Source: Glycomyces algeriensis (GTDB taxonomy: Bacteria; Actinomycetota; Actinomycetes; Mycobacteriales; Micromonosporaceae). Taken from it: a stretch of 64,000 nt of DNA. The position numbers and the translations under genes were made by a program. Under the pieces are notes generated by a model. It did not search any database and was not told the DNA's origin. It was given only the letters and a program-made list of their open reading frames with translations. The stretch lies in contig NZ_JAPZVR010000005.1 of the NCBI RefSeq assembly GCF_027622855.1, forward strand, positions 124,001 to 188,000. The letters are read 5' to 3'. Below, in pieces: positions 1 to 64,000 of the stretch (positions within the stretch are counted from its first letter, which is position 1; the number at the start of each line of letters is the position of its first letter).

Positions 1-636
1 GAGCTTGTCGCCGAACTCGACGCCGTAGGTGTTGACGTTCTGGCCCAGGAGGGTGACCTCCGAGACGCCCTCGTCGACCAGGGCCTGGACCTCGGCGAGG
101 ATCTCGCCGGGGCGGCGGTCCTTCTCCTTGCCTCGCAGGCTCGGCACGATGCAGAACGTGCAGGTGTTGTTGCAGCCCACGGAGATCGAGACCCAGCCGG
201 AGTAGGTGGAGTCGCGCTTGGTGGGGAGGGCGGAGGGGAACGTCTCGAGGGTCTCGAGGATCTCGACCTCGGCCTCCTGGTTGTGGCGGGCCCGCTCCAG
301 GAGCACCGGCAGCGAGCCGATGTTGTGGGTGCCGAACACCGCGTCGACCCAGGGGGCGCGCTTGACGATCTCGCCGCGGTCCTTCTGCGCGAGGCAGCCG
401 CCGACGGCGATCTGCATGTCGGGGTTCTCGCGCTTGGCGGGGGCGAGGTGGCTGAGGTTGCCGTACAGCTTGTTGTCGGCGTTCTCGCGCACCGCGCAGG
501 TGTTGAACACGACGAGGTCGGGCGCGGCGTCGGCCGCGACCGGCACGTACCCGGCCTCTTCGAGCAGGCCCCCGATGCGCTCGGAGTCGTGCACGTTCAT
601 CTGACAGCCGTACGTCTTCACCTGGTACGTCTTCAC
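1..636 (-). CDS. miaB: tRNA-2-methylthio-N6-dimethylallyladenosine synthase MiaB, 5' part (C-terminus outside window)
   Basis: Radical-SAM methylthiotransferase that converts i6A37 to ms2i6A37 in tRNAs reading UNN codons. The visible 212 residues cover the N-terminal UPF0004 domain and the start of the radical-SAM domain. Near the start is [14 protein letters not shown], with the first cluster cysteine; NTCAVRENA and GGCLAQK carry the other two ligands of the auxiliary Fe-S cluster. [13 protein letters not shown] is the CxxxCxxC radical-SAM triad. The frame stays open to base 1, so the TRAM domain lies outside. I take the GTG at 636 as start from homologue lengths; a GGGAGGG stretch lies about 12-15 bases upstream. 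An in-frame GTG at 651 overlaps that stretch and is less likely. Confidence 0.93.
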
Positions 637-696
637 TGCTTGGTCAACCACCCTCCCAGGATAGACGCGAGTCACGTCACAGCCCGAGGGCCGGTC

Positions 697-835
697 TCAG
701 GGCCCCTCGGTCCACGTCTGGAGCTTCTCGGGGTTGCGGACCGCCCAGATCCGCGCGATCCGGTCTCCGGCGACGTCGAAGGCCGCCACTGTGACCGTGG
801 TGCCGCCGCGCCGGGCGATCAGGCCCGAAGTCGCG
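697..835 (-). pseudogene. Remnant of an ECF41/SigJ-type sigma factor C-terminus
   Basis: About 45 codons before a stop at 697 read like the last part of the SnoaL-like domain of ECF41-type sigma factors, with the characteristic run VAAFDVAGDRIARIWAVRNP close to the stop. No sigma region 2 or 4 sequence precedes it; upstream the frame becomes Arg/Pro-rich out-of-frame translation. I read it as the decayed 3' end of a deleted gene. The other end of the deletion is probably the MMPL fragment on the opposite strand just beyond 900. The family match is from memory. Confidence 0.6.
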
Positions 836-936
836 GATGAGGTCGGGCCGGACCGCTGAGGCGGCGGGCCGCGCGCTTCGCGCACGCGGCGGCGGGCCGA
901 GGACGCGAGCTTGCGGCACGCGCTTATCGGCCACCG

Positions 937-1200
937 GGGGTGATCACGTCGGCGGGGCTGGTGCTGGCCGGGACGTTCGCGGCGGTGGCGTCGCTGCCGC
1001 TGGTCTTCGCTGCTGAGCTCGGGTTCAATGTGGCGTTCGGCGTGCTGCTCGACACGCTTGCGGTGCGGTCGGCGCTGGTGACTGCGTTGACTGTGGACGC
1101 GGGCCGGTGGATGTGGTGGCCCGGCAGGTTGTTCCGGGAGCGCGGCGCGTCGGGGGTGCTCGTCGAGGAGGGGAAGGTGCCTGCGCTCGCGGGCGGGTAG
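937..1200 (+). pseudogene. Remnant of an MMPL-family transporter C-terminus
   Basis: About 87 codons ending at 1200 match the last two transmembrane segments of MMPL (RND-type lipid/drug exporter) proteins: GVITSAGLVLAGTF, then LPLVF, ELGFNVAFGVLLDTLAVRS and a WWPGRL end. A complete MMPL protein has about 700 or more residues and twelve membrane segments. Here the frame begins abruptly within a segment and no upstream portion is present. It lies head to head with the sigma-factor remnant, so the 690-1200 stretch looks like a deletion scar joining two unrelated gene ends. Expression is unlikely. Confidence 0.65.
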
Positions 1201-1208
1201 GAGCCTGG

Positions 1209-1234
1209 GGCCCGGCACCGTTCGGTGCCGGGCC
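1209..1234. terminator. Hairpin between MMPL remnant and aldo/keto reductase
   Basis: GGCCCGGCACCG pairs perfectly with CGGTGCCGGGCC across a two-base centre. It lies just 3' of the aldo/keto reductase stop (minus strand) and just after the MMPL remnant, so it could serve either strand. There is no good T tract. Confidence 0.6.
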
Positions 1235-1243
1235 CGGCCCGCG

Positions 1244-2290
1244 TCACTTGCCGGAGGGGACGATGGGCGGGTTGAGGCGGGCGAAGCCCTCTTGGGCTTC
1301 GTACGGGTAGTACGGGTAGGGCGCGATGCGGCCGCTGGCCTTGTCGAGGCGGGCGACTTGGTCGGTGGTGAGTTCCCAGCCGATCGCGCCGAGGTTGTCC
1401 TGGAGTTGGCGCTCGTTGCGGGCGCCGATGATGACGGAGGCGACGGTGGGGCGGCGCAGGAGCCAGTTGAGTGCGATCTGCGGGATCGTCTTTCCGGTCT
1501 CCTGGCTGAGGTCGTCGAGGACGTCGACCACGTCGTAGAGGAGTTCGTTCTCGACGGCCGGGCCCCATTGGGCGGTCTCGTGGAGGCGGCTGCCTTCGGG
1601 GAGGGGTTGGCCGCGGCGGATCTTGCCGGTGAGGCGGCCCCAGCCGAGGGGGCTCCAGACGACCGCGCCGACGCCTTGGTCGTGGCCGAGCGGCATGAGC
1701 TCCCATTCGTAGTCGCGGCCGACGAGGGAGTAGTAGACCTGGTGGGCCGCGTAGCGGGTCCAGCCGTGCGCGTCGGCGGCGGCGAGGGACTTCATGAGCT
1801 GCCAGCCGGCGAAGTTGGAGACGCCGATGTAGCGGAGTTTGCCGGATTTCACGAGGTCGTCAAGGGCGCTGAGGGTCTCCTCGACGGGGGTGCCCGCGTC
1901 GAAGGCGTGGAGCTGGAACAGGTCGATGTAGTCGGTGCCGAGGCGCTTGAGGGCGGCCTCGACGGTGGTGATGAGGCGGGCGCGGCCGGTGCCGGCGTCC
2001 TGGGGGCGGTCCCCGGTCGGGAGGCCCGCTTTGGTGGAGATGAGGGCGCGGTCCCGGCGGCCTTTGAGGGCTTCGCCGAGGACGCGTTCGGATTCGCCGT
2101 CGGAGTAGGCGTCGGCCGAGTCGAACATGGTGACGCCGGCGTCGAGCGCCATGTCGACCATGCGGCGGGCCTGGTCGGTGTCGGTGTCGCCCCAGGCGCT
2201 GAAGAGGGGGCCGCGTCCGCCGAAGGTGCCTGCGCCGAAGCTGAGGGCAGGGACGTGGAGGCCTGAAGCGCCGAGTCTGCGGTATTCCAT
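1244..2290 (-). CDS. Aldo/keto reductase
   Basis: NADPH-dependent oxidoreductase of the AKR superfamily (348 residues, (beta/alpha)8 barrel) that reduces aldehydes or ketones; substrate unknown. The catalytic tetrad is intact: Asp57 and Tyr62 in FDSADAYSDG, Lys87 in ISTKAG and His128 in FQLHAF. The C-terminal nucleotide-binding segment VIIGARNERQLQDNL is also present. It is divergent from a TetR-family gene starting 90 bases away, with two operator-like palindromes between them, so it is probably the regulated target. The pairing suggests induction by a reactive carbonyl or xenobiotic (inference). The start is ATG, at the normal family N-terminus (MEYRRLGASGL). Confidence 0.92.
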   Translation of the reverse strand: MEYRRLGASGLHVPALSFGAGTFGGRGPLFSAWGDTDTDQARRMVDMALDAGVTMFDSADAYSDGESERVLGEALKGRRDRALISTKAGLPTGDRPQDAGTGRARLITTVEAALKRLGTDYIDLFQLHAFDAGTPVEETLSALDDLVKSGKLRYIGVSNFAGWQLMKSLAAADAHGWTRYAAHQVYYSLVGRDYEWELMPLGHDQGVGAVVWSPLGWGRLTGKIRRGQPLPEGSRLHETAQWGPAVENELLYDVVDVLDDLSQETGKTIPQIALNWLLRRPTVASVIIGARNERQLQDNLGAIGWELTTDQVARLDKASGRIAPYPYYPYEAQEGFARLNPPIVPSGK

Positions 2291-2308
2291 GATGAAGCCC
2301 TTCTAAAG

Positions 2309-2381
2309 GTTCTGGAGTTCCGTTAAGAACTTCGACTAAGCTAACCCACGAAGCATCATTAACGCAACTGGAGTCCCGTTA
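2309..2381. promoter_or_regulatory. Two operator-like palindromes in the AKR-TetR divergent promoter
   Basis: Two copies share CTGGAGTYCCGTTA (2312-2325 and 2368-2381). The second has dyad symmetry of the form TAACG-n2-ACT-n2-AGT-n2-CGTTA (2360-2381) and overlaps the TetR start codon. The first (2309-2330) fits the same pattern less well on its left arm and lies just upstream of the AKR start. Position and symmetry suggest binding by the adjacent TetR protein with autoregulation; no binding data exist here. Confidence 0.65.
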
Positions 2382-2992
2382 TGAGTGACGAGCGTCCCGA
2401 TCCCGGCACCGTCCGACCCGGCGGCCGCACCGCGAAGGTGCGCGAGGCCGTGCTCCGCGCCGCCGGAGACGCCCTGGCCGAGGACGGTTTCGACCGGCTC
2501 GACCTCGCCGAGATCGCCCGCCGCGCGGGCGTCGGCAAGACCACGGTCTACCGCCGCTGGGGCACCGTGCCCGGACTCGTGGCCGACCTGCTCACCGAGA
2601 TGGCCGAGGAGTCCGTGTCGCGCACCGAGACCGGCTCCCTGCTCGGCGACCTCACCGCCCAGGCCCGGCTTGTCCAGTCCACATTGAGCGATTCCCGGCA
2701 GGGCCCGCTCTTCAAGGCCCTCATCACCGCCGCCGCCTGCGACCCCCAGACCGCCGAGGCCCTGCAGCGCTTCTACCGCATCCGCACCGAAGAGTGGGCG
2801 CCCTGCGTCACCGCCGCGATCGACCGCGGCGAGGTCCCCGAGGGCACCGACCCGACCGAGGTCGTCCGCGCCGTCTCAGCGCCCCTCTACTACCGCCTCC
2901 TCATCGCCGGCGACCCCATCGACCAGCCCATGGCCGACCGCACCGCCAAGGCCGCGGCCACCGCCGCCCGAGGGGGCGCCTTCACCCGCTGA
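2381..2992 (+). CDS. TetR/AcrR family transcriptional regulator
   Basis: 203 residues. The N-terminal helix-turn-helix (about residues 22-65) contains DLAEIARRAGVGKTTVYRRW, the standard TetR recognition helix region. The rest is an all-helical ligand domain of the TetR_C type common in Streptomyces. The start is ATG, lying inside the second palindrome of the intergenic operator. Divergent pairing with the aldo/keto reductase suggests it represses that gene and itself. The ligand is unknown. Confidence 0.92.
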   Translation: MSDERPDPGTVRPGGRTAKVREAVLRAAGDALAEDGFDRLDLAEIARRAGVGKTTVYRRWGTVPGLVADLLTEMAEESVSRTETGSLLGDLTAQARLVQSTLSDSRQGPLFKALITAAACDPQTAEALQRFYRIRTEEWAPCVTAAIDRGEVPEGTDPTEVVRAVSAPLYYRLLIAGDPIDQPMADRTAKAAATAARGGAFTR

Positions 2993-3007
2993 CCCGCCCA
3001 CGCAAAA

Positions 3008-3036
3008 GGCCGGGAACCGCAGTGCGGTTCCCGGCC
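3008..3036. terminator. Terminator hairpin after tetR
   Basis: Thirteen-base perfect stem GGCCGGGAACCGC / GCGGTTCCCGGCC with an AGT loop, 13 bases after the tetR stop. An AAAA run precedes the left arm, so it may also stop minus-strand transcripts leaving ilvC. Confidence 0.8.
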
Positions 3037-3128
3037 TCTCAATGTGCTTGAGACTCAGGCGGACTCGATGCCCATTCCTCGATCGCTGCTACGCGGTCTC
3101 GGTGCTGAACACACGGATCACTACGCGG

Positions 3129-4154
<1,026 letters not shown>

Positions 4155-4157
4155 TTA

Positions 4158-4679
4158 CTAGCTATTCGGAGAGACGTAGCGCGACAGCGACGCCATCGAC
4201 TTGGCGCCGCGCCCGAGCGCGACCGTCCCCGACTGGACGAGCTCCTTGATCCCGAACGGCTCGAGGACTTCCAGGAACGCCTCGATCTTGTCGGAGTTCC
4301 CGGTGACCTCGAAGGTGACCGTGTCGGGTGTGACGTCGACCGAGCGGGCTTTGAACAGCTCGGCGGCGGCGATCACCTGGCCGCGGGTGGCGGCGTCGGC
4401 GCGGACCTTCACCAGCAGCAGTTCGCGCTGCACGGAGGAGCCCGCTTCCAGTTCCACGATCTTCAGGACGTGGATGAGCTTGTTGAGCTGCTTGGTGACC
4501 TGCTCCAGCGAGCCCGCCTCGACGTCCACCACGATGGTGATGCGGCTGACGCCGGGGTGCTCGGTCTCGCCGACGGCGAGGGAGTCGATGTTGAAGCCGC
4601 GCCTGGAGAACAGGGCGGCCACGCGGGCGAGGACGCCCGGCTTGTTCTCGACGAGGACCGACAGCGTGTGCGTACTCAT
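4158..4679 (-). CDS. ilvN: Acetolactate synthase small (regulatory) subunit
   Basis: Regulatory subunit (173 residues) of acetohydroxyacid synthase; it activates the catalytic subunit and confers valine feedback inhibition. The N-terminal ACT domain starts THTLSVLVENKPGVLARVAALF and the second ACT-like domain follows about residue 85. The ilvB stop and ilvN start share one base (TGATG), implying translational coupling and matched subunit amounts. Confidence 0.97.
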   Translation of the reverse strand: MSTHTLSVLVENKPGVLARVAALFSRRGFNIDSLAVGETEHPGVSRITIVVDVEAGSLEQVTKQLNKLIHVLKIVELEAGSSVQRELLLVKVRADAATRGQVIAAAELFKARSVDVTPDTVTFEVTGNSDKIEAFLEVLEPFGIKELVQSGTVALGRGAKSMASLSRYVSPNS

Positions 4680-6538
4680 CAGATCTCACCCTCGTCGTCG
4701 AAGTTCGGGCGCACGTCGCGCGCGTACAGGATCTCGTCGTTGGAGACCCCGGCCGGGACCATCGGCCACACCATCGCGTCCGGCCCCACGGTGAAGTCCA
4801 CCACGACCGGGCGGTCGTTGATCGCGTTGGCCTGCTTGATGATGTCGTCGACCTCATCCACGGTCTCCGCCCGCAGGCCGACGCAGCCGAGGGCTTCGGC
4901 GAGCTTCACGAAGTCCGGGATCCGCGGCGAGGCCTCGGAGTGGTGCGTCGACAGGTTCGTCTGCGAGTACCGCTTGTCGTAGAACAGGGTCTGCCACTGG
5001 CGGACCATGCCCAGGTTGCCGTTGTTGATGACCGCGACCTTGATCGGAATGCCCTCGATCGCGCAGGTCGCCAGCTCCTGGTTCGTCATCTGGAAGCAGC
5101 CGTCGCCGTCGACCGCCCACACGGTGCGGTCCATCTCGCCCAGCTTGGCGCCCATGGCCGCCGGCACGGCGTAGCCCATGGTGCCCAGGCCGCCCGAGTT
5201 GATGAACGTCCCGGGCGTCTCGTACTTGATGAACTGCGACGCCCACATCTGGTGCTGGCCGACGCCGGCCGTCCAGATCGTGTCCTCCGGGGCCAGCTCG
5301 CCGAGCCGCTGGATGACCCACTGCGGGGTCAGCAGCCCGTCGTCGATGTCCGTGTACCCCAGCGGGTAGCGGCCGCGCAGGTCGTCGAGGGTCTCCCACC
5401 AGGTCTTCAGGCGCTCCTTGCCGCCGTCCTCGTAGGCCTCGATCATCGCCGAGATGGCGGCCTTGCAGTCCCCCACGATCGGCACGTCCGCCTCGCGGTT
5501 CTTGCCGATCTCGGCCGGATCGATGTCGACGTGCACGATCTTCGCCTCAGGGGCGAACGACGCGAGCTTGCCCGTGACCCGGTCGTCAAAGCGGGCGCCC
5601 AAGGCCACCAGCAGGTCCGACTTCTGCAGCGCGTGCACCGCGGGCACCGTGCCGTGCATGCCGGGCATGCCCAGGTGCTGCGGGTGCGAATCGGGGAAGG
5701 CCCCGCGCGCCATCAGCGTGGTCACGACCGGAGCTCCCGTGAGCTCGGCCAGCGCCAGCAGCTCGGCGTGCGCGCCGGACTTGACGACGCCGCCGCCGAC
5801 GTACAGCACCGGCTTCTTGGCTTCGGCGATGAGGGCCGCGGCCTCGCGGATCTGCTTGCCGTGCGGCTGCGTCGTGGGGCGGTAGCCGGGCAGGTCCATC
5901 TTGGGCGGCCACACGAACGGGGCCTGCGCGTTGAGGATGTCCTTGGGGATGTCGACCAGGACCGGGCCGGGGCGGCCGGAGGCCGCCACGTAGAAGGCCT
6001 CGGCCATCACGCGGGGGATGTCCTCGGCGTCGGTGATCAGGTACGAGTGCTTGGTGATCGGCATCGTGATGCCGCAGATGTCGGCTTCCTGGAAGGCGTC
6101 GGTGCCGATGGCGGACGACGCGACCTGGCCGGTGATGGCCACGATCGGGACGGAGTCCATGTGCGCGTCGGCCAGCGGGGTCACCAGGTTGGTCGCGCCG
6201 GGGCCGGAGGTGGCCATGCACACGCCGACCCTGCCGGTGGCCTGCGCGTAGCCCTGGGCGGCGTGGCCGGCGCCCTGCTCGTGGCGGACGAGGACGTGGC
6301 GCACCTTCTCGGAGTCCAGGAGCGGGTCGTAGGCCGGGAGGATCGCGCCGCCCGGGATGCCGAAGACGGCCTCGACCTCGAGCTCCTCGAGCGCGCGGAC
6401 GACGGCCTGCGCGCCGGTGAGGACGGGTGCGGCGCCGGAAGCGCCGATCGGAGGAGCCGGCTTGGGGGCCTTCGGCCTCGCAGGCTGAGCTTTGGCAGCC
6501 TGCGGCCCAGGCTTCGGTGCCTTCACTGGTGTGCTCAT
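4679..6538 (-). CDS. ilvB: Acetolactate synthase large (catalytic) subunit
   Basis: ThDP- and FAD-dependent enzyme condensing pyruvate with pyruvate or 2-oxobutyrate. I start at ATG 6538 (619 residues), because the frame upstream reads through the attenuator hairpins; the first ~35 residues are a Lys/Ala/Pro-rich extension. The N-terminal ThDP domain has the catalytic Glu (about residue 87) in [11 protein letters not shown]. The middle FAD domain is present, and the C-terminal ThDP domain has the [12 protein letters not shown] metal/diphosphate motif. A 3' overlap couples it to ilvN. The 200-base leader carries a branched-chain-rich leader peptide and a terminator hairpin. Confidence 0.97.
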
Positions 6539-6597
6539 GTCCTTCGTCCAATAGGGAGATGTGGCTGGTTCGACATGTGGCGTCGTTCCCCGGGCAG

Positions 6598-6658
6598 AAA
6601 AAATCGCCCGCGTGCTAGACGCACGGGGCGAGCGCACCGTCGGAGAACGACGGTGCGC
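6598..6658 (-). terminator. ilvB transcription attenuator (two hairpins, U tract)
   Basis: On the minus strand, hairpin 1 is GCGCACCGTCG/CGACGGTGCGC (6632-6658), beginning at the leader-peptide stop codon. Hairpin 2 (6605-6630) is CGCCCC-GTGC with GCAC-GCGGGCG, followed at once by six U (6598-6603), an intrinsic terminator. The layout of leader peptide, hairpin, terminator and structural gene is that of classical attenuation. The alternative antiterminator pairing was not worked out. Confidence 0.8.
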
Positions 6659-6732
6659 TAGATAAGTACTACGACGAGCGGCCGCGCGGCGGGCGCGGTC
6701 GCGATGCTCAGGTCGTAGTTCTGCTTCGGCAC
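6658..6732 (-). CDS. ilvB operon leader peptide (24 residues)
   Basis: GTG at 6732 opens a 24-codon frame whose last six residues before TAG are LVVVLI, a run of exactly the amino acids the operon makes (Val, Leu, Ile). The stop codon is the first base pair region of the attenuator hairpin. Ribosome stalling at the Val/Leu/Ile codons when these tRNAs are uncharged would alter folding of the terminator downstream; such ilvB leaders have been predicted in Actinobacteria. The probable -10 (CATCCT, 6740-6745) is seven bases from the GTG, so the peptide is probably translated from a leaderless transcript. A GGGGAG just before the GTG would be upstream of +1. Confidence 0.82.
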
Positions 6733-6739
6733 GCTCCCC

Positions 6740-6768
6740 AGGATGCACGATTCCGGCCCGTGAGTCAA
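6740..6768 (-). promoter_or_regulatory. Predicted ilvBNC promoter
   Basis: Minus-strand -35 TTGACT (6763-6768), a 17-base spacer and -10 CATCCT (6740-6745) give a start near 6732-6733. The -35 hexamer contains the TGA stop codon of the upstream GGDEF/EAL gene, so the two units are packed without spare sequence. Confidence 0.7.
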
Positions 6769-9518
6769 CTTTTCTCAGACTCCGGGACGTCGTTGGGCGT
6801 GTCGCCGGGCCCCTCGGCGTCGCCCGGGACCGGCTCGGGCGCGATCACGTCGGCGGGCCCGGGCAGTGCGGGCGGGAGGGCCCGCGGGTCGCCGGCGAGC
6901 CAGCGCGTGAGGTCGTCCGGCTCCATCGGCTTGGCGAGGAGGTAGCCCTGCACGAGCGGGGCCTGGGCGGTGATCATGGCGTTGAGCTGCGTGTCGGTTT
7001 CGACGCCTTCGGCGATGACCTCCATGCCGAGGATGCGGCCGAGGGCGACGGTGATGGCCGCGAGGGGGCCGACGCCGCCGTCGTCCTTGGCGATGAGGTC
7101 GCGGTCGATCTTGATGATGTCGACCGGGAGTCGCTCGAGCTGGCCGAGCGAGGAGTAGCCGGACCCGAAGTCGTCCAGGGCGATCCGCACGCCCGCGCCG
7201 CGCAGGGCTCCGAGCTGGGCGACGAGGGTGTTCATCTGGTGGGAGAAGTCGTGCTCGGTCACTTCGAGGACGAGGCGGCGGGCCGGGACGCCGGCGGCGA
7301 TGAGCGCGGTGTTGACCTCGGTGGCGAACAGGTGGGTGTGGAGCTCCTTGACGGAGACGTTCACGGAGATCCAGGCCTTGATGCCGGCGGCGGCCCAGGT
7401 GGCGAGCTGCTCGGCGGCGCGGTTGACGGCCCAGACGGCGAGGTCTTGGGTGAGGCCGGATTCGGTGGCGGCGGGGATGAACTCGCCGGGGCTGACGTGC
7501 CCGAGCCGGGGGTGGTGCCAGCGCATGAGGGCCTCGGCGCCGACGATGGAGCGGTCGGCGGTGGCGAACACGGGCTGGTAGACGAGGCGGAGCTCGTTGC
7601 GGCGGATGGCGCCGCGCAGTTCCTGGGTGAGCTCGTTCTTGCGGCGCACTTTGCGGTCGAACTCGGCGTCGTAGGTGGCGTAGCGGTTCTTGCCGGCCTG
7701 CTTGGCGGCGCGGAGGGCGAGGTCGGCGTTGCGGAGGAGGATCTCGGGGTCGCCGAAGCCCTCGGCGGCGGTGGCGATGCCGACCGAGCCGGTGGTGAAG
7801 ACCGTGGACTCGTCGTGGAAGTCGTAGGGCTCGCCGAGGCGGGCGACGAGGGCTTTGGCGGTGGCGACGGCTTCGGACCAGCTGGCGCGCAGGAGGATCG
7901 CGAATTCGTCGCCGCCGAGGCGGGCGCCGACGTCGGTGGGGCGCAGGAGTTCCTTGATGCGCCGGGAGACTTCGACGAGGAGTTCGTCGCCGAAGTCGTG
8001 GCCGCGGGTGTCGTTGACGTTCTTGAAGCCGTCGAGGTCGAGCAGGAGGAGCGCGGTCTGGTGCTCTTCGGCGCTCACGCCGTCTTCGAGGCTCTGGAGG
8101 AGCGCGCGGCGGTTCGCCAGGCCGGTGAGCGGGTCGGTGTAGGCCATGCGCGCGAGTTCGGTCTCCAGGCTGCGGCGGGCGCCTACGTCCTCCACGCGGG
8201 CCACCAGGCCCCGTACTTGGGGTTTGCCGCGGAGGTCGGTCACGACGGTCTCGGTGTGGCGCCAGCGGCGCGCGGAGTCGCGGACGCGGATGTTGAGGGA
8301 GACGTGGCGGGTGTGGCTGATGCCGTCCAGGAGGGTGCGGAGGTCTTCTTCGGCGGCGCGGCGGTCGTCGATGTGGACGAGGTCCAGGAAGGACGCGCCG
8401 ACGCAGCTGCCGGAGTCGGTGGCGGGCCGCCAGGCGGAGTCCTCGGGGTGCCAGGTGACGGTGAGGTCGGGGTCGAGGACGAGCACGGTGTCGGAGGCGA
8501 CCCCTACGATGGCGGAGAGCTTGCGCTGGCGGGCGGCGGCCTCGCCGGTGACGCGGCGGACGTCGAAGTAGGTGAGGACGAGGCGGGCGGCGAGGGCTCC
8601 GGCGGCGGCGAGTGCGAGGAGGGCGGCGTCGAGCGGGAGCGGGCCTACGTGGCCGCCGTTGAAGAGGACTGCGGCGGCGGCGAGGGCGGCCGCGCCGGCC
8701 ATGACGGAGTAGTGGACGCCGGGGTAGTTCGGCTTGTCGACGGGCGCGGGCTTCTGGGTGCGGGCGAGGTAGGTGACGCCGAGGAGGGCGGCGCAGGTGG
8801 CGACCCAGGCGACGGACCACCAGAGGATGCGCTCGTCGGGGCGGTCCCACTGCCAGGTCATGTAGGTGGCCATGGCGGTGAGGTGCACGGCGAAGACGGC
8901 CATGTACGCGAGGGCGTGGCGGCGGCGCCAGCGCTGGATGCGGAAGGTGGTGGTGAAGCCGACGCCGAGCATCACGACGCCCATCATGGCGGGGATGACG
9001 ATGGCGAGGTCGCCGTCGGCGAGGTGCCCTCGGAACTGTTGGAAGAGCGGGCGGAAGGCGAGGAGCCAGACGGCGAAGAGGAAGCAGAGGCCGACGAACG
9101 CGCCGTCCACGAGGCGGCGCTGCACGGCCTGCGGGTCCCAGCCGTTGTCGGGGAGGCGAAGCAGCGCAAGGGACCAGATGACGACGGCGGTGCTGAAGCC
9201 GAGGCCCGCGGCGAGGGACGCGCCGGCGCCGGGGAGCCAGCAGGCGGCGGCGATGCCGGCGGCGACGGCCTGGATGCCGGCGGCCATGAGTTGGTAGGTG
9301 ACGCGGCGGGCGGGCGCGATGCGCCCGGCGGCGCGCCACATGAGGAGTCCGGCGCAGGCGGCGCCGATGCTGCCGAGGACGGCGGCGGAGGCGGGGTCGA
9401 TGCGCGGGAAGTCCGAGTGCGAGCCGACGACGACGACGGCGGTGAGGACGGAGCACCACACTGCCGCGGTCGCGAACCACGACAGCAGCTGCCGCACGCG
9501 GCGGGGTGATGGCGCCAT
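6765..9518 (-). CDS. Membrane-bound bifunctional GGDEF/EAL c-di-GMP enzyme
   Basis: 917 residues. About nine hydrophobic segments occupy residues 1-310, followed by a PAS-like sensor region (about 325-440). A diguanylate cyclase domain has an intact active site, [12 protein letters not shown]. An EAL phosphodiesterase domain has [11 protein letters not shown] and the downstream [10 protein letters not shown] and KIDRDLI motifs. Both catalytic signatures look complete, so synthesis and hydrolysis of c-di-GMP are both possible; the net activity cannot be read from sequence. In filamentous actinomycetes c-di-GMP controls development. I choose ATG 9518 rather than the in-frame TTG at 9530. The C-terminus is an acidic Pro-rich tail whose stop codon sits in the ilvB promoter. 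Confidence 0.9.
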
Positions 9519-9669
9519 CAACTGACCCAATCGTAGGAAACCTCGTGCTTAACAGGATGCCGCATCCTCGTACCGATCCGTATCGGGCCCTCCGCATCTG
9601 CGTGCTGGGGTGCCGCAGGGGGGTACGGGAGTCCGACTTCGCCGGTATCGGGGCTTACGCGGGGCCGTC

Positions 9670-9914
9670 ATCGGGCGGCGGCCGGGCTCGTCCGCCCCGA
9701 GCGGTCCGGGTCAGCGGTCCGAGTCGGGTGGTCCGGGCCGAGCGAGACGGGCCGAGCGAGACGGGCCGAGCGGCGGCCGCTATTCGCCGGGGCGCTCGGA
9801 CGGCGGCCGGGCTCGTCCGCCCCGAGCATTCCGGGCCGAACGGTCCGAGTCAGCGGTCCGGGCCGAGCGGTCTGGGACCCGCCCGGACCGGACGGCGGCC
9901 GCTATTCGCCGGGT
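9670..9914. repeat. Imperfect tandem duplication at the 3' end of the 9902-11890 gene
   Basis: GGCGGCCGGGCTCGTCCGCC occurs near 9676 and again near 9801; GCGGCCGCTATTCGCCGGG occurs near 9774 and again near 9895. This gives a period of about 121-125 bases, with CGGTCCG/GGGCCGAGCG subrepeats inside. The second copy includes the last codons and stop of the adjacent minus-strand gene, so the duplication began within coding sequence. I see no gene in the 9519-9901 interval. Confidence 0.7.
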
Positions 9915-11890
9915 GCGGCCGGTCGCGTGTCGCCGAGTGCGCTCGCGGCGGTTCCGGCTGGCAGGCATTCGAGGAGGTGCTCGATGGCGCGGCGGGTGGC
10001 GAGGCCCCTCTCGGTCTCGGCGCGCTCCCGGGCCTCGGCGTCCTTGCGGGCCTTGACGAGCGCGGCGCGGGTCTCGGCCAGTTGCTCGTCCCGGCGGTCG
10101 AGGGCCTTGCCCGCCTTGGCGGCGTCGCTGCGGTATTTCCACAGCGGGATGACCGCGGCGAGGACGAAGAGGACGGCGGCGAACCACTGCCCGAGGAAGA
10201 CCATGAGGACGCCGAGGAGGCCGAGCGCGGCCGCGATGCCGTAGCTGAGCGGCTTGGAGGGTTCGGCGGCGGCGAAGGCCTGCTCGATGCGGCGCTCGAC
10301 GACGGCGAACTGGTCGGGGTCGTGGCCGTCGCGGGTGACCTCGATGTACTCGCCGCGGCGGCGCACGGTGACGACGGCCTTCTCGGTGGTGCCGAGGGCG
10401 GCTTCGATGCGGTCGAGCCGTTCCCGCAGGACCGGCGCGGCGAGGCCGAGGGCGAGGCGGCGCAAGGGGATCGGGGCCTCGGGGTCGAAGAGGTCGCGCC
10501 GCACGAGGTCGGCCAGGGTCCCGGCCGGGTCGGACCAGGAGCGCCGGTCAGTTTCGCGCCCTTCGGGAGCGGGGTCGAGCGCGGCCATCTCGCGGACGAT
10601 CGGCAGCTCGGCGTCGCTCGGCTCCTCGATGAGCTCCTGAAGGTAGGAGCGCCAGACGAGGTCGTCGTGAGGCGGTGCGGCAGCGGGGCCGGACGAGTCG
10701 GCGACCGCGACGCCCTCGCCCGGTCGGGAGGCATCCCCGTCGGGTGCCGTGCCGCCGCTGCGCGGCCAGGCGGCCTCGGAGGTTCCGGCCTGGTTGGCCA
10801 GCGCCGCATCGGCATCGACCGGTGCACCCGCGTCGAGCCGCAGCGGGTCGACCGCGGCACCGCCGGATGCCGCGTCGCCGTTGCGCGTCCCGGCGGCCTC
10901 GGAGATTCGGGCCTGGTCGTCCAGCGCCTCGACGGCATCCAGCGGTGCGCCCGCCTCAGCGGTCACTCGGTCGGGCGCGCCGAGCCTCAGCGGGTCAGAC
11001 GCACCGGCATCACCGGATGCCGCGTGGTGCGATTCGCCGTGTTCCAGGACGGTGGCGCTTCCGGGTGCCTCCGCGAAGTGCGTTGCGAGTGCTGCCAGGG
11101 CTTCGGCCAGAGTCGGATGGCGCAGTTCGTCGGCGCCGAACCGCTCGATGGCCTCGTCCCAGGACTTGAGGGCTTCCTCGTCGATCGCGGCGGCGTCGAA
11201 GCGCTCGCGCAGCAGCGCGGCGATCTGCGCCTCGGCCGCCGGGCCGAAAGCGCCGGTCGCCGCCTGCTCCCACAGTGTCCGCCAGCCCCAGGCGACCTGG
11301 CCCGGGGCCGCGACGCCGAGGTCGGCGGGCTCGCTCAGCAGCCGCAGCACGGCCGCGTCGATGAACGCGGGCTGGTCGAAGCAGCGGCCGACCGCGAGGC
11401 TGAACAGTTCCGTGCGCACCGCGTCGCGCTCGCGCGCCCGCTCGAGGCCGGCCTTGAGGCCGCCGAACGCGTCCCCGGCGGTCCGCTGCGCCGGCACCCG
11501 GTCCCGCAGCACCAGCGGCAGCACCGCGGCCGCCGCCGACGGCAGCCAGTACCCCGACACGTCCTCGAACCCGCGCATCAGCGGCGCCCGGCCCTCGGCG
11601 AGGGCCCGCACGGTGTTGCGGATCTCCTTGCGCGCCTGGTACTCGTCGAACTCGACCTGCTGGAACCGCAGCTCGGTCCAGTCCAGGACCGCCTCGATCC
11701 GCTCGGCCACCGAGTCGAGCTTCGAGTCGACCTGCTTGAGGCCCTGCTTGAACTGGTCGCGGGTGGCCTCCAGCTGGCGCCGCCGGGACGCCCGCTCGGC
11801 CGCCAGCTCCTCGTCGAGTTCGTTGATCGCACTGGTCTGGGACCACTCCTGGGTGAAGTCCGACCAGTTCCACTGGCTCACACGCGCCAT
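9902..11890 (-). CDS. Unknown protein with N-terminal coiled coil and C-terminal membrane hairpin
   Basis: 662 residues, not recognised. Residues about 20-90 are highly charged and heptad-like (ELDEELAAERASRRRQLEA), predicting a coiled coil. A helical middle region follows, then an Ala/Gly/Asp-rich low-complexity stretch (about 305-430). Two adjacent hydrophobic segments near residue 570 (GIAAALGLLGVLMVFLGQWF, then AVLFVLAAVIPLW) are followed by another charged helical segment. It probably sits on the inner membrane with large cytoplasmic parts. ATG 11890 has a GGAG nine bases upstream. The gene stands alone between ilvD and the GGDEF/EAL gene; no function is proposed. Confidence 0.75.
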   Translation of the reverse strand: MARVSQWNWSDFTQEWSQTSAINELDEELAAERASRRRQLEATRDQFKQGLKQVDSKLDSVAERIEAVLDWTELRFQQVEFDEYQARKEIRNTVRALAEGRAPLMRGFEDVSGYWLPSAAAAVLPLVLRDRVPAQRTAGDAFGGLKAGLERARERDAVRTELFSLAVGRCFDQPAFIDAAVLRLLSEPADLGVAAPGQVAWGWRTLWEQAATGAFGPAAEAQIAALLRERFDAAAIDEEALKSWDEAIERFGADELRHPTLAEALAALATHFAEAPGSATVLEHGESHHAASGDAGASDPLRLGAPDRVTAEAGAPLDAVEALDDQARISEAAGTRNGDAASGGAAVDPLRLDAGAPVDADAALANQAGTSEAAWPRSGGTAPDGDASRPGEGVAVADSSGPAAAPPHDDLVWRSYLQELIEEPSDAELPIVREMAALDPAPEGRETDRRSWSDPAGTLADLVRRDLFDPEAPIPLRRLALGLAAPVLRERLDRIEAALGTTEKAVVTVRRRGEYIEVTRDGHDPDQFAVVERRIEQAFAAAEPSKPLSYGIAAALGLLGVLMVFLGQWFAAVLFVLAAVIPLWKYRSDAAKAGKALDRRDEQLAETRAALVKARKDAEARERAETERGLATRRAIEHLLECLPAGTAASALGDTRPAAPGE

Positions 11891-11950
11891 CGGGCACACT
11901 CCGGGGATCGAGGGGTTCGGGCGTGTTCATTGTGCCCGGGGCACGCCAAC

Positions 11951-11976
11951 GGCGGGGTCCTGAACCGGACCCCGCC
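11951..11976. terminator. Terminator hairpin after ilvD
   Basis: Perfect stem GGCGGGGTCC / GGACCCCGCC with loop TGAACC, 15 bases 3' of the ilvD stop. No long U tract. Confidence 0.7.
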
Positions 11977-11990
11977 GTCGATGCCTTGCG

Positions 11991-13835
11991 CTAGTTGACC
12001 TTGCGGACCGCGCCGTCGCTGGCCGGCGTGGCCATCGAGGCGTACGCCTGCAGGGCGCGGGAGACCACCCGGTTGCGGCTCACCGGCGTGTAAGGCTGCT
12101 CGCGCTTCTCCTGGGCCACACGGCGTTCGGCCAGCACCGAGTCCTCGACCCTGAGCTCGAGCCTGCGGCCCGGGATGTCGATCTCGATGATGTCGCCGTC
12201 CTCGACGAGGGCGATCAGGCCCTCGCCGGCGGCCTCGGGGCTGACATGCCCGATGGAGAGGCCGGAGGTGCCGCCCGAGAAGCGGCCGTCGGTGATGAGC
12301 GCGCACTTGCGGCCCAGGCCGCGGCCCTTCAGGAACGAGGTCGGGTAGAGCATCTCCTGCATGCCGGGGCCGCCCTTGGGGCCCTCGTAGCGGATGACGA
12401 CGACCTCGCCCTCCTTCACGGACTTGTCGAGGATGCCCTGCACCGCGTCGTCCTGCGATTCGAAGACGTGCGCCGGACCGGTGAAGGTCCAGTTCTCCTC
12501 CGGCACGCCCGCGGTCTTGACGACGCAGCCGTCCACGGCGAGGTTGCCGAACAGCACGGCCAGGCCGCCGTCCTTCGTGTAGGCGTGCTCGACGGCGCGG
12601 ATGCAGCCCTCTTCGGCGTCCGTGTCGAGGGTCTTCCAGCGGTTCGAGGTCGAGAACGCCTGCGTGGTGCGCACGTTGCCGGGCGCGGCGTGGAACAGCT
12701 CGATCGCCTCCGGGGCCGGGGCCTCGGCGCGGATGTCCCACTTGGCGAGCCACTCGGCGAGCGACGCCGAGTGCACGGAGCCGACCCCCTCGTGGAGCAG
12801 GCCGCCGCGGCGCAGCTCGCCCATGATCGCGGGGATGCCGCCGGCGCGGTGGAAGTCCTCCATGTGGAACTTCGGCGAGTTCGGGGCGACCTTCGCCAGG
12901 CACGCGACGCGGCGCGAGATCGCGTCGATGTCGGACACCTGGAAGTCCAGCTCCGCCTCGCGGGCGGCGGCCAGGAGGTGCAGGATCGTGTTCGTGGAGC
13001 CGCCCATGGCGACGTCCATCGCCATCGCGTTCTCGAACGCGTCGCGGGTGGCGATGCTGCGCGGCAGGACCGACTCGTCGTCCTGGTCGTAGTAGCGGCG
13101 GGCCAGGTCCATCACGGTGCGCCCGGCCTCTTCGAACAGGGCCCGGCGGGCCGTGTGCGTGGCGAGGGTCGAACCGTTGCCCGGCAGCGACAGGCCCATG
13201 GCCTCGGTGAGGCAGTTCATCGAGTTCGCGGTGAACATGCCCGAACACGAACCGCAGGTCGGACACGCGTCGAGCTCCATCTGGCGCAGCTGCGCGTCGG
13301 AGACGTCGTCGTTCGCGGCCGCGACCATCGGGTCGACCAGGTCGAGCTTCTGGACGACGATGCCGTCCTTGTCGACGGTCTTGCCGGCCTCCATCGGCCC
13401 GCCCGAGACGAAGACGACCGGGATGTTCAGGCGCAGCGCGGCCATGAGCATGCCGGGCGTGATCTTGTCGCAGTTGGAGATGCACACGAGCGCGTCCGCG
13501 CAGTGCGCGTTGACCATGTACTCGACCGAGTCGGCGATGATCTCGCGGCTGGGCAGCGAGTAGAGCATGCCCTCGTGGCCCATGGCGATGCCGTCGTCGA
13601 CGGCGATCGTGTGGAACTCCTTGGAGACGCCCCCGGCCTCGGCGATGGCCTCGGCGACGATGTCGCCCATGTTCTTGAGGTGCACGTGCCCCGGGACGAA
13701 CTGCGTGTACGAGTTGGCGATGGCCACGATCGGCTTGCCGAAGTCGGAGTCGGTCATGCCCGTTGCGCGCCAGAGCGCGCGGGCGCCCGCCATCTGGCGG
13801 CCGTGTGTGGAAGTGCGTGAACGTAGCGCTGGCAT
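11991..13835 (-). CDS. ilvD: Dihydroxy-acid dehydratase
   Basis: Third step of valine/isoleucine synthesis: Fe-S-dependent dehydration of dihydroxy acids to 2-oxo acids. 614 residues, normal for the family. The cluster cysteines are in [12 protein letters not shown] and [20 protein letters not shown]. The C-terminal [17 protein letters not shown] motif contains the catalytic serine region. It is monocistronic here, about 5 kb from ilvBNC. A perfect palindrome 46 bases upstream of the start may be an operator. Confidence 0.97.
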
Positions 13836-13880
13836 GGAACAAGTCTGCCACGTCCTGAATAGCGGGACGATGCGCCCGGA

Positions 13881-13898
13881 CCTTAGGACTGCCTAAGG
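13881..13898. promoter_or_regulatory. Perfect inverted repeat upstream of ilvD
   Basis: CCTTAGG-ACTG-CCTAAGG, 46 bases upstream of the ilvD start and about 20 after the stop of the signal-peptidase-like gene. The minus-strand sequence downstream holds a weak -10-like TATTCA near 13860, so the palindrome would lie at or upstream of the -35 position. It lacks a U tract and is less likely a terminator. The half-sites resemble iron-box ends (TTAGG...CCTAA), but the spacing is 4, not 9. Confidence 0.45.
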
Positions 13899-13918
13899 TT
13901 TGGGCAGGTGGCGGGCGG

Positions 13919-14344
13919 TCAGAAGGAGCGGATGACTGAACCGACGATCAGGTTCCCAGGGCACGGCCCGTGGCGGCGGGAGTCCTCCCCCGCCGGGTTG
14001 TCACTGAGGAGGAAGTAGTGGCCCGGCGGGACGGGCTCGCCGGAGCCGGGCATGGGCTCGCCCGGTCCGGCCGTGATGCGCTTCACCCACCAAGGCGAGG
14101 TCGCCCGCTTCCGCTCCGCCCAGCCGAGCTGGGGGTCCGGCGCGGCGACCACCACGATGTCGCCCGTGGCGAGCCGCCGCGTGCGCTTGGCCAGCACCTC
14201 GTCGCCGTCGTGCAGCGCCGGCTCCATCGAGGCGCCCTCGATCGTGACGAGCACCCAGCGGCGGCGCAGCTGCCGCACCGACTCGCCGGCGAGCAGCACC
14301 GCCGCGATCAGCGCGACGACGAGGAACCAGTCAGAAGAGGTCAT
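13919..14344 (-). CDS. Small S26-family (signal peptidase I-like) protease
   Basis: 141 residues with one N-terminal membrane segment (about 6-20). Box B is GASMEPALHDGD with the nucleophile Ser39. Box D is WVKRITAGPGE with the general-base Lys88. Box E is LSDNPAGEDSRRHGP. All catalytic boxes are present, but the protein is shorter than LepB enzymes, like the small actinomycete S26 proteins. It overlaps the preceding membrane-protein gene by 14 bases and is last in a hemE-hemY-hemQ run. The substrate is unknown. Confidence 0.85.
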   Translation of the reverse strand: MTSSDWFLVVALIAAVLLAGESVRQLRRRWVLVTIEGASMEPALHDGDEVLAKRTRRLATGDIVVVAAPDPQLGWAERKRATSPWWVKRITAGPGEPMPGSGEPVPPGHYFLLSDNPAGEDSRRHGPCPGNLIVGSVIRSF

Positions 14345-14543
14345 CGATCCCGCCGTCTTCAGCCTCCTCGGGCCGCTTCTTGCGGAAGCGCTCGAACATC
14401 GAGAACGAGGTCAGGCCCAGGGCGGCCATCACGACGAGCACGCCGTAGACCAGGCCGACCACCACCGCGACCACCACGACGACGTTGACCGTCGCCCAGG
14501 CGGCCCCGAAGCCGTCGATGTTGTCCGGGTTCGTGGGATCCAT
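14331..14543 (-). CDS. Small single-pass membrane protein
   Basis: 70 residues beginning at ATG 14543 with an extracytoplasmic Asn/Asp-rich start (MDPTNPDNIDGFGAAW). One long hydrophobic helix follows (about 18-45), then a basic segment MFERFRKKR and an acidic tail ending DDLF. Not a recognised family. It is ten bases after hemQ and overlaps the S26 protease by 14 bases, so the pair is translationally coupled. The longer frame upstream of 14543 is Arg/Ser-rich out-of-frame sequence and was not used. Confidence 0.7.
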   Translation of the reverse strand: MDPTNPDNIDGFGAAWATVNVVVVVAVVVGLVYGVLVVMAALGLTSFSMFERFRKKRPEEAEDGGIDDLF

Positions 14544-14553
14544 CGCCCGGCCC

Positions 14554-15267
14554 CTACGGCAGGTCGTTGATGATGTCGGTGATCGTGCGGCGCCGGCCCG
14601 TGAAGAACGGGGTCTCCTCGCGCACATGGCGCCGCGCCCCGGAGGCCCGCAGCTCGCGCATGAGGTCCACGATCCGGTGCAGCTCGTCCGCCTCGAACGC
14701 GAGGATCCACTCGTAGTCGCCCAGCGAGAAGGCCGGTACGGTGTTCGCCCGCACGTCCGGGTAGTCGCGGGCCATCTGGCCGTGCTCGCGCAGCAGGTCG
14801 CGCCGCTCCTCCTCCGGGAGGAGGTACCACTCGTAGGACCGCACGAACGGGTAGACCGAGACGTAGCCCTTCGGGTCCTCGGTGAGGAACGCCGGGAGGT
14901 GGCTCCGGTTGAACTCGGCGGGCCGGTGCAGCGCCATGTTCGACCACACGGGCGCGAGGTGGCGGCCGAGCCCGGAGCGGCGGAAGTCCGCGTAGGCCTT
15001 CTGGAGCTGGTCGCTGGACTCGGAGTGCCACCACACCATGAGGTCGGCGTCGGCGCGCATCCCGGCGAGGTCGTACGTGCCGCGCACGGTGACGCCGTGG
15101 TCGCCGCAGTGCTTCGCGAAGAACGACTCGGTGTCGCTCGCGAGGTCCTGCCTGATCGAGGGCATGGGCTCCTCGACGCGGAACACCGACCACAGCGTGT
15201 AGCGGACCGTCTCGTTCAGTTCCTTGATCCGCTGCGCGTTCGGGTTGTTCCCCTGGCGTTCAGTCAC
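14554..15267 (-). CDS. hemQ: Coproheme decarboxylase HemQ (chlorite dismutase family)
   Basis: Final step of the coproporphyrin-dependent haem route: peroxide-driven oxidative decarboxylation of coproheme III to haem b. 237 residues. [16 protein letters not shown] contains the catalytic Tyr of the YPF motif. [17 protein letters not shown] has the proximal haem-ligand His region. A Gln (not the chlorite-dismutase Arg) distal residue is expected for HemQ but was not aligned. It lies downstream of hemE and hemY on the same strand. Confidence 0.93.
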
Positions 15268-15325
15268 GTTGCGGCCCTTCTAGTTCGAGTCGAGCTGTGC
15301 ACTCACTTGCCGGTCGCGCCGCCCG

Positions 15326-16738
15326 TCAGCGGTCGGCGGCCACCACCGTGGCTGCGATCGTATCGGCCGCCCGCTGGCCCGAGGCGATGCACGCCGCGAT
15401 GCCGACGCCGTCGACCGCGGCGCCCGCGATCGCGATGTTCCGGTGCACGCCGAGCGCTTCGCGCGCGGCGGCGATGCGGGCGTCGTGGCCCGGCGTGTAC
15501 TGCGGTAGGGCGCCGCCCCAGCGGTCGACGCGCTGCTCGACCGGGTCGGGCAGGCGCATGCCCAGGTGCTCGCCGAGTTCGCGCAGGGCGGTCTTGGCGA
15601 GCGTGGGGTCGTCGTACTGGAGCAGGGCCTCCTCGCCGAGGCGGCCCATGGAGACCCGCACGATCTGGCGGCGGCGGCCGAGATGCGGCCACTTCTTGCT
15701 CGCGAAGGTGGCGGCCTTCACGGTCTTGCCTTCCGATGCGGGCGTGAGGAACCCGGAGCGCTCGGGCAGGTCGACCCTGTCGAACGCGAAGGCGGCCAAG
15801 GCGACCGAGGCGTACGCGACGCCCGAGAGGGCCGCGGCGGCCTGCGGTTCGACGGCGCGCAGGAGCACGGCCGCCGGGGACGCGGGGACGGCGAGGATCA
15901 CGGCGTCGGCCTTGATCTTGATCGGATCGGGCACCGGCCCGGCGATCACCTCCCAGCCGTACGGGGTCTGGCGCAGTTCCCGCACGGTCATGCCGAGGCG
16001 GATCTCGGCGCGCGCCGACGCGGAGGTGGCGGTGACGAGCCGCTCGAGGCCGCCGTCCACTGTGGCGAACACGGGCTTGCGGGGCCCGTCGCTCGGGGGC
16101 CGCTTGATCTCGTTCACCGCGTCCGTAAGGCGCGCATGGCGTTCGAGGGCGGCGGCGAGCTGCGGCATGACGGCGCGCACGGAGAGCCGGTCGACGTCGC
16201 CGGCGTAGACGCCGCCGAGCATCGGGGCCACGAGCCGGTCCAGGACCTCGTCGCCGAGGCGCGAGCGGACCAGCGCGCCCACGGACATGTCCGCGCCCGG
16301 CTCGAGGATCGGCAGGCCGTTGTCGGGGCGCTCCTTGGCGTTCGCGATGGCCGCGACGTCGGCGGGGTCGCCCGGGATGCCCATCATGTGCCCGGCCGGG
16401 AAGTCGAGCAGTTCGCCGCCGAGGCTCAAGGCGGGCTTGGCGTCGGAGGGGTACACGATCGCGTCGCCCAGGCCCACGGCCTCGGCGAGCCCGATCGCCT
16501 CGGGCCGGGCGGCCAGGAGCGATTCGGCGCCGGTCTCGACCGGGCGCCCCGCGAAGTCGACGGTGTGGATCTTGCCGCCCAGGCGCATCGCCTGCTCGGC
16601 CACGATGATCTCGGCGTCGGGGCCGAGGCGCTCACGCAGGCGGTGCGCGGCGGCGAGGCCGGTGATGCCGCCGCCGACGATGAGGACCCGCGTCCGGCCC
16701 GGCGTGCCTGTGACCCGGGCGGGGGTCATCGGGCTCAT
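15326..16738 (-). CDS. hemY: Coproporphyrinogen III oxidase, FAD-dependent (HemY/CgoX)
   Basis: Oxidises coproporphyrinogen III to coproporphyrin III in Gram-positive haem synthesis. 470 residues. The N-terminal FAD-binding motif is [28 protein letters not shown] and the C-terminal [19 protein letters not shown] are family hallmarks. ATG 16738 overlaps the hemE stop in ATGA, implying coupling. A second ATG nine bases further in is possible. Confidence 0.95.
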
Positions 16739-17775
16739 CGCGCGGTGGCCTCGTGCACGCGGTCCACCACGAGCTTGAGCTTCCCGGGGTCGGAATCGGG
16801 GAGGACGCCGTGGCCGAGGTTGAAGATGTGGCCCTTGGCGCCCTTGGCGGCCTCGAGGACCGCGTCGGTCTCGGCCAGCAGCGCCGCGTCGTCGGCGAAG
16901 ACCACGGCCGGGTCGAGGTTGCCCTGGAGGACCTTGTCCGGCAGGCGCTTCGCGGCCTGGTCGAGCGGGATGCGGAAGTCGATGCCGCTGACTTCCGCGC
17001 CGGTCTCGGTCATCGCCTCGAGCAGGTGCCCGGTGCCGACGCCGAAGTGGATGCGCGGCACGGACTGCGCGACGCCCGCGAGCGCGGCGGTGGAGTGCGG
17101 GAGCACGAAGCGGCGGTAGTCGGCCTCGGAGAGGGCCCCGGCCCAGGAGTCGAAGAGCTGCACGGCCTGGGCGCCGGCCTCGACCTGGATGCGCAGGAAC
17201 TCGCCGCAGATCGCGGCGAGGCGGGAGGCGATGCCGTGCCAGATCTCGGGGTGGGACTTCATGAGCGCCTTGGTCTTCGCGTGGTCGCGGCTGGGGCCGC
17301 CCTCGATGAGGTAGGACGCGAGGGTGAAGGGGGCGCCGGCGAAGCCGATGAGCGGGGTGTCGCCGAGCTCCTTGACGAGCAGGCCGATCGCCTCGGTGAT
17401 GTAGGGGACGTCGCACGGGTCGAGGTTGCGCAGGCGCTTGACGTCGGCCTCGGTGCGGAACGGCTCGGCGACGACGGGGCCGGTGCCGGGGACGATCTGG
17501 ACGTCGACGCCGATGGCGGCGATCGGCACGACGATGTCGGAGAAGAAGATCGCGGCGTCCACGCCGTAGCGGCGGACCGGCTGCATGGTGATCTCGGCGA
17601 CGAGCTCGGGGGTGCTGCACGCTTCGAGCATCGTGGTGCCCGCGCGGGCCTCCTTGTACTCGGGCAGCGAGCGCCCGGCCTGGCGCATGAACCAGACCGG
17701 CGTGCGGCTCGGAGTCGCACCGCGGCAGGCCGCGAGGAACGGGGACGCTGTGGGAACCGCTGCTTCGTTGGACAC
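16735..17775 (-). CDS. hemE: Uroporphyrinogen decarboxylase
   Basis: Decarboxylates uroporphyrinogen III to coproporphyrinogen III, feeding HemY. 346 residues, full length. The N-terminal signature [15 protein letters not shown] carries the substrate-binding Arg residues. The catalytic Asp lies in FFSDIVVP. The C-terminal [12 protein letters not shown] motif is intact. First gene of a hemE-hemY-hemQ group, divergent from RNase D. Confidence 0.97.
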
Positions 17776-18020
17776 GGCCCAATCCTTTCACGCCGACCGC
17801 ACACCCGCCTGCAGCGGCGAGTGCGATGTGGCCCGCATCCGTGCCGCCGCCGCCGCTGCGATGTGCCCCGCACCCGCGGCGCGATTGTGGCGGGCGACCC
17901 CCCTCGCGGCCGTCCACGATGGAGGGCAAATAGGGCGATTGACCCACTATCGGGTGGAAATCGGTCTCCAGCGCGGCGGGGCAGTAGCGCGCGCAGGTTA
18001 CCTGGCCGTACGGTGAACGG
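17776..18020 (+). promoter_or_regulatory. hemE/RNase D divergent spacer with leaderless-type -10
   Basis: TACGGT at 18009-18014 lies exactly six bases before the RNase D GTG, the geometry of a leaderless mRNA; no convincing -35 is seen. The left half contains an imperfect CGATGTGsCCCGCA direct repeat (near 17824 and 17859). TTGACC near 17939 has no clear -10 partner. No gene is visible. Confidence 0.45.
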
Positions 18021-19235
18021 GTGACCGATCCCCAGCCCGAGCCCGAAGCCGAACTCCTCACCGAGCCGCGTGAAGGCATGCCGCCGCTCATCCAGACCTC
18101 CGCCGAACTGGCCGAGGCCGCCGCACGCCTCGAGGCCGGGTCCGGTCCCATCGCCATCGACACCGAGCGCGCCTCCGGCTTCCGCTACTCGGGTCGCGCC
18201 TACCTCATCCAGCTGCGCCGCGAAGGCGCCGGCTCGGTCCTGGTCGACCCCATCCCGATCGAGGACCTCTCGCCGCTGCGCCGCGCCCTCACCGGCCCCG
18301 AGTGGATCCTGCACGCCGCCAGCCAGGACCTGCCGTGCCTGGAGGAGCTCGAGCTGCGGCCCGCGAAGCTGTTCGACACCGAGCTGGCCGCGCGGCTGTG
18401 CAACTTCGAGAAGGTCGGGCTCGCCTCGATCACGGAGCAGCTGCTCGGCTACCGCCTGGAGAAGCAGCACTCGGCGGCCGACTGGTCCTCGCGCCCGCTC
18501 CCCCACGACTGGCTCGTCTACGCCGCCCTCGACGTGGAGCTGCTCACCGACCTGCGCGACAAGCTCGCGGCCGAGCTCGTCAAGCAGGGCAAGTCCGCCT
18601 GGGCCGAGGCCGAGTTCGAGCACGTGCGCCTCGCCGGCCCGCCGAAGCCCCGCAAGGAGCCGTGGCGGCGCACCAGCGGCATCCACAAGGTGCGCGGCGC
18701 CAAGGCCCTCGGCCGCGTGCGCGCGGTGTGGGAGGCCCGGGACAACCTGGCCCGCAAGCTCGACCGCGCGCCCGGGAAGGTCCTGCCGGACGCCGCGATC
18801 GTCGAGGCCGCGACCGCGGACCCGACCGACTTCGCCGACCTGATGGGGCTGCCCGGCTTCCGTCGCCGCGGCGGCCGCACGAACGCGCGGCTGTGGCTCG
18901 CGGCCCTCGCCGACGCGCGAACCGTGCCGAACGACGAGCTGCCGTCCACGACCCCGCCGCAGGACGGCCCGCCCGCGACGCACCGCTGGGCCGACCGCGA
19001 CCCGGTCGCGGCCGAGCGCCTCGCCGCCGCCCGCGAGGTCGTGGCCGAGACCGCCGAGAAGCACAACCTCCCCGCCGAGAACCTCATCGCCCCCGCGCTC
19101 GTGCGCGGCCTCGCCTGGGAGCCCCCGAAGGGGGTCACCGAGCAGCACATCCGCACCGTGCTCGCCGAGAACGGCGCCCGCGAGTGGCAGATCGACCTCC
19201 TCGCCGAAGGCCTCGCCGCCGCGCTCAACGCCTGA
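18021..19235 (+). CDS. rnd: Ribonuclease D family 3'-5' exonuclease
   Basis: 404 residues. The DEDDy exonuclease domain has Asp47/Glu49 in AIDTERASGFRYSGRAYL, then HAASQDLPCL and YAALDVELLTDL with the Tyr/Asp pair. An HRDC domain follows (about residues 215-290). The C-terminal extension is typical of actinobacterial RNase D. Its role is 3' processing or decay of structured RNA. GTG 18021 is preceded by a -10-like TACGGT six bases away and lacks a Shine-Dalgarno, suggesting leaderless translation. Position next to hemE is conserved in related genomes, as I recall. Confidence 0.92.
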   Translation: MTDPQPEPEAELLTEPREGMPPLIQTSAELAEAAARLEAGSGPIAIDTERASGFRYSGRAYLIQLRREGAGSVLVDPIPIEDLSPLRRALTGPEWILHAASQDLPCLEELELRPAKLFDTELAARLCNFEKVGLASITEQLLGYRLEKQHSAADWSSRPLPHDWLVYAALDVELLTDLRDKLAAELVKQGKSAWAEAEFEHVRLAGPPKPRKEPWRRTSGIHKVRGAKALGRVRAVWEARDNLARKLDRAPGKVLPDAAIVEAATADPTDFADLMGLPGFRRRGGRTNARLWLAALADARTVPNDELPSTTPPQDGPPATHRWADRDPVAAERLAAAREVVAETAEKHNLPAENLIAPALVRGLAWEPPKGVTEQHIRTVLAENGAREWQIDLLAEGLAAALNA

Positions 19236-19247
19236 CCGCACCTCCCC

Positions 19248-19268
19248 CGGCCCGCTTCGCGCGGGCCG
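19248..19268 (+). terminator. Hairpin after RNase D gene
   Basis: CGGCCCGC-TTCGC-GCGGGCCG, 13 bases after the stop; short TT follows. Confidence 0.6.
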
Positions 19269-19348
19269 TTCGGTGTGCCCGCCGCCTGCGTTCATGCACC
19301 CTTCGCCCCCACTCCGGCACTAGGGTGGGTGGGGCCGTGACTTCGAAC

Positions 19349-19362
19349 TTACTTGCGGGTAA
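19349..19362. promoter_or_regulatory. Operator-like TTAC-N6-GTAA upstream of fadA
   Basis: TTACTTGCGGGTAA lies 57 bases before the fadA start. TTAC/GTAA dyads of this kind are bound by TetR-type regulators of lipid catabolism in some actinobacteria (general knowledge; regulator not in window). A related TTACTCGCCAGTTAC lies at about 22852 upstream of the secreted-protein gene. Confidence 0.45.
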
Positions 19363-19418
19363 CATTCGTTGTGACGTTGCACTCTCAACGACGCTGCATA
19401 CCCAAAGGAGGGGCTGGC

Positions 19419-20609
19419 GTGAACGACACCATCCGCGATGTCGTCTTCGTCGACGGGGTTCGGACCCCGTTCGGCAAGGCGGGAAAACTCTTCGAAGAGA
19501 CCCGCGCTGACGACATGATCATCCGCTGCATCAGGTCGCTGCTGCGCCGCAACCCGGGGCTGCCGCCTGAGCGAGTAGACGAAGTGGCCCTCGCGGCCAC
19601 CACGCAGATCGGCGACCAGGGCCTCACGCTCGGCCGCACCGCCGCACTCCTGGCCGGACTGCCGAAATCGGTGCCCGGCTACTCGATCGACCGCATGTGC
19701 GCGGGCGCGATGACGGCGGTGACCAGCGTGTCCTCCGCGATCGCGGCCCGCCAGTACGACATCGCCATCGCCGGCGGCGTCGAGTCGATGTCGAACCACC
19801 CCATGGGCGAAGGCGTGGACCCCAACCCGCGCATCATCGCCGAGAAGCTGGTCGACCCCGAGGCGCTCAACATGGGCAACACGGCCGAGAACCTGCACGA
19901 CCTCTACCCGCACATCACCAAGGAGCGGGCCGACGCCTACGCCGTGGGGACGCAGCAGCGCTACGCCGCCGCCGTGGAGCGGTTGAGCGCGGACGTCACC
20001 ACGATGGCCGCGCGCTCGGTCGACGAGGGCTGGACCGTCGCGACGGCCGACGAGCTGCCGCGCCCGGGGACCACGCTGGAGGGGCTCGCGACCCTGCGGA
20101 CCCCGTTCCGCCCGCACGGCCGCGTCACCGCCGGCACCGCCGCGCCGCTCACGGACGGCGCCACCGCGTGCCTCCTGGCCGACGCCGAGACCGCCGCCGA
20201 ACTCGGCCTGCCGGTGGCCATGAAGATGGTCGGGTACGCCTTCGCCGGCGTCGACCCCGAGACCATGGGCTCGGGCCCGATCCCGGCCACCGAGAAGGCC
20301 CTCGCCCGCGCCGGACTGTCCATCGAGGACATCGGCCTGTTCGAGATCAACGAGGCCTTCGCCGTCCAGGTCCTCGCGTTCCTGGACCACTTCAAGATCG
20401 CCGACGACGACCCGCGCGTCAACCCGTGGGGCGGCGCCATCGCCATGGGCCACCCGCTGGCCTCCTCCGGCGTGCGCCTCATGACGCAGCTCGCCCGCGA
20501 GTTCGCCGTGCACCCCGAGGTGCGCTACGGCATCACCACCATGTGCGTCGGCCTCGGCCAGGGCGGCACGGTCATCTGGGAGAACCCGAACTTCAAGGGG
20601 GCCAAGTAA
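19419..20609 (+). CDS. fadA: Acetyl-CoA acyltransferase (3-ketoacyl-CoA thiolase)
   Basis: Last step of beta-oxidation: CoA-dependent cleavage of 3-ketoacyl-CoA. 396 residues from GTG 19419, which has a strong AAAGGAGGGG (19404-19413) just upstream. The nucleophile Cys94 lies in DRMCAGAMTA. INEAFAVQ, GGAIAMGHPLASSG (catalytic His) and TMCVGLGQGG (second Cys) are all present. Its stop overlaps the fadB start by one base (TAATG), so the two subunits of the trifunctional-type complex are coupled. Confidence 0.96.
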   Translation: MNDTIRDVVFVDGVRTPFGKAGKLFEETRADDMIIRCIRSLLRRNPGLPPERVDEVALAATTQIGDQGLTLGRTAALLAGLPKSVPGYSIDRMCAGAMTAVTSVSSAIAARQYDIAIAGGVESMSNHPMGEGVDPNPRIIAEKLVDPEALNMGNTAENLHDLYPHITKERADAYAVGTQQRYAAAVERLSADVTTMAARSVDEGWTVATADELPRPGTTLEGLATLRTPFRPHGRVTAGTAAPLTDGATACLLADAETAAELGLPVAMKMVGYAFAGVDPETMGSGPIPATEKALARAGLSIEDIGLFEINEAFAVQVLAFLDHFKIADDDPRVNPWGGAIAMGHPLASSGVRLMTQLAREFAVHPEVRYGITTMCVGLGQGGTVIWENPNFKGAK

Positions 20610-22693
20610 TGTACGCGACACCGCTCGACCTTCCCGATTTCGAGGAAGAGGTCGTCACCGAGGCCCACGTCCGGTACCTGGAACCGCGCGGGCTCGGCGG
20701 CAGGGCCGCGCTCATCACGCTCGACAACGGCTACGACCACACCAAGCCCAGCTCCTTCGGGCCCGGCGGGCTCAAGAACCTGTGGCGCGCACTGGACGAG
20801 GTCGAGGCCGCCGAGGACGTCAAGCTCGTCGCCGTCACCGGGAAGCCGTTCATCTTCCTGGCAGGCGCCGACATCAAGCTCATGCCGAGCCTCGAATCCC
20901 GCGAGCAGGGGCTCATGCTGGCCCAGGCCGGGCACGCGCTCTACAAGCGGCTCAAGGACTCCGCGGTCCCCACGTTCGCGTTCATCAACGGCGTGGCCCT
21001 CGGCGGCGGCTTCGAGCTGGCGCTGCACTGCCACTACCGCACGGTGAGCACCACCGCGAACGGGCTCGGTCTGCCCGAGGTCTCGATCGGGCTCATCCCC
21101 GGCTGGGGCGGCTCGCAGATCCTGCCGAACCTCATCGGGATCGAGAAGGCCGCGCAGGTCATCGTCGGGAACCCGCTGAACCAGAACAAGATGCTGCGCG
21201 GCACGGACCTCGTGCCCCTGGGCATCGCCGACGTGCAGTTCGAGGGCGCGGACTTCCTGGAGGAGTCGCTCGACTGGGCCGTCAAAGTCGTCTCGGGCGA
21301 GACCACTGTGGAGCGCCCCGAGGTCGACCAGTCCGTGTGGCCGGCGGTCATGGCCGGCGCGCGGCAGCTCGTGGACGAGAAGGTCCACAACGCCTCCGCC
21401 GCGGCCGTGCGGGCCCTGGACCTGCTAGAGCTGGCGCAGACCGCCACCTTCGAGGAGGGCTCGCTCGCCGAGGACGAGGCGCTGGCGGACCTGGAGGCCG
21501 CGCCCCAGTTCCAGTCGAGCATCTACGCGTTCAACCTGGTCCGGGCCCTGGGCAAGCGCCCTGAAGGCGCACCGAGCCCGGGACTGGCGAAGGACATCGG
21601 CAAGGTCGGCGTGGTCGGCGCCGGGCTCATGGCCGGGCAGATCGCCCTCATGTTCGCGCGCCGCCTCGAAGTGCCCGTCGTCATGACGGACCTCGACGAG
21701 GAGCGGGCCCAGAAGGGCCTGGCGTACGTGCGGGCCGAGATCGACAAGCTCGAGTCGAAGGGCCGCACCTCCAGGCTCAAGGCCGCGAAGCTGCGCTCGC
21801 TCGTGTCGGCCAGCGCGGACAAGTCCGTGTACGCCGACTGCGACCTGGTGATCGAGGCGGTGTTCGAGGAGCTGGGCGTCAAGCAGGCGGTGTTCGCGGA
21901 GATCGAGCCGATCATCTCCGACGAGTGCTTGCTGGTCACCAACACGTCGGGGCTGTCGGTCACGGCGATGGGGGCGAAGCTGGCCCGTCCGGAGCGTCTG
22001 GTCGGGATGCACTTCTTCAACCCGGTGGCGGTGATGCCGCTGGTGGAGGTCATCGCGACGGACAAGACCGACGACGAGACGCTGGCGACGGCGTACGCGG
22101 TGGCGAAGAAGCTGAAGAAGACCGCGGTGGGTTCGGCCGACCGGCCGGCGTTCATCGTGAACCGCCTGCTGGGCCGGATGCTCGCGGAGGTCACGGGGGC
22201 GGTGGACGCGGGGACGCCGATCGAGGTCGCCGACGTGGCGCTCGACGAGCTGGGACTGCCGATGCGGCCGTTCGCGCTGCTGGAGCTCGTGGGCCTGCGG
22301 GTGGCCTGGCACTTGTGCCAGCACCTGAACGAGGACCTGGGGCCGCGGTTCCCGGCGTCGCAGAACCTGCGGCGCATGGCCGAGGCCGAGTTCCCGGTGT
22401 TCGACGCTTCGGCGAAGGGCAAGGGGCGGCTGACGTCGGAGGCGAAGGGCCTGATCGAGCTGGGCGGCGAGGCCTCTACGGCCGAGCAGGTCAAGGAGCG
22501 GGTGCTCAGGGGCCTGGCCGAGGAGGTGCGGTTCATGCTCGACGAGGGTGTGGTGCCGTCGCCGAAGCAGGTGGACCTGGCCATGATCATGGGCGCGGGC
22601 TTCCCGTTCTGGCTGGGCGGGCTGACGCCGTACCTGGACCGCGAGGGGATTTCAACCGCCGTGTCCGGGTCTCCGTTCGCGGCAAGCGCTTAG
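20609..22693 (+). CDS. fadB: Multifunctional fatty-acid oxidation alpha subunit (enoyl-CoA hydratase / 3-hydroxyacyl-CoA dehydrogenase)
   Basis: 694 residues. The N-terminal crotonase domain has FLAGADIKLM (oxyanion hole), NGVALGGGFELALHC and LPEVSIGLIPGWGG with the catalytic Glu. The dehydrogenase domain begins near residue 325 with VGVVGAGLMAGQIA (NAD+ Rossmann), then NTSGLSVTAM and GMHFFNPV with the catalytic His. A C-terminal HAD domain completes it. Works with FadA; the one-base overlap fixes the ATG at 20609. Longer in-frame extensions upstream lie inside fadA. Confidence 0.96.
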   Translation: MYATPLDLPDFEEEVVTEAHVRYLEPRGLGGRAALITLDNGYDHTKPSSFGPGGLKNLWRALDEVEAAEDVKLVAVTGKPFIFLAGADIKLMPSLESREQGLMLAQAGHALYKRLKDSAVPTFAFINGVALGGGFELALHCHYRTVSTTANGLGLPEVSIGLIPGWGGSQILPNLIGIEKAAQVIVGNPLNQNKMLRGTDLVPLGIADVQFEGADFLEESLDWAVKVVSGETTVERPEVDQSVWPAVMAGARQLVDEKVHNASAAAVRALDLLELAQTATFEEGSLAEDEALADLEAAPQFQSSIYAFNLVRALGKRPEGAPSPGLAKDIGKVGVVGAGLMAGQIALMFARRLEVPVVMTDLDEERAQKGLAYVRAEIDKLESKGRTSRLKAAKLRSLVSASADKSVYADCDLVIEAVFEELGVKQAVFAEIEPIISDECLLVTNTSGLSVTAMGAKLARPERLVGMHFFNPVAVMPLVEVIATDKTDDETLATAYAVAKKLKKTAVGSADRPAFIVNRLLGRMLAEVTGAVDAGTPIEVADVALDELGLPMRPFALLELVGLRVAWHLCQHLNEDLGPRFPASQNLRRMAEAEFPVFDASAKGKGRLTSEAKGLIELGGEASTAEQVKERVLRGLAEEVRFMLDEGVVPSPKQVDLAMIMGAGFPFWLGGLTPYLDREGISTAVSGSPFAASA

Positions 22694-22719
22694 GTGGCCG
22701 CAGTCACGTTATCTTTGCG

Positions 22720-22759
22720 ACGAGCCCCGACTCATCCGAACGGTTGAGTCGGGGCTCGT
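22720..22759 (+). terminator. Terminator hairpin after fadB
   Basis: ACGAGCCCCGACTCA pairs with TGAGTCGGGGCTCGT around a ten-base loop, 27 bases after the stop. Confidence 0.8.
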
Positions 22760-22902
22760 ACGGTGTCCGGAGGGGGTGCATGGGCACCCCGGATGTGCTC
22801 GTACACATGTGGCGATAGGACCGATACCGGGCATTTGCCGTGACCCTAACTTACTCGCCAGTTACCCCGCGGCTCCTTTGGAAAACGCTGAACCAAGCGG
22901 CT

Positions 22903-22930
22903 TTGACCTGGTTGTTATCGCTCCTACGGT
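22903..22930 (+). promoter_or_regulatory. Predicted leaderless promoter of the secreted-protein gene
   Basis: -35 TTGACC (22903-22908), 16-base spacer, -10 TACGGT (22925-22930), six bases before the GTG start. The expected +1 coincides with the start codon. Confidence 0.65.
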
Positions 22931-22936
22931 TGCCCG

Positions 22937-23764
22937 GTGCAGTTTGCCAAGATCATGGAAGGCGTGACCGGCACGGTCCGGAGCGCCGCCGCCGGGATCT
23001 CCCAGCGGTCGAGCAAGTTCTTCTCCAACAGCGAGGGCGAGCACCACAAGGTCCGCCGCATCGCCGTCGTCGGCATCGCAGCCGCCGTCTTCACCGGCTC
23101 CGGCGCCACCGCCGCGTGGGCCATCAGCAACACCGAGGAGCCCGTCGCCGAGGTCGCCGCAGAGGCCCCCGCGACCACCTCCGAAGCACCCGAGGCCACC
23201 GAAGCCCCGGCCACCACCGAAGCCCCCGCCCCGGCCCCCGCCGAAGAAGAGGCCACCACCGAAGAAGAGGAGCCCGCTCCGGCTCCCGAGCCGGTGAAGG
23301 AGCCCACCGGGCCCGTCGACATCGACGTCAGCGACCTCGACGACGAGCAGGAGGCCAACGCGGTCACCATCATCGAGACCGGCAAGGACATGGGCTTCGA
23401 CGAGCAGGGCTGGGCCGTCGCCCTCGCCACCGCGATGCAGGAGGCGAAGCTCTACAACGCCGCCTCCGAGGCCGTCCCGGAGAGCTTCGAGTACACCGAC
23501 TCGGACGTCACCTACTCCGACCACGACTCGGTCGGCATCTTCCAGCAGCGCACCTCGATGGGCTGGGGCTCGGTCGAGGAGCTCATGGACGTCTCGACCT
23601 CCGCGAGCAAGTTCTACGGCACCCTCGAGGACGTCGACGGCTGGCAGGACATGTCGATCGCCTCGGCCGCGCAGGCCGTGCAGGTCTCGGCCTTCCCGGA
23701 CTACTACGCCCAGTGGGAGGGCCTCGCCGAGGACATCATCTCTGCTTACAACGCCGAGAGCTAG
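22937..23764 (+). CDS. Secreted wall-associated protein, lysozyme-like C-terminal domain
   Basis: 275 residues. A long basic N-terminus precedes a hydrophobic signal segment (about 40-62, ending ATAAWA). A low-complexity Ala/Pro/Glu/Thr linker follows (about 65-120), with runs such as EAPATTEAPAPAPAEEE. The C-terminal domain (about 130-275) carries GWAVALATAMQEAKLYN and DHDSVGIFQQRTSMGWGS, a pattern I know from actinobacterial secreted proteins fused to peptidoglycan hydrolase modules. A catalytic role is not proven. The gene is probably leaderless from GTG 22937. It is followed by a strong terminator. Confidence 0.75.
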   Translation: MQFAKIMEGVTGTVRSAAAGISQRSSKFFSNSEGEHHKVRRIAVVGIAAAVFTGSGATAAWAISNTEEPVAEVAAEAPATTSEAPEATEAPATTEAPAPAPAEEEATTEEEEPAPAPEPVKEPTGPVDIDVSDLDDEQEANAVTIIETGKDMGFDEQGWAVALATAMQEAKLYNAASEAVPESFEYTDSDVTYSDHDSVGIFQQRTSMGWGSVEELMDVSTSASKFYGTLEDVDGWQDMSIASAAQAVQVSAFPDYYAQWEGLAEDIISAYNAES

Positions 23765-23784
23765 TACTTTTTCCTCCTCCCGAT

Positions 23785-23822
23785 GGAACGGGGCCCCGCT
23801 GCTGCGAGCGGGGTCCCGTTCC
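23785..23822 (+). terminator. Intrinsic terminator of the secreted-protein gene
   Basis: GGAACGGG-CCCCGCT stem with AGCGGGG-CCCGTTCC, loop GCTGCG, followed by CTCTTTT. Confidence 0.85.
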
Positions 23823-23849
23823 TCTTTTCGCCCCGCTGCTGCGACCAGA

Positions 23850-23875
23850 GCCATTTACGGCTCGCAAGCGTCGCC
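23850..23875 (-). repeat. Dispersed element, solitary copy (minus orientation)
   Basis: Read on the minus strand the site is GGCGACGCTTGCGAGCCGT followed by AAATGGC. This is the same core as the tandem arrays at 57844-58023 and 62804-62935 and the copy inside the sulfurtransferase gene (63433-63459). It sits between a terminator and the promoter region of the next gene. Confidence 0.75.
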
Positions 23876-23909
23876 GAGGAGGTCCTCGTTCCTCTTTCGC
23901 CCCGCTGAC

Positions 23910-24035
23910 CGTTTAGAGGAACCCACGAAATATCGGGGCCCTGAGCGGAACGCGGGCCCGCGCCGTTGTGCGGGCCCCACAAAGTGCGCCCGATTCGTCC
24001 CATTCACGGTTTGACAGCGTCTCGACACTGAGCGT
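23910..24035 (+). promoter_or_regulatory. Upstream region shared with the 26518 paralogue
   Basis: CGTTTAGAGGAACCC (23910-23924) and GTTGACAG (TTGACA at 24011-24016) recur, with nearly identical spacing to the ATG, upstream of the paralogous gene (26391-26405 and 26493-26498). TTGACA ends 19 bases before each ATG. Both sites also have an ACACT six bases before the ATG. The two genes were therefore duplicated with their control region, or the elements are functionally constrained. Confidence 0.5.
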
Positions 24036-26321
24036 ATGAACCGAATCGACACCCCTGCTCCCGGCGTCGAAGGCCGGCCGCCCTACCCGGGCCCTCCGCC
24101 CGCCGACGTCCCGCCCGCCGAGCGCGCCGAGCGGCGCGCCGAGCTCACCACCAAGTCCGTGCAGATCGTGCTGCTGTGCCTCGGCGGACTGCTCCTCACC
24201 GCGGGCATCATCGTCTTCACCGCCGTGGCCTGGCGCCAGCTCGGCGACGGCGGCCGCCTCACGATCCTCGCCGGGGCCACCGGCCTGCTGCTCGCAGTGC
24301 CGCCGGCGCTCACCAGGTTCCGCCTCTGGGCGACCGCCGAGACCCTGGCCGCCACCGCGACTCTCGCCCTGTGGTGCTCGGCCCTCGCCGGGTACTACCT
24401 GTACCTGCCGGGCGGCACCGGCCTCACCGCCGTCGCGGTCGCCCGCTGGACCGCGCTCGTGCTCGTCGCCGCGATCCTCTACCGGTCGGCCGCCCGCGTC
24501 AGCGCGCCCGGCTGGGCCCTGCTGCCGCTGGCCGCCACGGGCGCCGCCTTCGCCGCGTTCGGCGACGCCGTCGAGGCCGCCCTGCACATGGGGCTCATCG
24601 GCGCGGTGCTCGCCGGCGCGGCCTGGGCCGTGAAAGCGGCCCCGACCCGCCACACCGCCTCCGACCAGTGGTCGGCCCGCGTGCTCCTGGCCGCCGGGAT
24701 CATCACCGTGTTCCTCGCGGGCCTGCGGGCCGCCTTCGGCCTCGACGCCGAGCTGCTGCCCGCCGTGGCCGCCGTCGCGTGCCTGCTCGCCGCCGCCGCA
24801 TTGCTCGCTCAGACGCACGCCCACGCCGTCGGCGCGTCCCGCCCGGCGGTCCTCGTCCTCGGCCTGACCACCGGCACGCTCACCGTGACCGCCTGGATCC
24901 TGGCCTTCCGCACGGCCGAGCCGCTGCTGGCCGTGCCCGCCTTCGCGCTCGCCATCGCAGCGATCATCGCGTTCGCGTCCTGGGGCGACCGGAGCAACGA
25001 CGTCGCCTGGATCGCCCCCGCGGCGGCGTCCGCCACCGTCGTCACCGCCCTCGCCTCGCTCGGCGCGGTCGTCACCGACGCGTACGCGCTCACCGCCTAC
25101 GCCGGGGCGACCGCGCTCGCCCTCGCGGTCGCACTGTTCTTCCCGGCCCCACTGGCGCAGGCCATGCGCCGGTCGGCCGCCGCAGTCGGCGCCGTCGTCC
25201 TCGCCTGGTGCGCGGCAGTGAGCCTCACAACCTTCCCGGTCGCGTTCGGCGCCGAGCGGATCGACGCACTGCGCTGGGAGATCCCCGCGGTCGCCGCCGC
25301 GTGCGCCCTCGGGGTCACCGTCGTCCGCGCGGGCTGGAGGCGCGACTTCCTGGCCGTAGTCGCCGCCACCGCCGCGCTCGGCGCGGGCGGCCTCTGGGAC
25401 CGGCCTTGGGCGCCCGCCGCGTCCTTCGCGGTCGCCGCGATCGCGGCGCTCGTCATCGCGTTCACCTCCCCGGGAGCGGGCCGCCGCATCACCGCCTGGA
25501 TCGCCGCGCACCTGTGGATCGCCGCGACCGCACTCGCCGCCACGTACGACCGCGCGGCGAACGACGTGGACGTGCAGCCCGCGCTCATGACCGCCTCGAT
25601 CTGCGCCTCGGCCCTGCTCGCCGCCCTCCACGCCAGGCCCCCGGCGGCTGCCGTGGTGCGCACCGCCGCCCGCAACACCGCGCACGCCGTCACGATCCCC
25701 TACCTGATCTGGCTCGCCGGCGGAGCCGCCGTCGACGGCGTCCAGCTCTACGCGCCCTTGGCGTTCCTCGCCTACGCCGTCGCGCTCGCCGTCGCCGCCC
25801 TCGCGGGCGAGCGGCACCGCCTGGGCCACGTCCTCGGCTCCTGCGCCGCCGCCATCGGCGCGCAGCTGCTGCTCACGGCCTACAGCGGCGCCGACACGCT
25901 CGAGCACTACACGGCCCCGCCCGCCGTCCTGCTGCTCGGCGTCGGCTGCTGGCTCCTGCGACGCGACCCCGCGACCGACTCCTGGGCCGCACTCGCCCCC
26001 GCCCTGGTGCTCGGCTTCGGCCCTTCACTGGTCCTCGCGCTCGGCCCTGACGGCGAGCCGTGGCGGCGCATCGCCGTCGGCGCGGCGGCCCTCGCGGTGC
26101 TGCTCCTCGCCGCCAACCGGCGCTGGCAGGCCCCGCTCGTGATCGCCGCCGTGGTGCTCACCGCGCTCGCGGTCAACGAGATCGTGCTCGTGTGGAGCCT
26201 GGTGCCGAAATGGGCGCCGCTGGCGGTGGGCGGCGCGATCCTCATCGCCGCCGGAGCGACCCTCGAGCAGCGCCGCCGCGACCTCGCGCGCCTCAGCCGC
26301 TCCCTCAAGGCCATGCGGTAG
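24036..26321 (+). CDS. Large polytopic membrane protein, paralogue A
   Basis: 761 residues. A short Pro-rich cytoplasmic N-terminus (PPYPGPPPADVPP) is followed by roughly 20 hydrophobic segments from residue 40 to near the end, and a basic C-terminus LEQRRRDLARLSRSLKAMR. Signature segments LGGLLLTAGIIVFTAVAWR, RFRLWATAETLA and LALWCSALAGYYLY recur almost unchanged in the next gene. It resembles the very large hypothetical membrane proteins (DUF2157-like, SCO7-type) of streptomycetes; no transport motif was recognised. Its role is unknown. Confidence 0.8.
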   Translation: MNRIDTPAPGVEGRPPYPGPPPADVPPAERAERRAELTTKSVQIVLLCLGGLLLTAGIIVFTAVAWRQLGDGGRLTILAGATGLLLAVPPALTRFRLWATAETLAATATLALWCSALAGYYLYLPGGTGLTAVAVARWTALVLVAAILYRSAARVSAPGWALLPLAATGAAFAAFGDAVEAALHMGLIGAVLAGAAWAVKAAPTRHTASDQWSARVLLAAGIITVFLAGLRAAFGLDAELLPAVAAVACLLAAAALLAQTHAHAVGASRPAVLVLGLTTGTLTVTAWILAFRTAEPLLAVPAFALAIAAIIAFASWGDRSNDVAWIAPAAASATVVTALASLGAVVTDAYALTAYAGATALALAVALFFPAPLAQAMRRSAAAVGAVVLAWCAAVSLTTFPVAFGAERIDALRWEIPAVAAACALGVTVVRAGWRRDFLAVVAATAALGAGGLWDRPWAPAASFAVAAIAALVIAFTSPGAGRRITAWIAAHLWIAATALAATYDRAANDVDVQPALMTASICASALLAALHARPPAAAVVRTAARNTAHAVTIPYLIWLAGGAAVDGVQLYAPLAFLAYAVALAVAALAGERHRLGHVLGSCAAAIGAQLLLTAYSGADTLEHYTAPPAVLLLGVGCWLLRRDPATDSWAALAPALVLGFGPSLVLALGPDGEPWRRIAVGAAALAVLLLAANRRWQAPLVIAAVVLTALAVNEIVLVWSLVPKWAPLAVGGAILIAAGATLEQRRRDLARLSRSLKAMR

Positions 26322-26341
26322 GCAAGCACTGCAATGCGAAC

Positions 26342-26368
26342 GGGCCCCGCGTCGACGGCGCGGGGCCC
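26342..26368 (+). terminator. Hairpin after paralogue A
   Basis: GGGCCCCGCG / CGCGGGGCCC with a seven-base loop, 21 bases after the stop. Confidence 0.7.
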
Positions 26369-26390
26369 GCGGCCGTCGCCGGGGGCGACC

Positions 26391-26517
26391 CGTTTAGAGG
26401 AATCCTGACAGAATGCACACGGAAGCGGGGCCCGCACGCAGTGCCCGTTGTGGCAGGTCTACAAACCGCGTCCGTTTTGCCCGAATCCGTAGTTGACAGG
26501 ACCAGCACACTGTGCAC
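26391..26517 (+). promoter_or_regulatory. Upstream region shared with the 24036 paralogue
   Basis: CGTTTAGAGGAATCC (26391-26405) and TTGACA (26493-26498) at the same distances from the ATG (127 and 19-20 bases) as upstream of paralogue A. Both upstreams also contain related GGGCCCGC, TTGTG and CCCGAWTC blocks. Confidence 0.5.
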
Positions 26518-29145
26518 ATGAACACGTACAACTGCCCGCGCTGCGGCAGCGCCTCCACGATCGAGCGGTGCCCGGCGTGCGGACGCGGGCCCGAACCGCT
26601 CCTCGCGCGGCTCGGCGAACTCGACGCCGTCCTCGCCGCGATGCCCGCGACCCTCCAGAGCCGCGCGGCCGTCGAGGCCGAACGCGTCGGCGTGCTCAAA
26701 GGGCTCACCGAGCTAGCCGCCCGCTACCTCGCCGAGGCCGAGCAGCAGGCCCGCAGCACCCCGACCCCGCAGGCCGCGCAGTCGCCGCAGGCTCCAGTCG
26801 TGCTGCCGACCCCGCCGGGCGCAGCCGCCGCGACCGGACCCGCCACGCCGCCCAGCGGCGCCCCGCAGGTCCCTCCGGGCCCGATGCGGCCGTACCCGCA
26901 GCCGCACACCCCGCCCGGCGGCGCCTACGGGCCGCCGCGCGAACGCGGCGAGGTCGGCTCCAAGACCGTCCAGACCGTGCTCCTGAGCCTCGGCGGACTC
27001 CTCGTCGCCGCCGCGCTCATCATCTTCACCGCCGTCGCCTGGCGCAACATGGGCAACAGCGGCCGGGCCGGCGTCCTCGGCGGCGTCACCCTCCTGCTCC
27101 TCGCGGTCCCCTTCGCGTTCAAGCGCTTCCGCCTCTGGGCCACCGCCGAGACCTTCGCCGCCCTCGCCGCCCTCGCCCTCTGGTGCACCACCCTCGCCGG
27201 GTACTACCTGTACCGGCCGCCGGGCGCGACCTTCGGACCCGAGACCGTCGCCGCCTGGACCGCCGGCGTCCTCGTCGTGCTCGCCGCCTACCGGGCCCTC
27301 GCCCGCCTCACCGCGACCAGCTGGGCCATGCTGCCCCTCGCCGCGATCGGCCTGGCCTACGCCGCCGCGAGCGACCTCGCCCTCGCCGTGACCCTCATGC
27401 TCGCCCTCGCCCTCGCCCTCGGCGCCACCGCCTGGATCACCGCGAAGCTCCCGAGCCACTACGCGCGCTCCGACGTGTGGGCCTCCCGGTTCCTCACCTG
27501 CGCCGCCGTCATCGCCGCCTGCTCCGCCGGCCTGCGCGCGGCCTTCGGCCTCGCCGACCCCGTCGTCCCGCCCGTCGCCGCCGCCGTGGCACTCCTGGCC
27601 GCCGCCAACCTCATCGGCGTCCACCTCGCCCGCCGCCTCGGCGTCTCCCTCACCACAATGCTGGTCGCCGCCTCCGCGAGCGGCTCACTCGTGCTCTGCG
27701 CGTGGGTGCTCGCCGTCCGGGCCGGCACGCCCGAACTCGTGATCCCCTCGCTCGCGCTGACCGCCGCCTCCCTCCTCCCCTTCGCCCTCCTCAACAGCCG
27801 CAAGACCACCTGGCCCCTGGCCTCGGCCGCGACGGCCGGGCTCGCCTCCCTCGCCGCGTTCGCCATCGTCACCTTCGACGCGCCCGACCTGAGCGCGTAC
27901 TTCGTCGCGTTCCTCGCCGCCCGCCTCATCGCGCCGGTGGTCGCGGCACCGCTCGGCAAGCCGCTGCGCATCGCGTCCTACCTCGTCGGCGGCGGCACCG
28001 CCGTCGTCGCCGCCCTCACCGCGATCGCCGGGATCTACCCCCTCATCGCCTACGAACCGGGCTGGACCATCAACCTCGAGGTCCCGATCGTCCTGGCCGC
28101 CCTGGCTGTCACGGCGGTCCTGCTGCCCAGGCGGTTCCGCGTCAACGCCGCCGCGCTCGCCGTCAGCCTCGCCATCGAATCGACCGCGGTCCTGATCTGG
28201 AACGAGGACCCGTCGCGGTTCGACGCGCTCCCCACGCTCACCCTGATGCTCTGCGCCCTCATCAGCCTCACCTCCGCGATCGCCTCGGGGACGGTCGCCG
28301 GACGGTGCACCGGCTGGTCCACGCTCACCCTGTGGGCCCTGCTCACCGCGCTCGCGGCGGGCAACAGCGACACCATGGCCCCCGCCGATGACAACTGGAT
28401 CCCCTTCTGGCTCACCGTCACCGCCGCAGCAATGCTCGTCATCGCCGCCGGCGCCCCGCGCCGCACCCGGGCCGACCGCGTGCTCGCCGCGGTCCTCGCC
28501 CACATCCTGGCCGGCATCTCCGCGGTCGTCGGCCTCATCGCGGCGGTCTCGTTCGGTTCCGAAGGCCTGCAACTGTTCCCCGCCGCCCAGGTCGGGGTCT
28601 ACACGCTGGCGCTCATCGGAGTCGCGATCATGGCGCCGGTGCGCACGTGGGGCTACGTGATCGCGGCCCTGTGCACCGGCACCGTGGCCTGGTGGCTGTG
28701 GCTGGCCGCGCTGGAGGTCGACATCCTCGAGTGCTTCACCGCGCCGCCCGCCGCGATCGTGTTCTTCATCGGCCTCTGGCGCCTCGAGCGGCGCCCGGAG
28801 ACCGGATCCTGGTCCACGCTGGCGCTGCCGATCCTCGTCGGCATCGGCCCGAGCCTGGTCCTGGCCCTCAACGACGGCGACGAACTGCGCCGCGTCGGCG
28901 TCGGCGCCGCCGCGATCGCGGTGATCATCGCCGGGCTCGTGCGCCGCTGGCAGGCGCCGCTCGTGCTCGGCTCGATCGCACTGGCGGTCCTGGTCGTCAA
29001 CGAGCTGCTGCTGCTCCGCGGCAGCATCCCGGTGTGGGTCCCGCCCGCCATCGGCGGCGCGATCCTCATCGCCGCCGGCGCCACCTTCGAGCAGCGCCGC
29101 CGCGACCTCCGAAGGATCCGCGAAGGCCTGAAGGCCATGCGGTAG
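26518..29145 (+). CDS. Large polytopic membrane protein with N-terminal zinc ribbon, paralogue B
   Basis: 875 residues from ATG 26518; a GTG two codons earlier is possible. The N-terminus is a double-CxxC zinc ribbon (NCPRCGSASTIERCPACGRG), followed by a helical segment and a Pro/Gln-rich linker (about 80-145). The membrane part, from about residue 155, has some 20 helices and parallels paralogue A, including LGGLLVAAALIIFTAVAWR and the shared C-terminal tail FEQRRRDLRRIREGLKAMR. A tandem duplication that kept the upstream region is likely; only this copy carries the zinc ribbon. Function unknown. Confidence 0.82.
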   Translation: MNTYNCPRCGSASTIERCPACGRGPEPLLARLGELDAVLAAMPATLQSRAAVEAERVGVLKGLTELAARYLAEAEQQARSTPTPQAAQSPQAPVVLPTPPGAAAATGPATPPSGAPQVPPGPMRPYPQPHTPPGGAYGPPRERGEVGSKTVQTVLLSLGGLLVAAALIIFTAVAWRNMGNSGRAGVLGGVTLLLLAVPFAFKRFRLWATAETFAALAALALWCTTLAGYYLYRPPGATFGPETVAAWTAGVLVVLAAYRALARLTATSWAMLPLAAIGLAYAAASDLALAVTLMLALALALGATAWITAKLPSHYARSDVWASRFLTCAAVIAACSAGLRAAFGLADPVVPPVAAAVALLAAANLIGVHLARRLGVSLTTMLVAASASGSLVLCAWVLAVRAGTPELVIPSLALTAASLLPFALLNSRKTTWPLASAATAGLASLAAFAIVTFDAPDLSAYFVAFLAARLIAPVVAAPLGKPLRIASYLVGGGTAVVAALTAIAGIYPLIAYEPGWTINLEVPIVLAALAVTAVLLPRRFRVNAAALAVSLAIESTAVLIWNEDPSRFDALPTLTLMLCALISLTSAIASGTVAGRCTGWSTLTLWALLTALAAGNSDTMAPADDNWIPFWLTVTAAAMLVIAAGAPRRTRADRVLAAVLAHILAGISAVVGLIAAVSFGSEGLQLFPAAQVGVYTLALIGVAIMAPVRTWGYVIAALCTGTVAWWLWLAALEVDILECFTAPPAAIVFFIGLWRLERRPETGSWSTLALPILVGIGPSLVLALNDGDELRRVGVGAAAIAVIIAGLVRRWQAPLVLGSIALAVLVVNELLLLRGSIPVWVPPAIGGAILIAAGATFEQRRRDLRRIREGLKAMR

Positions 29146-29157
29146 CGCCGATGCGAG

Positions 29158-29181
29158 CGGCCGGTCCCGCGGGGCCGGCCG
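29158..29181 (+). terminator. GC-rich hairpin after paralogue B
   Basis: Near-complete palindrome CGGCCGG ... CCGGCCG with inner CCCGCGGG, 12 bases after the stop. Confidence 0.6.
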
Positions 29182-29383
29182 TTCCGCGCACTACCATCCC
29201 CAGCCCCCACCCACCCCGGGGAAGACAGCGCCCATCCTCCCGCCCGGGTACGACAAGAACCGGCCCCCGCCGAGGCAATGTCAGTCGAACGGGTGAAGCG
29301 GGCACGGCGCGGCCCGGACGAGCGATGCCAGCGCGACACGAGTCGTCAAGCGGCCGATCGCGACCGGCCGCCTGACTCCGGTG

Positions 29384-31291
29384 CTAGTGGTGGTGGTGGT
29401 GCCCTTCGTCTTCACCGCGGCGGTGGACCTCGGCCGCGAGGCGCTCGGCGATCACCGTCGGGGTCAGGCCGAGGTCGGCGAGGAGCTGCGCGCGGGTGCC
29501 GTGCTGGTGCCAGCCGCGCTCGACGGCGAAGTCCACGAGCGGCGTCTCGTCCCCCGAGTCGCGCAGCGACTGCGCGAGCGCGTCGCCGAAGCCACCGGTG
29601 CGGATGCCGTCCTCCAGCGTCGCCACCAGCGGGTACTGGCCCGCGAGCTTCACGAGCGCGTCGGGCACCGGCGAGATCCAGCGCGGGTCCACGACCGTGG
29701 CGCGGATCCCTTGCTCCGCAAGCAGTCCGGCGACCTCCAGCGCGGTGGCCGCGAACGAGCCGCAGGCGACGATGAGCAGCTCGTCGTCCTCGTGCTTGAC
29801 GAGCAGGTCGAGTCCTTCGTGGACTTCGACCGCCTCGATGTCGTCCTCGGGGATGGCCCCCGTGGGGAAGCGCAGCATCGTCGGGCCGTCGTCGACCGAG
29901 AGCGCCTCGGCGAACTCCTCGCGCAGCGACGCCGCGTCGCGCGGCGCGGCGATGCGCAGGCCCGGCACCACGCGGAAGATCGAGGTGTCCCAGATGCCGT
30001 AGTGGCTCGGCCCGTCCGGGCCGGTGATCCCGGCGCGGTCGAGCACGAACGTCACCGGCAGCTTGTGCATGGCGACGTCGAGCACGGTCTGGTCGAACGC
30101 GCGGTTCATGAACGTGGAGTAGACCGCCACGACCGGGTGCATGCCGTTCATCGCCAGGCCCGCAGCGGAAGTGACCGCGTGCTGCTCGGCGATGCCGACG
30201 TCGAAGACCCGCTCGGGGTGGCGCTTCATGAGCTTGTCGACACCGGTGGGGCCGGGCATCGCGGCGGTGATCGCCACGACCTCGGGCCGCAGGTTCGCCT
30301 GCGCCACCAGCTCGTCGGCGAACACGCCGGTCCAGCGGCGCTTGGAGGCGTTGAGCGGCTCGCCGGTGATCGGGTCGAACGCGGCCGAGGGCGCGTGCAT
30401 CTGCTCGGCCTCGTCGGCGCGGGCGGGGGCCCAACCCTGGCCCTTCTGGGTGAGGGCGTGGACGATCACGGGCCCGCCGAAGCGCTTGGCCCGGTCGAGG
30501 GCCTCGGTGAGCTCGGCGAGGTCGTGGCCGTCGACGGGCCCCACGTACTTGATGCCGAGGTCAGAGAACATGCCCTGCGGCGCAAGAGCGTCCTTGAGGC
30601 CGGTCTTGGCGGCGTGGAGGCCCTGGAAGGCGGCGCGGCCGAACACGGGGATGCGCTCGACGACCTCCTGGATCTTCTTCAGCGTCGGCTCGTAGCCGGG
30701 GTTGAGCCGCAGGCCGGCGAGGCGCTTGGCGAGGCCGCCGACGGTCGGCGCGTAGGAGCGGCCGTTGTCGTTGACGACGATCACGAGCTTGAGGTCGTCG
30801 CGGGCGGCGATGTTGTTGAGCGCCTCCCAGCACATGCCGCCGGTGAGCGCGCCGTCGCCGACGAGGGCCACCACGTGGCGGTCGGAACCGGTGAGCGCGT
30901 GGGCCTTCGCGAGGCCGTCGGCGTACGAGAGGGAGGTCGAGGCGTGCGAGTTCTCGACGAGGTCGTGCGGGGACTCGGCCTGGCTCGGGTAGCCGGTGAG
31001 GCCGCCGCGCCCGCGCAGGCCGTCGAACTTCCCGGCGCGGCCCGTCAGTGCCTTGTGGACGTACGACTGGTGGCCGGTGTCGAAGACGATCTGGTCGTGC
31101 GGGGAGTCGAAGACCCGGTGGATCGCCATCGTCAGCTCGACGACGCCGAGGTTGGGGCCGATGTGGCCGCCGGTCCTGGCGACCGCGGCGATGAGGAATT
31201 CGCGGAGCTCCTCGGCGAGCTGCGGGAGCTCGTCCTCGCCCAGCGACTTGAAATCGGCCAGCCTGCCGATGCCGGACAGCAGCGGGCCCAT
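29384..31291 (-). CDS. dxs: 1-deoxy-D-xylulose-5-phosphate synthase
   Basis: ThDP-dependent first step of the MEP isoprenoid pathway (pyruvate + glyceraldehyde 3-phosphate). 635 residues from ATG 31291, chosen because [17 protein letters not shown] aligns with typical actinomycete Dxs N-termini and has a GAGG upstream; ATG 31315 is the alternative. Motifs: [31 protein letters not shown] (ThDP binding) and [17 protein letters not shown] (catalytic Glu). The C-terminus ends in a natural run of five histidines (GHHHHH). Confidence 0.96.
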
Positions 31292-31609
31292 CTCGCCCTC
31301 GAGGTGCGTACTCATAAGGGGGAAGTCTATCGGTGGCGCGGTGCGGGCGGTAGCTGCGCGACTGCGGCTGGGACCTGTCTCATGGGCGCGCACCGGGGGT
31401 GATCCGGGCGGCAGGGAGGGGGAAGCGGCATCACGGTTCGCGCGATCGGACGTGACGGATGCGCCCGGCGTTCGATCCCGGTCGCGTGCACGGGAAATTC
31501 ATCCGGAAGAGGGACAGGAGGCCCGACTGTCGGAAAGCAGTCACTCCCCGAAAGGGACACGCCGGGGTAAAACCGGTCCGGGTCGTGATCTAAATGTGAT
31601 CATCCCAAC
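31292..31609. other. dxs / deaminase-like divergent spacer
   Basis: 318 bases without a convincing gene. Near the right end, GTGATC occurs twice (31583 and 31596) around a possible -10 TAAATG, 19 bases before the deaminase-like start. A GC-rich hairpin or a strong promoter for dxs was not found. Confidence 0.4.
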
Positions 31610-32509
31610 ATGGATCTCATCGACCTGCACCAGAACACGGAATGGCCCGCGCGCCTCGACCAGGTGTTGAGCTCCTCCCCGGTGGACTGGGCCGACCGGC
31701 GCGAGAGCGTCCAGACCGCGGCCCCGCCCGGTCTGGCGCGGCTCCAGCGCATGTCGGCCGTCCCGCGGTTCGACCTCGACGCGGTGGCCCCGGAGGTCTA
31801 CGAGGGCATCCTGGAGGACGCGCTCGTCGCGGCCGCGCGCGGCGGCGCGGTCTACACCGAGCTGCGGCTGCCGCAGGAGTCGGTGGTCTACCCGCAGTTC
31901 ATGGAGCGGTTCGCGGCGGCGCGCGAACGTGTGTCGGCGGCGTTCCCGGGCTTCGCGGCGGGCGCGGTGCTGAGCATGAACCTGTGGGACCCGATGCTGC
32001 GGGAGCTGTGCGACGCGTTCGGGGACGCGGCCGCGGCGGGCCTGGCGGGCATCGAGATCATCTACGTTCCCTATGCGGCCGAAGCGGACTGGACGCGCGG
32101 GCGGATCGTGGCCGAGGCGGCGGGCGCGGCCGGCCTGGGCGTGACGGTGCCGGCGGGGGCGTTCAACGCCTCGAACCTGGCCTCGCTGGCGGAGATCGAG
32201 CAGATCGGGCGGATCGGGCACGCCGTGGGCGCGGCGACCGACCCGGGGATCATGCGGCTGCTGGCCGAACGCGGTGTGACCGTGGAGGTGTGCCTGACCT
32301 CGGCGGTGATCCTGGGCATGGTGCCGAAGCTCGAGGACCACCCGCTGCCGCGGTTCATGGAGGCGGGCATGGCGGTCGTGCTGGGCACCGATTCGCCGAT
32401 GCGGATGGGCACCAGCATCGCGGGCGAGTACGAGAAGGCTCGGGCGCTCGGGCTGAGCGAGACGGACCTGGCGGTCATGACGGCGCGGGCGAGGGCGGCC
32501 CGGCTCTGA
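31610..32509 (+). CDS. Adenosine-deaminase-fold protein with a degenerate active site
   Basis: 299 residues. The fold is recognisable from EVCLTSAVILG, RIGHAVGA (His204) and LGTDSPMRMGTSIAGEY (Asp261), which match the conserved ADA strands in order. Key residues are missing: the metal-binding HxH near the N-terminus is H7-Q-N9, the HAGE motif (metal His and catalytic Glu) is PAGA at 181-184, and the second Asp of the DD pair is Ser262. Deamination by the usual zinc mechanism therefore seems impossible. The frame is full and codon use looks normal, so it is not a simple pseudogene. It may be a nucleoside-binding or regulatory protein (inference). Confidence 0.75.
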   Translation: MDLIDLHQNTEWPARLDQVLSSSPVDWADRRESVQTAAPPGLARLQRMSAVPRFDLDAVAPEVYEGILEDALVAAARGGAVYTELRLPQESVVYPQFMERFAAARERVSAAFPGFAAGAVLSMNLWDPMLRELCDAFGDAAAAGLAGIEIIYVPYAAEADWTRGRIVAEAAGAAGLGVTVPAGAFNASNLASLAEIEQIGRIGHAVGAATDPGIMRLLAERGVTVEVCLTSAVILGMVPKLEDHPLPRFMEAGMAVVLGTDSPMRMGTSIAGEYEKARALGLSETDLAVMTARARAARL

Positions 32510-32595
32510 GCCGACCGCCTTCGGAGCACGGCGTCGAATGATCACGAATAGGCCTCAGCTTGGTCTCCGACGGGCGTCAATTCTGCAGAACGTCA

Positions 32596-32609
32596 GATTG
32601 TAGACAATC
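32596..32609. promoter_or_regulatory. Palindrome upstream of the betaine transporter operon
   Basis: GATTGT-AG-ACAATC, a perfect 14-base dyad of the form TTGT-n2-ACAA, as bound by many GntR-type regulators. It is followed 14 bases later by TTGACA (32624-32629), with no good -10 at the normal distance. The regulator is not in the window. Confidence 0.45.
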
Positions 32610-32705
32610 AAACCAGCCTTCATTTGACATCCTTTATCGAGTCGTTGAGCTGCGAAAACGCGGCGAGTCAACGTCCCGTGTCGGCCTTCTCACGCACTGC
32701 TCGGG

Positions 32706-32733
32706 TTGAAAAAACACAGGTGTTGACTAGTGT
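32706..32733 (+). promoter_or_regulatory. Possible promoter of the proV-proW-proX operon
   Basis: TTGAAA (32706-32711), 16-base spacer, TAGTGT (32728-32733); the start would lie about 40 bases before the proV ATG. The region is unusually A/T-rich for this window. Confidence 0.5.
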
Positions 32734-32782
32734 TTCACCGGTTCCCGCCCCCAACCGGAACCCCCTGCTGCGAAAGGACGAG

Positions 32783-33877
32783 ATGTCAGCGATAGCAGTT
32801 GATTCCCTGTACAAGGTCTTCGGCAAAGGCGCCCGAAGCGCCGTCGCCCAGCTGAAGAGCGGCACCCCGCGCGACCAGCTGACCGCCAAGAGCGTCACCG
32901 CCGCGGTCATCGACCACAACTGGTCGATCGAGCCCGGCGAGATCTTCGTCGTCATGGGCCTCTCCGGCTCCGGCAAGTCGACGCTCATCCGGATGCTCAA
33001 CGGGCTCATCAAGCCCACGTCCGGCACCATCCGCATCGGCGGCGTCGAGCTCGGCTCGCTCTCGAACCGGGAGCTGCGCCGGCTCCGCCGCGAGAAGATC
33101 AGCATGGTCTTCCAGCACTTCGCGCTGCTCCCCCACCGCACCGTCGTCGAGAACGTCGCGTTCGGCCTGGAGATCAAGGGCATGGGCAAGCCCGAGCGAC
33201 TGGAGCGCGCGAGGGAGGCCGTCCTGCTCGCCGGCCTCGCCGGCCACGAGGACAAGCTCCCCGCCCAGCTCTCCGGCGGCATGAAGCAGCGCGTCGGCCT
33301 CGCCCGCGCGCTCGCGGCCGACACCGAGATCCTGCTCATGGACGAGGCGTTCAGCGCCCTGGACCCGCTCATCCGCCAGGAGATGCAGGACCAGCTGCTC
33401 GACCTGCAGTCCAAGCTCGGCAAGACCATCGTGTTCATCACCCACGACCTCAACGAGGCCATGCGGATCGGCGACCGGATCGCCATCTGCGACGGCGAGG
33501 TCAAGCAGCTGGGCACCGCCGAGGACATCCTCATGCACCCGGCCGACGAGTACGTCGCCGACTTCACCGCCGACGTGGACCGCACCCGCGTGCTCACCGC
33601 CGAGGCCGTCATGGAGCCGTGCGGGACCCGGGACACCAGCGCGTTCACCACAGTGGAGTCGGACGTGCCCGTGAACGAGCTGTACGAGCCGGTCCTGAAC
33701 TCCAAGGCCCCCTTGCTGGTCGTGGACGACAACGCCGACCCGCTCGGGGTCGTCACGCCGCGGTCCATCATCAAGTCGCTGTCGCACGACGCTGTTGCCG
33801 ACCCCGCCTCCGATGCTGCCGCAGGCGCCGCACCCGAACCCGGCACCGCGACCGAAGAGGAGCGCCAGCCCGCATGA
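32783..33877 (+). CDS. proV: Glycine betaine/proline ABC transporter, ATP-binding protein
   Basis: 364 residues from ATG 32783 (AAAGGA upstream). Walker A is MGLSGSGKSTLIRML, the signature is LSGGMKQRVGLARAL and Walker B is ILLMDEAFSALDP; the H-loop is VFITHDL. A C-terminal extension with a CBS-like region (about 285-345) and an Ala/Pro/Glu-rich tail follows. The length and the ALDPLIRQEMQDQL segment are those of ProV/OpuAA compatible-solute importers. Overlaps proW in ATGA. Probably induced by osmotic stress (family knowledge). Confidence 0.94.
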   Translation: MSAIAVDSLYKVFGKGARSAVAQLKSGTPRDQLTAKSVTAAVIDHNWSIEPGEIFVVMGLSGSGKSTLIRMLNGLIKPTSGTIRIGGVELGSLSNRELRRLRREKISMVFQHFALLPHRTVVENVAFGLEIKGMGKPERLERAREAVLLAGLAGHEDKLPAQLSGGMKQRVGLARALAADTEILLMDEAFSALDPLIRQEMQDQLLDLQSKLGKTIVFITHDLNEAMRIGDRIAICDGEVKQLGTAEDILMHPADEYVADFTADVDRTRVLTAEAVMEPCGTRDTSAFTTVESDVPVNELYEPVLNSKAPLLVVDDNADPLGVVTPRSIIKSLSHDAVADPASDAAAGAAPEPGTATEEERQPA

Positions 33878-34773
33878 TCGACTACCTCCGCAACTGGCTC
33901 TGGACGTACATCTGGAAGCCGCTGCCCGACATGCCGTTCGGCGACTGGATGGAGTCGTTCATCCGCTGGGCGAGGGACGCCTGGGCCGCCGGGTTCGACG
34001 CCGTCGACACCGGGCTCGAGTTCCTGTACCTGCACCTCGCGGACGGGCTGCTCTGGCTCCCTTCGGGAGTGATGGTGCTCCTCTTCGCCGCCCTGGCGTG
34101 GGCCGCGAAGGGCTGGAAGCTCGGCTTGGGCATCGGCCTGGGCATGTTCGTCGTCGCGTGGACCCCGTACTGGGAGGAGACGATGCAGACCCTATCGATG
34201 GTCCTCGTCTCCGCCGCCATCGCGATCCTCCTGGCGATCCCGCTGGGCATCGCCGCCGCCGAGAGCAAGGCGGTCTCGGCGATCGCGCGGCCGGTGCTCG
34301 ACTTCATGCAGACGCTGCCGGCGTTCGTGTACCTCATCCCGGTCGTGATGCTGTTCAGTGTCGGCGTGGTGCCCGGAATCATCGCGACGATCATCTTCGC
34401 GATGCCGCCCGGCGTGCGCCTCACCGAACTCGGCCTGCGCCAGGTGGACGGCGAGGTCGTGGAGGCCGGGCAGGCCTTCGGGGCCTCCCCCGCGCGCATC
34501 CTCGCGCGCATCAAACTGCCGCTGGCACTGCCCACGATCATGGCCGGGCTCAACCAGGTCATCATGCTCGCACTGTCCATGGTGGTCATCGCGGGCCTGG
34601 TGGGCGGCGGCGGCCTCGGCTCGGTCATCTCCGGGTCCCTGGGCCGCTTGGACATCGCCGCCGGCTTCAACGCCGGCCTGGCCGTGGTGCTCCTGGCGAT
34701 CCTGCTCGACCGCGTGACGCAGGGCCTGTCCGACCGCACGCCGGTCGCGCGGGCCGCGAAACTCGCCCGATAG
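33874..34773 (+). CDS. proW: Glycine betaine/proline ABC transporter, permease
   Basis: 299 residues with an N-terminal amphipathic domain and about seven membrane helices. The EAA-type cytoplasmic loop is VVEAGQAFGASPARILARIKLPLALP, given here only as its position, about residues 195-220. MVLVSAAIAILLAIPLGIAAA and DFMQTLPAFVYLIPVVMLF are typical of ProW/OpuAB. The start overlaps the proV stop by four bases. Confidence 0.94.
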   Translation: MIDYLRNWLWTYIWKPLPDMPFGDWMESFIRWARDAWAAGFDAVDTGLEFLYLHLADGLLWLPSGVMVLLFAALAWAAKGWKLGLGIGLGMFVVAWTPYWEETMQTLSMVLVSAAIAILLAIPLGIAAAESKAVSAIARPVLDFMQTLPAFVYLIPVVMLFSVGVVPGIIATIIFAMPPGVRLTELGLRQVDGEVVEAGQAFGASPARILARIKLPLALPTIMAGLNQVIMLALSMVVIAGLVGGGGLGSVISGSLGRLDIAAGFNAGLAVVLLAILLDRVTQGLSDRTPVARAAKLAR

Positions 34774-34822
34774 ACCCCGAACACACCCAAGGCGCGCGCC
34801 CCCGCGCCGGAGAGAAGGAACC

Positions 34823-35734
34823 ATGCAACGACGTTCGATCATTAAGGGCGCCATCGCCACCGGCGCCGTCGTCCCGCTGACCCTCGCGGGCTGTTCCGTT
34901 GAAGAGGAGCCCGGCGAGGCCTCGGCCGAGGGCGTCGACTTCGGCCTGCCCAAGGGCGAGGGCGAGATCAAGATCGGCTACATCAACTGGGACGAGGCGG
35001 TCGTCGCCACCGAGCTGTGGCGCCAGGCGCTCACCGCCTCGGGCTACACCGTGACCGCCCAGGAGTTCACCGAGGTCGGGCCCCTGTTCGAGGGCCTGTC
35101 CTCGGGCGACCTGGACGTGTTCCTCGACGGCTGGCTGCCGATCACGCACCAGACGTACATGGAGACCTACGGCGACCAGCTCGAGCAGCTGGGCACCTGG
35201 AACGAAAACGCGGCGCTCACCGTCGCCGTTCCGGCCTATGTGGACGTCGAGTCGCTGGCCGACCTCAACGCGAACGCGGATCTCTTCGGCGGCAGGATCG
35301 TCGGCATCGAGGCCAGCGCGGGTCTGACCGAGGCGGTGCAGAACAGCGCGATTCCCACGTACGGGATCTCGGACCTGACGCTGGAGACCTCGTCGACCAC
35401 GGCGATGCTGACCGAGCTCGACAGCGCGATCGCGGCCGAGGAGCCGATCGTGGTGACGCTGTGGCAGCCGCACTGGGCGTATGCGAAGTACGACCTGAAG
35501 AACCTGGCGGACCCCGAGGTGACGCTGGGCGAGGCCGAGACGATCAACACGTTGGCGCGCTTGGGCTTCAGCGAGGAGTTCGCCGATGTGGCGGCGGCGC
35601 TGGGCACGTTCGCGATGAGCGACGAGCAGTTGGCGGGCCTGGAGAACACGGTGTTCTCGGAGCACGAGGGCGACGTGCAGGCGGGCGTGACCGCTTGGCT
35701 GCAGGACAACGCGTTCTCGGACCTCGTCGCTTAG
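34823..35734 (+). CDS. proX: Glycine betaine/proline ABC transporter, substrate-binding lipoprotein
   Basis: 303 residues. The N-terminus is a lipoprotein signal with a twin-arginine-like start (QRRSIIKGAIATGAVVPLT) and lipobox LAGC, so the mature protein begins at about Cys24 and is membrane anchored. The OpuAC domain (about 45-300) starts IKIGYINWDEAVVATELWRQ and contains VFLDGWLPITH and TLWQPHWAYAKYDLK, with the aromatic residues that form the betaine cage in this family. It lies 49 bases after proW with GAGAAGGA before the ATG. Confidence 0.93.
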   Translation: MQRRSIIKGAIATGAVVPLTLAGCSVEEEPGEASAEGVDFGLPKGEGEIKIGYINWDEAVVATELWRQALTASGYTVTAQEFTEVGPLFEGLSSGDLDVFLDGWLPITHQTYMETYGDQLEQLGTWNENAALTVAVPAYVDVESLADLNANADLFGGRIVGIEASAGLTEAVQNSAIPTYGISDLTLETSSTTAMLTELDSAIAAEEPIVVTLWQPHWAYAKYDLKNLADPEVTLGEAETINTLARLGFSEEFADVAAALGTFAMSDEQLAGLENTVFSEHEGDVQAGVTAWLQDNAFSDLVA

Positions 35735-35882
35735 CGACACGAAGCCACCCCCTGCGGACCGCGCAGGGCGCGGGTCGGTGCCGGGGCTCGTCGCCCCGCG
35801 GCAGGAACGAGGACTCAGCCGACCTCCAGTGCCGCCCTCCGCCCGTGCGCGTCGGGCCGCCGCCCCCACAGGCGGCGGTCCT

Positions 35883-35911
35883 GGTGCGGGACCGGTTTCC
35901 GGTCCCGCACC
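35883..35911 (+). terminator. Intrinsic terminator of the pro operon
   Basis: GGTGCGGGACCGG-TTT-CCGGTCCCGCACC followed by a T-rich CGCTTTTCTTG. It lies 148 bases after the proX stop; the sequence between holds no gene. Confidence 0.85.
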
Positions 35912-35987
35912 GTTCGCTTTTCTTGTTGCCGTAGCGCTTTGCGATTGTCCGATGACGTAGGAAAATCTGGAAACATGCGCTTTGGTA

Positions 35988-36016
35988 TTGAAGTTTGTTT
36001 ATACCGGATTTAGACT
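35988..36016 (+). promoter_or_regulatory. Predicted promoter of the alginate-lyase-family gene
   Basis: TTGAAG (35988-35993), 17-base spacer, TAGACT (36011-36016), inside a locally AT-rich patch. It would give a leader of about 85 bases. Confidence 0.6.
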
Positions 36017-36107
36017 GGCCAGCAGCGGGAGTGCTCCCCGGCACTTCCCGCCGAACACCGCGGTGGCATTCCCCGGCATCGCACACCGCATGGCGCATCG
36101 GAGCACC

Positions 36108-37400
36108 ATGTACACAATGGACGACAACACGGCCGCGTCGGGCTCGACCCTGAAGCGGCGGCGCCTCATCAAGGGCGCGATCGCCGCGGGCGGCCTCGCC
36201 GCCGCCGGAGCCGGCGGGCTCGGCATCGCCGCGGCGGCCCAGGAGGACCAGGCCACCGCGCAGGCCGCCCACCCCGGCCTGCTGCACACCCAGGCCGACT
36301 TCGACCGCATGAAGGCCAAGGTCGACGCGGGTCTGGAGCCGTGGGTCTCGGGCTGGAACCGGCTCACCGCCAACGGGCACTCGCAGTCCACTTGGGCCGC
36401 AAGGCCGACCGCCGTGATCATCCGCGGCGGCGACGGGCAGAACTACCCGCAGCTCTACAACGACATCCACGCCGCCTACCAGAACGCGCTGCGCTGGAAG
36501 GTCTCCGGCGTCACCGCCCACCGCGACAAGGCCGTCGAGATCCTCAACGGCTGGTCGAGCACGCTGCAGGAGGTCACCGGCAACGCCGACCGCTTCCTCG
36601 CGGCCGGGATCTACGGCTACCAGTTCTGCGCGGCGGCCGACATCGTGCGCGGCGCGCCGGGGTTCGACCTCGGCCGGTTCCAGGACATGATGACGGCGAT
36701 CTTCCTGCCGATGAACGAATCGTTCCTCACCAACCACAACGACGCGTGCATCACGAACTACTGGGCGAACTGGGACCTGTGCAACATGGCGAGCAAGCTC
36801 GCCATCGGGCTCATCTGCGACGACGCCGCCATCACCGACCAGGCGATCGACTACTTCTGGAACGGTGAGGGCAACGGCTCGATCGGGAACGCGATCCCGT
36901 TCGTCCACGGCGGCGGGCTCGCGCAGTGGCAGGAGTCCGGGCGCGACCAGGGGCACTCGATCATGGGGATCGGCCTCATGGCGTCCATCATGGAGATGGC
37001 CTGGAACCAGGGCGTGGACCTCTACGGCGCCAACGACAACGCGTTCGCGAAGGCGGCCGAGTACGTGGCGCGCTACAACGCCGGGCACGACGACCTGCCG
37101 TTCACCAAGTACTCGTGGGGCACGGGCCAGAACTGCGCGTACCGGGAGCACACGGTGATGGGCGCCGGCGGGCGCGGGCAGGCGCGGCCGGTGTGGGAGA
37201 TGGTGTTCCACCACTACACGTCGCGCCGGGGCTTCGCGCTGCCGAACGTCAGCGCCCTCGCGGGGACCAACAGCCCCGAAGGCGGCGGCGGTGACTACGG
37301 CACCACCTCCGGCGGGTTCGACACCCTCGGCTTCGGGACGCTCGCCCACGTGCGCCTCACGTGGGACGAGATCCCGGACAACCTGAAACCGCTCGGCTGA
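36108..37400 (+). CDS. Tat-exported alginate-lyase-family polysaccharide lyase (PL38-like)
   Basis: 430 residues. The twin-arginine signal LKRRRLIKGAIAAGGLAAAG is near the N-terminus, and the mature part begins around the AQAAHPGLLHTQADFDRMK segment. The all-helical lyase domain contains HNDACITNYWANWDLCNMAS and GSGRDQGHS-like catalytic-region residues (here ESGRDQGHSIMG), with Asn/His/Tyr positions typical of alginate lyase/heparinase-like folds. Family placement with PL38 glucuronan or alginate lyases is from memory. Start ATG 36108 follows CGGAG closely; ATG 36117 is an alternative. Extracellular uronic-polysaccharide degradation fits the LPMO pair elsewhere in the window. Confidence 0.8.
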   Translation: MYTMDDNTAASGSTLKRRRLIKGAIAAGGLAAAGAGGLGIAAAAQEDQATAQAAHPGLLHTQADFDRMKAKVDAGLEPWVSGWNRLTANGHSQSTWAARPTAVIIRGGDGQNYPQLYNDIHAAYQNALRWKVSGVTAHRDKAVEILNGWSSTLQEVTGNADRFLAAGIYGYQFCAAADIVRGAPGFDLGRFQDMMTAIFLPMNESFLTNHNDACITNYWANWDLCNMASKLAIGLICDDAAITDQAIDYFWNGEGNGSIGNAIPFVHGGGLAQWQESGRDQGHSIMGIGLMASIMEMAWNQGVDLYGANDNAFAKAAEYVARYNAGHDDLPFTKYSWGTGQNCAYREHTVMGAGGRGQARPVWEMVFHHYTSRRGFALPNVSALAGTNSPEGGGGDYGTTSGGFDTLGFGTLAHVRLTWDEIPDNLKPLG

Positions 37401-37413
37401 GCGCAGCGGTGAC

Positions 37414-37576
37414 CGCGAGCGCCGGGGGCGCCCCCGGGGGGGGGGGGCGGGGGGGGCGGGCCCGGGGGGGGGGGGGGGGCCCCCGCGCCCCGCGCACACC
37501 CTCACCCGCGGCGCGGGCCCCGCGGGCCCCCCGGCCGCCCCCCCCCCCCCCCGGGGGGGGGCCCCCGGCGCTCGCG
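37414..37576. repeat. Nearly pure G/C tract enclosed by inverted repeats
   Basis: Arms CGCGAGCGCCGGGGGC (37414-37429) and GCCCCCGGCGCTCGCG (37561-37576) pair perfectly and enclose about 130 bases of long G runs then long C runs. It begins 14 bases after the lyase stop, so it may be a terminator hairpin whose loop could not be sequenced correctly. Exact length and content should be distrusted. Confidence 0.6.
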
Positions 37577-37580
37577 CGCA

Positions 37581-37750
37581 AGTGCGCTGCGGTGGAGCAC
37601 ACGATCCCGTCGCGCACGCGTCGCGCGCCTTCCGCAGAAGCGACTGCGCCGCGAAGCAGGGCTGCCGGGCACGCGCGCTGCGGCGGGGCGCCGCTCACGA
37701 TCGCGTCGTGCACGCGTCGCGGGCCTTCCGCAGCTGCGACGCGAAGTCGC
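37581..37750. repeat. Imperfect direct repeat, about 90-base period
   Basis: CGCTGCGG ... ACGCGTCGCG ... GCCTTCCGCAG ... GCGAAG occurs twice (from about 37585 and 37677). Together with the tract before it and the palindrome at 38008, this fills a roughly 900-base gap (37401-38316) without a credible gene; translations there are Arg/Pro/Ala-rich in all frames. Confidence 0.55.
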
Positions 37751-38007
37751 CTGGGACACGCCCACTCTTGCGGCTGCCACCCGCTACTCGGTGATCAACC
37801 CCGACGACCGCACAGTAAGACCGCCAAGCGGGGTCCGGGCGCTGCGCACGCGCCCTACGGGAAAGTCACCGGGTAACGACCACGCCGTTCGCGCAACCGC
37901 CGGGCGCCTCCGCGGAGATCCCCTCCCGACAGGCGTTTCGCGAACACGCCGTCACGCTTCCGCGGGGGCCTCGCGCCGCGAAGGCTCCTCGCGAACGCGT
38001 GCCGCCG

Positions 38008-38045
38008 CCCGAAATCCTATAGGATATATCCTATGGGATTTCGGG
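38008..38045. promoter_or_regulatory. 38-base near-perfect AT-centred palindrome
   Basis: Arms CCCGAAATCCTATAGGATA and its complement (one mismatch) abut with no loop. Inside are two 12-base sub-palindromes, ATCCTATAGGAT and ATCCTATGGGAT, separated by AT. A TGC-TAATAT extended -10 follows at 38083-38091, about 225 bases before the DUF5685 gene. Symmetry, tandem half-operators and promoter proximity suggest a regulator site; the absence of a loop and U tract argues against a terminator. Confidence 0.6.
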
Positions 38046-38316
38046 CTCGGGGTGCGAAACGCGCGTCCGATTCATGCGAAAGTGCTAATATGTGGGTGCG
38101 CTTTGCGAGCCGCCCCCCTCGCCGAGCGCCTTAATCCCTGCACGCCTCCCACGCGCGACCGCCGAACCCGCGCTCGGCGGTCGCGTCGCGTCCTCCACCG
38201 GGGCCCGCCGTACCCCACGGCGTTGCGTCCCACCGCTACCATCTGCGAAGACCCGCCCCCAACGGCAGGCCGCCGCGCTCCATCCCCCGGCCGGCCGTCG
38301 AGCGCTAGGAGACCAC

Positions 38317-39474
38317 TTGTTCGGCATGCTCGCGCCCTGCCCGTCCCGCACCCCCGAAGACCTGAAACCCCGCTGGATGGGGCATTTCTGCGGCCTCTGC
38401 CTCGAACTGCGCGACGACGCGGGCCACTTCGCGCGGCTCACCACCAACTACGACGCCCTTGCCCTCTCCGTGCTCGTCGAAGCCCAGCAGGGCGACGACG
38501 CCGACAGCCGCAATGCCGGCCCCTGCGCCCTGCGCGGCATGCGCCGCCAGCGCATCGCCACCGGAGGCGGCCCCCGCCTCGCCGCCACCGCCTCGCTGCT
38601 GCTCGCCTCGGCGAAGATCCGCGACCACGTGGACGACGGCGACGGCTTCGCCGCGAAGCCGGGCGCGCGCGGCATCGCAGGCCTCACCGCAGACCGACTG
38701 CGCGCCAAGGCGTCCGCCATCGGCGACTCGATCGAACTCGACACCGCGCCGCTCTTCGCCATGATCGAGGCCCAGCGCGGCATCGAGGCCGGCACCGGGC
38801 CGGGCACGCCGCTCACGGCCGTCACCGCGCCGACGGAGGCGGCCACCGCCGAGCTGTTCGCGCACGCGGCCTTCATCGGCGGGCGCCCGGAGAACGCTGA
38901 GGCGTTCCGCACCGCCGGGGCGGCGTTCGGCCGCCTCGCGCACCTGCTCGATGCCGCGGACGACTTCGAGGAGGACGCCGAGCGCGGAGCGTGGAACCCG
39001 CTGGCCGCCACCGGTTCCGGTATCGAGGATGCGCGGCTGCTGGCGAAGGGCGCGCTGGCCGACATGAAGCGCGCCTTGGACTCGGCCGTGATCGTCGACG
39101 CGACGCTGACCGAGCTGCTGCTGGACCGCTATGCGCGCCATGCGTTCACGAAGACGTTCGGGGCGACCTGCTCGACGCACCAGACGCACCAGACCGCGGA
39201 GCGGCGCGGGTACCGCGAGCGGCGCGACTACCGCCGCGACCGCCGCTACGACCGCCGCAGCCGCTACGACCACGGCCACTACCGCCCCGAGCCGCGGAAC
39301 TTCTTCGCGGGCCTGTGCGCGTTCACCGTGCTGTGCTGCACCTGTCAGATGTGCTGCCGGAAGGAGTACGAGGGTCCGTGGTCGCGCCGCCGCCGCGAGG
39401 GCTGCTGCCGCGACTGCGACGCCTGCGACTGCTGCCCCTGCGACGGCGACTGCTGCGGGTGCGGCTGCGACTAG
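38317..39474 (+). CDS. DUF5685-family protein with cysteine-rich C-terminal tail
   Basis: 385 residues from TTG 38317, with TAGGAG five bases upstream and the family-like start LFGMLAPC. The main domain (about 1-285) has FCGLCLELRDD and TTNYDALALSVL, which I recall from actinobacterial DUF5685 proteins; their function is unknown. From about residue 285 a His/Arg/Tyr-rich stretch (RDYRRDRRYDRRSRYDHGHY) leads to a tail with about 20 cysteines, ending in CC/CDCC/CGCGCD patterns. The tail suggests metal binding (inference). Longer in-frame starts upstream lie in Arg/Pro-rich non-coding sequence. Confidence 0.8.
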   Translation: MFGMLAPCPSRTPEDLKPRWMGHFCGLCLELRDDAGHFARLTTNYDALALSVLVEAQQGDDADSRNAGPCALRGMRRQRIATGGGPRLAATASLLLASAKIRDHVDDGDGFAAKPGARGIAGLTADRLRAKASAIGDSIELDTAPLFAMIEAQRGIEAGTGPGTPLTAVTAPTEAATAELFAHAAFIGGRPENAEAFRTAGAAFGRLAHLLDAADDFEEDAERGAWNPLAATGSGIEDARLLAKGALADMKRALDSAVIVDATLTELLLDRYARHAFTKTFGATCSTHQTHQTAERRGYRERRDYRRDRRYDRRSRYDHGHYRPEPRNFFAGLCAFTVLCCTCQMCCRKEYEGPWSRRRREGCCRDCDACDCCPCDGDCCGCGCD

Positions 39475-39759
39475 AGACGCGATCGTCCTCATCGCCGAGG
39501 TCGGTCCGGGCGATCGCCCGGACTGCCTCCGGTGTCGGCATCGGCTCGCCGCCGCGTTGCTGCTCTACCGCCGCAAGGTCCAGGTGGCCGGTGGGTCGAG
39601 ACGCTGCGGGTCGGTGGCCGATACCGTTCGCTCGCAATGCGATCGGCGGCCCTCGGGTTTCGCCGATCGCGGCGGGGCTTCCGCATGCCGGAGTCGCGTA
39701 CCGAGACGGCGTTCGTAGCGAACCAATGGCGGTGGCGGGGCTGCTCGCTCCCCGCTGCG

Positions 39760-40602
39760 CTACTGCGGGGGCTGGGGCCAGCCCTGGGGCGCGGTCGGGC
39801 CGTGCGAGGGCGGCGGCTGAAGCGGCGGGCGGTACGCGCCGGTCGCGGGAGGCGGGGCAACCGGTCCAGGCGCGGGCGGGGGCGACACGGGCGGGCCTGC
39901 AGTCGGCGGCACGGCGGCGTCCCTCCACTGGGGAGGCGGCGGCTGGTAGCCGGGGAACACGTGGTCGTCGGCGGCGGCGGGTCGCTGCTCGGCGGCCTTG
40001 GCGGACTGGTTGCCGGGGGTGTCGCGGAGCCATGCGCCCACCGGCTTGGTGAAGATCAGGCCGAGCACGCCGAGGACAGCGAGGATCTGCACGAGTGCGA
40101 AGGGCACTTTGAGCGCACCGATGAGGCCGAACAGCGCGACGAGCCCGAGGAAGCCGAGTCCGATGTAGAACACGGTGCGCGGGTTCTCGAGGCCGAAGCG
40201 GCCCAGGCGTTCCCGGGCGACCGCCCAGATGAGCACCAGGGTTGCCGCGGCGACGAGCACGCCGAACACGAGGTTGAGCACGAGGCCCGCACCCGAGCCG
40301 AGGAACCCGGCCATCACGGCCGAGAAGCCGAGCGAGATCAGCATGAGCAGCACGGCGGCGGCCAGGTAGATCCACAGCAGCTGCAGGATCCACGTGACCT
40401 GCTTCAGGCGGCCCTCCATCGGCAGGACGCCCCAGCGCTGCCAGAACGTGGGCGCGGGCGGCAGCACCGGCCCGGTCGGCTGACCGGGCGTGAAGGCCCC
40501 GTAAGGGTCGTGCGGCCGGTACTGGAACGACGGCGAGCCGGCTCCGCTCTGCTGTGGATTCGGCTCGCTCGCGGGCCCGGTTGCGTAGGGGGGGTTGGTC
40601 AT
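39760..40602 (-). CDS. Pro-rich membrane protein
   Basis: 280 residues, not recognised. An N-terminal Pro/Gly/Gln-rich cytoplasmic region (about 1-60) is followed by four to five hydrophobic segments (about 70-210), including LLWIYLAAAVLLMLISLGFS and GLGFLGLVALFGLIGAL. A long Pro-rich tail (about 225-280) has PPPAPGPVAPPPATG-type runs. The start is ATG 40602. It is separated from the rRNA methyltransferase by about 70 bases on the same strand, so possibly follows it in a transcript. The 285 bases 3' of it hold nothing recognisable. Confidence 0.75.
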   Translation of the reverse strand: MTNPPYATGPASEPNPQQSGAGSPSFQYRPHDPYGAFTPGQPTGPVLPPAPTFWQRWGVLPMEGRLKQVTWILQLLWIYLAAAVLLMLISLGFSAVMAGFLGSGAGLVLNLVFGVLVAAATLVLIWAVARERLGRFGLENPRTVFYIGLGFLGLVALFGLIGALKVPFALVQILAVLGVLGLIFTKPVGAWLRDTPGNQSAKAAEQRPAAADDHVFPGYQPPPPQWRDAAVPPTAGPPVSPPPAPGPVAPPPATGAYRPPLQPPPSHGPTAPQGWPQPPQ

Positions 40603-40674
40603 CGATCGGCTCCGAGGACTGGGGCGGTTGCGGGAACCAAGTTATCGCAACACCGGCGGTGACGCGGCCCCCGG

Positions 40675-41856
40675 TCAGTAGTCGACGAGTTCGAACAGTG
40701 CGATCGTCTCGAAGTGCTGCGTCATCGGGAACGCGTCGAAGGCCCGGATCCGGGTGATCTCATACCCCTCGATCGCGAGGTCCTTGGCGTCGCGGGCCAG
40801 CGCGCCGGCGTCGCAGGCGATGTAGCAGATCGCGCGCGGGCGCGCCTCGCCCAGGGCCACGACCACTTCGGGTCCGGCGCCGCTGCGCGGCGGGTCGAGC
40901 ACGACCAGGTCGACCGAGCCGAGGTTGGGCGTGATCGAGGCGACGTCGTCTTCGATGGCACCGGCGTTCTTCCAGGCGCTGAGGTTCGGGGCGGTGCGGG
41001 AGGACCGCGCGTTCTCAACGGCCACAACGCGTCCGGTTTCCCCGACGGCTTCGGCGAGCCCGGCGGCGAAGATGCCGGCGCCGGCGTACAGGTCCCAGGC
41101 GGACTCGCCCTCCTGCGGGTTCAGGAATTCGAGGGCGCAGGCGAGGAACGCGGGGGCGGCGGCCGGGTGGACCTGCCAGAACCCGTCGAAGTCGATCGCG
41201 TACTGGTTGCCGCCGACGGTCTGGTGCACGAGCTTGGGGCCGCTCTTGTGGTGCGGGCGGGCGGTGCGCCGCAGCTGCGTGTAGACGCCGAGCTCCTCGT
41301 CCTGGGAGTCGACGACGCCCACGGCGCCCATGCCGTCCCAGGTCTTGGTGAGGAGGTCGGACTCCTGGATCCGCTCGGTGGCGATGATGCACCGGTCGAT
41401 GTGCACGAGGTCGTGCGACTTGTGGACGCGCAGGCCGGGCCTGCCGTCCTCGTCCACGGCGTACTGCATGCGGGTGCGCCAGCCGAGCGCGCCCTCGTCC
41501 CAGGGCAGCTCCTCGACCTCGACGCCCTCGAGCTTGGCGGGGTCGACGCCGCCGATGCGGGTGAGCTGGTCGTACAGGACCTTCGCCTTGAGCCGGCGCT
41601 GGGCCTCGGGCTTGGCGTGCTGGAAGTCGCAGCCGCCGCACTTGCCGGGGCCGGCGTAGGGGCAGGGGGGCTCGACGCGGTCGGGCGAGGCCTCGATGAT
41701 CTCCACGGCGTCGGCGAAGGCGAACTTCTTCTTGCGCTCGTTCACCTCGATGCGGACGGTCTCGCCGGGCAGGGCGTGCCGCACGAAGTAGACCTCGCCT
41801 TCGACGCGGGCCACGCAGTGGCCTCCGGCGGCGACGTCCCCAACGGTGACGATCAT
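40675..41856 (-). CDS. TrmA/RlmD-family RNA m5U methyltransferase
   Basis: 393 residues from ATG 41856 (GAGG upstream; ATG 41865 is possible). An N-terminal TRAM domain (about 1-58) is followed by an Fe-S motif with Cys65, Cys73 and Cys76 (CPYAGPGKCGGC). The SAM domain has WDLYAGAGIFAAGLAEAVG. The catalytic region is VVLDPPRSGAG and YIACDAGALARD, whose Cys is the nucleophile. It methylates U in rRNA or tRNA; the exact target is not decided. In M. tuberculosis the corresponding gene (Rv2689c) also sits beside the APC permease and ceoBC, as I recall. Confidence 0.9.
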   Translation of the reverse strand: MIVTVGDVAAGGHCVARVEGEVYFVRHALPGETVRIEVNERKKKFAFADAVEIIEASPDRVEPPCPYAGPGKCGGCDFQHAKPEAQRRLKAKVLYDQLTRIGGVDPAKLEGVEVEELPWDEGALGWRTRMQYAVDEDGRPGLRVHKSHDLVHIDRCIIATERIQESDLLTKTWDGMGAVGVVDSQDEELGVYTQLRRTARPHHKSGPKLVHQTVGGNQYAIDFDGFWQVHPAAAPAFLACALEFLNPQEGESAWDLYAGAGIFAAGLAEAVGETGRVVAVENARSSRTAPNLSAWKNAGAIEDDVASITPNLGSVDLVVLDPPRSGAGPEVVVALGEARPRAICYIACDAGALARDAKDLAIEGYEITRIRAFDAFPMTQHFETIALFELVDY

Positions 41857-41902
41857 CGTCCTCATCCCCCTGCTCAGTGCTTCGGCGGCCCGGACCGGGC
41901 CG

Positions 41903-42119
41903 CACGCCAGGGGACAGGGGTTCGCGGCGGGCCGGGGCGGCCCGGCGGCGGCGCGAGTCACTGCTTACGTCGCGCGCCCCCCACCCCCGCGCCCCCCCCC
42001 CCCCCCCCCCCCCCGGGGGGGGGGCCCCCCGCCCCCCCCCCCCCCCCCCACGCCAGGGTACAGGGGTTCGCGGCGGGCCGGGACGGCCCTGCGGCGGCGC
42101 GAGTCACTGCTTACGTCGC
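41903..42119. repeat. 71-base direct repeats flanking a homopolymer C/G tract
   Basis: Copies at 41903-41973 and 42049-42119 run from CACGCCAGGG to CTGCTTACGTCGC and differ at only a few bases. Between them are 75 bases that are almost only C, with one G run. This lies between the divergently placed 5' end of the RNA methyltransferase and the 3' end of the APC permease. No gene is present. Confidence 0.7.
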
Positions 42120-42130
42120 CATTCGCCGCT

Positions 42131-42205
42131 GCGCCGTCGTCGGCGGCGCCGTTCGGGGCCGCGCCGTTTACGACCGTGCCGTCTACGACCGCGTCATTTG
42201 TGCAC
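42131..42205. repeat. Five 15-base tandem units at the permease 3' end
   Basis: Units beginning GCGCCGT, GCGCCGT, GCGCCGT, GTGCCGT and GCGTCAT follow each other at a strict 15-base period, the last containing the APC permease stop codon. A 15-base period keeps the frame, so the array probably grew out of coding sequence. Confidence 0.6.
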
Positions 42206-44167
42206 CCGGCGCAGCGGCGGCGGCTCGGTGCTCTCGCCGAGGATCCACGGCACGATGCAGACCATGACGCCCGGCTCGTACTTGAGCTGGCGGCGGATCG
42301 CCTTCGTGGTCTGGTTGTGGAGCAGGTTCGTGGACCAGTTGAAGTAGCCGCGCGAGAGCCGCCCGGGCTGCGGGCCCTGCCCGACCACGTACTCGGGCAG
42401 GTAGACCGTGACGACGTCGCGCGGGGCGTCGCGGCGCTGGGCCTTCACGTAGTCGACGATCGGGCCCGTGATCTCGCGGTACGGGGAGTCGACCACGGTC
42501 AGGGAGACCTTGATGCCGCGCCGCTCCCACTCGGCCAGGAGCTGGCGCGAGGCGGCGGCGTCGACGTTCACCGAGAGGCCGGTGAGCGTGTCGGGCCGGG
42601 TCGCCTTGGCGTACGAGAGCATCCGCATGAGCGGCAGGTTGACGCTCGAGACGAGCACGATCGCGTGGCTGCGCGCGGGCAGGCGCGGCTTGCCCTGCGG
42701 CAGCTCGATCTCCTCGCGAACGGCCGTGTAGTGCTGCGCGATGAAGCGCATGAGCAGGTAGCAGCCGCCGATGATGAGCACGGCGATCCAGCCGCCGCGC
42801 CGGTAGTCGGTGAGCGCCACGATCACGAGCACGACCGCGCACGCCAGCGCGGCGAGCAAGGCCGTGGCGAGGGCGCGGCGGGCCCGGGAGCGGCGGGCCT
42901 GGTCGCGTTCGACGCCGAGGACGCGCCGCCAGTGGCGGACCATCGCGGCGTTCGCGAGGACCATCGAGAGGAACACCCCGACGATGTACAGGCCCATGAG
43001 CTCGAAGGTGCGGCCGCCGAAGAGGACGACCAGGAGTGCGGCGGCCACGGCGAGGATGAGGATGCCGTTGGAGTAGACGAGCCGGTCGCCGCGCTTGTGG
43101 AGCTGCCGGGGCAGGAGCGAGTCCTCGGCGAAGACCGAGGCGAGCTGCGGGAAGCCGACGAACGCGGTGTTCGCGGCGAGGAGGAGGACCCCGGCGGTGG
43201 CGAGCATGATCGGGGTGGCGGCGGCGGGCGAGGCGTTGAAGACGGTGTCGGCGAGCTGGGCGAGCAGCGGGTGCTGGAGGTACCCGGCCGCGCCCGGTCC
43301 GGTGGAGGACTGGGCGCCGACGAGGTAGGCGAGGACGACGACGCCGGTGAAGAGCGCGAGGGTGGCGCCGCCGACTGCGGTGATCGCGGCGGCGGCGTTG
43401 CGCCCGCGCGGGGGCCGGAAGAAGCGGACGCGGGTCGTGAACGTCTCGATGCCCGTGACGGCCACCGATCCGGCGGCAAAAGCCCTGGCGCACAGGATGA
43501 ACAGGGCCGCGGAGGTCCACTCGCGGTCCTCGGCGGTGGTGGCGTCGGCGCTTGCTGCGGTGAGGTCCTCCCCCGTGCCGATGCGCACGAATCCGGCGAT
43601 GAGGAGCGCGGCCACGCCGGCGACGAACGCGACCGTGACGGCGGCGGCGAAGCGGCCGGAGACGCGCAGGCCGCGCAGGTTGAACGCGGCCAGGAGCACG
43701 ATCGCGCCGGCGCCGGCCCATTCGCGCCAGGGGCCGAGGCCGGGGATGAGCACGCCGAGAGCGGCGACGGCCGCCGTGGCCGAGACGGCGACGGTGAGGA
43801 TGTAGTCGAGGACGAGCGCGGCCGCGGCGAGGCGGCCCGCGCCGGGCCCGAAGTTCGCCGCGACCACCCGGTAGTCGCCGCCGCCGCCCGGGTAGGCCTG
43901 CACGGTGTACCGGTAGGAGGCGATGACGACGACCATGACGGCGGCGACGGCCAGGCCGGTCCACACCGAGTACGCGTAGGCGGCCGTCCCCGCGACGCCG
44001 AGGACGAGGAACACCTGCTCGGGGGCGTACGCGAGCGAGGAGATCGGGTTGACCGCCAGCACGGGGATGGCGTACCGCTTGGACAGCGCCAGCGAGGGCG
44101 GGCGCTGGCCGGAGGCGAAGGGCTCGCCCACGAGCAGCCGCTTGAAGACGGACAAGGACCGTGTCAC
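42194..44167 (-). CDS. APC superfamily amino-acid/cation permease
   Basis: 657 residues. Twelve predicted membrane helices span residues about 30-480, starting SLAYAPEQVFLVLG. YPGGGGDYRVVAANFG is the conserved unwound region of helix 1-3 in APC transporters. A C-terminal cytoplasmic domain (about 490-657) has a USP-like pattern (AIVLVSSVNLPLMRMLSYAK). Its neighbour pair ceoB/ceoC encodes TrkA-type NAD-binding regulators, so this permease may be the partner channel, possibly for K+. The substrate is not proven. GTG 44167 is the start. Confidence 0.88.
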   Translation of the reverse strand: MTRSLSVFKRLLVGEPFASGQRPPSLALSKRYAIPVLAVNPISSLAYAPEQVFLVLGVAGTAAYAYSVWTGLAVAAVMVVVIASYRYTVQAYPGGGGDYRVVAANFGPGAGRLAAAALVLDYILTVAVSATAAVAALGVLIPGLGPWREWAGAGAIVLLAAFNLRGLRVSGRFAAAVTVAFVAGVAALLIAGFVRIGTGEDLTAASADATTAEDREWTSAALFILCARAFAAGSVAVTGIETFTTRVRFFRPPRGRNAAAAITAVGGATLALFTGVVVLAYLVGAQSSTGPGAAGYLQHPLLAQLADTVFNASPAAATPIMLATAGVLLLAANTAFVGFPQLASVFAEDSLLPRQLHKRGDRLVYSNGILILAVAAALLVVLFGGRTFELMGLYIVGVFLSMVLANAAMVRHWRRVLGVERDQARRSRARRALATALLAALACAVVLVIVALTDYRRGGWIAVLIIGGCYLLMRFIAQHYTAVREEIELPQGKPRLPARSHAIVLVSSVNLPLMRMLSYAKATRPDTLTGLSVNVDAAASRQLLAEWERRGIKVSLTVVDSPYREITGPIVDYVKAQRRDAPRDVVTVYLPEYVVGQGPQPGRLSRGYFNWSTNLLHNQTTKAIRRQLKYEPGVMVCIVPWILGESTEPPPLRRVHK

Positions 44168-44248
44168 AACCCTGGACCTTACCGGCCGGGGCCCGTTCGC
44201 AGGACCGTCGGCCGGGACCGGTGCGCGGCGGGCCCCGGCCGGGGCGGC

Positions 44249-45283
44249 TCAGTCCGCTACGGCGGCTTCGATCGTCAGCGTGCCCGCGTCGGCGTCGAGC
44301 ACGGCCTGCGTGCCGAGCGGCATCACGCGCGGGTCGAGGCCGTGGCCGACCTTGACGCCGCCGAGGACGGGGATGCCGAGGCCCCCGAGGCGGTTCATGA
44401 GGACCTCGCTCATCGTCCACTCTCCGGGCTTGTACTCGTCGTGCTCGTCGGGCGTGAACTGGCCGACGGCGATCCCGGCGAGGCCGTCGAGGTGCCCGGC
44501 GCGCAGGTAGCGGGTGAGCATCCCGTCGATCCGGTACCGGGCCTCGTCGGTGTCCTCGATGAAGAGGATCGCGCCGTCGGCGTCCGGCAGGTGGCTCTCG
44601 TCGGGTTCGGCGTCGAGCAGGGAGAGGTTGCCGCCGTAGAGCGGCCCCGAGGCGGTACCGGGCACGAGCACGGCGGACGTGGGTTCGAGCGGGTCGCGGG
44701 TGAGGACGACCGGGTCGGTGGTCATCAGGGCCGTGCGCAGCGACTCCGCGGTCGCGGCGGTGTTGTTGGAGGACCAGGCCATCATCGGCGAGTGCAGGCT
44801 CGCGAGTCCGGTGTGGTGGCGGGCGGCCAGGTGGAGGGCGGTGATGTCGGAGTAGCCGACGATGAGCTTCGGGTGCTTCTTCAGGCCCTTGAAGCTCACC
44901 TCGTCGATGATGCGGGTGGTCCCGTAGCCGCCGCGGGCGGTCATGACCGCCTTGGCCTCGGAGTGGTCGAGCGCGTACTGCAGGTCGGCGAGGCGGTGCT
45001 CGTCGGGTGCGGAGAGCCAGCCGTACGTGTCGAGCGCGTGCTCGGTCAGCTCGACGCGCAGCCCCCAGCCTTCGAGGATCGCGATGCCCTTCGCGACGGC
45101 CGCGGCGGTGGTGGGGCCGCCCGGGGCGGGCACGACGACGAGGTCGCCCGCTTCGAGCTTGGCGGGCTTGCGGGCCTTGGCCGCGGCGGCGGGCGCGGCC
45201 TGGGCGGTCGCGGCGACGGCGCCGGCGGCGACCGCGCCGATGAGGGCGCGGCGGGAGAGGGAGGGGCGGGGGTCGTTGCGCAT
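44249..45283 (-). CDS. Tat-type exported LD-carboxypeptidase (peptidase S66)
   Basis: 344 residues from ATG 45283 (GGAG upstream). A twin-arginine-like signal SRRALIGAVAAGAVAAT ends near AAAAKA. The S66 fold has ARGGYGTTRIIDEVSF and the nucleophile Ser in IVGYSDITALHL. The catalytic Glu/His are expected in ILFIEDTDEARYRIDGML and GVKVGHGLDP. It trims the terminal D-Ala from peptidoglycan tetrapeptides, or detoxifies microcin-like compounds (MccF branch). It interrupts the APC permease-ceoB neighbourhood that is contiguous in other actinobacteria. Confidence 0.88.
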   Translation of the reverse strand: MRNDPRPSLSRRALIGAVAAGAVAATAQAAPAAAAKARKPAKLEAGDLVVVPAPGGPTTAAAVAKGIAILEGWGLRVELTEHALDTYGWLSAPDEHRLADLQYALDHSEAKAVMTARGGYGTTRIIDEVSFKGLKKHPKLIVGYSDITALHLAARHHTGLASLHSPMMAWSSNNTAATAESLRTALMTTDPVVLTRDPLEPTSAVLVPGTASGPLYGGNLSLLDAEPDESHLPDADGAILFIEDTDEARYRIDGMLTRYLRAGHLDGLAGIAVGQFTPDEHDEYKPGEWTMSEVLMNRLGGLGIPVLGGVKVGHGLDPRVMPLGTQAVLDADAGTLTIEAAVAD

Positions 45284-45453
45284 GGGGCTCCTTCGAATCG
45301 TTCCTACACGCACTAGACGCTGTGGACGGTCGTTTCCACACCCCCTCGGGCGGAGTTTCCCGGTTCGCGCCCGACTCGAAGCGTCCGGCCCGGGGCGCCG
45401 CGGACGGCGCGGTATGGTCACGGGATCAATGTCGGAGCGAGAGGTGAACCCGG

Positions 45454-46122
45454 GTGCATGTGGTGATCATGGGCTGCGGCCGCGTCGGCTCGTCCCTGGC
45501 GCGGAGCCTGGTGGAGCGCGGGCACACCATCGGGATCATCGACCAGAACCCGAAGGCCTTCCGCCGCCTCGGCCCCGACTTCGACGAGACCACGGTCCGC
45601 GGCGTCGGCTTCGACCGCGAGGTCCTCGCGAAGGCCGGCATCAACCGGGCGGACGCGTTCGTCTCGGTCTCCTCCGGCGACAACTCGAACATCATCGCCG
45701 CGCGGGTCGCCCGCGAGAACTACGGCGTCCCCAACGTGATCGCCCGCATCTACGACCCGCAGCGCGCCAGTGTCTATGAGCGCCTTGGCATCCCGACCGT
45801 GGCAACGGTGCGGTGGACGGCCGACCGGCTGCTGCGCCACCTCCTCCCGGAGGACCAGGAGCCGCTGTGGCGCGACCCGACCGCGAGCCTGTCGATGGTC
45901 GAGATCCTCTGCGACGAGGGCTGGTACGGGACCGCGCTGACCCACCTCGAGCAGGCCACCGGCCACCGGGTCGCGTACATCACCCGCTTCGGGCGCGCGA
46001 CCCTGCCGACGCCGTCGACCGTGCTGCAGGACGGCGACCAGGTGTACATGCTCGTCGCCGACGGCGACGAAGGCCGCATCCGCGAGATCGCGGGCACCGC
46101 CCCGCAGGGAGGTGCCGCATGA
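45454..46122 (+). CDS. ceoB: TrkA-family K+ uptake regulatory protein, first copy
   Basis: 222 residues. The N-terminal RCK_N Rossmann domain is MHVVIMGCGRVGSSLARSLVE; the second half is an RCK_C/TrkA_C domain (about 140-215). It is a cytoplasmic NAD(H)/nucleotide sensor gating a potassium or cation transporter. GTG 45454 follows GAGAGG. The stop overlaps ceoC in ATGA, so the two proteins are made together. A TATGGT -10-like box lies at 45413. Confidence 0.93.
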   Translation: MHVVIMGCGRVGSSLARSLVERGHTIGIIDQNPKAFRRLGPDFDETTVRGVGFDREVLAKAGINRADAFVSVSSGDNSNIIAARVARENYGVPNVIARIYDPQRASVYERLGIPTVATVRWTADRLLRHLLPEDQEPLWRDPTASLSMVEILCDEGWYGTALTHLEQATGHRVAYITRFGRATLPTPSTVLQDGDQVYMLVADGDEGRIREIAGTAPQGGAA

Positions 46123-46784
46123 GGGTCGCCATCGCCGGGGCCGGGAACGTCGGCCGGTCGATCGCCGCGGAGCTGGTCGGCAACGGCCACCAAGTGCTCC
46201 TCATCGAACGCGACCCCGACTCCATGCGGCCCGAGCGGGTCCCCGAGGCCGAATGGCTGCTCGCGGACGCGTGCGAACTCGAGAACCTGCGCCAGGCGCA
46301 CCTCGAGGGCTGCGACGTCGCAGTGGCCGCCACGGGCGACGACAAGGTGAACCTCGTGGTCAGCCTCCTGTCGAAGACCGAGTTCGCGGTGCCGCGCGTG
46401 GTCGCGCGCGTCAACCGCGCCGAGAACGAGTGGCTGTTCAACGAGGAGTGGGGCGTCGACGTCTCGGTCTCCAAGCCGCGGCTCCTCGCCGCGCTCGTCG
46501 AGGAGGCCGTCAGCGTCGGCGACCTGGTGCGGCTCCTGACCTTCCGCCAGTCGCAGGCGAACCTGGTCGAGATCACGCTGCCGCTGGACGCCCCGCACGT
46601 GGGCAGCCGCGTGGCCGACGTGCCGCTCCCGCACGACGTCGCGCTCGTGGCGATCATCCGCGGCCGCCGCGTCATCGCCCCCAGCGGCGACGACACGCTC
46701 GAATCCGGCGACGAGCTGGTGTTCGTGTGCAATGAGGACTCCGAAGAGGCCACCCGCTCGGTCATCCTCGGCAAGCGCCGCTGA
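46119..46784 (+). CDS. ceoC: TrkA-family K+ uptake regulatory protein, second copy
   Basis: 221 residues, a paralogue of ceoB. The NAD motif is VAIAGAGNVGRSIAAELV, and a C-terminal TrkA_C domain contains NLVEITLPLDAPHVG and DELVFVCNEDSEEA. Four-base overlap with ceoB; the pair matches the ceoBC genes of mycobacteria in order and orientation. It probably forms heteromers with CeoB. Confidence 0.93.
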   Translation: MRVAIAGAGNVGRSIAAELVGNGHQVLLIERDPDSMRPERVPEAEWLLADACELENLRQAHLEGCDVAVAATGDDKVNLVVSLLSKTEFAVPRVVARVNRAENEWLFNEEWGVDVSVSKPRLLAALVEEAVSVGDLVRLLTFRQSQANLVEITLPLDAPHVGSRVADVPLPHDVALVAIIRGRRVIAPSGDDTLESGDELVFVCNEDSEEATRSVILGKRR

Positions 46785-46831
46785 CCGCGGGCGGCAAACG
46801 GGCGCTTGCGGACTTTACCGGCGGACCCGGC

Positions 46832-46873
46832 TTTACAGAGGAGCCCAGTCGAGTTACATTGATGGTTATCAAT
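46832..46873 (+). promoter_or_regulatory. LPMO-1 promoter and start-site palindrome
   Basis: -35 TTTACA (46832-46837), 17-base spacer, -10 TACATT (46855-46860). The palindrome ATTGAT-GGTT-ATCAAT (46858-46873) overlaps the -10 and the expected start site. LPMO-2 has the same arrangement. Confidence 0.7.
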
Positions 46874-46883
46874 TTCCTTCGAT

Positions 46884-46897
46884 TGGGAGCGCTCTCA
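46884..46897. promoter_or_regulatory. CebR-like operator overlapping the LPMO-1 start
   Basis: TGGGAGCGCTCTCA differs at one base from TGGGAGCGCTCCCA, the operator of the LacI-family cellulose-utilisation repressor CebR of streptomycetes. It covers the ribosome-binding site and the A of the ATG. Confidence 0.75.
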
Positions 46898-47967
46898 TGT
46901 TCAAGCACACCCGACATCGCCTGCGGAAGGCGATCGTCGTCATCGCCGCGGTCGCCGCGGCAGCCGCCTCGGCGTTCGTCTTCATCCAGCCGGCAGCCAG
47001 CCACGGCACCGCCACCAGCCCGCCCTCCCGGCAGTACAGCTGCTGGGAGCGGTGGGGCGACGACCACCTCAACCCCGACATGGCCGACACCGACCCGATG
47101 TGCGCGCAGGCCTGGCAGGCCAACCCCAACACCATGTGGAACTGGAACGGCCTCCTGCGCGAGGGCCTCCAGGGCCAGCACGAGACGCGCATCCCCGACA
47201 ACCAGCTCTGCTCGGGCGGGCGCGCCGAAGGCGGCCGCTACAACTCCCTCGACGCCGCCGGCGCCTGGCACACGACGCCGCTCGAGAACAACTTCACCCT
47301 GCACTACACGGACACCGCCGTCCACGGCGGCGACTACTACTGGGTGTACGTCTCCAAGCAGGGCTACGACGCGACCACGGACTCGCTCGACTGGGCCGAC
47401 CTCGAACGGGTCGCCTCCACGGGCGTCTACGAGCCGGGCGAGGCCGTCGACATCCCCGTGAGCGCCCCCGGGCGCACCGGACGGCACATCGTCTACGTGG
47501 TCTGGCAGGCCAGCCACACCGACCAGGCGTTCTACTCCTGCTCGGACGTGTGGTTCGGCGAGGGCGGCCCCACCGAGGAGCCGACCGACCCGACCGGTGA
47601 GCCGACGGACGACCCGACCAGCGACGACCCGACCGAGGAGCCCACCACGGGCGGCCCCGCGGAGGGCCTCGCCTGCGCGGCCAGCGCCTCGATCAACAGC
47701 TGGAACACCGGCGCCACGGTCACCGTCACGGTGGCGAACACCGGGACCCGCACGGTCAACTCGTGGATGCTCCACTGGACGTGGGCGAACTCGGGGGTCG
47801 CGGTGAGCAACATCTGGAGCGCCTCGCACTCCACGATGGGCGGCATGCAGATGGCCGCGCCGGTCACCTACAACCAGGCGATCCCGCCGGGGGGCTCGGT
47901 GTCCTTCGGCTTCAACGTCAACGGCTCGCTGAGCACGATGCCGGCGATCGACTGCCTCCCCAGTTAG
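46897..47967 (+). CDS. Secreted AA10 lytic polysaccharide monooxygenase with CBM2 (LPMO-1)
   Basis: 356 residues. A signal peptide (1-35, ending QPAAS) leaves His36 as mature residue 1, the first copper ligand (HGTATSPPSR). The second copper-brace His is probably His143 in VHGGDYYWVYVSKQGYD, with an axial Phe near 220 (SCSDVWF). The domain resembles the streptomycete ScLPMO10B type (CWERWGDD, MWNWNGL), which oxidises cellulose and chitin. A Thr/Pro/Asp linker (about 223-250) joins a CBM2 (about 255-356) with conserved Trp residues. Controlled by a CebR-like operator. Confidence 0.93.
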   Translation: MFKHTRHRLRKAIVVIAAVAAAAASAFVFIQPAASHGTATSPPSRQYSCWERWGDDHLNPDMADTDPMCAQAWQANPNTMWNWNGLLREGLQGQHETRIPDNQLCSGGRAEGGRYNSLDAAGAWHTTPLENNFTLHYTDTAVHGGDYYWVYVSKQGYDATTDSLDWADLERVASTGVYEPGEAVDIPVSAPGRTGRHIVYVVWQASHTDQAFYSCSDVWFGEGGPTEEPTDPTGEPTDDPTSDDPTEEPTTGGPAEGLACAASASINSWNTGATVTVTVANTGTRTVNSWMLHWTWANSGVAVSNIWSASHSTMGGMQMAAPVTYNQAIPPGGSVSFGFNVNGSLSTMPAIDCLPS

Positions 47968-47978
47968 GACGCGGCAGC

Positions 47979-48006
47979 GCGGCCCCGGCCCTTCGGCCGG
48001 GGCCGC
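47979..48006 (+). terminator. Terminator hairpin after LPMO-1
   Basis: GCGGCCCCGGCC-CTTC-GGCCGGGGCCGC, 11 bases after the stop, followed by GTT. Confidence 0.8.
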
Positions 48007-48063
48007 GTTCGCGTGTTCCGGAAGTATTCGGCGGGTCGGTCGTCGAAAATTCGGCAACCGGTG

Positions 48064-48106
48064 TTTACAAGGGGCTTTCCAAACAGATACATTGAAAGTT
48101 CTCAAT
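48064..48106 (+). promoter_or_regulatory. LPMO-2 promoter and start-site palindrome
   Basis: -35 TTTACA (48064-48069), 18-base spacer, -10 TACATT (48088-48093). The palindrome ATTGA-N6-TCAAT (48091-48106) is placed exactly as upstream of LPMO-1. Confidence 0.7.
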
Positions 48107-48119
48107 GTTCCTATTGTTT

Positions 48120-48133
48120 TGGGAGCGCTTTCA
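48120..48133. promoter_or_regulatory. CebR-like operator overlapping the LPMO-2 start
   Basis: TGGGAGCGCTTTCA, two differences from the streptomycete CebR operator, overlapping the ATG exactly as at LPMO-1. Confidence 0.7.
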
Positions 48134-49278
48134 TGTTGCACTTCAACAGGTTCGGCGGCCACCCCGCCGACACAACGGACGGCAGGCAGCGGCGGCGGCG
48201 CCTCCGCAGCCTCATCGTCGCCATCGCCGCGATCCTCGCGGCCGGAGCCGCGGCCTTCGTCTTCGTCCAGCCCGCCGCCAGCCACGGCACGTCCATCGCC
48301 CAGCCCTCCCGCCACTACAGCTGCTGGGAGCGGTGGGGCTCGGACTTCCAGAACCCGGCGATGGAGCAGGAGGACCCGATGTGCTGGGCCGCCTGGCAGA
48401 ACGACACCAACGCCATGTGGAACTGGAACGGCCTCTACCGCGAGCAAGTGGGCGGCGACCACCAAGCGGCCGTTCCCGACAACCAGCTGTGCTCCGGCGG
48501 GCGGACGGGCGGCACCCGGTACGCGCCCCTCGACGAACCGGGCGCCTGGAAGACCACGCCGGTGAACGCGAACTTCACGTTCACCAACTGGGACCAGGCG
48601 AACCACGGCGCGGACTACTACCGGATCTACGTCTCGAAGCAGGGTTACGACGCCCAGACGGACGCCCTCGACTGGGCCGACCTGGAACTGGTGAAGGACA
48701 CCGGCGACATCGACCCCGGCGTCGGGCGACCGCCCGCCACCGGCGGCGGCACCCTCGTCGACATCCCCGTGAGCGCCCCCGGCCGCACCGGCCACCATGT
48801 CGTGTACATGATCTGGCAGGCCAGCCACCAGGACCAGACGTTCTACGCGTGCTCCGACGTCTGGTTCGGCCCCGGCGGGCCCACCCCGACGATCACGCCG
48901 GACGAGCCCTCCCCCACCACCGACGAGCCGACCGAACCGGACCCGACCACCGAGGTGCCGACCACGGGCGGCCCCAACGGGTACGCGTGCACCGCGACGG
49001 CCGCGGTCAACAGCTGGGGCTCGGGCGCCACGGTCACGGTGAAGGTCGCCAACACCGGGACGCAGGCCATCCACAACTGGATGCTGCACTGGCAGTGGCC
49101 GAGCGGCGTCACCGTCAGCAACAGCTGGAACGCCACCCTCTCCACCATGGGCGGCATGCAGATGGCCGCACCGGCCTCCTACAACCAAGCGATCCCGGTC
49201 GGCGGCTCCGTTGAGTTCGGACTCAACGTCGCCGGATCACTGGCGAGCGCGCCCGCGTTCGACTGCCTGCCGAGTTAA
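48133..49278 (+). CDS. Secreted AA10 lytic polysaccharide monooxygenase with CBM2 (LPMO-2)
   Basis: 381 residues from ATG 48133, fixed by the operator/promoter layout shared with LPMO-1. The signal peptide (about 1-50) ends QPAAS, giving His51 as mature N-terminus (HGTSIAQPSR). His158 in NHGADYYRIYVSKQGYD is the probable second copper ligand. A small insertion PGVGRPPATGGG precedes the DIPVSAPGRTG strand that LPMO-1 also has. Pro/Asp/Thr linker and C-terminal CBM2 as in LPMO-1. Tandem duplication followed by divergence; the pair probably acts on crystalline cellulose or mixed substrates. Confidence 0.93.
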   Translation: MLHFNRFGGHPADTTDGRQRRRRLRSLIVAIAAILAAGAAAFVFVQPAASHGTSIAQPSRHYSCWERWGSDFQNPAMEQEDPMCWAAWQNDTNAMWNWNGLYREQVGGDHQAAVPDNQLCSGGRTGGTRYAPLDEPGAWKTTPVNANFTFTNWDQANHGADYYRIYVSKQGYDAQTDALDWADLELVKDTGDIDPGVGRPPATGGGTLVDIPVSAPGRTGHHVVYMIWQASHQDQTFYACSDVWFGPGGPTPTITPDEPSPTTDEPTEPDPTTEVPTTGGPNGYACTATAAVNSWGSGATVTVKVANTGTQAIHNWMLHWQWPSGVTVSNSWNATLSTMGGMQMAAPASYNQAIPVGGSVEFGLNVAGSLASAPAFDCLPS

Positions 49279-49283
49279 ACGCG

Positions 49284-49311
49284 AAGGCGCGGCGCACCAG
49301 CGCCGCGCCTT
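49284..49311. terminator. Bidirectional terminator between LPMO-2 and the DUF3159 gene
   Basis: AAGGCGCGGCGC-ACCA-GCGCCGCGCCTT, perfect stem, 5 bases after the LPMO-2 stop and 13 from the stop of the converging gene. Confidence 0.8.
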
Positions 49312-49324
49312 CCGAAGCTCTCGA

Positions 49325-50071
49325 TCAAGCCGCGCTCGGCGCGGCGGCATCGACGGCCTTCATCCTGCGGCGCACCGCCCAGATCGTGAAGGCCGTCAGC
49401 GCGATCGTGACGGGCCAGCCGCCGAAGAGCGTCACCAGGCCCAGCGCGTTGTCCGCGTCCAGGTAGTACAGCCAGATGCGGGCCGCGTTCTTCACGATGA
49501 AGACGATGCCCCACAGGATCGTGATCCGGCTCAGGATGTCGACGAGCGGCTTGTTCTCGCGCCACTCCTTCTTGCCGCCCTGGGCGACCACGGCGTAGAT
49601 CCAGCCGATGATCGGGTGGCGCACCAGCGCCGAGACGATGAGCAGTACGCCGTACACCGAGCCCTGGATGATCCCGGGCAGGTAGAAGTTGCGGGCGTCC
49701 GTCGACCTCCAGGCGAGGAACGCGCCGAGCGCGATGCCGAAGAGGCCGTTGAGCGCGTGGCGCATCGACTCCCTGCGGGCCGCGCGCCAGCCGGCGATCG
49801 CCAGCGCGCTCGCGGCGGAGATGACGATGGCCCATTGGAGCCCGCTCATCGGGCCCATCTGGTCGGGCAGGAGCGGGTTGAGCACCACGAACAGGGTGAT
49901 CGGGACCGCGGCCTCCACGACGCCCTTGACGCCGCCGAGCTGCTGCGAGAGCTGCTCGGTGAACGGCGGCAGGTCGTCGTCCGGCTCGCGGCGCACCGGG
50001 GCCTCGCGGACCTCGGTCTCGGCCTGTTCCGGCTCGGTGTCGGTCTCGTGGGCCGGCGTCTCGGTGCTCAA
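49325..50071 (-). CDS. DUF3159 membrane protein
   Basis: 248 residues from TTG 50071 (GGAAGG six bases upstream). An acidic N-terminus (about 1-35) is followed by FTEQLSQQLGGVKGVVEAAVP and six predicted membrane helices. WIYAVVAQGGKKEWRENK is the most conserved cytoplasmic loop of DUF3159. Function unknown; the family sits beside ceoBC and dut in many actinobacteria (Rv2693c position). It probably heads nothing itself but follows the OB-fold gene on the minus strand. Confidence 0.85.
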   Translation of the reverse strand: MSTETPAHETDTEPEQAETEVREAPVRREPDDDLPPFTEQLSQQLGGVKGVVEAAVPITLFVVLNPLLPDQMGPMSGLQWAIVISAASALAIAGWRAARRESMRHALNGLFGIALGAFLAWRSTDARNFYLPGIIQGSVYGVLLIVSALVRHPIIGWIYAVVAQGGKKEWRENKPLVDILSRITILWGIVFIVKNAARIWLYYLDADNALGLVTLFGGWPVTIALTAFTIWAVRRRMKAVDAAAPSAA

Positions 50072-50105
50072 TGCGGGCCTTCCAGGTCGTGTGGCTGGTC
50101 CGCGC

Positions 50106-50432
50106 TCAGGGGCGCAGTTCATAGGTCGGGTTGTAGACGACGAGGCGACCGTCGCCCAGCTGGGCCACGCGGCCGCGGGCGACGAGCCTGGTCCCGGCCT
50201 CAAGGCCCACGATACGCCGTCGGCCCATCCAGACCAATGCGACCTGACCGGTGCCGTCGAAGAGTTCGGCTTCCACAGAAGGGGAACGGCCGTCGGTGCG
50301 GAGCACGACGGTGCGCAGGCGCCCGGCGACCACGGCGAGCTGCCGGGGCTCGAGCGTCCCGATCGGGGTCGTGTCGGGGTCCGACTCGCGGCGGATCTCG
50401 TCGGCGAACAGCTCCTGGGAGGGCGCGGCCAT
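50106..50432 (-). CDS. OB-fold nucleic-acid-binding protein
   Basis: 108 residues. The OB-fold is recognisable in VVAGRLRTVVLR, SVEAELFDGTGQVALVWMGR and LVARGRVAQLGDGRLVVYNPTYEL, the tRNA_anti-like pattern also found in RecG wedge domains. Corresponds to the Rv2694c family by position and size. The role is unknown; single-stranded nucleic acid binding is expected from the fold. Confidence 0.82.
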   Translation of the reverse strand: MAAPSQELFADEIRRESDPDTTPIGTLEPRQLAVVAGRLRTVVLRTDGRSPSVEAELFDGTGQVALVWMGRRRIVGLEAGTRLVARGRVAQLGDGRLVVYNPTYELRP

Positions 50433-50503
50433 CCGCTTGAGCCAGCCCTTCAGTCCCCCGCCCTTGGCGGGGACGGCCCGCGAGGTGTCGATCGTCCCGT
50501 CCC

Positions 50504-51244
50504 CTACCGCTTGGGGCGCGGCGAGGGCTTGCGGCGGACCTGGGGCCGGGGGGTGTCGCCGGCGGCGATGATGGCGCGGCTGCCGTCGCCGCCGTCGGCC
50601 TTGCGCTGCGCGATGCGCGCGGCGGCCTCCTCGGCCATCTTCGGCGGGAGCTTCAGGGGGAGCGGCTCGCGCACCGGCATGGCGGTCGAGCCGCGGTCGA
50701 TCACGAGCAGGCGCAGGGCCTCGTCGAGCTCGGGGGCGGCGGCCTCGTCGAGGGCGCGCTGGCCCTGGAAGGTGGCCTGCACGAACCAGCGGGGGCCGTC
50801 GATGCCGCAGAAGCGCACCGAGTTGGTGCCCTTCTTGGTGGTGACTTTGGCGATGAGCTCGGCGCCCCAGGCGCCCTCGACCTCCTCGACCTGGCCGCCC
50901 TGGCCGGTGACCTGGGCGGTGAGTTCACCGCGGAACTCGTCCCAGATGCCCTCGCTGCGGGGCGCGGCGCGCACGAGCAGTTGGAGGGCGGAGGAGCCGG
51001 TGGTGAGCAGGACCTGACTGATGTTGCCCTTGGCGTCGGTCTGGGCCTGGAAGCCCACGCCCTTGGGGACGGGGAGTCGGATCGCTCCCAGGTCGATGCG
51101 GCGGACGTCGTCGTCGGGGGCGTCGGCGACGTCGAAGGGGCCTTCGGTCGCCTCGTGCTCGAAGGTCTCCCCGCTCTCGGCCAGGGAGTCGAGGACGGCG
51201 CCCTCGGCGGGGCGCTGCTTCTTCGACTTTCGCCGCTTAAACAC
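50504..51244 (-). CDS. DUF3710 protein
   Basis: 246 residues from GTG 51244 (AGGAG seven bases upstream). Basic start [11 protein letters not shown], acidic spacer, then a domain with [31 protein letters not shown] and [17 protein letters not shown] that I recognise as DUF3710 (Rv2696c). Basic Pro-rich tail. The start overlaps the dut stop by eight bases, so it is coupled to dut. Function unknown. Confidence 0.88.
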
Positions 51245-51713
51245 GTTCGCTCTCCTCTGCAAGTCGGCGGTGCCCGCCGGTGGAACCGTGGCCGCTCGCG
51301 CCGCGCTGCGTCGGCGCGAGGTCGTCGACCTCGGTGAAACGGGCTCGCACAACCGGTTGGACTACCAATTGTGCGACACGGTCTCCGCGTTCGATGACGG
51401 CGGTCCGGTCCGGGTCCAGGTTCACGAGGTTGATCTTGATCTCACCGCGGTATCCGGAGTCGATCGTGCCGGGTGCGTTGACGATCGTGACGCCGAGCCG
51501 GTGGGCCAGTCCGGAGCGCGGATTCGTGTAGCCGACGTGGCCTTCGGGGATCGCGACGGCGACGCCGGTGCCGACGAGGGCCCGCTGCCCGGGGGCCAGC
51601 TCGACGCCCTCGGCGGCGTAGAGGTCCGCGCCCGCGTCGCCGGGGTGCGCGTAGGCGGGCAGCGGCAGGTCGGGGTCGAGCCGCCGGATGGCGACCGGGA
51701 CTTCGGCGGTCAT
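51237..51713 (-). CDS. dut: Deoxyuridine 5'-triphosphate nucleotidohydrolase
   Basis: Hydrolyses dUTP to dUMP, keeping uracil out of DNA and supplying thymidylate synthesis. 158 residues from ATG 51713, the normal trimeric dUTPase length. Motif I is [11 protein letters not shown], motif [11 protein letters not shown], motif [23 protein letters not shown] (catalytic Asp), motif [13 protein letters not shown] and motif [12 protein letters not shown]. The His in motif V where many enzymes have Phe is also seen in mycobacterial Dut. Divergent from the DUF3093 gene. Confidence 0.96.
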
Positions 51714-51786
51714 CGTCGTCGGGTTCCTCTCACTCGCGGAAGCACGCCTTGGAGCAGGCGCACTGTGCGGGGTTATGGTCTCAGAT

Positions 51787-52266
51787 ATGAGGAGCGGGGA
51801 ACGGTACGCCGAGCGCATGAGTCTGCCTGCGTCGGGTTGGCTGGCCGTGATCGCGGTGGCGGTGCTGGCCGGGGCGTTGTCGAACTTCGGCGACATGCGC
51901 TGGTGGCGGGTGACCGCGAGCGTCGCGCTCATGGTCGCGGTGGTCGCCGGCGCGTGGTGGCTGGGCCGCCTGCGCGTGAGCGTCGCCGAGTCCGGCGGCG
52001 AGACGTGGCTCCACGTGGACGACGCGAAGCTGCCGATGTCGGCCGTGGCCGAGGTGCAGGTGCTGGAGCCGGTCGCGTACTCGGACGCACTCGGCGTGGC
52101 CCAGCATCCGCTGGCGTTCGCGGTGCAACGGCCGTGGATCAACCGCGGGCTGCGGATCGTCCTGGACGACCCGGCGGACCCGACCCCCTACTGGATCGTC
52201 GCCTCGCGGCGTCCTGAGCGGCTCAAGGCCGCCCTGACGGCCGCGCGGGACTCGGCGGAGGCCTAG
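51787..52266 (+). CDS. DUF3093 membrane protein
   Basis: 159 residues from ATG 51787. [20 protein letters not shown] begins the first of two adjacent membrane helices, followed by an extra- or cytoplasmic beta-rich domain with [19 protein letters not shown] and [22 protein letters not shown], diagnostic of DUF3093 (Rv2698 position). TATGGT (51774-51779) lies seven bases before this ATG, fitting a leaderless mRNA; ATG 51775 overlaps that box and is rejected on that ground. Function unknown. Confidence 0.85.
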
Positions 52267-52283
52267 GCCCCCGAACAAGCGAG

Positions 52284-52313
52284 ACGGCCCGCAGGAGGCA
52301 TCCTGCGAGCCGT
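52284..52313 (+). terminator. Terminator hairpin after DUF3093 gene
   Basis: ACGGC-GCAGGA stem with TCCTGC-GCCGT (small internal loop), 17 bases after the stop. Confidence 0.65.
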
Positions 52314-52413
52314 GCGCTATCCGAGGGGCACCGTGTTCCTGCCGCACCGTTGTCAAAACCGCGCAGTCGTCACGACCGCACGGTCGTTCCATTGCACGTC
52401 GTTCCACTGCACA

Positions 52414-52438
52414 GTCGAGCCGCCGAAAGGGGCTCGAC
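52414..52438 (-). terminator. Terminator hairpin after DUF4193 gene
   Basis: GTCGAGCC / GGCTCGAC with a nine-base loop, just 3' of the minus-strand stop. Beside it GTCGTTCCAYTGCAC is repeated twice in tandem (52384-52413). Confidence 0.6.
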
Positions 52439-52440
52439 CG

Positions 52441-52737
52441 CTACGCGCAGTCCTTGCAGATCGGCTGCCCGTTCTTCTCCTTGGCGAACTGGCTGCGGTG
52501 GTGGACCAGGAAGCAGCTGGAGCATCGGAACTCGTCCTGCTGCATCGGCAGGACCTTCACCGAGAGCTCCTCGTCGCCCAGGTCGGCGCCGGGCAGCTCG
52601 AAGTTCTCCGCGACCTCGGCCTCGTCGACGTCCACCGACCCCGATTGATCGGTGCGGCCCTTCGCGAGGGCGTCAATGCCGTCGGTCCCGGCGGTCTCTT
52701 CCTTGTCGCGGCGCGGGGCGTCGTAGTCGGTTGCCAT
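52441..52737 (-). CDS. DUF4193 zinc-ribbon-like protein
   Basis: 98 residues: an acidic N-terminal half (SVDVDEAEVAENFELPGADL) and a C-terminal zinc-binding motif, FRCSSCFLVHHRSQFAKE then ICKDCA, i.e. two CxxC pairs. This is the DUF4193 family, near-universal in Actinomycetota and located beside dut/cei. Function unknown; the zinc ribbon suggests nucleic-acid or RNA polymerase contact (inference). Confidence 0.9.
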   Translation of the reverse strand: MATDYDAPRRDKEETAGTDGIDALAKGRTDQSGSVDVDEAEVAENFELPGADLGDEELSVKVLPMQQDEFRCSSCFLVHHRSQFAKEKNGQPICKDCA

Positions 52738-53082
52738 CGTTTTCCACTCCCATTGGTTTCTCTTGCGGCTCCGGAACCGAGCGCGGCGGGTTGCCGCTGG
52801 AATGTTCGGGTGACACAGCGGCCCGGCTCGGGTCCGGTTCGGTTCCGTCCCTGCAGGCGGCGTACCTTACCGCGTGCAGTCCATTCCTATACACGATGCC
52901 CCCCGGTTTTTCATCCCTATTGTGGCGAGAAACACTTCTGTGTCGAGGGCATCGAGGTGCCGCCTCTCGCCCACGGAGACGACCCGCGCACGATAGCCTT
53001 TCGGATGGCAACGTTTGCGGGCCGTCGGCTCGTCTAAGTGCAGACATTCGTTGGCACTTTTTGGAGTTTCGGGGAGGCAGCC

Positions 53083-53598
53083 GTGCGTATCGCTCGTATC
53101 CGCGCTTTGACGGTCCTATGCGCATTGGCACTGGTGGCGGGCCTGATCACGTTTTGGGCCATACGCAACGACTCGCAGACCTCCGCGGCCGCCGACTGCC
53201 CGCCCGGCGCCGTCGAGATCAAGACCGCCCCGATCCCCAAGCCCGAGGAGATCGAACTGGTGGTCCTCAACGGCACCGACCGGGACGGCCTGGCCGAGCA
53301 GGCCGCCGTGCAGCTGGAGGACCGCGGATTCATCGTCACCGAGACGGGTGACGCGGACGAGGACTACGACGGCACCGCGCTCGTGTACTACGGCCCCGAC
53401 CAGTACGCGGCCGGCCTCCACGCCCACGCGTACTTCTACCAAGGGCACGACGCCTTCGACCTCGACTGGGGCGACAAGCCGATCACCGTCGTCCTCGGCG
53501 ACGACTTCGCAGAGGTACGCTCGGCTTCCGACGCGCGCCAGTCGTTCGCGCAGGGCGGCATCGGCGAGGCTCCGAAGGGCACCTGCACGGTAGAATAG
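53083..53598 (+). CDS. LytR C-terminal-domain envelope protein (Cei-like)
   Basis: 171 residues from GTG 53083, which has GGGGAGG five bases upstream; earlier in-frame starts lack one. An N-terminal membrane anchor (about 4-25, LTVLCALALVAGLITFW) is followed by the LytR_C domain: IELVVLNGTDRDGLAEQAA, VYYGPDQYAAG and ITVVLGDDFAEVR. Same family and place as M. tuberculosis Rv2700 (cei), needed for cell-envelope integrity. Extracytoplasmic. Confidence 0.85.
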   Translation: MRIARIRALTVLCALALVAGLITFWAIRNDSQTSAAADCPPGAVEIKTAPIPKPEEIELVVLNGTDRDGLAEQAAVQLEDRGFIVTETGDADEDYDGTALVYYGPDQYAAGLHAHAYFYQGHDAFDLDWGDKPITVVLGDDFAEVRSASDARQSFAQGGIGEAPKGTCTVE

Positions 53599-53698
53599 AG
53601 CGCCGTCACACCCCACGTGCTGCGACACATTGACACTGAAAATGCGGAAACACAGCTCGAAACGGCACCACGGACGGGCCGCAGGCGATTTTCGGCGC

Positions 53699-53704
53699 TA
53701 CAAT
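53699..53704 (+). promoter_or_regulatory. Possible -10 of the principal sigma factor gene
   Basis: TACAAT, 110 bases before the sigA start, with no clear -35 at 16-18 bases. TTGACA occurs at 53630-53635 without a matching -10. More than one promoter is likely. Confidence 0.35.
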
Positions 53705-53814
53705 TCACGCCTGCCCGGTCGTTGTGCCGACCTGGGCTGCCGACCCAATATCCAACGCTCACCCGCTATGGAGCCCGGCTGCGCCGTGCCCGCCATTGCC
53801 TCGGAAGGTTGCTC

Positions 53815-55401
53815 GTGACTGACGCACGTCCCACCGGCACAGACGTCAATTCCCTGACCGACTCGTTGCTCGCTCTGGCCCGAGAGAGCAACGGGCAGCT
53901 GACGTCCGCGACGGTCGCCCAGGTTCTGGAGTCGGTGCAGGCCTCCCCCGCCGAGGGCAAGAAGGTGCTCCGCGCCCTGGCCGAGGCCGAGGTCACCGTG
54001 GTCGTGGACGGTTCCGCCTCCACGCGCAAGCGCGTCCCCGCCGCCCGCACCGCCACCTCCTCCCGGACCACCACCGCGAAGGCCGCCAAGAAGACCACGG
54101 TCAAGAAGACCGCGGTGAAGAAGGCCGCCGCCGTCCCCGCCGAAGAGGCGGACGACGACGCTCCGGTCAAGAAGGCCGCCAAGAAGACCGCTAAGAAGGC
54201 CGTCGCCAAGAAGGCGACGAAGAAGGTCGCGGCCAAGAAGCCCGCCGACGGCGAAGAGCCCGACGAGGCCGACCTCGCGGCGGCCGACGAGGACGCGCTC
54301 GCCGAAGCGGCCGCCGCCGCGCCCGCCAAGAAGGCGACCCGCAAGAAGGCCGCCAAGAAGGCCGCCACCCGCGGGAAGTCCAAGAAGGACGGCGAAGACG
54401 ACGAAGAGGGCGACGACTTCGAGTGGGACGAGGAGGACTCGGAGGCGCTCAAGCAGGCTCGCAAGGACGCCGAGATGACCGCCTCGGCCGACTCCGTCCG
54501 CGCCTACCTCAAGCAGATCGGCAAGGTGCCGCTCCTCAACGCGGCCCAGGAGGTCGAGCTCGCCAAGCGCATCGAGGCCGGCCTGTACGCCGTCGAGCGC
54601 CTCAAGCTGCTCCGCGAGGCCGGCGAGGAGATCCCCACGCAGATGCGCCGGGACCTCGAGTGGATCGTCCGCGACGGCGACCGCGCCAAGGACCACCTCC
54701 TCGAGGCGAACCTCCGCCTCGTCGTCTCCCTCGCCAAGCGCTACACCGGCCGCGGCATGGCGTTCCTGGACCTCATCCAGGAAGGCAACCTCGGCCTCAT
54801 CCGCGCCGTCGAGAAGTTCGACTACACCAAGGGCTACAAGTTCTCCACGTACGCCACCTGGTGGATCCGGCAGGCGATCACCCGCGCGATGGCGGACCAG
54901 GCACGGACCATCCGCATACCGGTCCACATGGTCGAGGTCATCAACAAGCTCGGCCGCATACAGCGTGAGCTGCTCCAGGACCTGGGCCGCGAGCCCAGCC
55001 CGGACGAACTCGCCAAGGAAATGGACATCTCTCCGGAGAAGGTCCTCGAGATCCAGCAGTACGCGCGCGAGCCGATCAGCCTCGACCAGACCATCGGCGA
55101 CGAGGGCGACAGCCAGCTCGGCGACTTCATCGAGGACTCCGAGGCCATCGTGGCCGTCGACGCGGTCTCCTTCTCGCTCCTCCAGGGCCAGCTCCAGCAG
55201 GTGCTGCAGACCCTCTCCGAGCGCGAGGCGGGCGTCGTCCGGCTCCGGTTCGGCCTCACCGACGGCCAGCCGCGCACCCTCGACGAGATCGGCCAGGTCT
55301 ACGGGGTCACCCGTGAGCGCATCCGCCAGATCGAGTCGAAGACCATGTCGAAGCTGCGGCACCCGTCGCGTTCGCAGGTCCTGCGCGACTACCTCGATTA
55401 G
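53815..55401 (+). CDS. sigA: Principal RNA polymerase sigma factor (SigA/HrdB)
   Basis: 528 residues from GTG 53815 (GGAAGG six bases upstream). The N-terminus (about 80-220) is a Lys/Ala-rich, histone-like low-complexity extension with [12 protein letters not shown]-type runs and acidic blocks, as in HrdB. Region 1.2 (about 222) reads [16 protein letters not shown]. Region 2 contains [19 protein letters not shown] and [17 protein letters not shown]. Region 4.2 is [21 protein letters not shown] group 1 sigma factor directing housekeeping transcription. sigB and ideR follow within 6 kb, as in mycobacteria. Confidence 0.97.
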
Positions 55402-55500
55402 TCCCGTTTCGCTCCAGGCGTAATGGAACCCGAAGGCACAGCACGGCTCCGAGCTGCGGTGTATCACCCGAACGGGTGGGTACCTTACTCTCGTGCCGGG

Positions 55501-55529
55501 TTGTCGATCGCCGTTCCGTGGGCTACGGT
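55501..55529 (+). promoter_or_regulatory. Promoter-like element in the sigA-DUF7455 spacer
   Basis: TTGTCG (55501-55506), 17-base spacer, TACGGT (55524-55529). The 300-base spacer 55402-55701 otherwise holds no gene; a second -10-like TACAGT is at 55600. Confidence 0.5.
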
Positions 55530-55701
55530 GTGGAGCAACCATCGGACCGGCGGTACCGAGTGAGCCCAGTCTCAGTCGGGAACTGTCGGGAAGAGGGAGT
55601 ACAGTGCAGGCGTTGAACGGAACGAGCCGGTCAACAGGCCGACTATAGAGATGCATTGCTGTGCAAGTGCACAGCGAACCGAACGCAGCGGAGGACCTGG
55701 T

Positions 55702-55941
55702 ATGACATCCACCCTGACGCCCCCGCCCCAGACGGAGGAACGTCCGATCGCGGGCGAGCGCTGCGATCGGTGTAGCGCCGCGGCAAAGCTTCGCGTGACC
55801 CTGGCCGAAGGCGGCGACCTCGTCTTCTGCGGCCACCACGCGAATCAGTTCGCCGAGAAGCTCGTGCCGATCGCCATCGACTTCACCGCCGACCCCGAAT
55901 TCGAGTGGCGGGGCACCGACCTCATGGCCTCGCAGAACTAA
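55702..55941 (+). CDS. DUF7455 small zinc-binding protein
   Basis: 79 residues from ATG 55702 (GGAGG upstream). RCDRCSAAAKLRVTLAEGGDL and FCGHHANQFAEKL give a CxxC plus CxHH zinc site. Small proteins of this kind follow the principal sigma factor in many actinobacteria. Function unknown; the size and Zn site suggest an RNA polymerase or ribosome accessory (inference). Confidence 0.85.
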   Translation: MTSTLTPPPQTEERPIAGERCDRCSAAAKLRVTLAEGGDLVFCGHHANQFAEKLVPIAIDFTADPEFEWRGTDLMASQN

Positions 55942-55959
55942 CGCACACAGGCTTGAGAC

Positions 55960-55987
55960 GGGCCCGAGCGGATTTCCGCTCGGGCCC
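55960..55987 (+). terminator. Terminator hairpin after DUF7455 gene
   Basis: GGGCCCGAGCGG-ATTT-CCGCTCGGGCCC, perfect stem, 18 bases after the stop. Confidence 0.8.
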
Positions 55988-56018
55988 CGATTCGTTCTCG
56001 GGACAATTGAATCTGCAA

Positions 56019-56058
56019 AACGAGAATGGGACCGCCCGCGGGCGGTCCCGTTCTCGTT
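56019..56058 (-). terminator. 40-base palindromic terminator 3' of the helicase gene
   Basis: AACGAGAA-T-GGGACCGCCC pairs with GGGCGGTCCC-G-TTCTCGTT with a single T/G mismatch and an almost absent loop. It lies 21 bases 3' of the minus-strand helicase stop. Confidence 0.75.
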
Positions 56059-56078
56059 GCCGTATTCGGCACCGCCGC

Positions 56079-57791
56079 CTATAGCGAGCGGATCACCGCG
56101 ATCCGCTCCTCCAACTGCTCGATCGTCGCCTGCGCACTCGGCGGCCCGCCGCACTTGGAGCGCAGCATCGCGTGGATCTTGCCGTGCGGCTCGTTCGTCG
56201 CGAACGAGCGCGCCCCCACCAGCGCGTTCAACTGCTTGCGCAGCTTCAACCGCTTCTGCGCGTTGGTCATCGCGGGCTCGGCCGCCGGCCGCTCCACGGT
56301 CTCGGTGCGGGTCCCGGACTTCTGCTTCGCCATCTGCTCGCGCTGGCGCTTCTGCAGGAGCAGATGCACCTGCTCCTGGGTCAGAAGGCCCGGAAGGCCC
56401 AGGTACTCCTGCTCCTCGGCACTCCCGGCCTCCACGGGGAGGCCGAACGAGCCGCCGTCGAAGATCACCTGGTCGAGCTCCGCGTTCGACTCGAGGGTCT
56501 CGCGCTGGCCGCCGAGTTCGGTGCCCTCGTTGAGGACCCGCTGCGCCTGCTCCAGCAGCAGCTCCGGGTCCTCGTCCTGCGACTTGGGCTTGATGACGTG
56601 GTCGCGGTCGGCCTCGAGGTTCTCCGCGAGGCTCAGCAGCGGGATCACACTCGGCAGGAACACCGAGGCGGTCTCGCCGGGGCGCCGCGAACGCACGAAG
56701 CGGCCGATGGCCTGCGCGAAGTACAGCGGCGTGTGCGCGTTCGTGGCGTAGACGCCGACCGCCAAGCGCGGGATGTCAACACCCTCGGACACCATGCGGA
56801 CGGCCACGAGCCATTCCTCATTGGAGTCGGCGAACTTGGCGATCTTGTCCGAGGAGCCCGCGTCGTCGGAGAGGACGATCGCAGCGCTCTTGCCGGTGAC
56901 CCGCTTGAGGATGCCCGCGTAGGCGCGGGCGCTGTTCTGGTCCGAGGCGATGATGAGCCCGCCCGCGTCGGGGATGCCCGCCGCGCGCAGCGACGAGAGC
57001 CGCCGGTCGGCGGCCCTGATGACCTGCTTGATCCACTCGCCTTCGGGGTCGAGCGCGGTGCGCCACGCCTGGCTCGTGAGGTCCTTCGTGAGCGGCTGCC
57101 CGAGCCGCACCGCGAGCTCGTCCCCCGCGCTCGTGCGCCACTTCGCCTGACCGGAGTAGGCCATGAACATGACCGGGCGCACGACGCCGTCCGCGAGCGC
57201 GTCCCGGTATCCGTAGAGCGCGTCGGCCCGCGAGCGCTTGACGCCGTCGGCCTCCTCGTCGTACTCGACGAACGGGATCGGGTTGTCGTCGCTGCGGAAC
57301 GGGGTGCCGGTGAGGCACAGGCGGCGCTCGGCCTCGTCGAAGGCGGTCTGGACGCCCTCGCCCCAGGTGCGGGCGTCGCCGGCGTGGTGGATCTCGTCGA
57401 GGATGACGAGGGTGCGGCGCGAGAGCGTGCGGCGGCGGTGGACGGCCGGGTCGGCGCCGATCTGCGCGTAGGTGACGACGACGCCGTGGAAGTCGGCGGC
57501 ACTGTGGACGGACGCGTTGCGGAACGCCGGGTCGAGCTGGATGCCGAACCGGGCGGCCGCGCCGGACCACTGGGTCTTCAGGTGCTCGGTGGGGGCGACG
57601 ACGGTGACGGTGTCGACGGTGCCGTCGGCGAGCAGGTCGTAGGCGATGCGCAGGGCGAACGTGGTCTTGCCGGCCCCGGGCGTTGCGACGGCGAGGAAGT
57701 CCCGCGATTGACCCCGGTGGTAGGCGACCATGGCCTTGCGCTGCCAGACCCGAAGCGAGGGAAGCATTTCGGGTGGGGCGGCCGGGATCAT
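56079..57791 (-). CDS. Superfamily 2 DEAD/DEAH-type helicase
   Basis: 570 residues. Motif I is VATPGAGKTTFALRIAYDL, motif II LVILDEIHHAG (DEIH), motif III LTGTPFRSD, and motif VI lies in YFAQAIGRFVRSRRPGE. The C-terminal portion (about 440-570) is charged and helical, with KRQREQMAKQKSG. Resembles the XPB/RadD-like restriction-type helicases that lie beside hrdB in streptomycetes. An ATP-dependent translocase on DNA or RNA; the exact role is unknown. Confidence 0.9.
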   Translation of the reverse strand: MIPAAPPEMLPSLRVWQRKAMVAYHRGQSRDFLAVATPGAGKTTFALRIAYDLLADGTVDTVTVVAPTEHLKTQWSGAAARFGIQLDPAFRNASVHSAADFHGVVVTYAQIGADPAVHRRRTLSRRTLVILDEIHHAGDARTWGEGVQTAFDEAERRLCLTGTPFRSDDNPIPFVEYDEEADGVKRSRADALYGYRDALADGVVRPVMFMAYSGQAKWRTSAGDELAVRLGQPLTKDLTSQAWRTALDPEGEWIKQVIRAADRRLSSLRAAGIPDAGGLIIASDQNSARAYAGILKRVTGKSAAIVLSDDAGSSDKIAKFADSNEEWLVAVRMVSEGVDIPRLAVGVYATNAHTPLYFAQAIGRFVRSRRPGETASVFLPSVIPLLSLAENLEADRDHVIKPKSQDEDPELLLEQAQRVLNEGTELGGQRETLESNAELDQVIFDGGSFGLPVEAGSAEEQEYLGLPGLLTQEQVHLLLQKRQREQMAKQKSGTRTETVERPAAEPAMTNAQKRLKLRKQLNALVGARSFATNEPHGKIHAMLRSKCGGPPSAQATIEQLEERIAVIRSL

Positions 57792-57843
57792 GCGGGCTCC
57801 TCTCGGACGATGGCGGACCGGTTGATTTTAGGCCGCGAGGTAA

Positions 57844-58023
57844 GTCACGGTGCCCGCTTGCCAGCCGTAAATTAGCAATGTCACGGCGCCCGCTTGCCAG
57901 CCGTAAATTAGCAATGTCACGGTGCCCGCTTGCCGACCGCGAATTGGCAAAGTCACGGCGCCCTCCCGCGAGCCGCGCAATGGCTCGGTCACGATGCCCG
58001 CTTACAGGCCGCGAATCGACAGG
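57844..58023 (+). repeat. 36-base tandem array, five units, of the dispersed element
   Basis: Units start at 57844, 57880, 57916, 57952 and 57988, each opening GTCACGGYGCCC (fifth GTCACGATGCCC); a partial sixth runs to about 58040. The first two differ by one base; similarity decays rightwards. The core GCTTGCCAGCCGT-AAATTAGC is shared with the other loci of the element. The array lies between the dtd stop and the helicase start and contains no gene. Confidence 0.9.
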
Positions 58024-58046
58024 GCCACGGTGACCGCGTCGCGCGA

Positions 58047-58469
58047 TCAGCGCTCGAGCAGGATCGTATTGGGGCCGACGTTGACGCTGCGCACGAGCAT
58101 CATCGCGCCGAACACGCCGGTCTCGACATGGGCGCCGAGGCCGCGGAGGTGGGCGGCGACGGCCTCGACCAGGGGCTCGGCGACGGGCCCGGGCGCGGCG
58201 CCGTTCCAGGAGGGGCGCCGACCCTTGCGCGTGTCGGCGTACAGGGTGAACTGGCTGACCAGCAGGATCGGGGCGTCCACATCGGATGCCGACAGTTCGT
58301 CCGGCAAGATCCGCAGGCTCCAGATCTTCTCGGCGATCCACGCGACTTCGGCGGGACCATCCGTGTGGGTGACGCCGAGGAGGACGAGGAGGCCTTCGCC
58401 GATCGAGCCGACGCTCGCCCCGTCGACCGTGACTTCCGCTTCGCTGACGGTCTGCACGACTGCTTTCAT
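58047..58469 (-). CDS. dtd: D-aminoacyl-tRNA deacylase
   Basis: Removes D-amino acids (and Gly from tRNA-Ala) mischarged on tRNA. 140 residues from ATG 58469 ([17 protein letters not shown]). The active-site motif [17 protein letters not shown] is intact. The cross-subunit Gly-cisPro motif is present as NVGPNT, a variant of the common NDGPVT. The start is 42 bases from the divergent DUF3099 gene. Confidence 0.93.
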
Positions 58470-58510
58470 GCCCCAGATCCTGCCGCACCGGCCAGGCGTA
58501 GGCTCGAAGG

Positions 58511-58834
58511 GTGGCAAGGCGTGAGAAGGCGACCAGCATCACGGATGCGTCGATGTCCCTCGAAGAGGAGCGGCGGTACCGCACGATCCGGTACGTCGTG
58601 ATGATGTCGATCAGGGCGGTGCTGGTGATCGTGCTCGGCATCCTGGTGATGGCCGAGGCGCCGCTGCTGTGGCTCTGGCTGGCGATCGGCGTGGTCGGGA
58701 TGGCAGTGCTGCCCTGGCTGGCGGTCCTGCTGGCGAACGACCGCCTCGTGCGCAAGCCGGGCGTGTTCACGCGGCACCAGCGGCGGGCGCCCACCGTCGA
58801 AGCGCCCGAGCACCGCATGATCGATTCGGAATAA
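58511..58834 (+). CDS. DUF3099 membrane protein
   Basis: 107 residues from GTG 58511. [23 protein letters not shown] leads into two membrane helices with a short PLLWLW hairpin, and a basic/acidic tail follows. The N-terminal motif and two-helix layout are those of DUF3099. TAGGCT lies six bases before the GTG, fitting a leaderless transcript. Function unknown. Confidence 0.88.
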
Positions 58835-58925
58835 TCGCCCCGGACACCCTCCGCGAAGTTTGCGGGTCGTAGATTCGTAGAGCAAGATTGACGGGATCTT
58901 GCGCGCTAATGAGGAGTGAGTTGCA

Positions 58926-59222
58926 GTGAGCGAACTTCCCACCACCGGAGGCTCCGACGGCGGAGTCGGCGGTTCCGGCTCGAACGGAGCCGGTTCAACC
59001 CTGCTCGAAGAGCAGACGAAGACCAACCCGAACTACGTGTTCGAGGACGGCGACGACGAGCGCTTCTCGCACTACGTGCCGAAGGACAAGCTCATGGCCG
59101 CGATGGTCGACGGCATCCCGGTGAAGGCCCTGTGCGGGAAGATGTGGGTCCCCACCCGCGACCCCGATCGCTTCCCGGTCTGCCAGAACTGCAAGGACAT
59201 CTACGCGAAGATGAAGGGCTGA
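58926..59222 (+). CDS. DUF3039 protein
   Basis: 98 residues from GTG 58926, with GAGGAG nine bases upstream. A Gly/Ser-rich start is followed by YVFEDGDDERFSHYVPKDKL and a zinc-like pair ALCGKMWVPTRDPDRFPVCQNC, diagnostic of DUF3039. It is preceded by the dyad AAGAT-N7-ATCTT near 58883. Conserved small actinobacterial protein of unknown function. Confidence 0.88.
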   Translation: MSELPTTGGSDGGVGGSGSNGAGSTLLEEQTKTNPNYVFEDGDDERFSHYVPKDKLMAAMVDGIPVKALCGKMWVPTRDPDRFPVCQNCKDIYAKMKG

Positions 59223-59292
59223 GGCTGCAGCGCGCCTCTCACCTTTGCGGAGATCCGCGGTGTGACCGGGCCCTGCCTGCTATAACGCACGG

Positions 59293-59925
59293 GTGGAGCC
59301 TAGTGAATTCGACCCGACCTCGCTGATGCTGGTCGCCGAGCTCGTCGGCACCGCGGTCTTCGCCGCCTCCGGCGCGAGCGCCGCGGTCGGCAAGCGGCTG
59401 GACCTGTTCGGCGTGGTCGTCATCGGCGTGCTCTGCGCCCTCGGCGGCGGCGCGCTCCGCGACGTGCTCATCGACGCGAAGCCGCTGCTGCTCACCGACT
59501 GGCGCTACCCCCTCGTGGCCCTCGTCGCCTCCCTCTTCGTGTTCTGGTTCCACCCGGCGCTCTCGCGCATGCGCACCACGATGCTGGTGCTCGACGCCGC
59601 CGGGCTGGCCCTGTTCACCGTGGTCGGGACCCAGAAGGGGCTCGATTTCGGTTTCGCCGTCTACGCGGCTTGCATCGTCGGAGTACTCTCCGGAATCGGC
59701 GGGGGCATCCTGCGGGACGTCCTCAGCCAGGAGATCCCGGCGGTGCTCCGCGAGGACTTCTACGCGATGGCCGCGGCGATCGGCGCGGTGATCGTGGCGG
59801 TCGGGGCCCGCTGGGAGTCGATGATCGGGCACTGGACGCTCGCGCTGACGGCCATCGCGGTCATCTTCGTTGTACGGCTGGTGGCCATCAAGTATCGGTG
59901 GGAAGCCCCCAAACCGAAAATCTGA
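59293..59925 (+). CDS. TRIC-type cation channel family membrane protein (UPF0126)
   Basis: 210 residues, seven predicted helices in two repeats. The conserved glycine motifs are [13 protein letters not shown]-like (here [12 protein letters not shown]) and [11 protein letters not shown]. Bacterial TRIC homologues are K+-permeable trimeric channels; this gives a second cation-related gene besides ceoBC. GTG 59293 is preceded by TATAAC exactly six bases away and lacks a Shine-Dalgarno, so it is probably leaderless. Confidence 0.9.
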
Positions 59926-60073
59926 TCGTGTCTCCCGGGTTCGTGCCACCCTTCGCCCTGGGGGATCTGAAACGTCGAAATCCGCTGCAAGCTGGTACTC
60001 CGAAGCCCGGTGCCCACCGGGTATGGCGCGGATCAACCCACGCGCCGAGGGTCTGCAGCGAAAGGCGAATTCG

Positions 60074-61042
60074 ATGGCACCTGTCGACAGCATCCGCCAG
60101 CGTCCGGCGAGGCGACCGGCGCAGCGCGCGACCGAATACTCCGGCGACCCCGTTCGCGCCTATCTGAACGGCATCGGCAAGCACCGGCTGCTCACCGCCT
60201 CCGAGGAGGTCGAGTGCGCCAAGGCCATCGAGGCCGGCCTCATGGCCGAGTGCCGCATCAGCGAGGTCACCGACCCCGACTTCCGCTCGGACCTGGCCCG
60301 CATCGCGGCCGAGGGCCGCGCGGCCAAGCAGCGCATGCTCGAGTCGAACCTGCGCCTCGTGGTCTCCGTCGCCAAGCGCTACTCCGGCGCCGGGCTGAGC
60401 CTGCTCGACCTCATCCAGGAGGGCAACCTCGGCCTCATCCGCGCCGTCGAGAAGTTCGACTACCAGAAGGGGTACAAGTTCTCCACGTACGCCACCTGGT
60501 GGATCCGGCAGGCCATCAACCGCGCCGTCACCGACCAGTCCCGCACGATCCGCGTCCCCGCGCACACCGTGGACCAGATCAAGCGGATGAACCGGGTCCG
60601 TCAGGACCTCATGGTCGAACTGGGCCGCGAGCCCCGCTACGAGGAGATCGCCGCGGAGCTCGACGTCACCCCCGGCAAGGTCCTCGAGCTCATGTCCTAC
60701 GACCGCGAGCCGGTGAGCCTGGACCAGACCGTGGGCGAGGACGACTCGACCGCGCTGGGCGACCTCGTCGCGCACCTCCCCCGCGAGCACGGCAGCGACG
60801 ACGCCGTGTCATACGCGCTGCTGCGCCGCCACATCGCGAACGTGCTGGCCTCGCTGCCCGAACGGGAACAAACCGTCCTGCGCCTGCGTTTCGGCATTGA
60901 CGACGGCCGTCAGCGCACCCTCGAAGAGGTCTCCGCGGACTTCGGGCTCTCGCGCGAGCGGGTCCGCCAGATCGAGAAGAACGCGCTGCACCGCCTGCGC
61001 CAGCCCGACTACGCCGGGCGCCTCGCCGAGTATGTGGCGTGA
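60074..61042 (+). CDS. sigB: Group 2 sigma factor (SigB/HrdD-like)
   Basis: 322 residues from ATG 60074 (AAAGG eight bases upstream). Region 1.2 reads [16 protein letters not shown]; region 2.4 [17 protein letters not shown] is nearly identical to SigA; region 4.2 is [20 protein letters not shown]. It lacks the Lys-rich N-terminal extension of SigA. Its place between sigA and ideR matches mycobacterial SigB, a general stress/stationary-phase factor. The recognised promoters should overlap those of SigA. Confidence 0.94.
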
Positions 61043-61222
61043 TCGACCTTCACGGCCCTGTCCTCCGTACCGCTTTGGGGTGTGAGCGCCCCGTACGTCC
61101 GGATGGCTGATGGGCGGAGCGTCCTTCACGACGTATACCATTGGTGGTGACAGGGGGTCTGGCGGCTACTCGACCCACCCCGCTCGGTGCCCTGCGGGCG
61201 GACAAAGTGAAGGAACGAAGCT

Positions 61223-61909
61223 GTGACCACGGACCTCGTCGACACCACTGAGATGTACCTGCGCACGATCCTCGAACTCGAGGAGGAGGGCGTTCCGGCG
61301 CTGCGCGCCCGGATCGCCGAGCGCCTGGAGCAGAGCGGCCCGACGGTCTCGCAGACCGTGGGCCGGATGCAGCGCCACGGCCTGCTCAACGTCAAGAGCG
61401 ACCGCCACCTGGAGCTCACCGAGGAGGGCCGCCGGCAGGCGGTCGCGGTGATGCGCAAGCACCGGCTCGCCGAGCGCCTCCTGGTCGACGTCATCGGCAT
61501 GTCCTACGTGGAGGCCCATGACGAGGCCTGCAAGTGGGAGCACGTCATGAGCGACTCGGTGGAGAAGCGCGTCTACGAGCTGCTCGAGCACCCCACCCGC
61601 TCGCCTTACGGCAACGCGATCCCCGGGCTCTCGGAGCTCGACGCCTCGGCCGTGGCCGAAGGCCGCGAGGCCGACGAGCGCCCGCTGAGCGTCGTCTCCC
61701 CCGGTTCCAAGGTGCGCGTGACGCGCCTGTGCGAATCGGCCCAGACCCACCCCGAGCTCCTGGCCTCCCTGCACGAGGCCGGCGTCGACCCCGGTGCCGA
61801 GGTCGCGATCGACCGCCTCGACGGCGAGGTCGCGGTGACCACCGGTTCGGACACGATCCGGCTCTCGACCGACGACGCGGCGAAGATCTTCGCCACTCCC
61901 GCCGAGTAG
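61223..61909 (+). CDS. ideR: Iron-dependent regulator IdeR (DtxR family)
   Basis: 228 residues from GTG 61223 (AAGGAACG upstream). A winged helix (about 1-70, ERLEQSGPTVSQTVGRMQ recognition helix) is followed by a dimerisation/metal domain and a C-terminal SH3-like FeoA domain (about 150-226). The metal ligands match DtxR in order: Met in TTEMYLRT, His/Glu in RKHRLAERLL, His in EAHDEAC, and Cys-x2-Glu-His in CKWEHVMSD. Represses siderophore and iron-uptake genes when Fe2+ is bound. No iron box was seen in this window. Confidence 0.95.
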   Translation: MTTDLVDTTEMYLRTILELEEEGVPALRARIAERLEQSGPTVSQTVGRMQRHGLLNVKSDRHLELTEEGRRQAVAVMRKHRLAERLLVDVIGMSYVEAHDEACKWEHVMSDSVEKRVYELLEHPTRSPYGNAIPGLSELDASAVAEGREADERPLSVVSPGSKVRVTRLCESAQTHPELLASLHEAGVDPGAEVAIDRLDGEVAVTTGSDTIRLSTDDAAKIFATPAE

Positions 61910-61957
61910 TTCACCTTCGAGACGCTTGCGCGCCTTGGAAGTCCACGCTTTCGTGTC

Positions 61958-61986
61958 TTGACCCCGGTACTACCGGGGAGTAGTCT
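61958..61986 (+). promoter_or_regulatory. Orphan promoter downstream of ideR
   Basis: TTGACC (61958-61963), 17-base spacer, TAGTCT (61981-61986); the best -35/-10 pair in this region, with no coding frame downstream. The spacer contains the dyad CCCCGGTA-C-TACCGGGG. Confidence 0.7.
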
Positions 61987-61996
61987 GAGCAAAGCG

Positions 61997-62012
61997 TTGC
62001 AAACGTTTCCAA
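61997..62012. promoter_or_regulatory. LacI/GalR-type operator
   Basis: TTGCAAACGTTTCCAA, a dyad with one mismatch centred on AACGTT, the classical LacI-family core. Placed at about +5 to +20 of the predicted orphan transcript, ideal for repression. Confidence 0.65.
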
Positions 62013-62127
62013 TTCATCCCACACGGGCTGGTTTTCGGAAACCGCTGCGCCCGACAACCGCCCCCCCCACCTGAGCGCCCTCCTCGCTCCCCCGGCGAGG
62101 GGGGCGCTCACTATGCGGCGCAAGGAG

Positions 62128-62159
62128 AAGGCCGCCCGGATCGTTCCGGGCGGCCTTTT
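62128..62159. terminator. Intrinsic terminator, probably bidirectional
   Basis: AAGGCCGCCCGGA-TCGT-TCCGGGCGGCCTTTT. It lies 14 bases 3' of the minus-strand lipoprotein stop and at the end of the candidate small RNA. Confidence 0.85.
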
Positions 62160-62173
62160 CTGCGTCTGCGGCG

Positions 62174-62788
62174 CTAGCCGGCCTCGGCCTGCGCGGCGGC
62201 GATGCCCTTGGCGAGTTCGGTGAAGCCCCCGACGAGCTCGTTCACCACGGCCGGGTCCGTGTCCACCGGTGTGGTGTACCGCATCTCGAAGATCGTGCCG
62301 CCCTCGTACCAGCCCATCTCCAGGGCCGGTCCCGCGCCGGTGTCCTCGGTGTGGACGATCCAGTAGGCGGCCTCGCCGAGCCCGTCGATCGCCTCGGTGC
62401 CGTCGGCGAGCTCCTCCTCGTAGACCTCGACCTTGGCCTCGGTGCCGATCACGAACAGCGTCAGGTCCGGGTAGGCGGCCTCGCCGGTCTGGACGGCGCA
62501 GGTGAGCTGGGCCGGCGCCTCCTCGCCCTCGGCGGCCTCGCCGGGCCCGCCCGAGGCGAAGCGGAAGTCCTCGCCCGTCACGGAGTTCAAGGTCGCGGAG
62601 TCGATGAGCGGGCACGCGCCCGCGGCGTCGGCCAGGTCGAGCTCGACCGGCTCGGGCGGGGCCGACGCCTCGGTCGACGAGTTCGCGGCGGAGCCCTCCG
62701 GCTCCTCGCCCGAGGGCGAGTCGTCGTCACTGCAGGCGGCCAGCGCCATGAGGAACGCGGCGGGGATCGCGATCAGCGCGCGCTTCAT
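62174..62788 (-). CDS. Secreted lipoprotein, DUF3558-like
   Basis: 204 residues from ATG 62788. Signal peptide with lipobox ALAAC (Cys19), then a Ser/Glu-rich linker and a globular domain containing ACPLIDSATLNSVTGEDFRF, LTCAVQTGEAAYPDLTLFV and YWIVHTEDTG. The two Cys and the overall pattern resemble the actinobacterial DUF3558 lipoproteins; function unknown. The start overlaps the sulfurtransferase stop in ATGA, so the two are translationally coupled. Confidence 0.8.
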   Translation of the reverse strand: MKRALIAIPAAFLMALAACSDDDSPSGEEPEGSAANSSTEASAPPEPVELDLADAAGACPLIDSATLNSVTGEDFRFASGGPGEAAEGEEAPAQLTCAVQTGEAAYPDLTLFVIGTEAKVEVYEEELADGTEAIDGLGEAAYWIVHTEDTGAGPALEMGWYEGGTIFEMRYTTPVDTDPAVVNELVGGFTELAKGIAAAQAEAG

Positions 62789-63744
62789 CGGGTCTCCCCC
62801 TTCGGCGACGCTTGCGAGCCGATAATTGGCTGCTGTGGCGATGCTTGCGAGCCGTCGATTGGCTGCTGTGGCGATGCTTGCGAGCCGTCGATCGGCTCCA
62901 GTGGCGACGTTTGCGCGCCGTCGTCTAGCGCGGTCGCCACGGCGCCGCCGCGCGAGACCCAGTCGCTCCAGGAGCCGATGTACACCGGCGGTGTGGGCAG
63001 GCCCGCGGCGGTGACGGCGAGCGCGGTGCGCGCCGCGCCGACGCCGGAGCCGCAGTAGTAGGCCGCTTCCGGGTGGGACGCATAGCGTTCGCGCAGCCGG
63101 TCGGTGTCCGCGAGGTCGTCCTCGCCGAGGAAGAGGTTGATGGCGCCGGGCACGTGGCCGGCGACGGGGTCGATCGGTTCCGTCTCGCCGCGGTAGCGCT
63201 CGGGGGCGCGCACGTCGACCAGTTCGCGGGTCTCGGCCCATTCGGCGGCGGACTCGGCGTCGAGCACGGGGAGGTGCCCGGGGCTGACGTGGACGTTGCC
63301 GGGCTTGGGGTCCGCGGTCTGCGCCTCGAGCGGGAGTCCGGCACCGGTCCAGGCCTTGATGCCGCCTTGGAGGACCTGGACCTGCTCGATCCCGGCCCAG
63401 CGGAGGGTCCACCAAGTACGGGCGGCGGCCAAGCTAATTGACGGCTCGCCCGCGTCGCCGAAGGGGCCGTCGCCGTCGTCGTAGACGAGCACATGTGAGT
63501 CGTCGTCGATGCCGGCGGCGCGCAGGACCGCTTGCAGCGCTTCGGGTTCGGGGAGCGGGTGGCGTCCGCCGAGGGTCTCGACGGGGCCGCACACGTCCCG
63601 GTCGAAGTCGAGCCGGACCGCGCCGGGCAGGTGCCCTTCGGCGTAGTCGGCGTCCCTCGAGGGTCCCCCGAGCGTCCAGCGGACGTCGAGCCGGACCGAT
63701 CCGTGCAGTTCAGCGGCCGCCTCGGCGCCGATCAATGGCCTCAT
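62785..63744 (-). CDS. sseA: Rhodanese-type sulfurtransferase (SseA-like) with repeat-derived extensions
   Basis: 319 residues, two rhodanese domains (about 1-140 and 155-270). The active-site loop is YYCGSGVGAA with the persulfide Cys, as in thiosulfate/3-mercaptopyruvate sulfurtransferases. Two features are odd. Residues about 94-104 (PFGDAGEPSIS) are encoded by a copy of the dispersed element, apparently a 33-base in-frame insertion after YDDGDG. The last ~45 residues are an 11-residue repeat (SQASPQQPIDG) encoded by a four-unit 33-base array. The gene follows the deaminase-fold gene by nine bases and overlaps the lipoprotein gene. Confidence 0.9.
   Translation of the reverse strand: MRPLIGAEAAAELHGSVRLDVRWTLGGPSRDADYAEGHLPGAVRLDFDRDVCGPVETLGGRHPLPEPEALQAVLRAAGIDDDSHVLVYDDGDGPFGDAGEPSISLAAARTWWTLRWAGIEQVQVLQGGIKAWTGAGLPLEAQTADPKPGNVHVSPGHLPVLDAESAAEWAETRELVDVRAPERYRGETEPIDPVAGHVPGAINLFLGEDDLADTDRLRERYASHPEAAYYCGSGVGAARTALAVTAAGLPTPPVYIGSWSDWVSRGGAVATALDDGAQTSPLEPIDGSQASPQQPIDGSQASPQQPIIGSQASPKGETR
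62804..62935 (+). repeat. 33-base tandem array (four units) in the sulfurtransferase 3' end
   Basis: Units start at 62804, 62837, 62870 and 62903, each opening GGCGAYGCTTGCGAGCCGT (fourth more diverged: GGCGACGTTTGCGCGCCGT) and continuing to GGCTGCTGT-type ends. Plus-strand orientation of the element, opposite to the host gene. A multiple of three, so the host frame continues through it. Confidence 0.9.
63433..63459 (-). repeat. Dispersed element copy inside sseA (minus orientation)
   Basis: On the minus strand, GGCGACGCGGGCGAGCCGT followed by CAATTAGC: two changes from the consensus core. It encodes part of the apparent 11-residue insertion in the first rhodanese domain. Confidence 0.75.
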
Positions 63745-63753
63745 GGCCCCAGA

Positions 63754-64000
63754 TTAACGGAGGTGCGCGTTGGGGCGTTCGGCCGCGTCCGCGAATTCGG
63801 TCATCACGGCGACAACCACGCCGTTCTCCCGCAAAATCGCGTCGCCGCCGGGCGCGTCGACGAAGTTGAGCGGCTCGCCGAGCGCGTACACGACGCGGGT
63901 GACGCCCGCATCGAGCAGCAGGCGGGCGCAGGGGTCGGGGCGTGAGGCGCGGTGCCCGCACGGCTCCATGGAGGAGTAGGCGGTCGCGCCGCGCGCGGCG
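63754..64000 (-). CDS. Cytidine/riboflavin-deaminase-fold protein, C-terminal part (5' end outside window)
   Basis: About 81 codons to a TAA at 63754. EPCGHRASRPDPCARLLLDAGV is the second zinc motif (PCxxxxxxxPC type) of the cytidine deaminase-like fold, shown here by position (about 63910-63970). LLLDAGVTRVVYAL and the GGDAILRENGVVVAV segment follow as in RibD N-terminal domains. The catalytic HAE motif would lie upstream, beyond base 64000. It ends soon after the deaminase domain, so it is not a bifunctional RibD. Substrate undecided. Nine bases before sseA, same operon. Confidence 0.75.
   Translation of the reverse strand, partial: AARGATAYSSMEPCGHRASRPDPCARLLLDAGVTRVVYALGEPLNFVDAPGGDAILRENGVVVAVMTEFADAAERPNAHLR

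Follow-up and report, generated by a model that had tools for sequence, protein, structure and literature searches.

The repeat in the window

The window, by which we mean the whole 64,000-nucleotide stretch of DNA analysed here, contains a D-aminoacyl-tRNA deacylase gene (dtd), a sulfurtransferase gene (stx) and several copies of a very short repeat, which lie in and beside these genes and in a spacer elsewhere (Table 1). The sulfurtransferase gene holds both an in-frame copy and, at its C-terminal end, an array. The two single minus-strand copies of the original prediction are present, with matches at 23849-23878 and 63433-63462, and so are its two plus-strand arrays, with the positions and periods given in Table 1. 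All four loci are real, but they do not represent one uniform element: the array at 57844 belongs to a distinct subfamily B (GCTTGCCAGCC, 36-base unit), whose best units read GTCACGGYGCCCGCTTGCCAGCCGTAAATTAGCAAT. The list of copies was also incomplete, since a decayed plus-strand copy, with a 33-base length difference in G126, had been overlooked at 58849-58878. The fifth, decayed copy suspected near 61921 scores below 8 on our weight matrix, and at this site four of five relatives have a similar length and the fifth (G099) aligns poorly, with no 33-base difference; we therefore do not retain it.

Table 1. Repeat copies and the genes that they touch in the 64-kb window
Feature	Position	Strand	Evidence and remarks
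Single family-A copy, ~32-33 bases	23846..23878	-	Intergenic; weight-matrix score 41.9
Head-to-tail array of five 36-base units, subfamily B	57844..58023	+	TRF period 36; between dtd and a helicase gene
dtd (D-aminoacyl-tRNA deacylase) gene	58047..58469	-	B array lies just 3' of dtd
Decayed family-A copy	58849..58881	+	Score 24.5; match itself 58849-58878
Sulfurtransferase gene (stx), rhodanese domain	62785..63735	-	Codon-usage gene call; PF00581, E 1.4e-24
Array of four 33-base family-A units	62801..62933	+	TRF period 33; overlaps 3' end of predicted sulfurtransferase gene
Single family-A copy, 33-base in-frame insertion (11 aa) in the sulfurtransferase gene	63433..63465	-	Nucleotide and protein alignments

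With up to three mismatches, the 17-base core GGCGACGCTTGCGAGCC matches eight times in the window, a number reached by none of 100 shuffles. A weight matrix that was built from 180 copies, and hence trained on the same family, gives ten matches at a score of at least 8 and none in the reversed window; one of these, at 53004, is marginal (8.9), and at a cut-off of 18 the matrix misses subfamily B. A search of the window against Rfam returned no families.

The window loci vary among the relatives. At the intergenic locus 23846..23878, G131 and the empty G128 differ by 33 bases, and the counterpart in G131 lies inside a terminator-like stem-loop. Counted by eye in the orthologous stretches of the 22 genus genomes, the B array has five units in the genome of origin (G000), four in G099 and one or none in the others, and the dtd orthologue of G131 (PF02580) has a 36-base insertion inside the gene, which amounts to a 12-residue insert. 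At 58849, where lengths only were compared, G126 is shorter by 33 bases and G131, G128, G108 and G099 differ by just 5-9 bases. At the place of the 62801..62933 array, the aligned sequences of the other genus genomes have no unit at all, a single one (G108) or a decayed version (G131). The insertion at 63433, in 22 aligned rows including that of G000, is present in G000 and G128, takes a decayed 24-base form in G099 and is absent from 19. A FastTree tree built from the two window loci places G000 beside G131 and G108 (support 0.91 and 0.98) and not with G128, which joins G126 weakly (0.42-0.50); G099 is distant. The stx insertion is thus patchy on the tree and needs loss, recurrence or recombination; its presence in G000, G128 and G099 could reflect recurrent insertion, loss or recombination.

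A genus-wide family

In the genome of origin, which has 5.59 Mb in 34 contigs, a search for the 13-base core that tolerated one mismatch gave 137 matches, against 14 in the reversed control. The 23-base pattern GGCGANGCTTGCGAGCCGTNNAT with up to three mismatches is cleaner, with 133 matches against none. Under the same rule all 22 Glycomyces genomes contain the element, at 12-153 copies each, with 0-3 in the reversed controls, so the suggestion that it is strain-specific does not stand. With at most two mismatches, 12 of 121 genomes of the family match, of which eight are the sampled genus members; the 113 family genomes outside the genus yield 13 matches in G027, three in G038 and one each in G010 and G089. 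An exact form occurs in 92 stretches of the named genome collection, and the 80 of these that are listed all come from Glycomyces. The element is a family found throughout Glycomyces, a genus of soil bacteria.

The copies are dispersed over different sites: flank similarity stays below 60% for 151 of the 171 unique single copies. Viral contigs had no match to an exact 21-base pattern, and a two-unit blastn query found nothing in plasmids or phages at E 0.01. Among the publications listed as matches, no title or opening of an abstract describes a 33-base Glycomyces repeat.

Empty and occupied sites

The syntenic stretches of relatives show a clean size difference at many sites. We found 64 flank groups with an empty counterpart, a set in which accepted size differences were confined to near 33-36 bases per unit and some groups overlap by sharing an occupied locus (e.g. 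L166, L074, L165, L156, L312). The best-pair difference is exactly 33 bases in 33 groups, 36 in six, 132, 99 or 72 in five, and some other value in 20, probably because of nearby indels. A larger difference is seen in a NuoN-like gene, to which an array adds 132 bases relative to all four relatives compared. By these comparisons, the element is shown to insert cleanly, with a typical net gain of exactly 33 bases, or 36 in the variant subfamily. The original prediction had seen in the pattern a dispersed mini-repeat that moves, and the clean empty orthologous sites bear this out.

A further set of empty and occupied sites lies within a larger repeat. This MITE-like repeat of about 200 bases has inverted ends (AGGGCCTGTCC...GGACAGGCCCT; e.g. 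G000:C1:229664-229876, L028:1378-1590). The genome of origin has a few tens of matches to it, some full and some partial, and many of them carry the 33-base element. Judged by alignment ranges, at least ten of the 33-base copies of this genome lie inside it; in an alignment with nine occupied MITE copies, two element-free paralogues show a 33-column gap, and the alignment ranges suggest further paralogues, both occupied and about 33 bases shorter.

Consensus, ends and target

In element orientation, the consensus is CNNY-CTCGGCGAMGCTTGCGAGCCGTNAATNNGC-ACR-GY, with a body of about 30 bases (CTCGGCGA...NNGC). Over the 151 single copies with unlike flanks, it stays sharp between C(-4) and Y(34) and falls to background beyond, with the ends CTCGGCGA and NNGCACRG. 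The small hairpin that had been proposed holds in part. Its inner part, CGC-TT-GCG, lacks conservation, with A at position 8 in 54% of the 151 copies and C in 31%, but there is an outer CGGC/GCCG stem of 4 bp with an 11-base loop, the conserved GCTTGCGA, and some covariation: pair 4-18 is G-C in 139 copies, A-T in five and something else in seven of 151. The asymmetric consensus table of the 151 copies contains no terminal inverted repeat.

The empty sites tell which of the outer bases belong to the target. The comparison uses 16 stringent rows (15 loci); as the stx site accounts for two of them and copies of the MITE for two others, about 14 independent events remain. In these rows position -4 is C 11 times, position +33 is G 14 times and position +34 is C or T 15 times. 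Since C(-4), G(+33) and Y(+34) are already there before insertion, they are target bases, and the empty-site target is a loose C-NNN-G-Y. Between the target bases an empty site has three bases, and an occupied site has a triplet, the 30-base body and another triplet. Both junction triplets resemble the empty-site triplet slightly more than by chance, with 20 of 45 on the left (p 0.03) and 18 of 45 on the right (p 0.04). This likeness fits a 3-base stagger of mixed origin, in which the triplets may be duplicated or donor-derived, better than it fits either a clean duplication or a blunt one-step joint. An offset table of single copies has no contiguous signal of target duplication, and the identity profiles from the two sides do not overlap; the former and the latter together speak against a plain target duplication, and the latter also disfavours a plain blunt insertion in one register.

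Secondary structure around the target accounts for a minority of sites. Strong stems that place the copy in their loop, at -30 kcal/mol or below, are formed by 21 of 151 flank pairs, against 5.3 in permuted pairs (largest permuted value 12), and at -20 kcal/mol the excess is small (42% vs 38%). We rejected hairpin-loop targeting as a general rule because just a minority of copies reach -30 kcal/mol; nor is C-NNN-G generally the tip of a longer stem in the empty sites, which were read by eye.

The copies also form arrays. Of the same-strand neighbours within 400 bases, 41 of 74 pairs are spaced by 33 bases and 63 by 32-35, counts in which the subfamily B arrays fall below the cut-off. Close neighbours, at 45 bases or less, are head-to-tail on the same strand in 63 cases and on opposite strands in two. 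The tandem expansion read from the window thus has its counterpart in head-to-tail arrays with 33- and 36-base periods.

Copies in and between genes

All three placements noted in the window, in spacers, at gene ends and inside coding sequence, recur in the larger set. Genes were called with an in-house script based on codon usage, and these predicted genes fill 87% of the contig studied from the genome of origin. Of 297 copies, which are non-redundant by exact 70-base sequence so that orthologues and single array units are counted apart, 220 are intergenic by these calls, 22 extend over a gene end and 55 lie inside a gene. The 97 copies of that genome comprise 27 plus 27 between co-directional genes, 13 between divergent and 11 between convergent genes, one at an edge, 14 inside genes and four overlapping them, and the intergenic counts imply no preference for a strand or for promoters.

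The reading phases of the 55 genic copies are 18, 15 and 5 in antisense and 12, 5 and 0 in sense. In 15 of the 55 a stop codon is near by in the printed translation, implying that some copies sit at gene ends or in doubtful gene calls. The identities of ten genes that carry copies find support in Pfam: a NuoN-like antiporter subunit, FAD synthetase/riboflavin kinase, Dus, a DEAD helicase, Dtd, MutM, arginine deiminase, GcvP, a phosphogluconolactonase-type protein and the rhodanese. Five genes align cleanly at the protein level with insert-free relatives, which shows a gain of 44 residues (by 132 bases) in the NuoN-like protein, 12 in Dtd and 11 each in MutM, the sulfurtransferase and allantoate amidohydrolase. 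In the last of these (L074, L110), two species have inserts at two different positions, both in frame. Protein alignments of RibF, DusB, arginine deiminase and phosphogluconolactonase contained no insert-free relative.

Search for an enzyme that might move the repeat

A linked transposase or RAYT gene had been proposed as a thing to look for. The genome of origin has no hit to PF01797 (Y1/RAYT), a domain present in seven of the 22 genus genomes (G122, G134, G121, G129, G133, G085 and G069). Strong hits occur in the low-copy G122 (20 copies) and G134 (18 copies); among mid-copy genomes, G085 (92 copies, fifth in rank) has one, G069 (90 copies, sixth) one that is weak and partial, and G129 (64 copies) also has the domain. 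No hit occurs in G131, G000, G128, G108, G011 or G126, which have 78-153 copies and include the four highest-copy genomes. We rejected a link to RAYT/Y1 because PF01797 does not track copy number across the genus and is absent from the genome of origin.

When the 768 proteins adjoining copies were clustered, inspection by eye found no transposase in the 25 clusters printed. The largest clusters, of 12 proteins each, look like a transport permease and an ABC-F-type ATPase, and the others are orthologues at shared sites. In this narrow search by eye, no gene family recurring beside copies suggests a source gene.

A probable very small mobile element and its rivals

Comparison between genomes shows that the copies are dispersed, insert cleanly with a typical net size at a preferred target, form tandem arrays of the same period and enter genes in frame. 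We consider it very probable, on this sequence evidence, that the repeat is a very small non-autonomous mobile element of Glycomyces, which inserts a body of about 30 bases at C-NNN-G-Y with a net gain of 33.

The most obvious rival, given the REP-like reading offered from the window, is a REP or REPIN mobilised in trans by a RAYT, that is, a Y1 transposase. Size and copy number would fit, the CGGC/GCCG stem covaries, Y1 hits occur in seven of 22 genomes, G085, G069 and G129 among them, and the excess of copies in strong hairpin loops recalls the insertion of REPs in palindromes reported by Di Nocera et al. (PMC3733652). Against this, PF01797 is missing from the genome of origin and the five other genomes named above and strong in two low-copy ones, neighbours are head-to-tail and hardly ever inverted, the stem has 4 bp and not 8-9, and there is no GTAG or CGTC end; we regard this reading as quite improbable. 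No more credit, and if anything a shade less, goes to a non-mobile protein-binding or regulatory site of the iteron kind kept by selection. The sharp consensus and the regular 33-base arrays are what such a site might look like, but the orthologous sites are cleanly empty, copies of the genome of origin favour neither promoters nor a strand, unrelated housekeeping genes contain copies, and 151 of 171 single copies have unlike flanks.

Two further readings seem to us less probable still, and about equally so. An ordinary minisatellite, growing by local slippage duplication and leaving single copies as remnants, would explain why array unit numbers differ between species; yet the sequence recurs at unrelated sites in either orientation, and where single 33-base insertions have an empty counterpart, that site is free of any unit. 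Passive hitchhiking, with the element spread solely as cargo of the ~200-base MITE or of larger repeats, draws on the ten or more copies inside that MITE, nine of them aligned, but it explains just a minority, since most single copies have unlike flanks and 33-base insertions occur elsewhere without the MITE.

How a mobile element of this size might move can be sketched. An enzyme acting in trans would recognise the asymmetric body, perhaps through the CGGC/GCCG stem with its GCTTGCGA loop, and make a 3-base staggered joint at the target, leaving on each side a triplet of mixed target and donor origin; the net 33 bases would then be the body plus one extra triplet. Head-to-tail arrays could lengthen when further copies insert next to an existing one or when units undergo unequal exchange, and some copies would have spread passively, having landed inside the ~200-base MITE. 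Most copies survive between genes; because 33 and 36 are multiples of three, genic insertions need not shift the reading frame and can persist as inserts of 11 or 12 residues. We speculate, with about an even chance of being right, that the family represents a self-standing class of ultra-small mobile DNA with an undescribed enzyme, the C-NNN-G-Y joint and a 3-base stagger that leaves no clean duplication, and a natural system that has put 11-residue peptides in frame into housekeeping proteins across the genus.

Known systems compared

Very small mobile repeated elements (SDRs, such as SDR5) were reportedly described in cyanobacteria by Elhai et al. in 2008. Cyanobacterial SDRs are very small, dispersed and precisely inserted at a short target, and are not known to have a transposase. 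The Glycomyces element is likewise small and dispersed, with precise 33-base insertions at C-NNN-G-Y, but it comes from a different phylum, probably differs in sequence and target, and has prominent in-frame genic inserts and 33-base arrays. MITEs are several-fold larger than 33 bases. With them the element shares a non-autonomous nature, dispersal and clean insertion sites; the MITE-like character proposed from the window is nevertheless not supported, since the consensus of the 151 copies has no terminal inverted repeat and no plain target duplication is seen.

REPs have 20-40 bases and a high copy number, and those of the CGTC family have a palindromic stem of 8-9 bp with a short loop (PMC3733652). 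One end carries GTAG or CGTC, and REPs of the GTAG type go with a RAYT (Y1_Tnp) gene in their genome. The Glycomyces element shares the 20-40-base size, about 100 copies, a mostly intergenic location and a small stem-loop, but its stem is 4 bp with an 11-base loop. Its consensus has no GTAG or CGTC end, and a CCTC-like start resembles a REP variant, though the stem and tail do not fit (PMC3733652). In contrast to REPs, REPINs and BIMEs, its copies form no inverted doublets (63 vs 2), and the genome of origin has no Y1 hit. As it has no terminal inverted repeats, shows no plain target duplication and has no Y1/RAYT hit in the four highest-copy genomes, we do not file the element as a REP, REPIN or MITE.

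For the genic copies a different parallel offers itself. Rickettsia palindromic elements (RPEs) are described as in-frame insertions in unrelated genes that add a peptide to the protein (PMC10969869, PMC3733652); the RPE families treated in one of these papers are about 150 bases long (PMC10969869), and RPE-4/6 are CGTC-tagged REPs (PMC3733652). The Glycomyces element likewise inserts in frame, in the NuoN-like, MutM, Dtd, sulfurtransferase and allantoate amidohydrolase genes. RPEs are palindromic, whereas our element has 33 bases, is barely palindromic with its 4-bp stem and forms head-to-tail arrays. By analogy, it appears to work most like the cyanobacterial SDRs (PMC4390886) and, in its genic insertions, like RPEs.

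A mobile element of some 30 bases comes close to the smallest size that can move. With its 22 genomes, sharply defined consensus, target motif and numerous pairs of empty and occupied sites, the genus makes the enzyme searchable by presence and absence and open to testing, and the in-frame inserts in housekeeping proteins are a natural experiment on the tolerance of added peptides.

Other repeats

Stretch L270 has two more segments with many short matches among Glycomyces genomes, at about 7987-8290 and 10793-10858. Part of the former overlaps a 33-base copy at 8219-8248, and the rest may be other dispersed repeats. In the window, long G-rich and C-rich near-homopolymer runs at 37424-37492 and 41971-42014 are possibly assembly or sequencing artefacts; similar G-runs adjoin copies in L039 and L051. 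The window also contains two-copy tandem repeats of about 125 and 123 bases, at 9671-9913 and 10737-10973.
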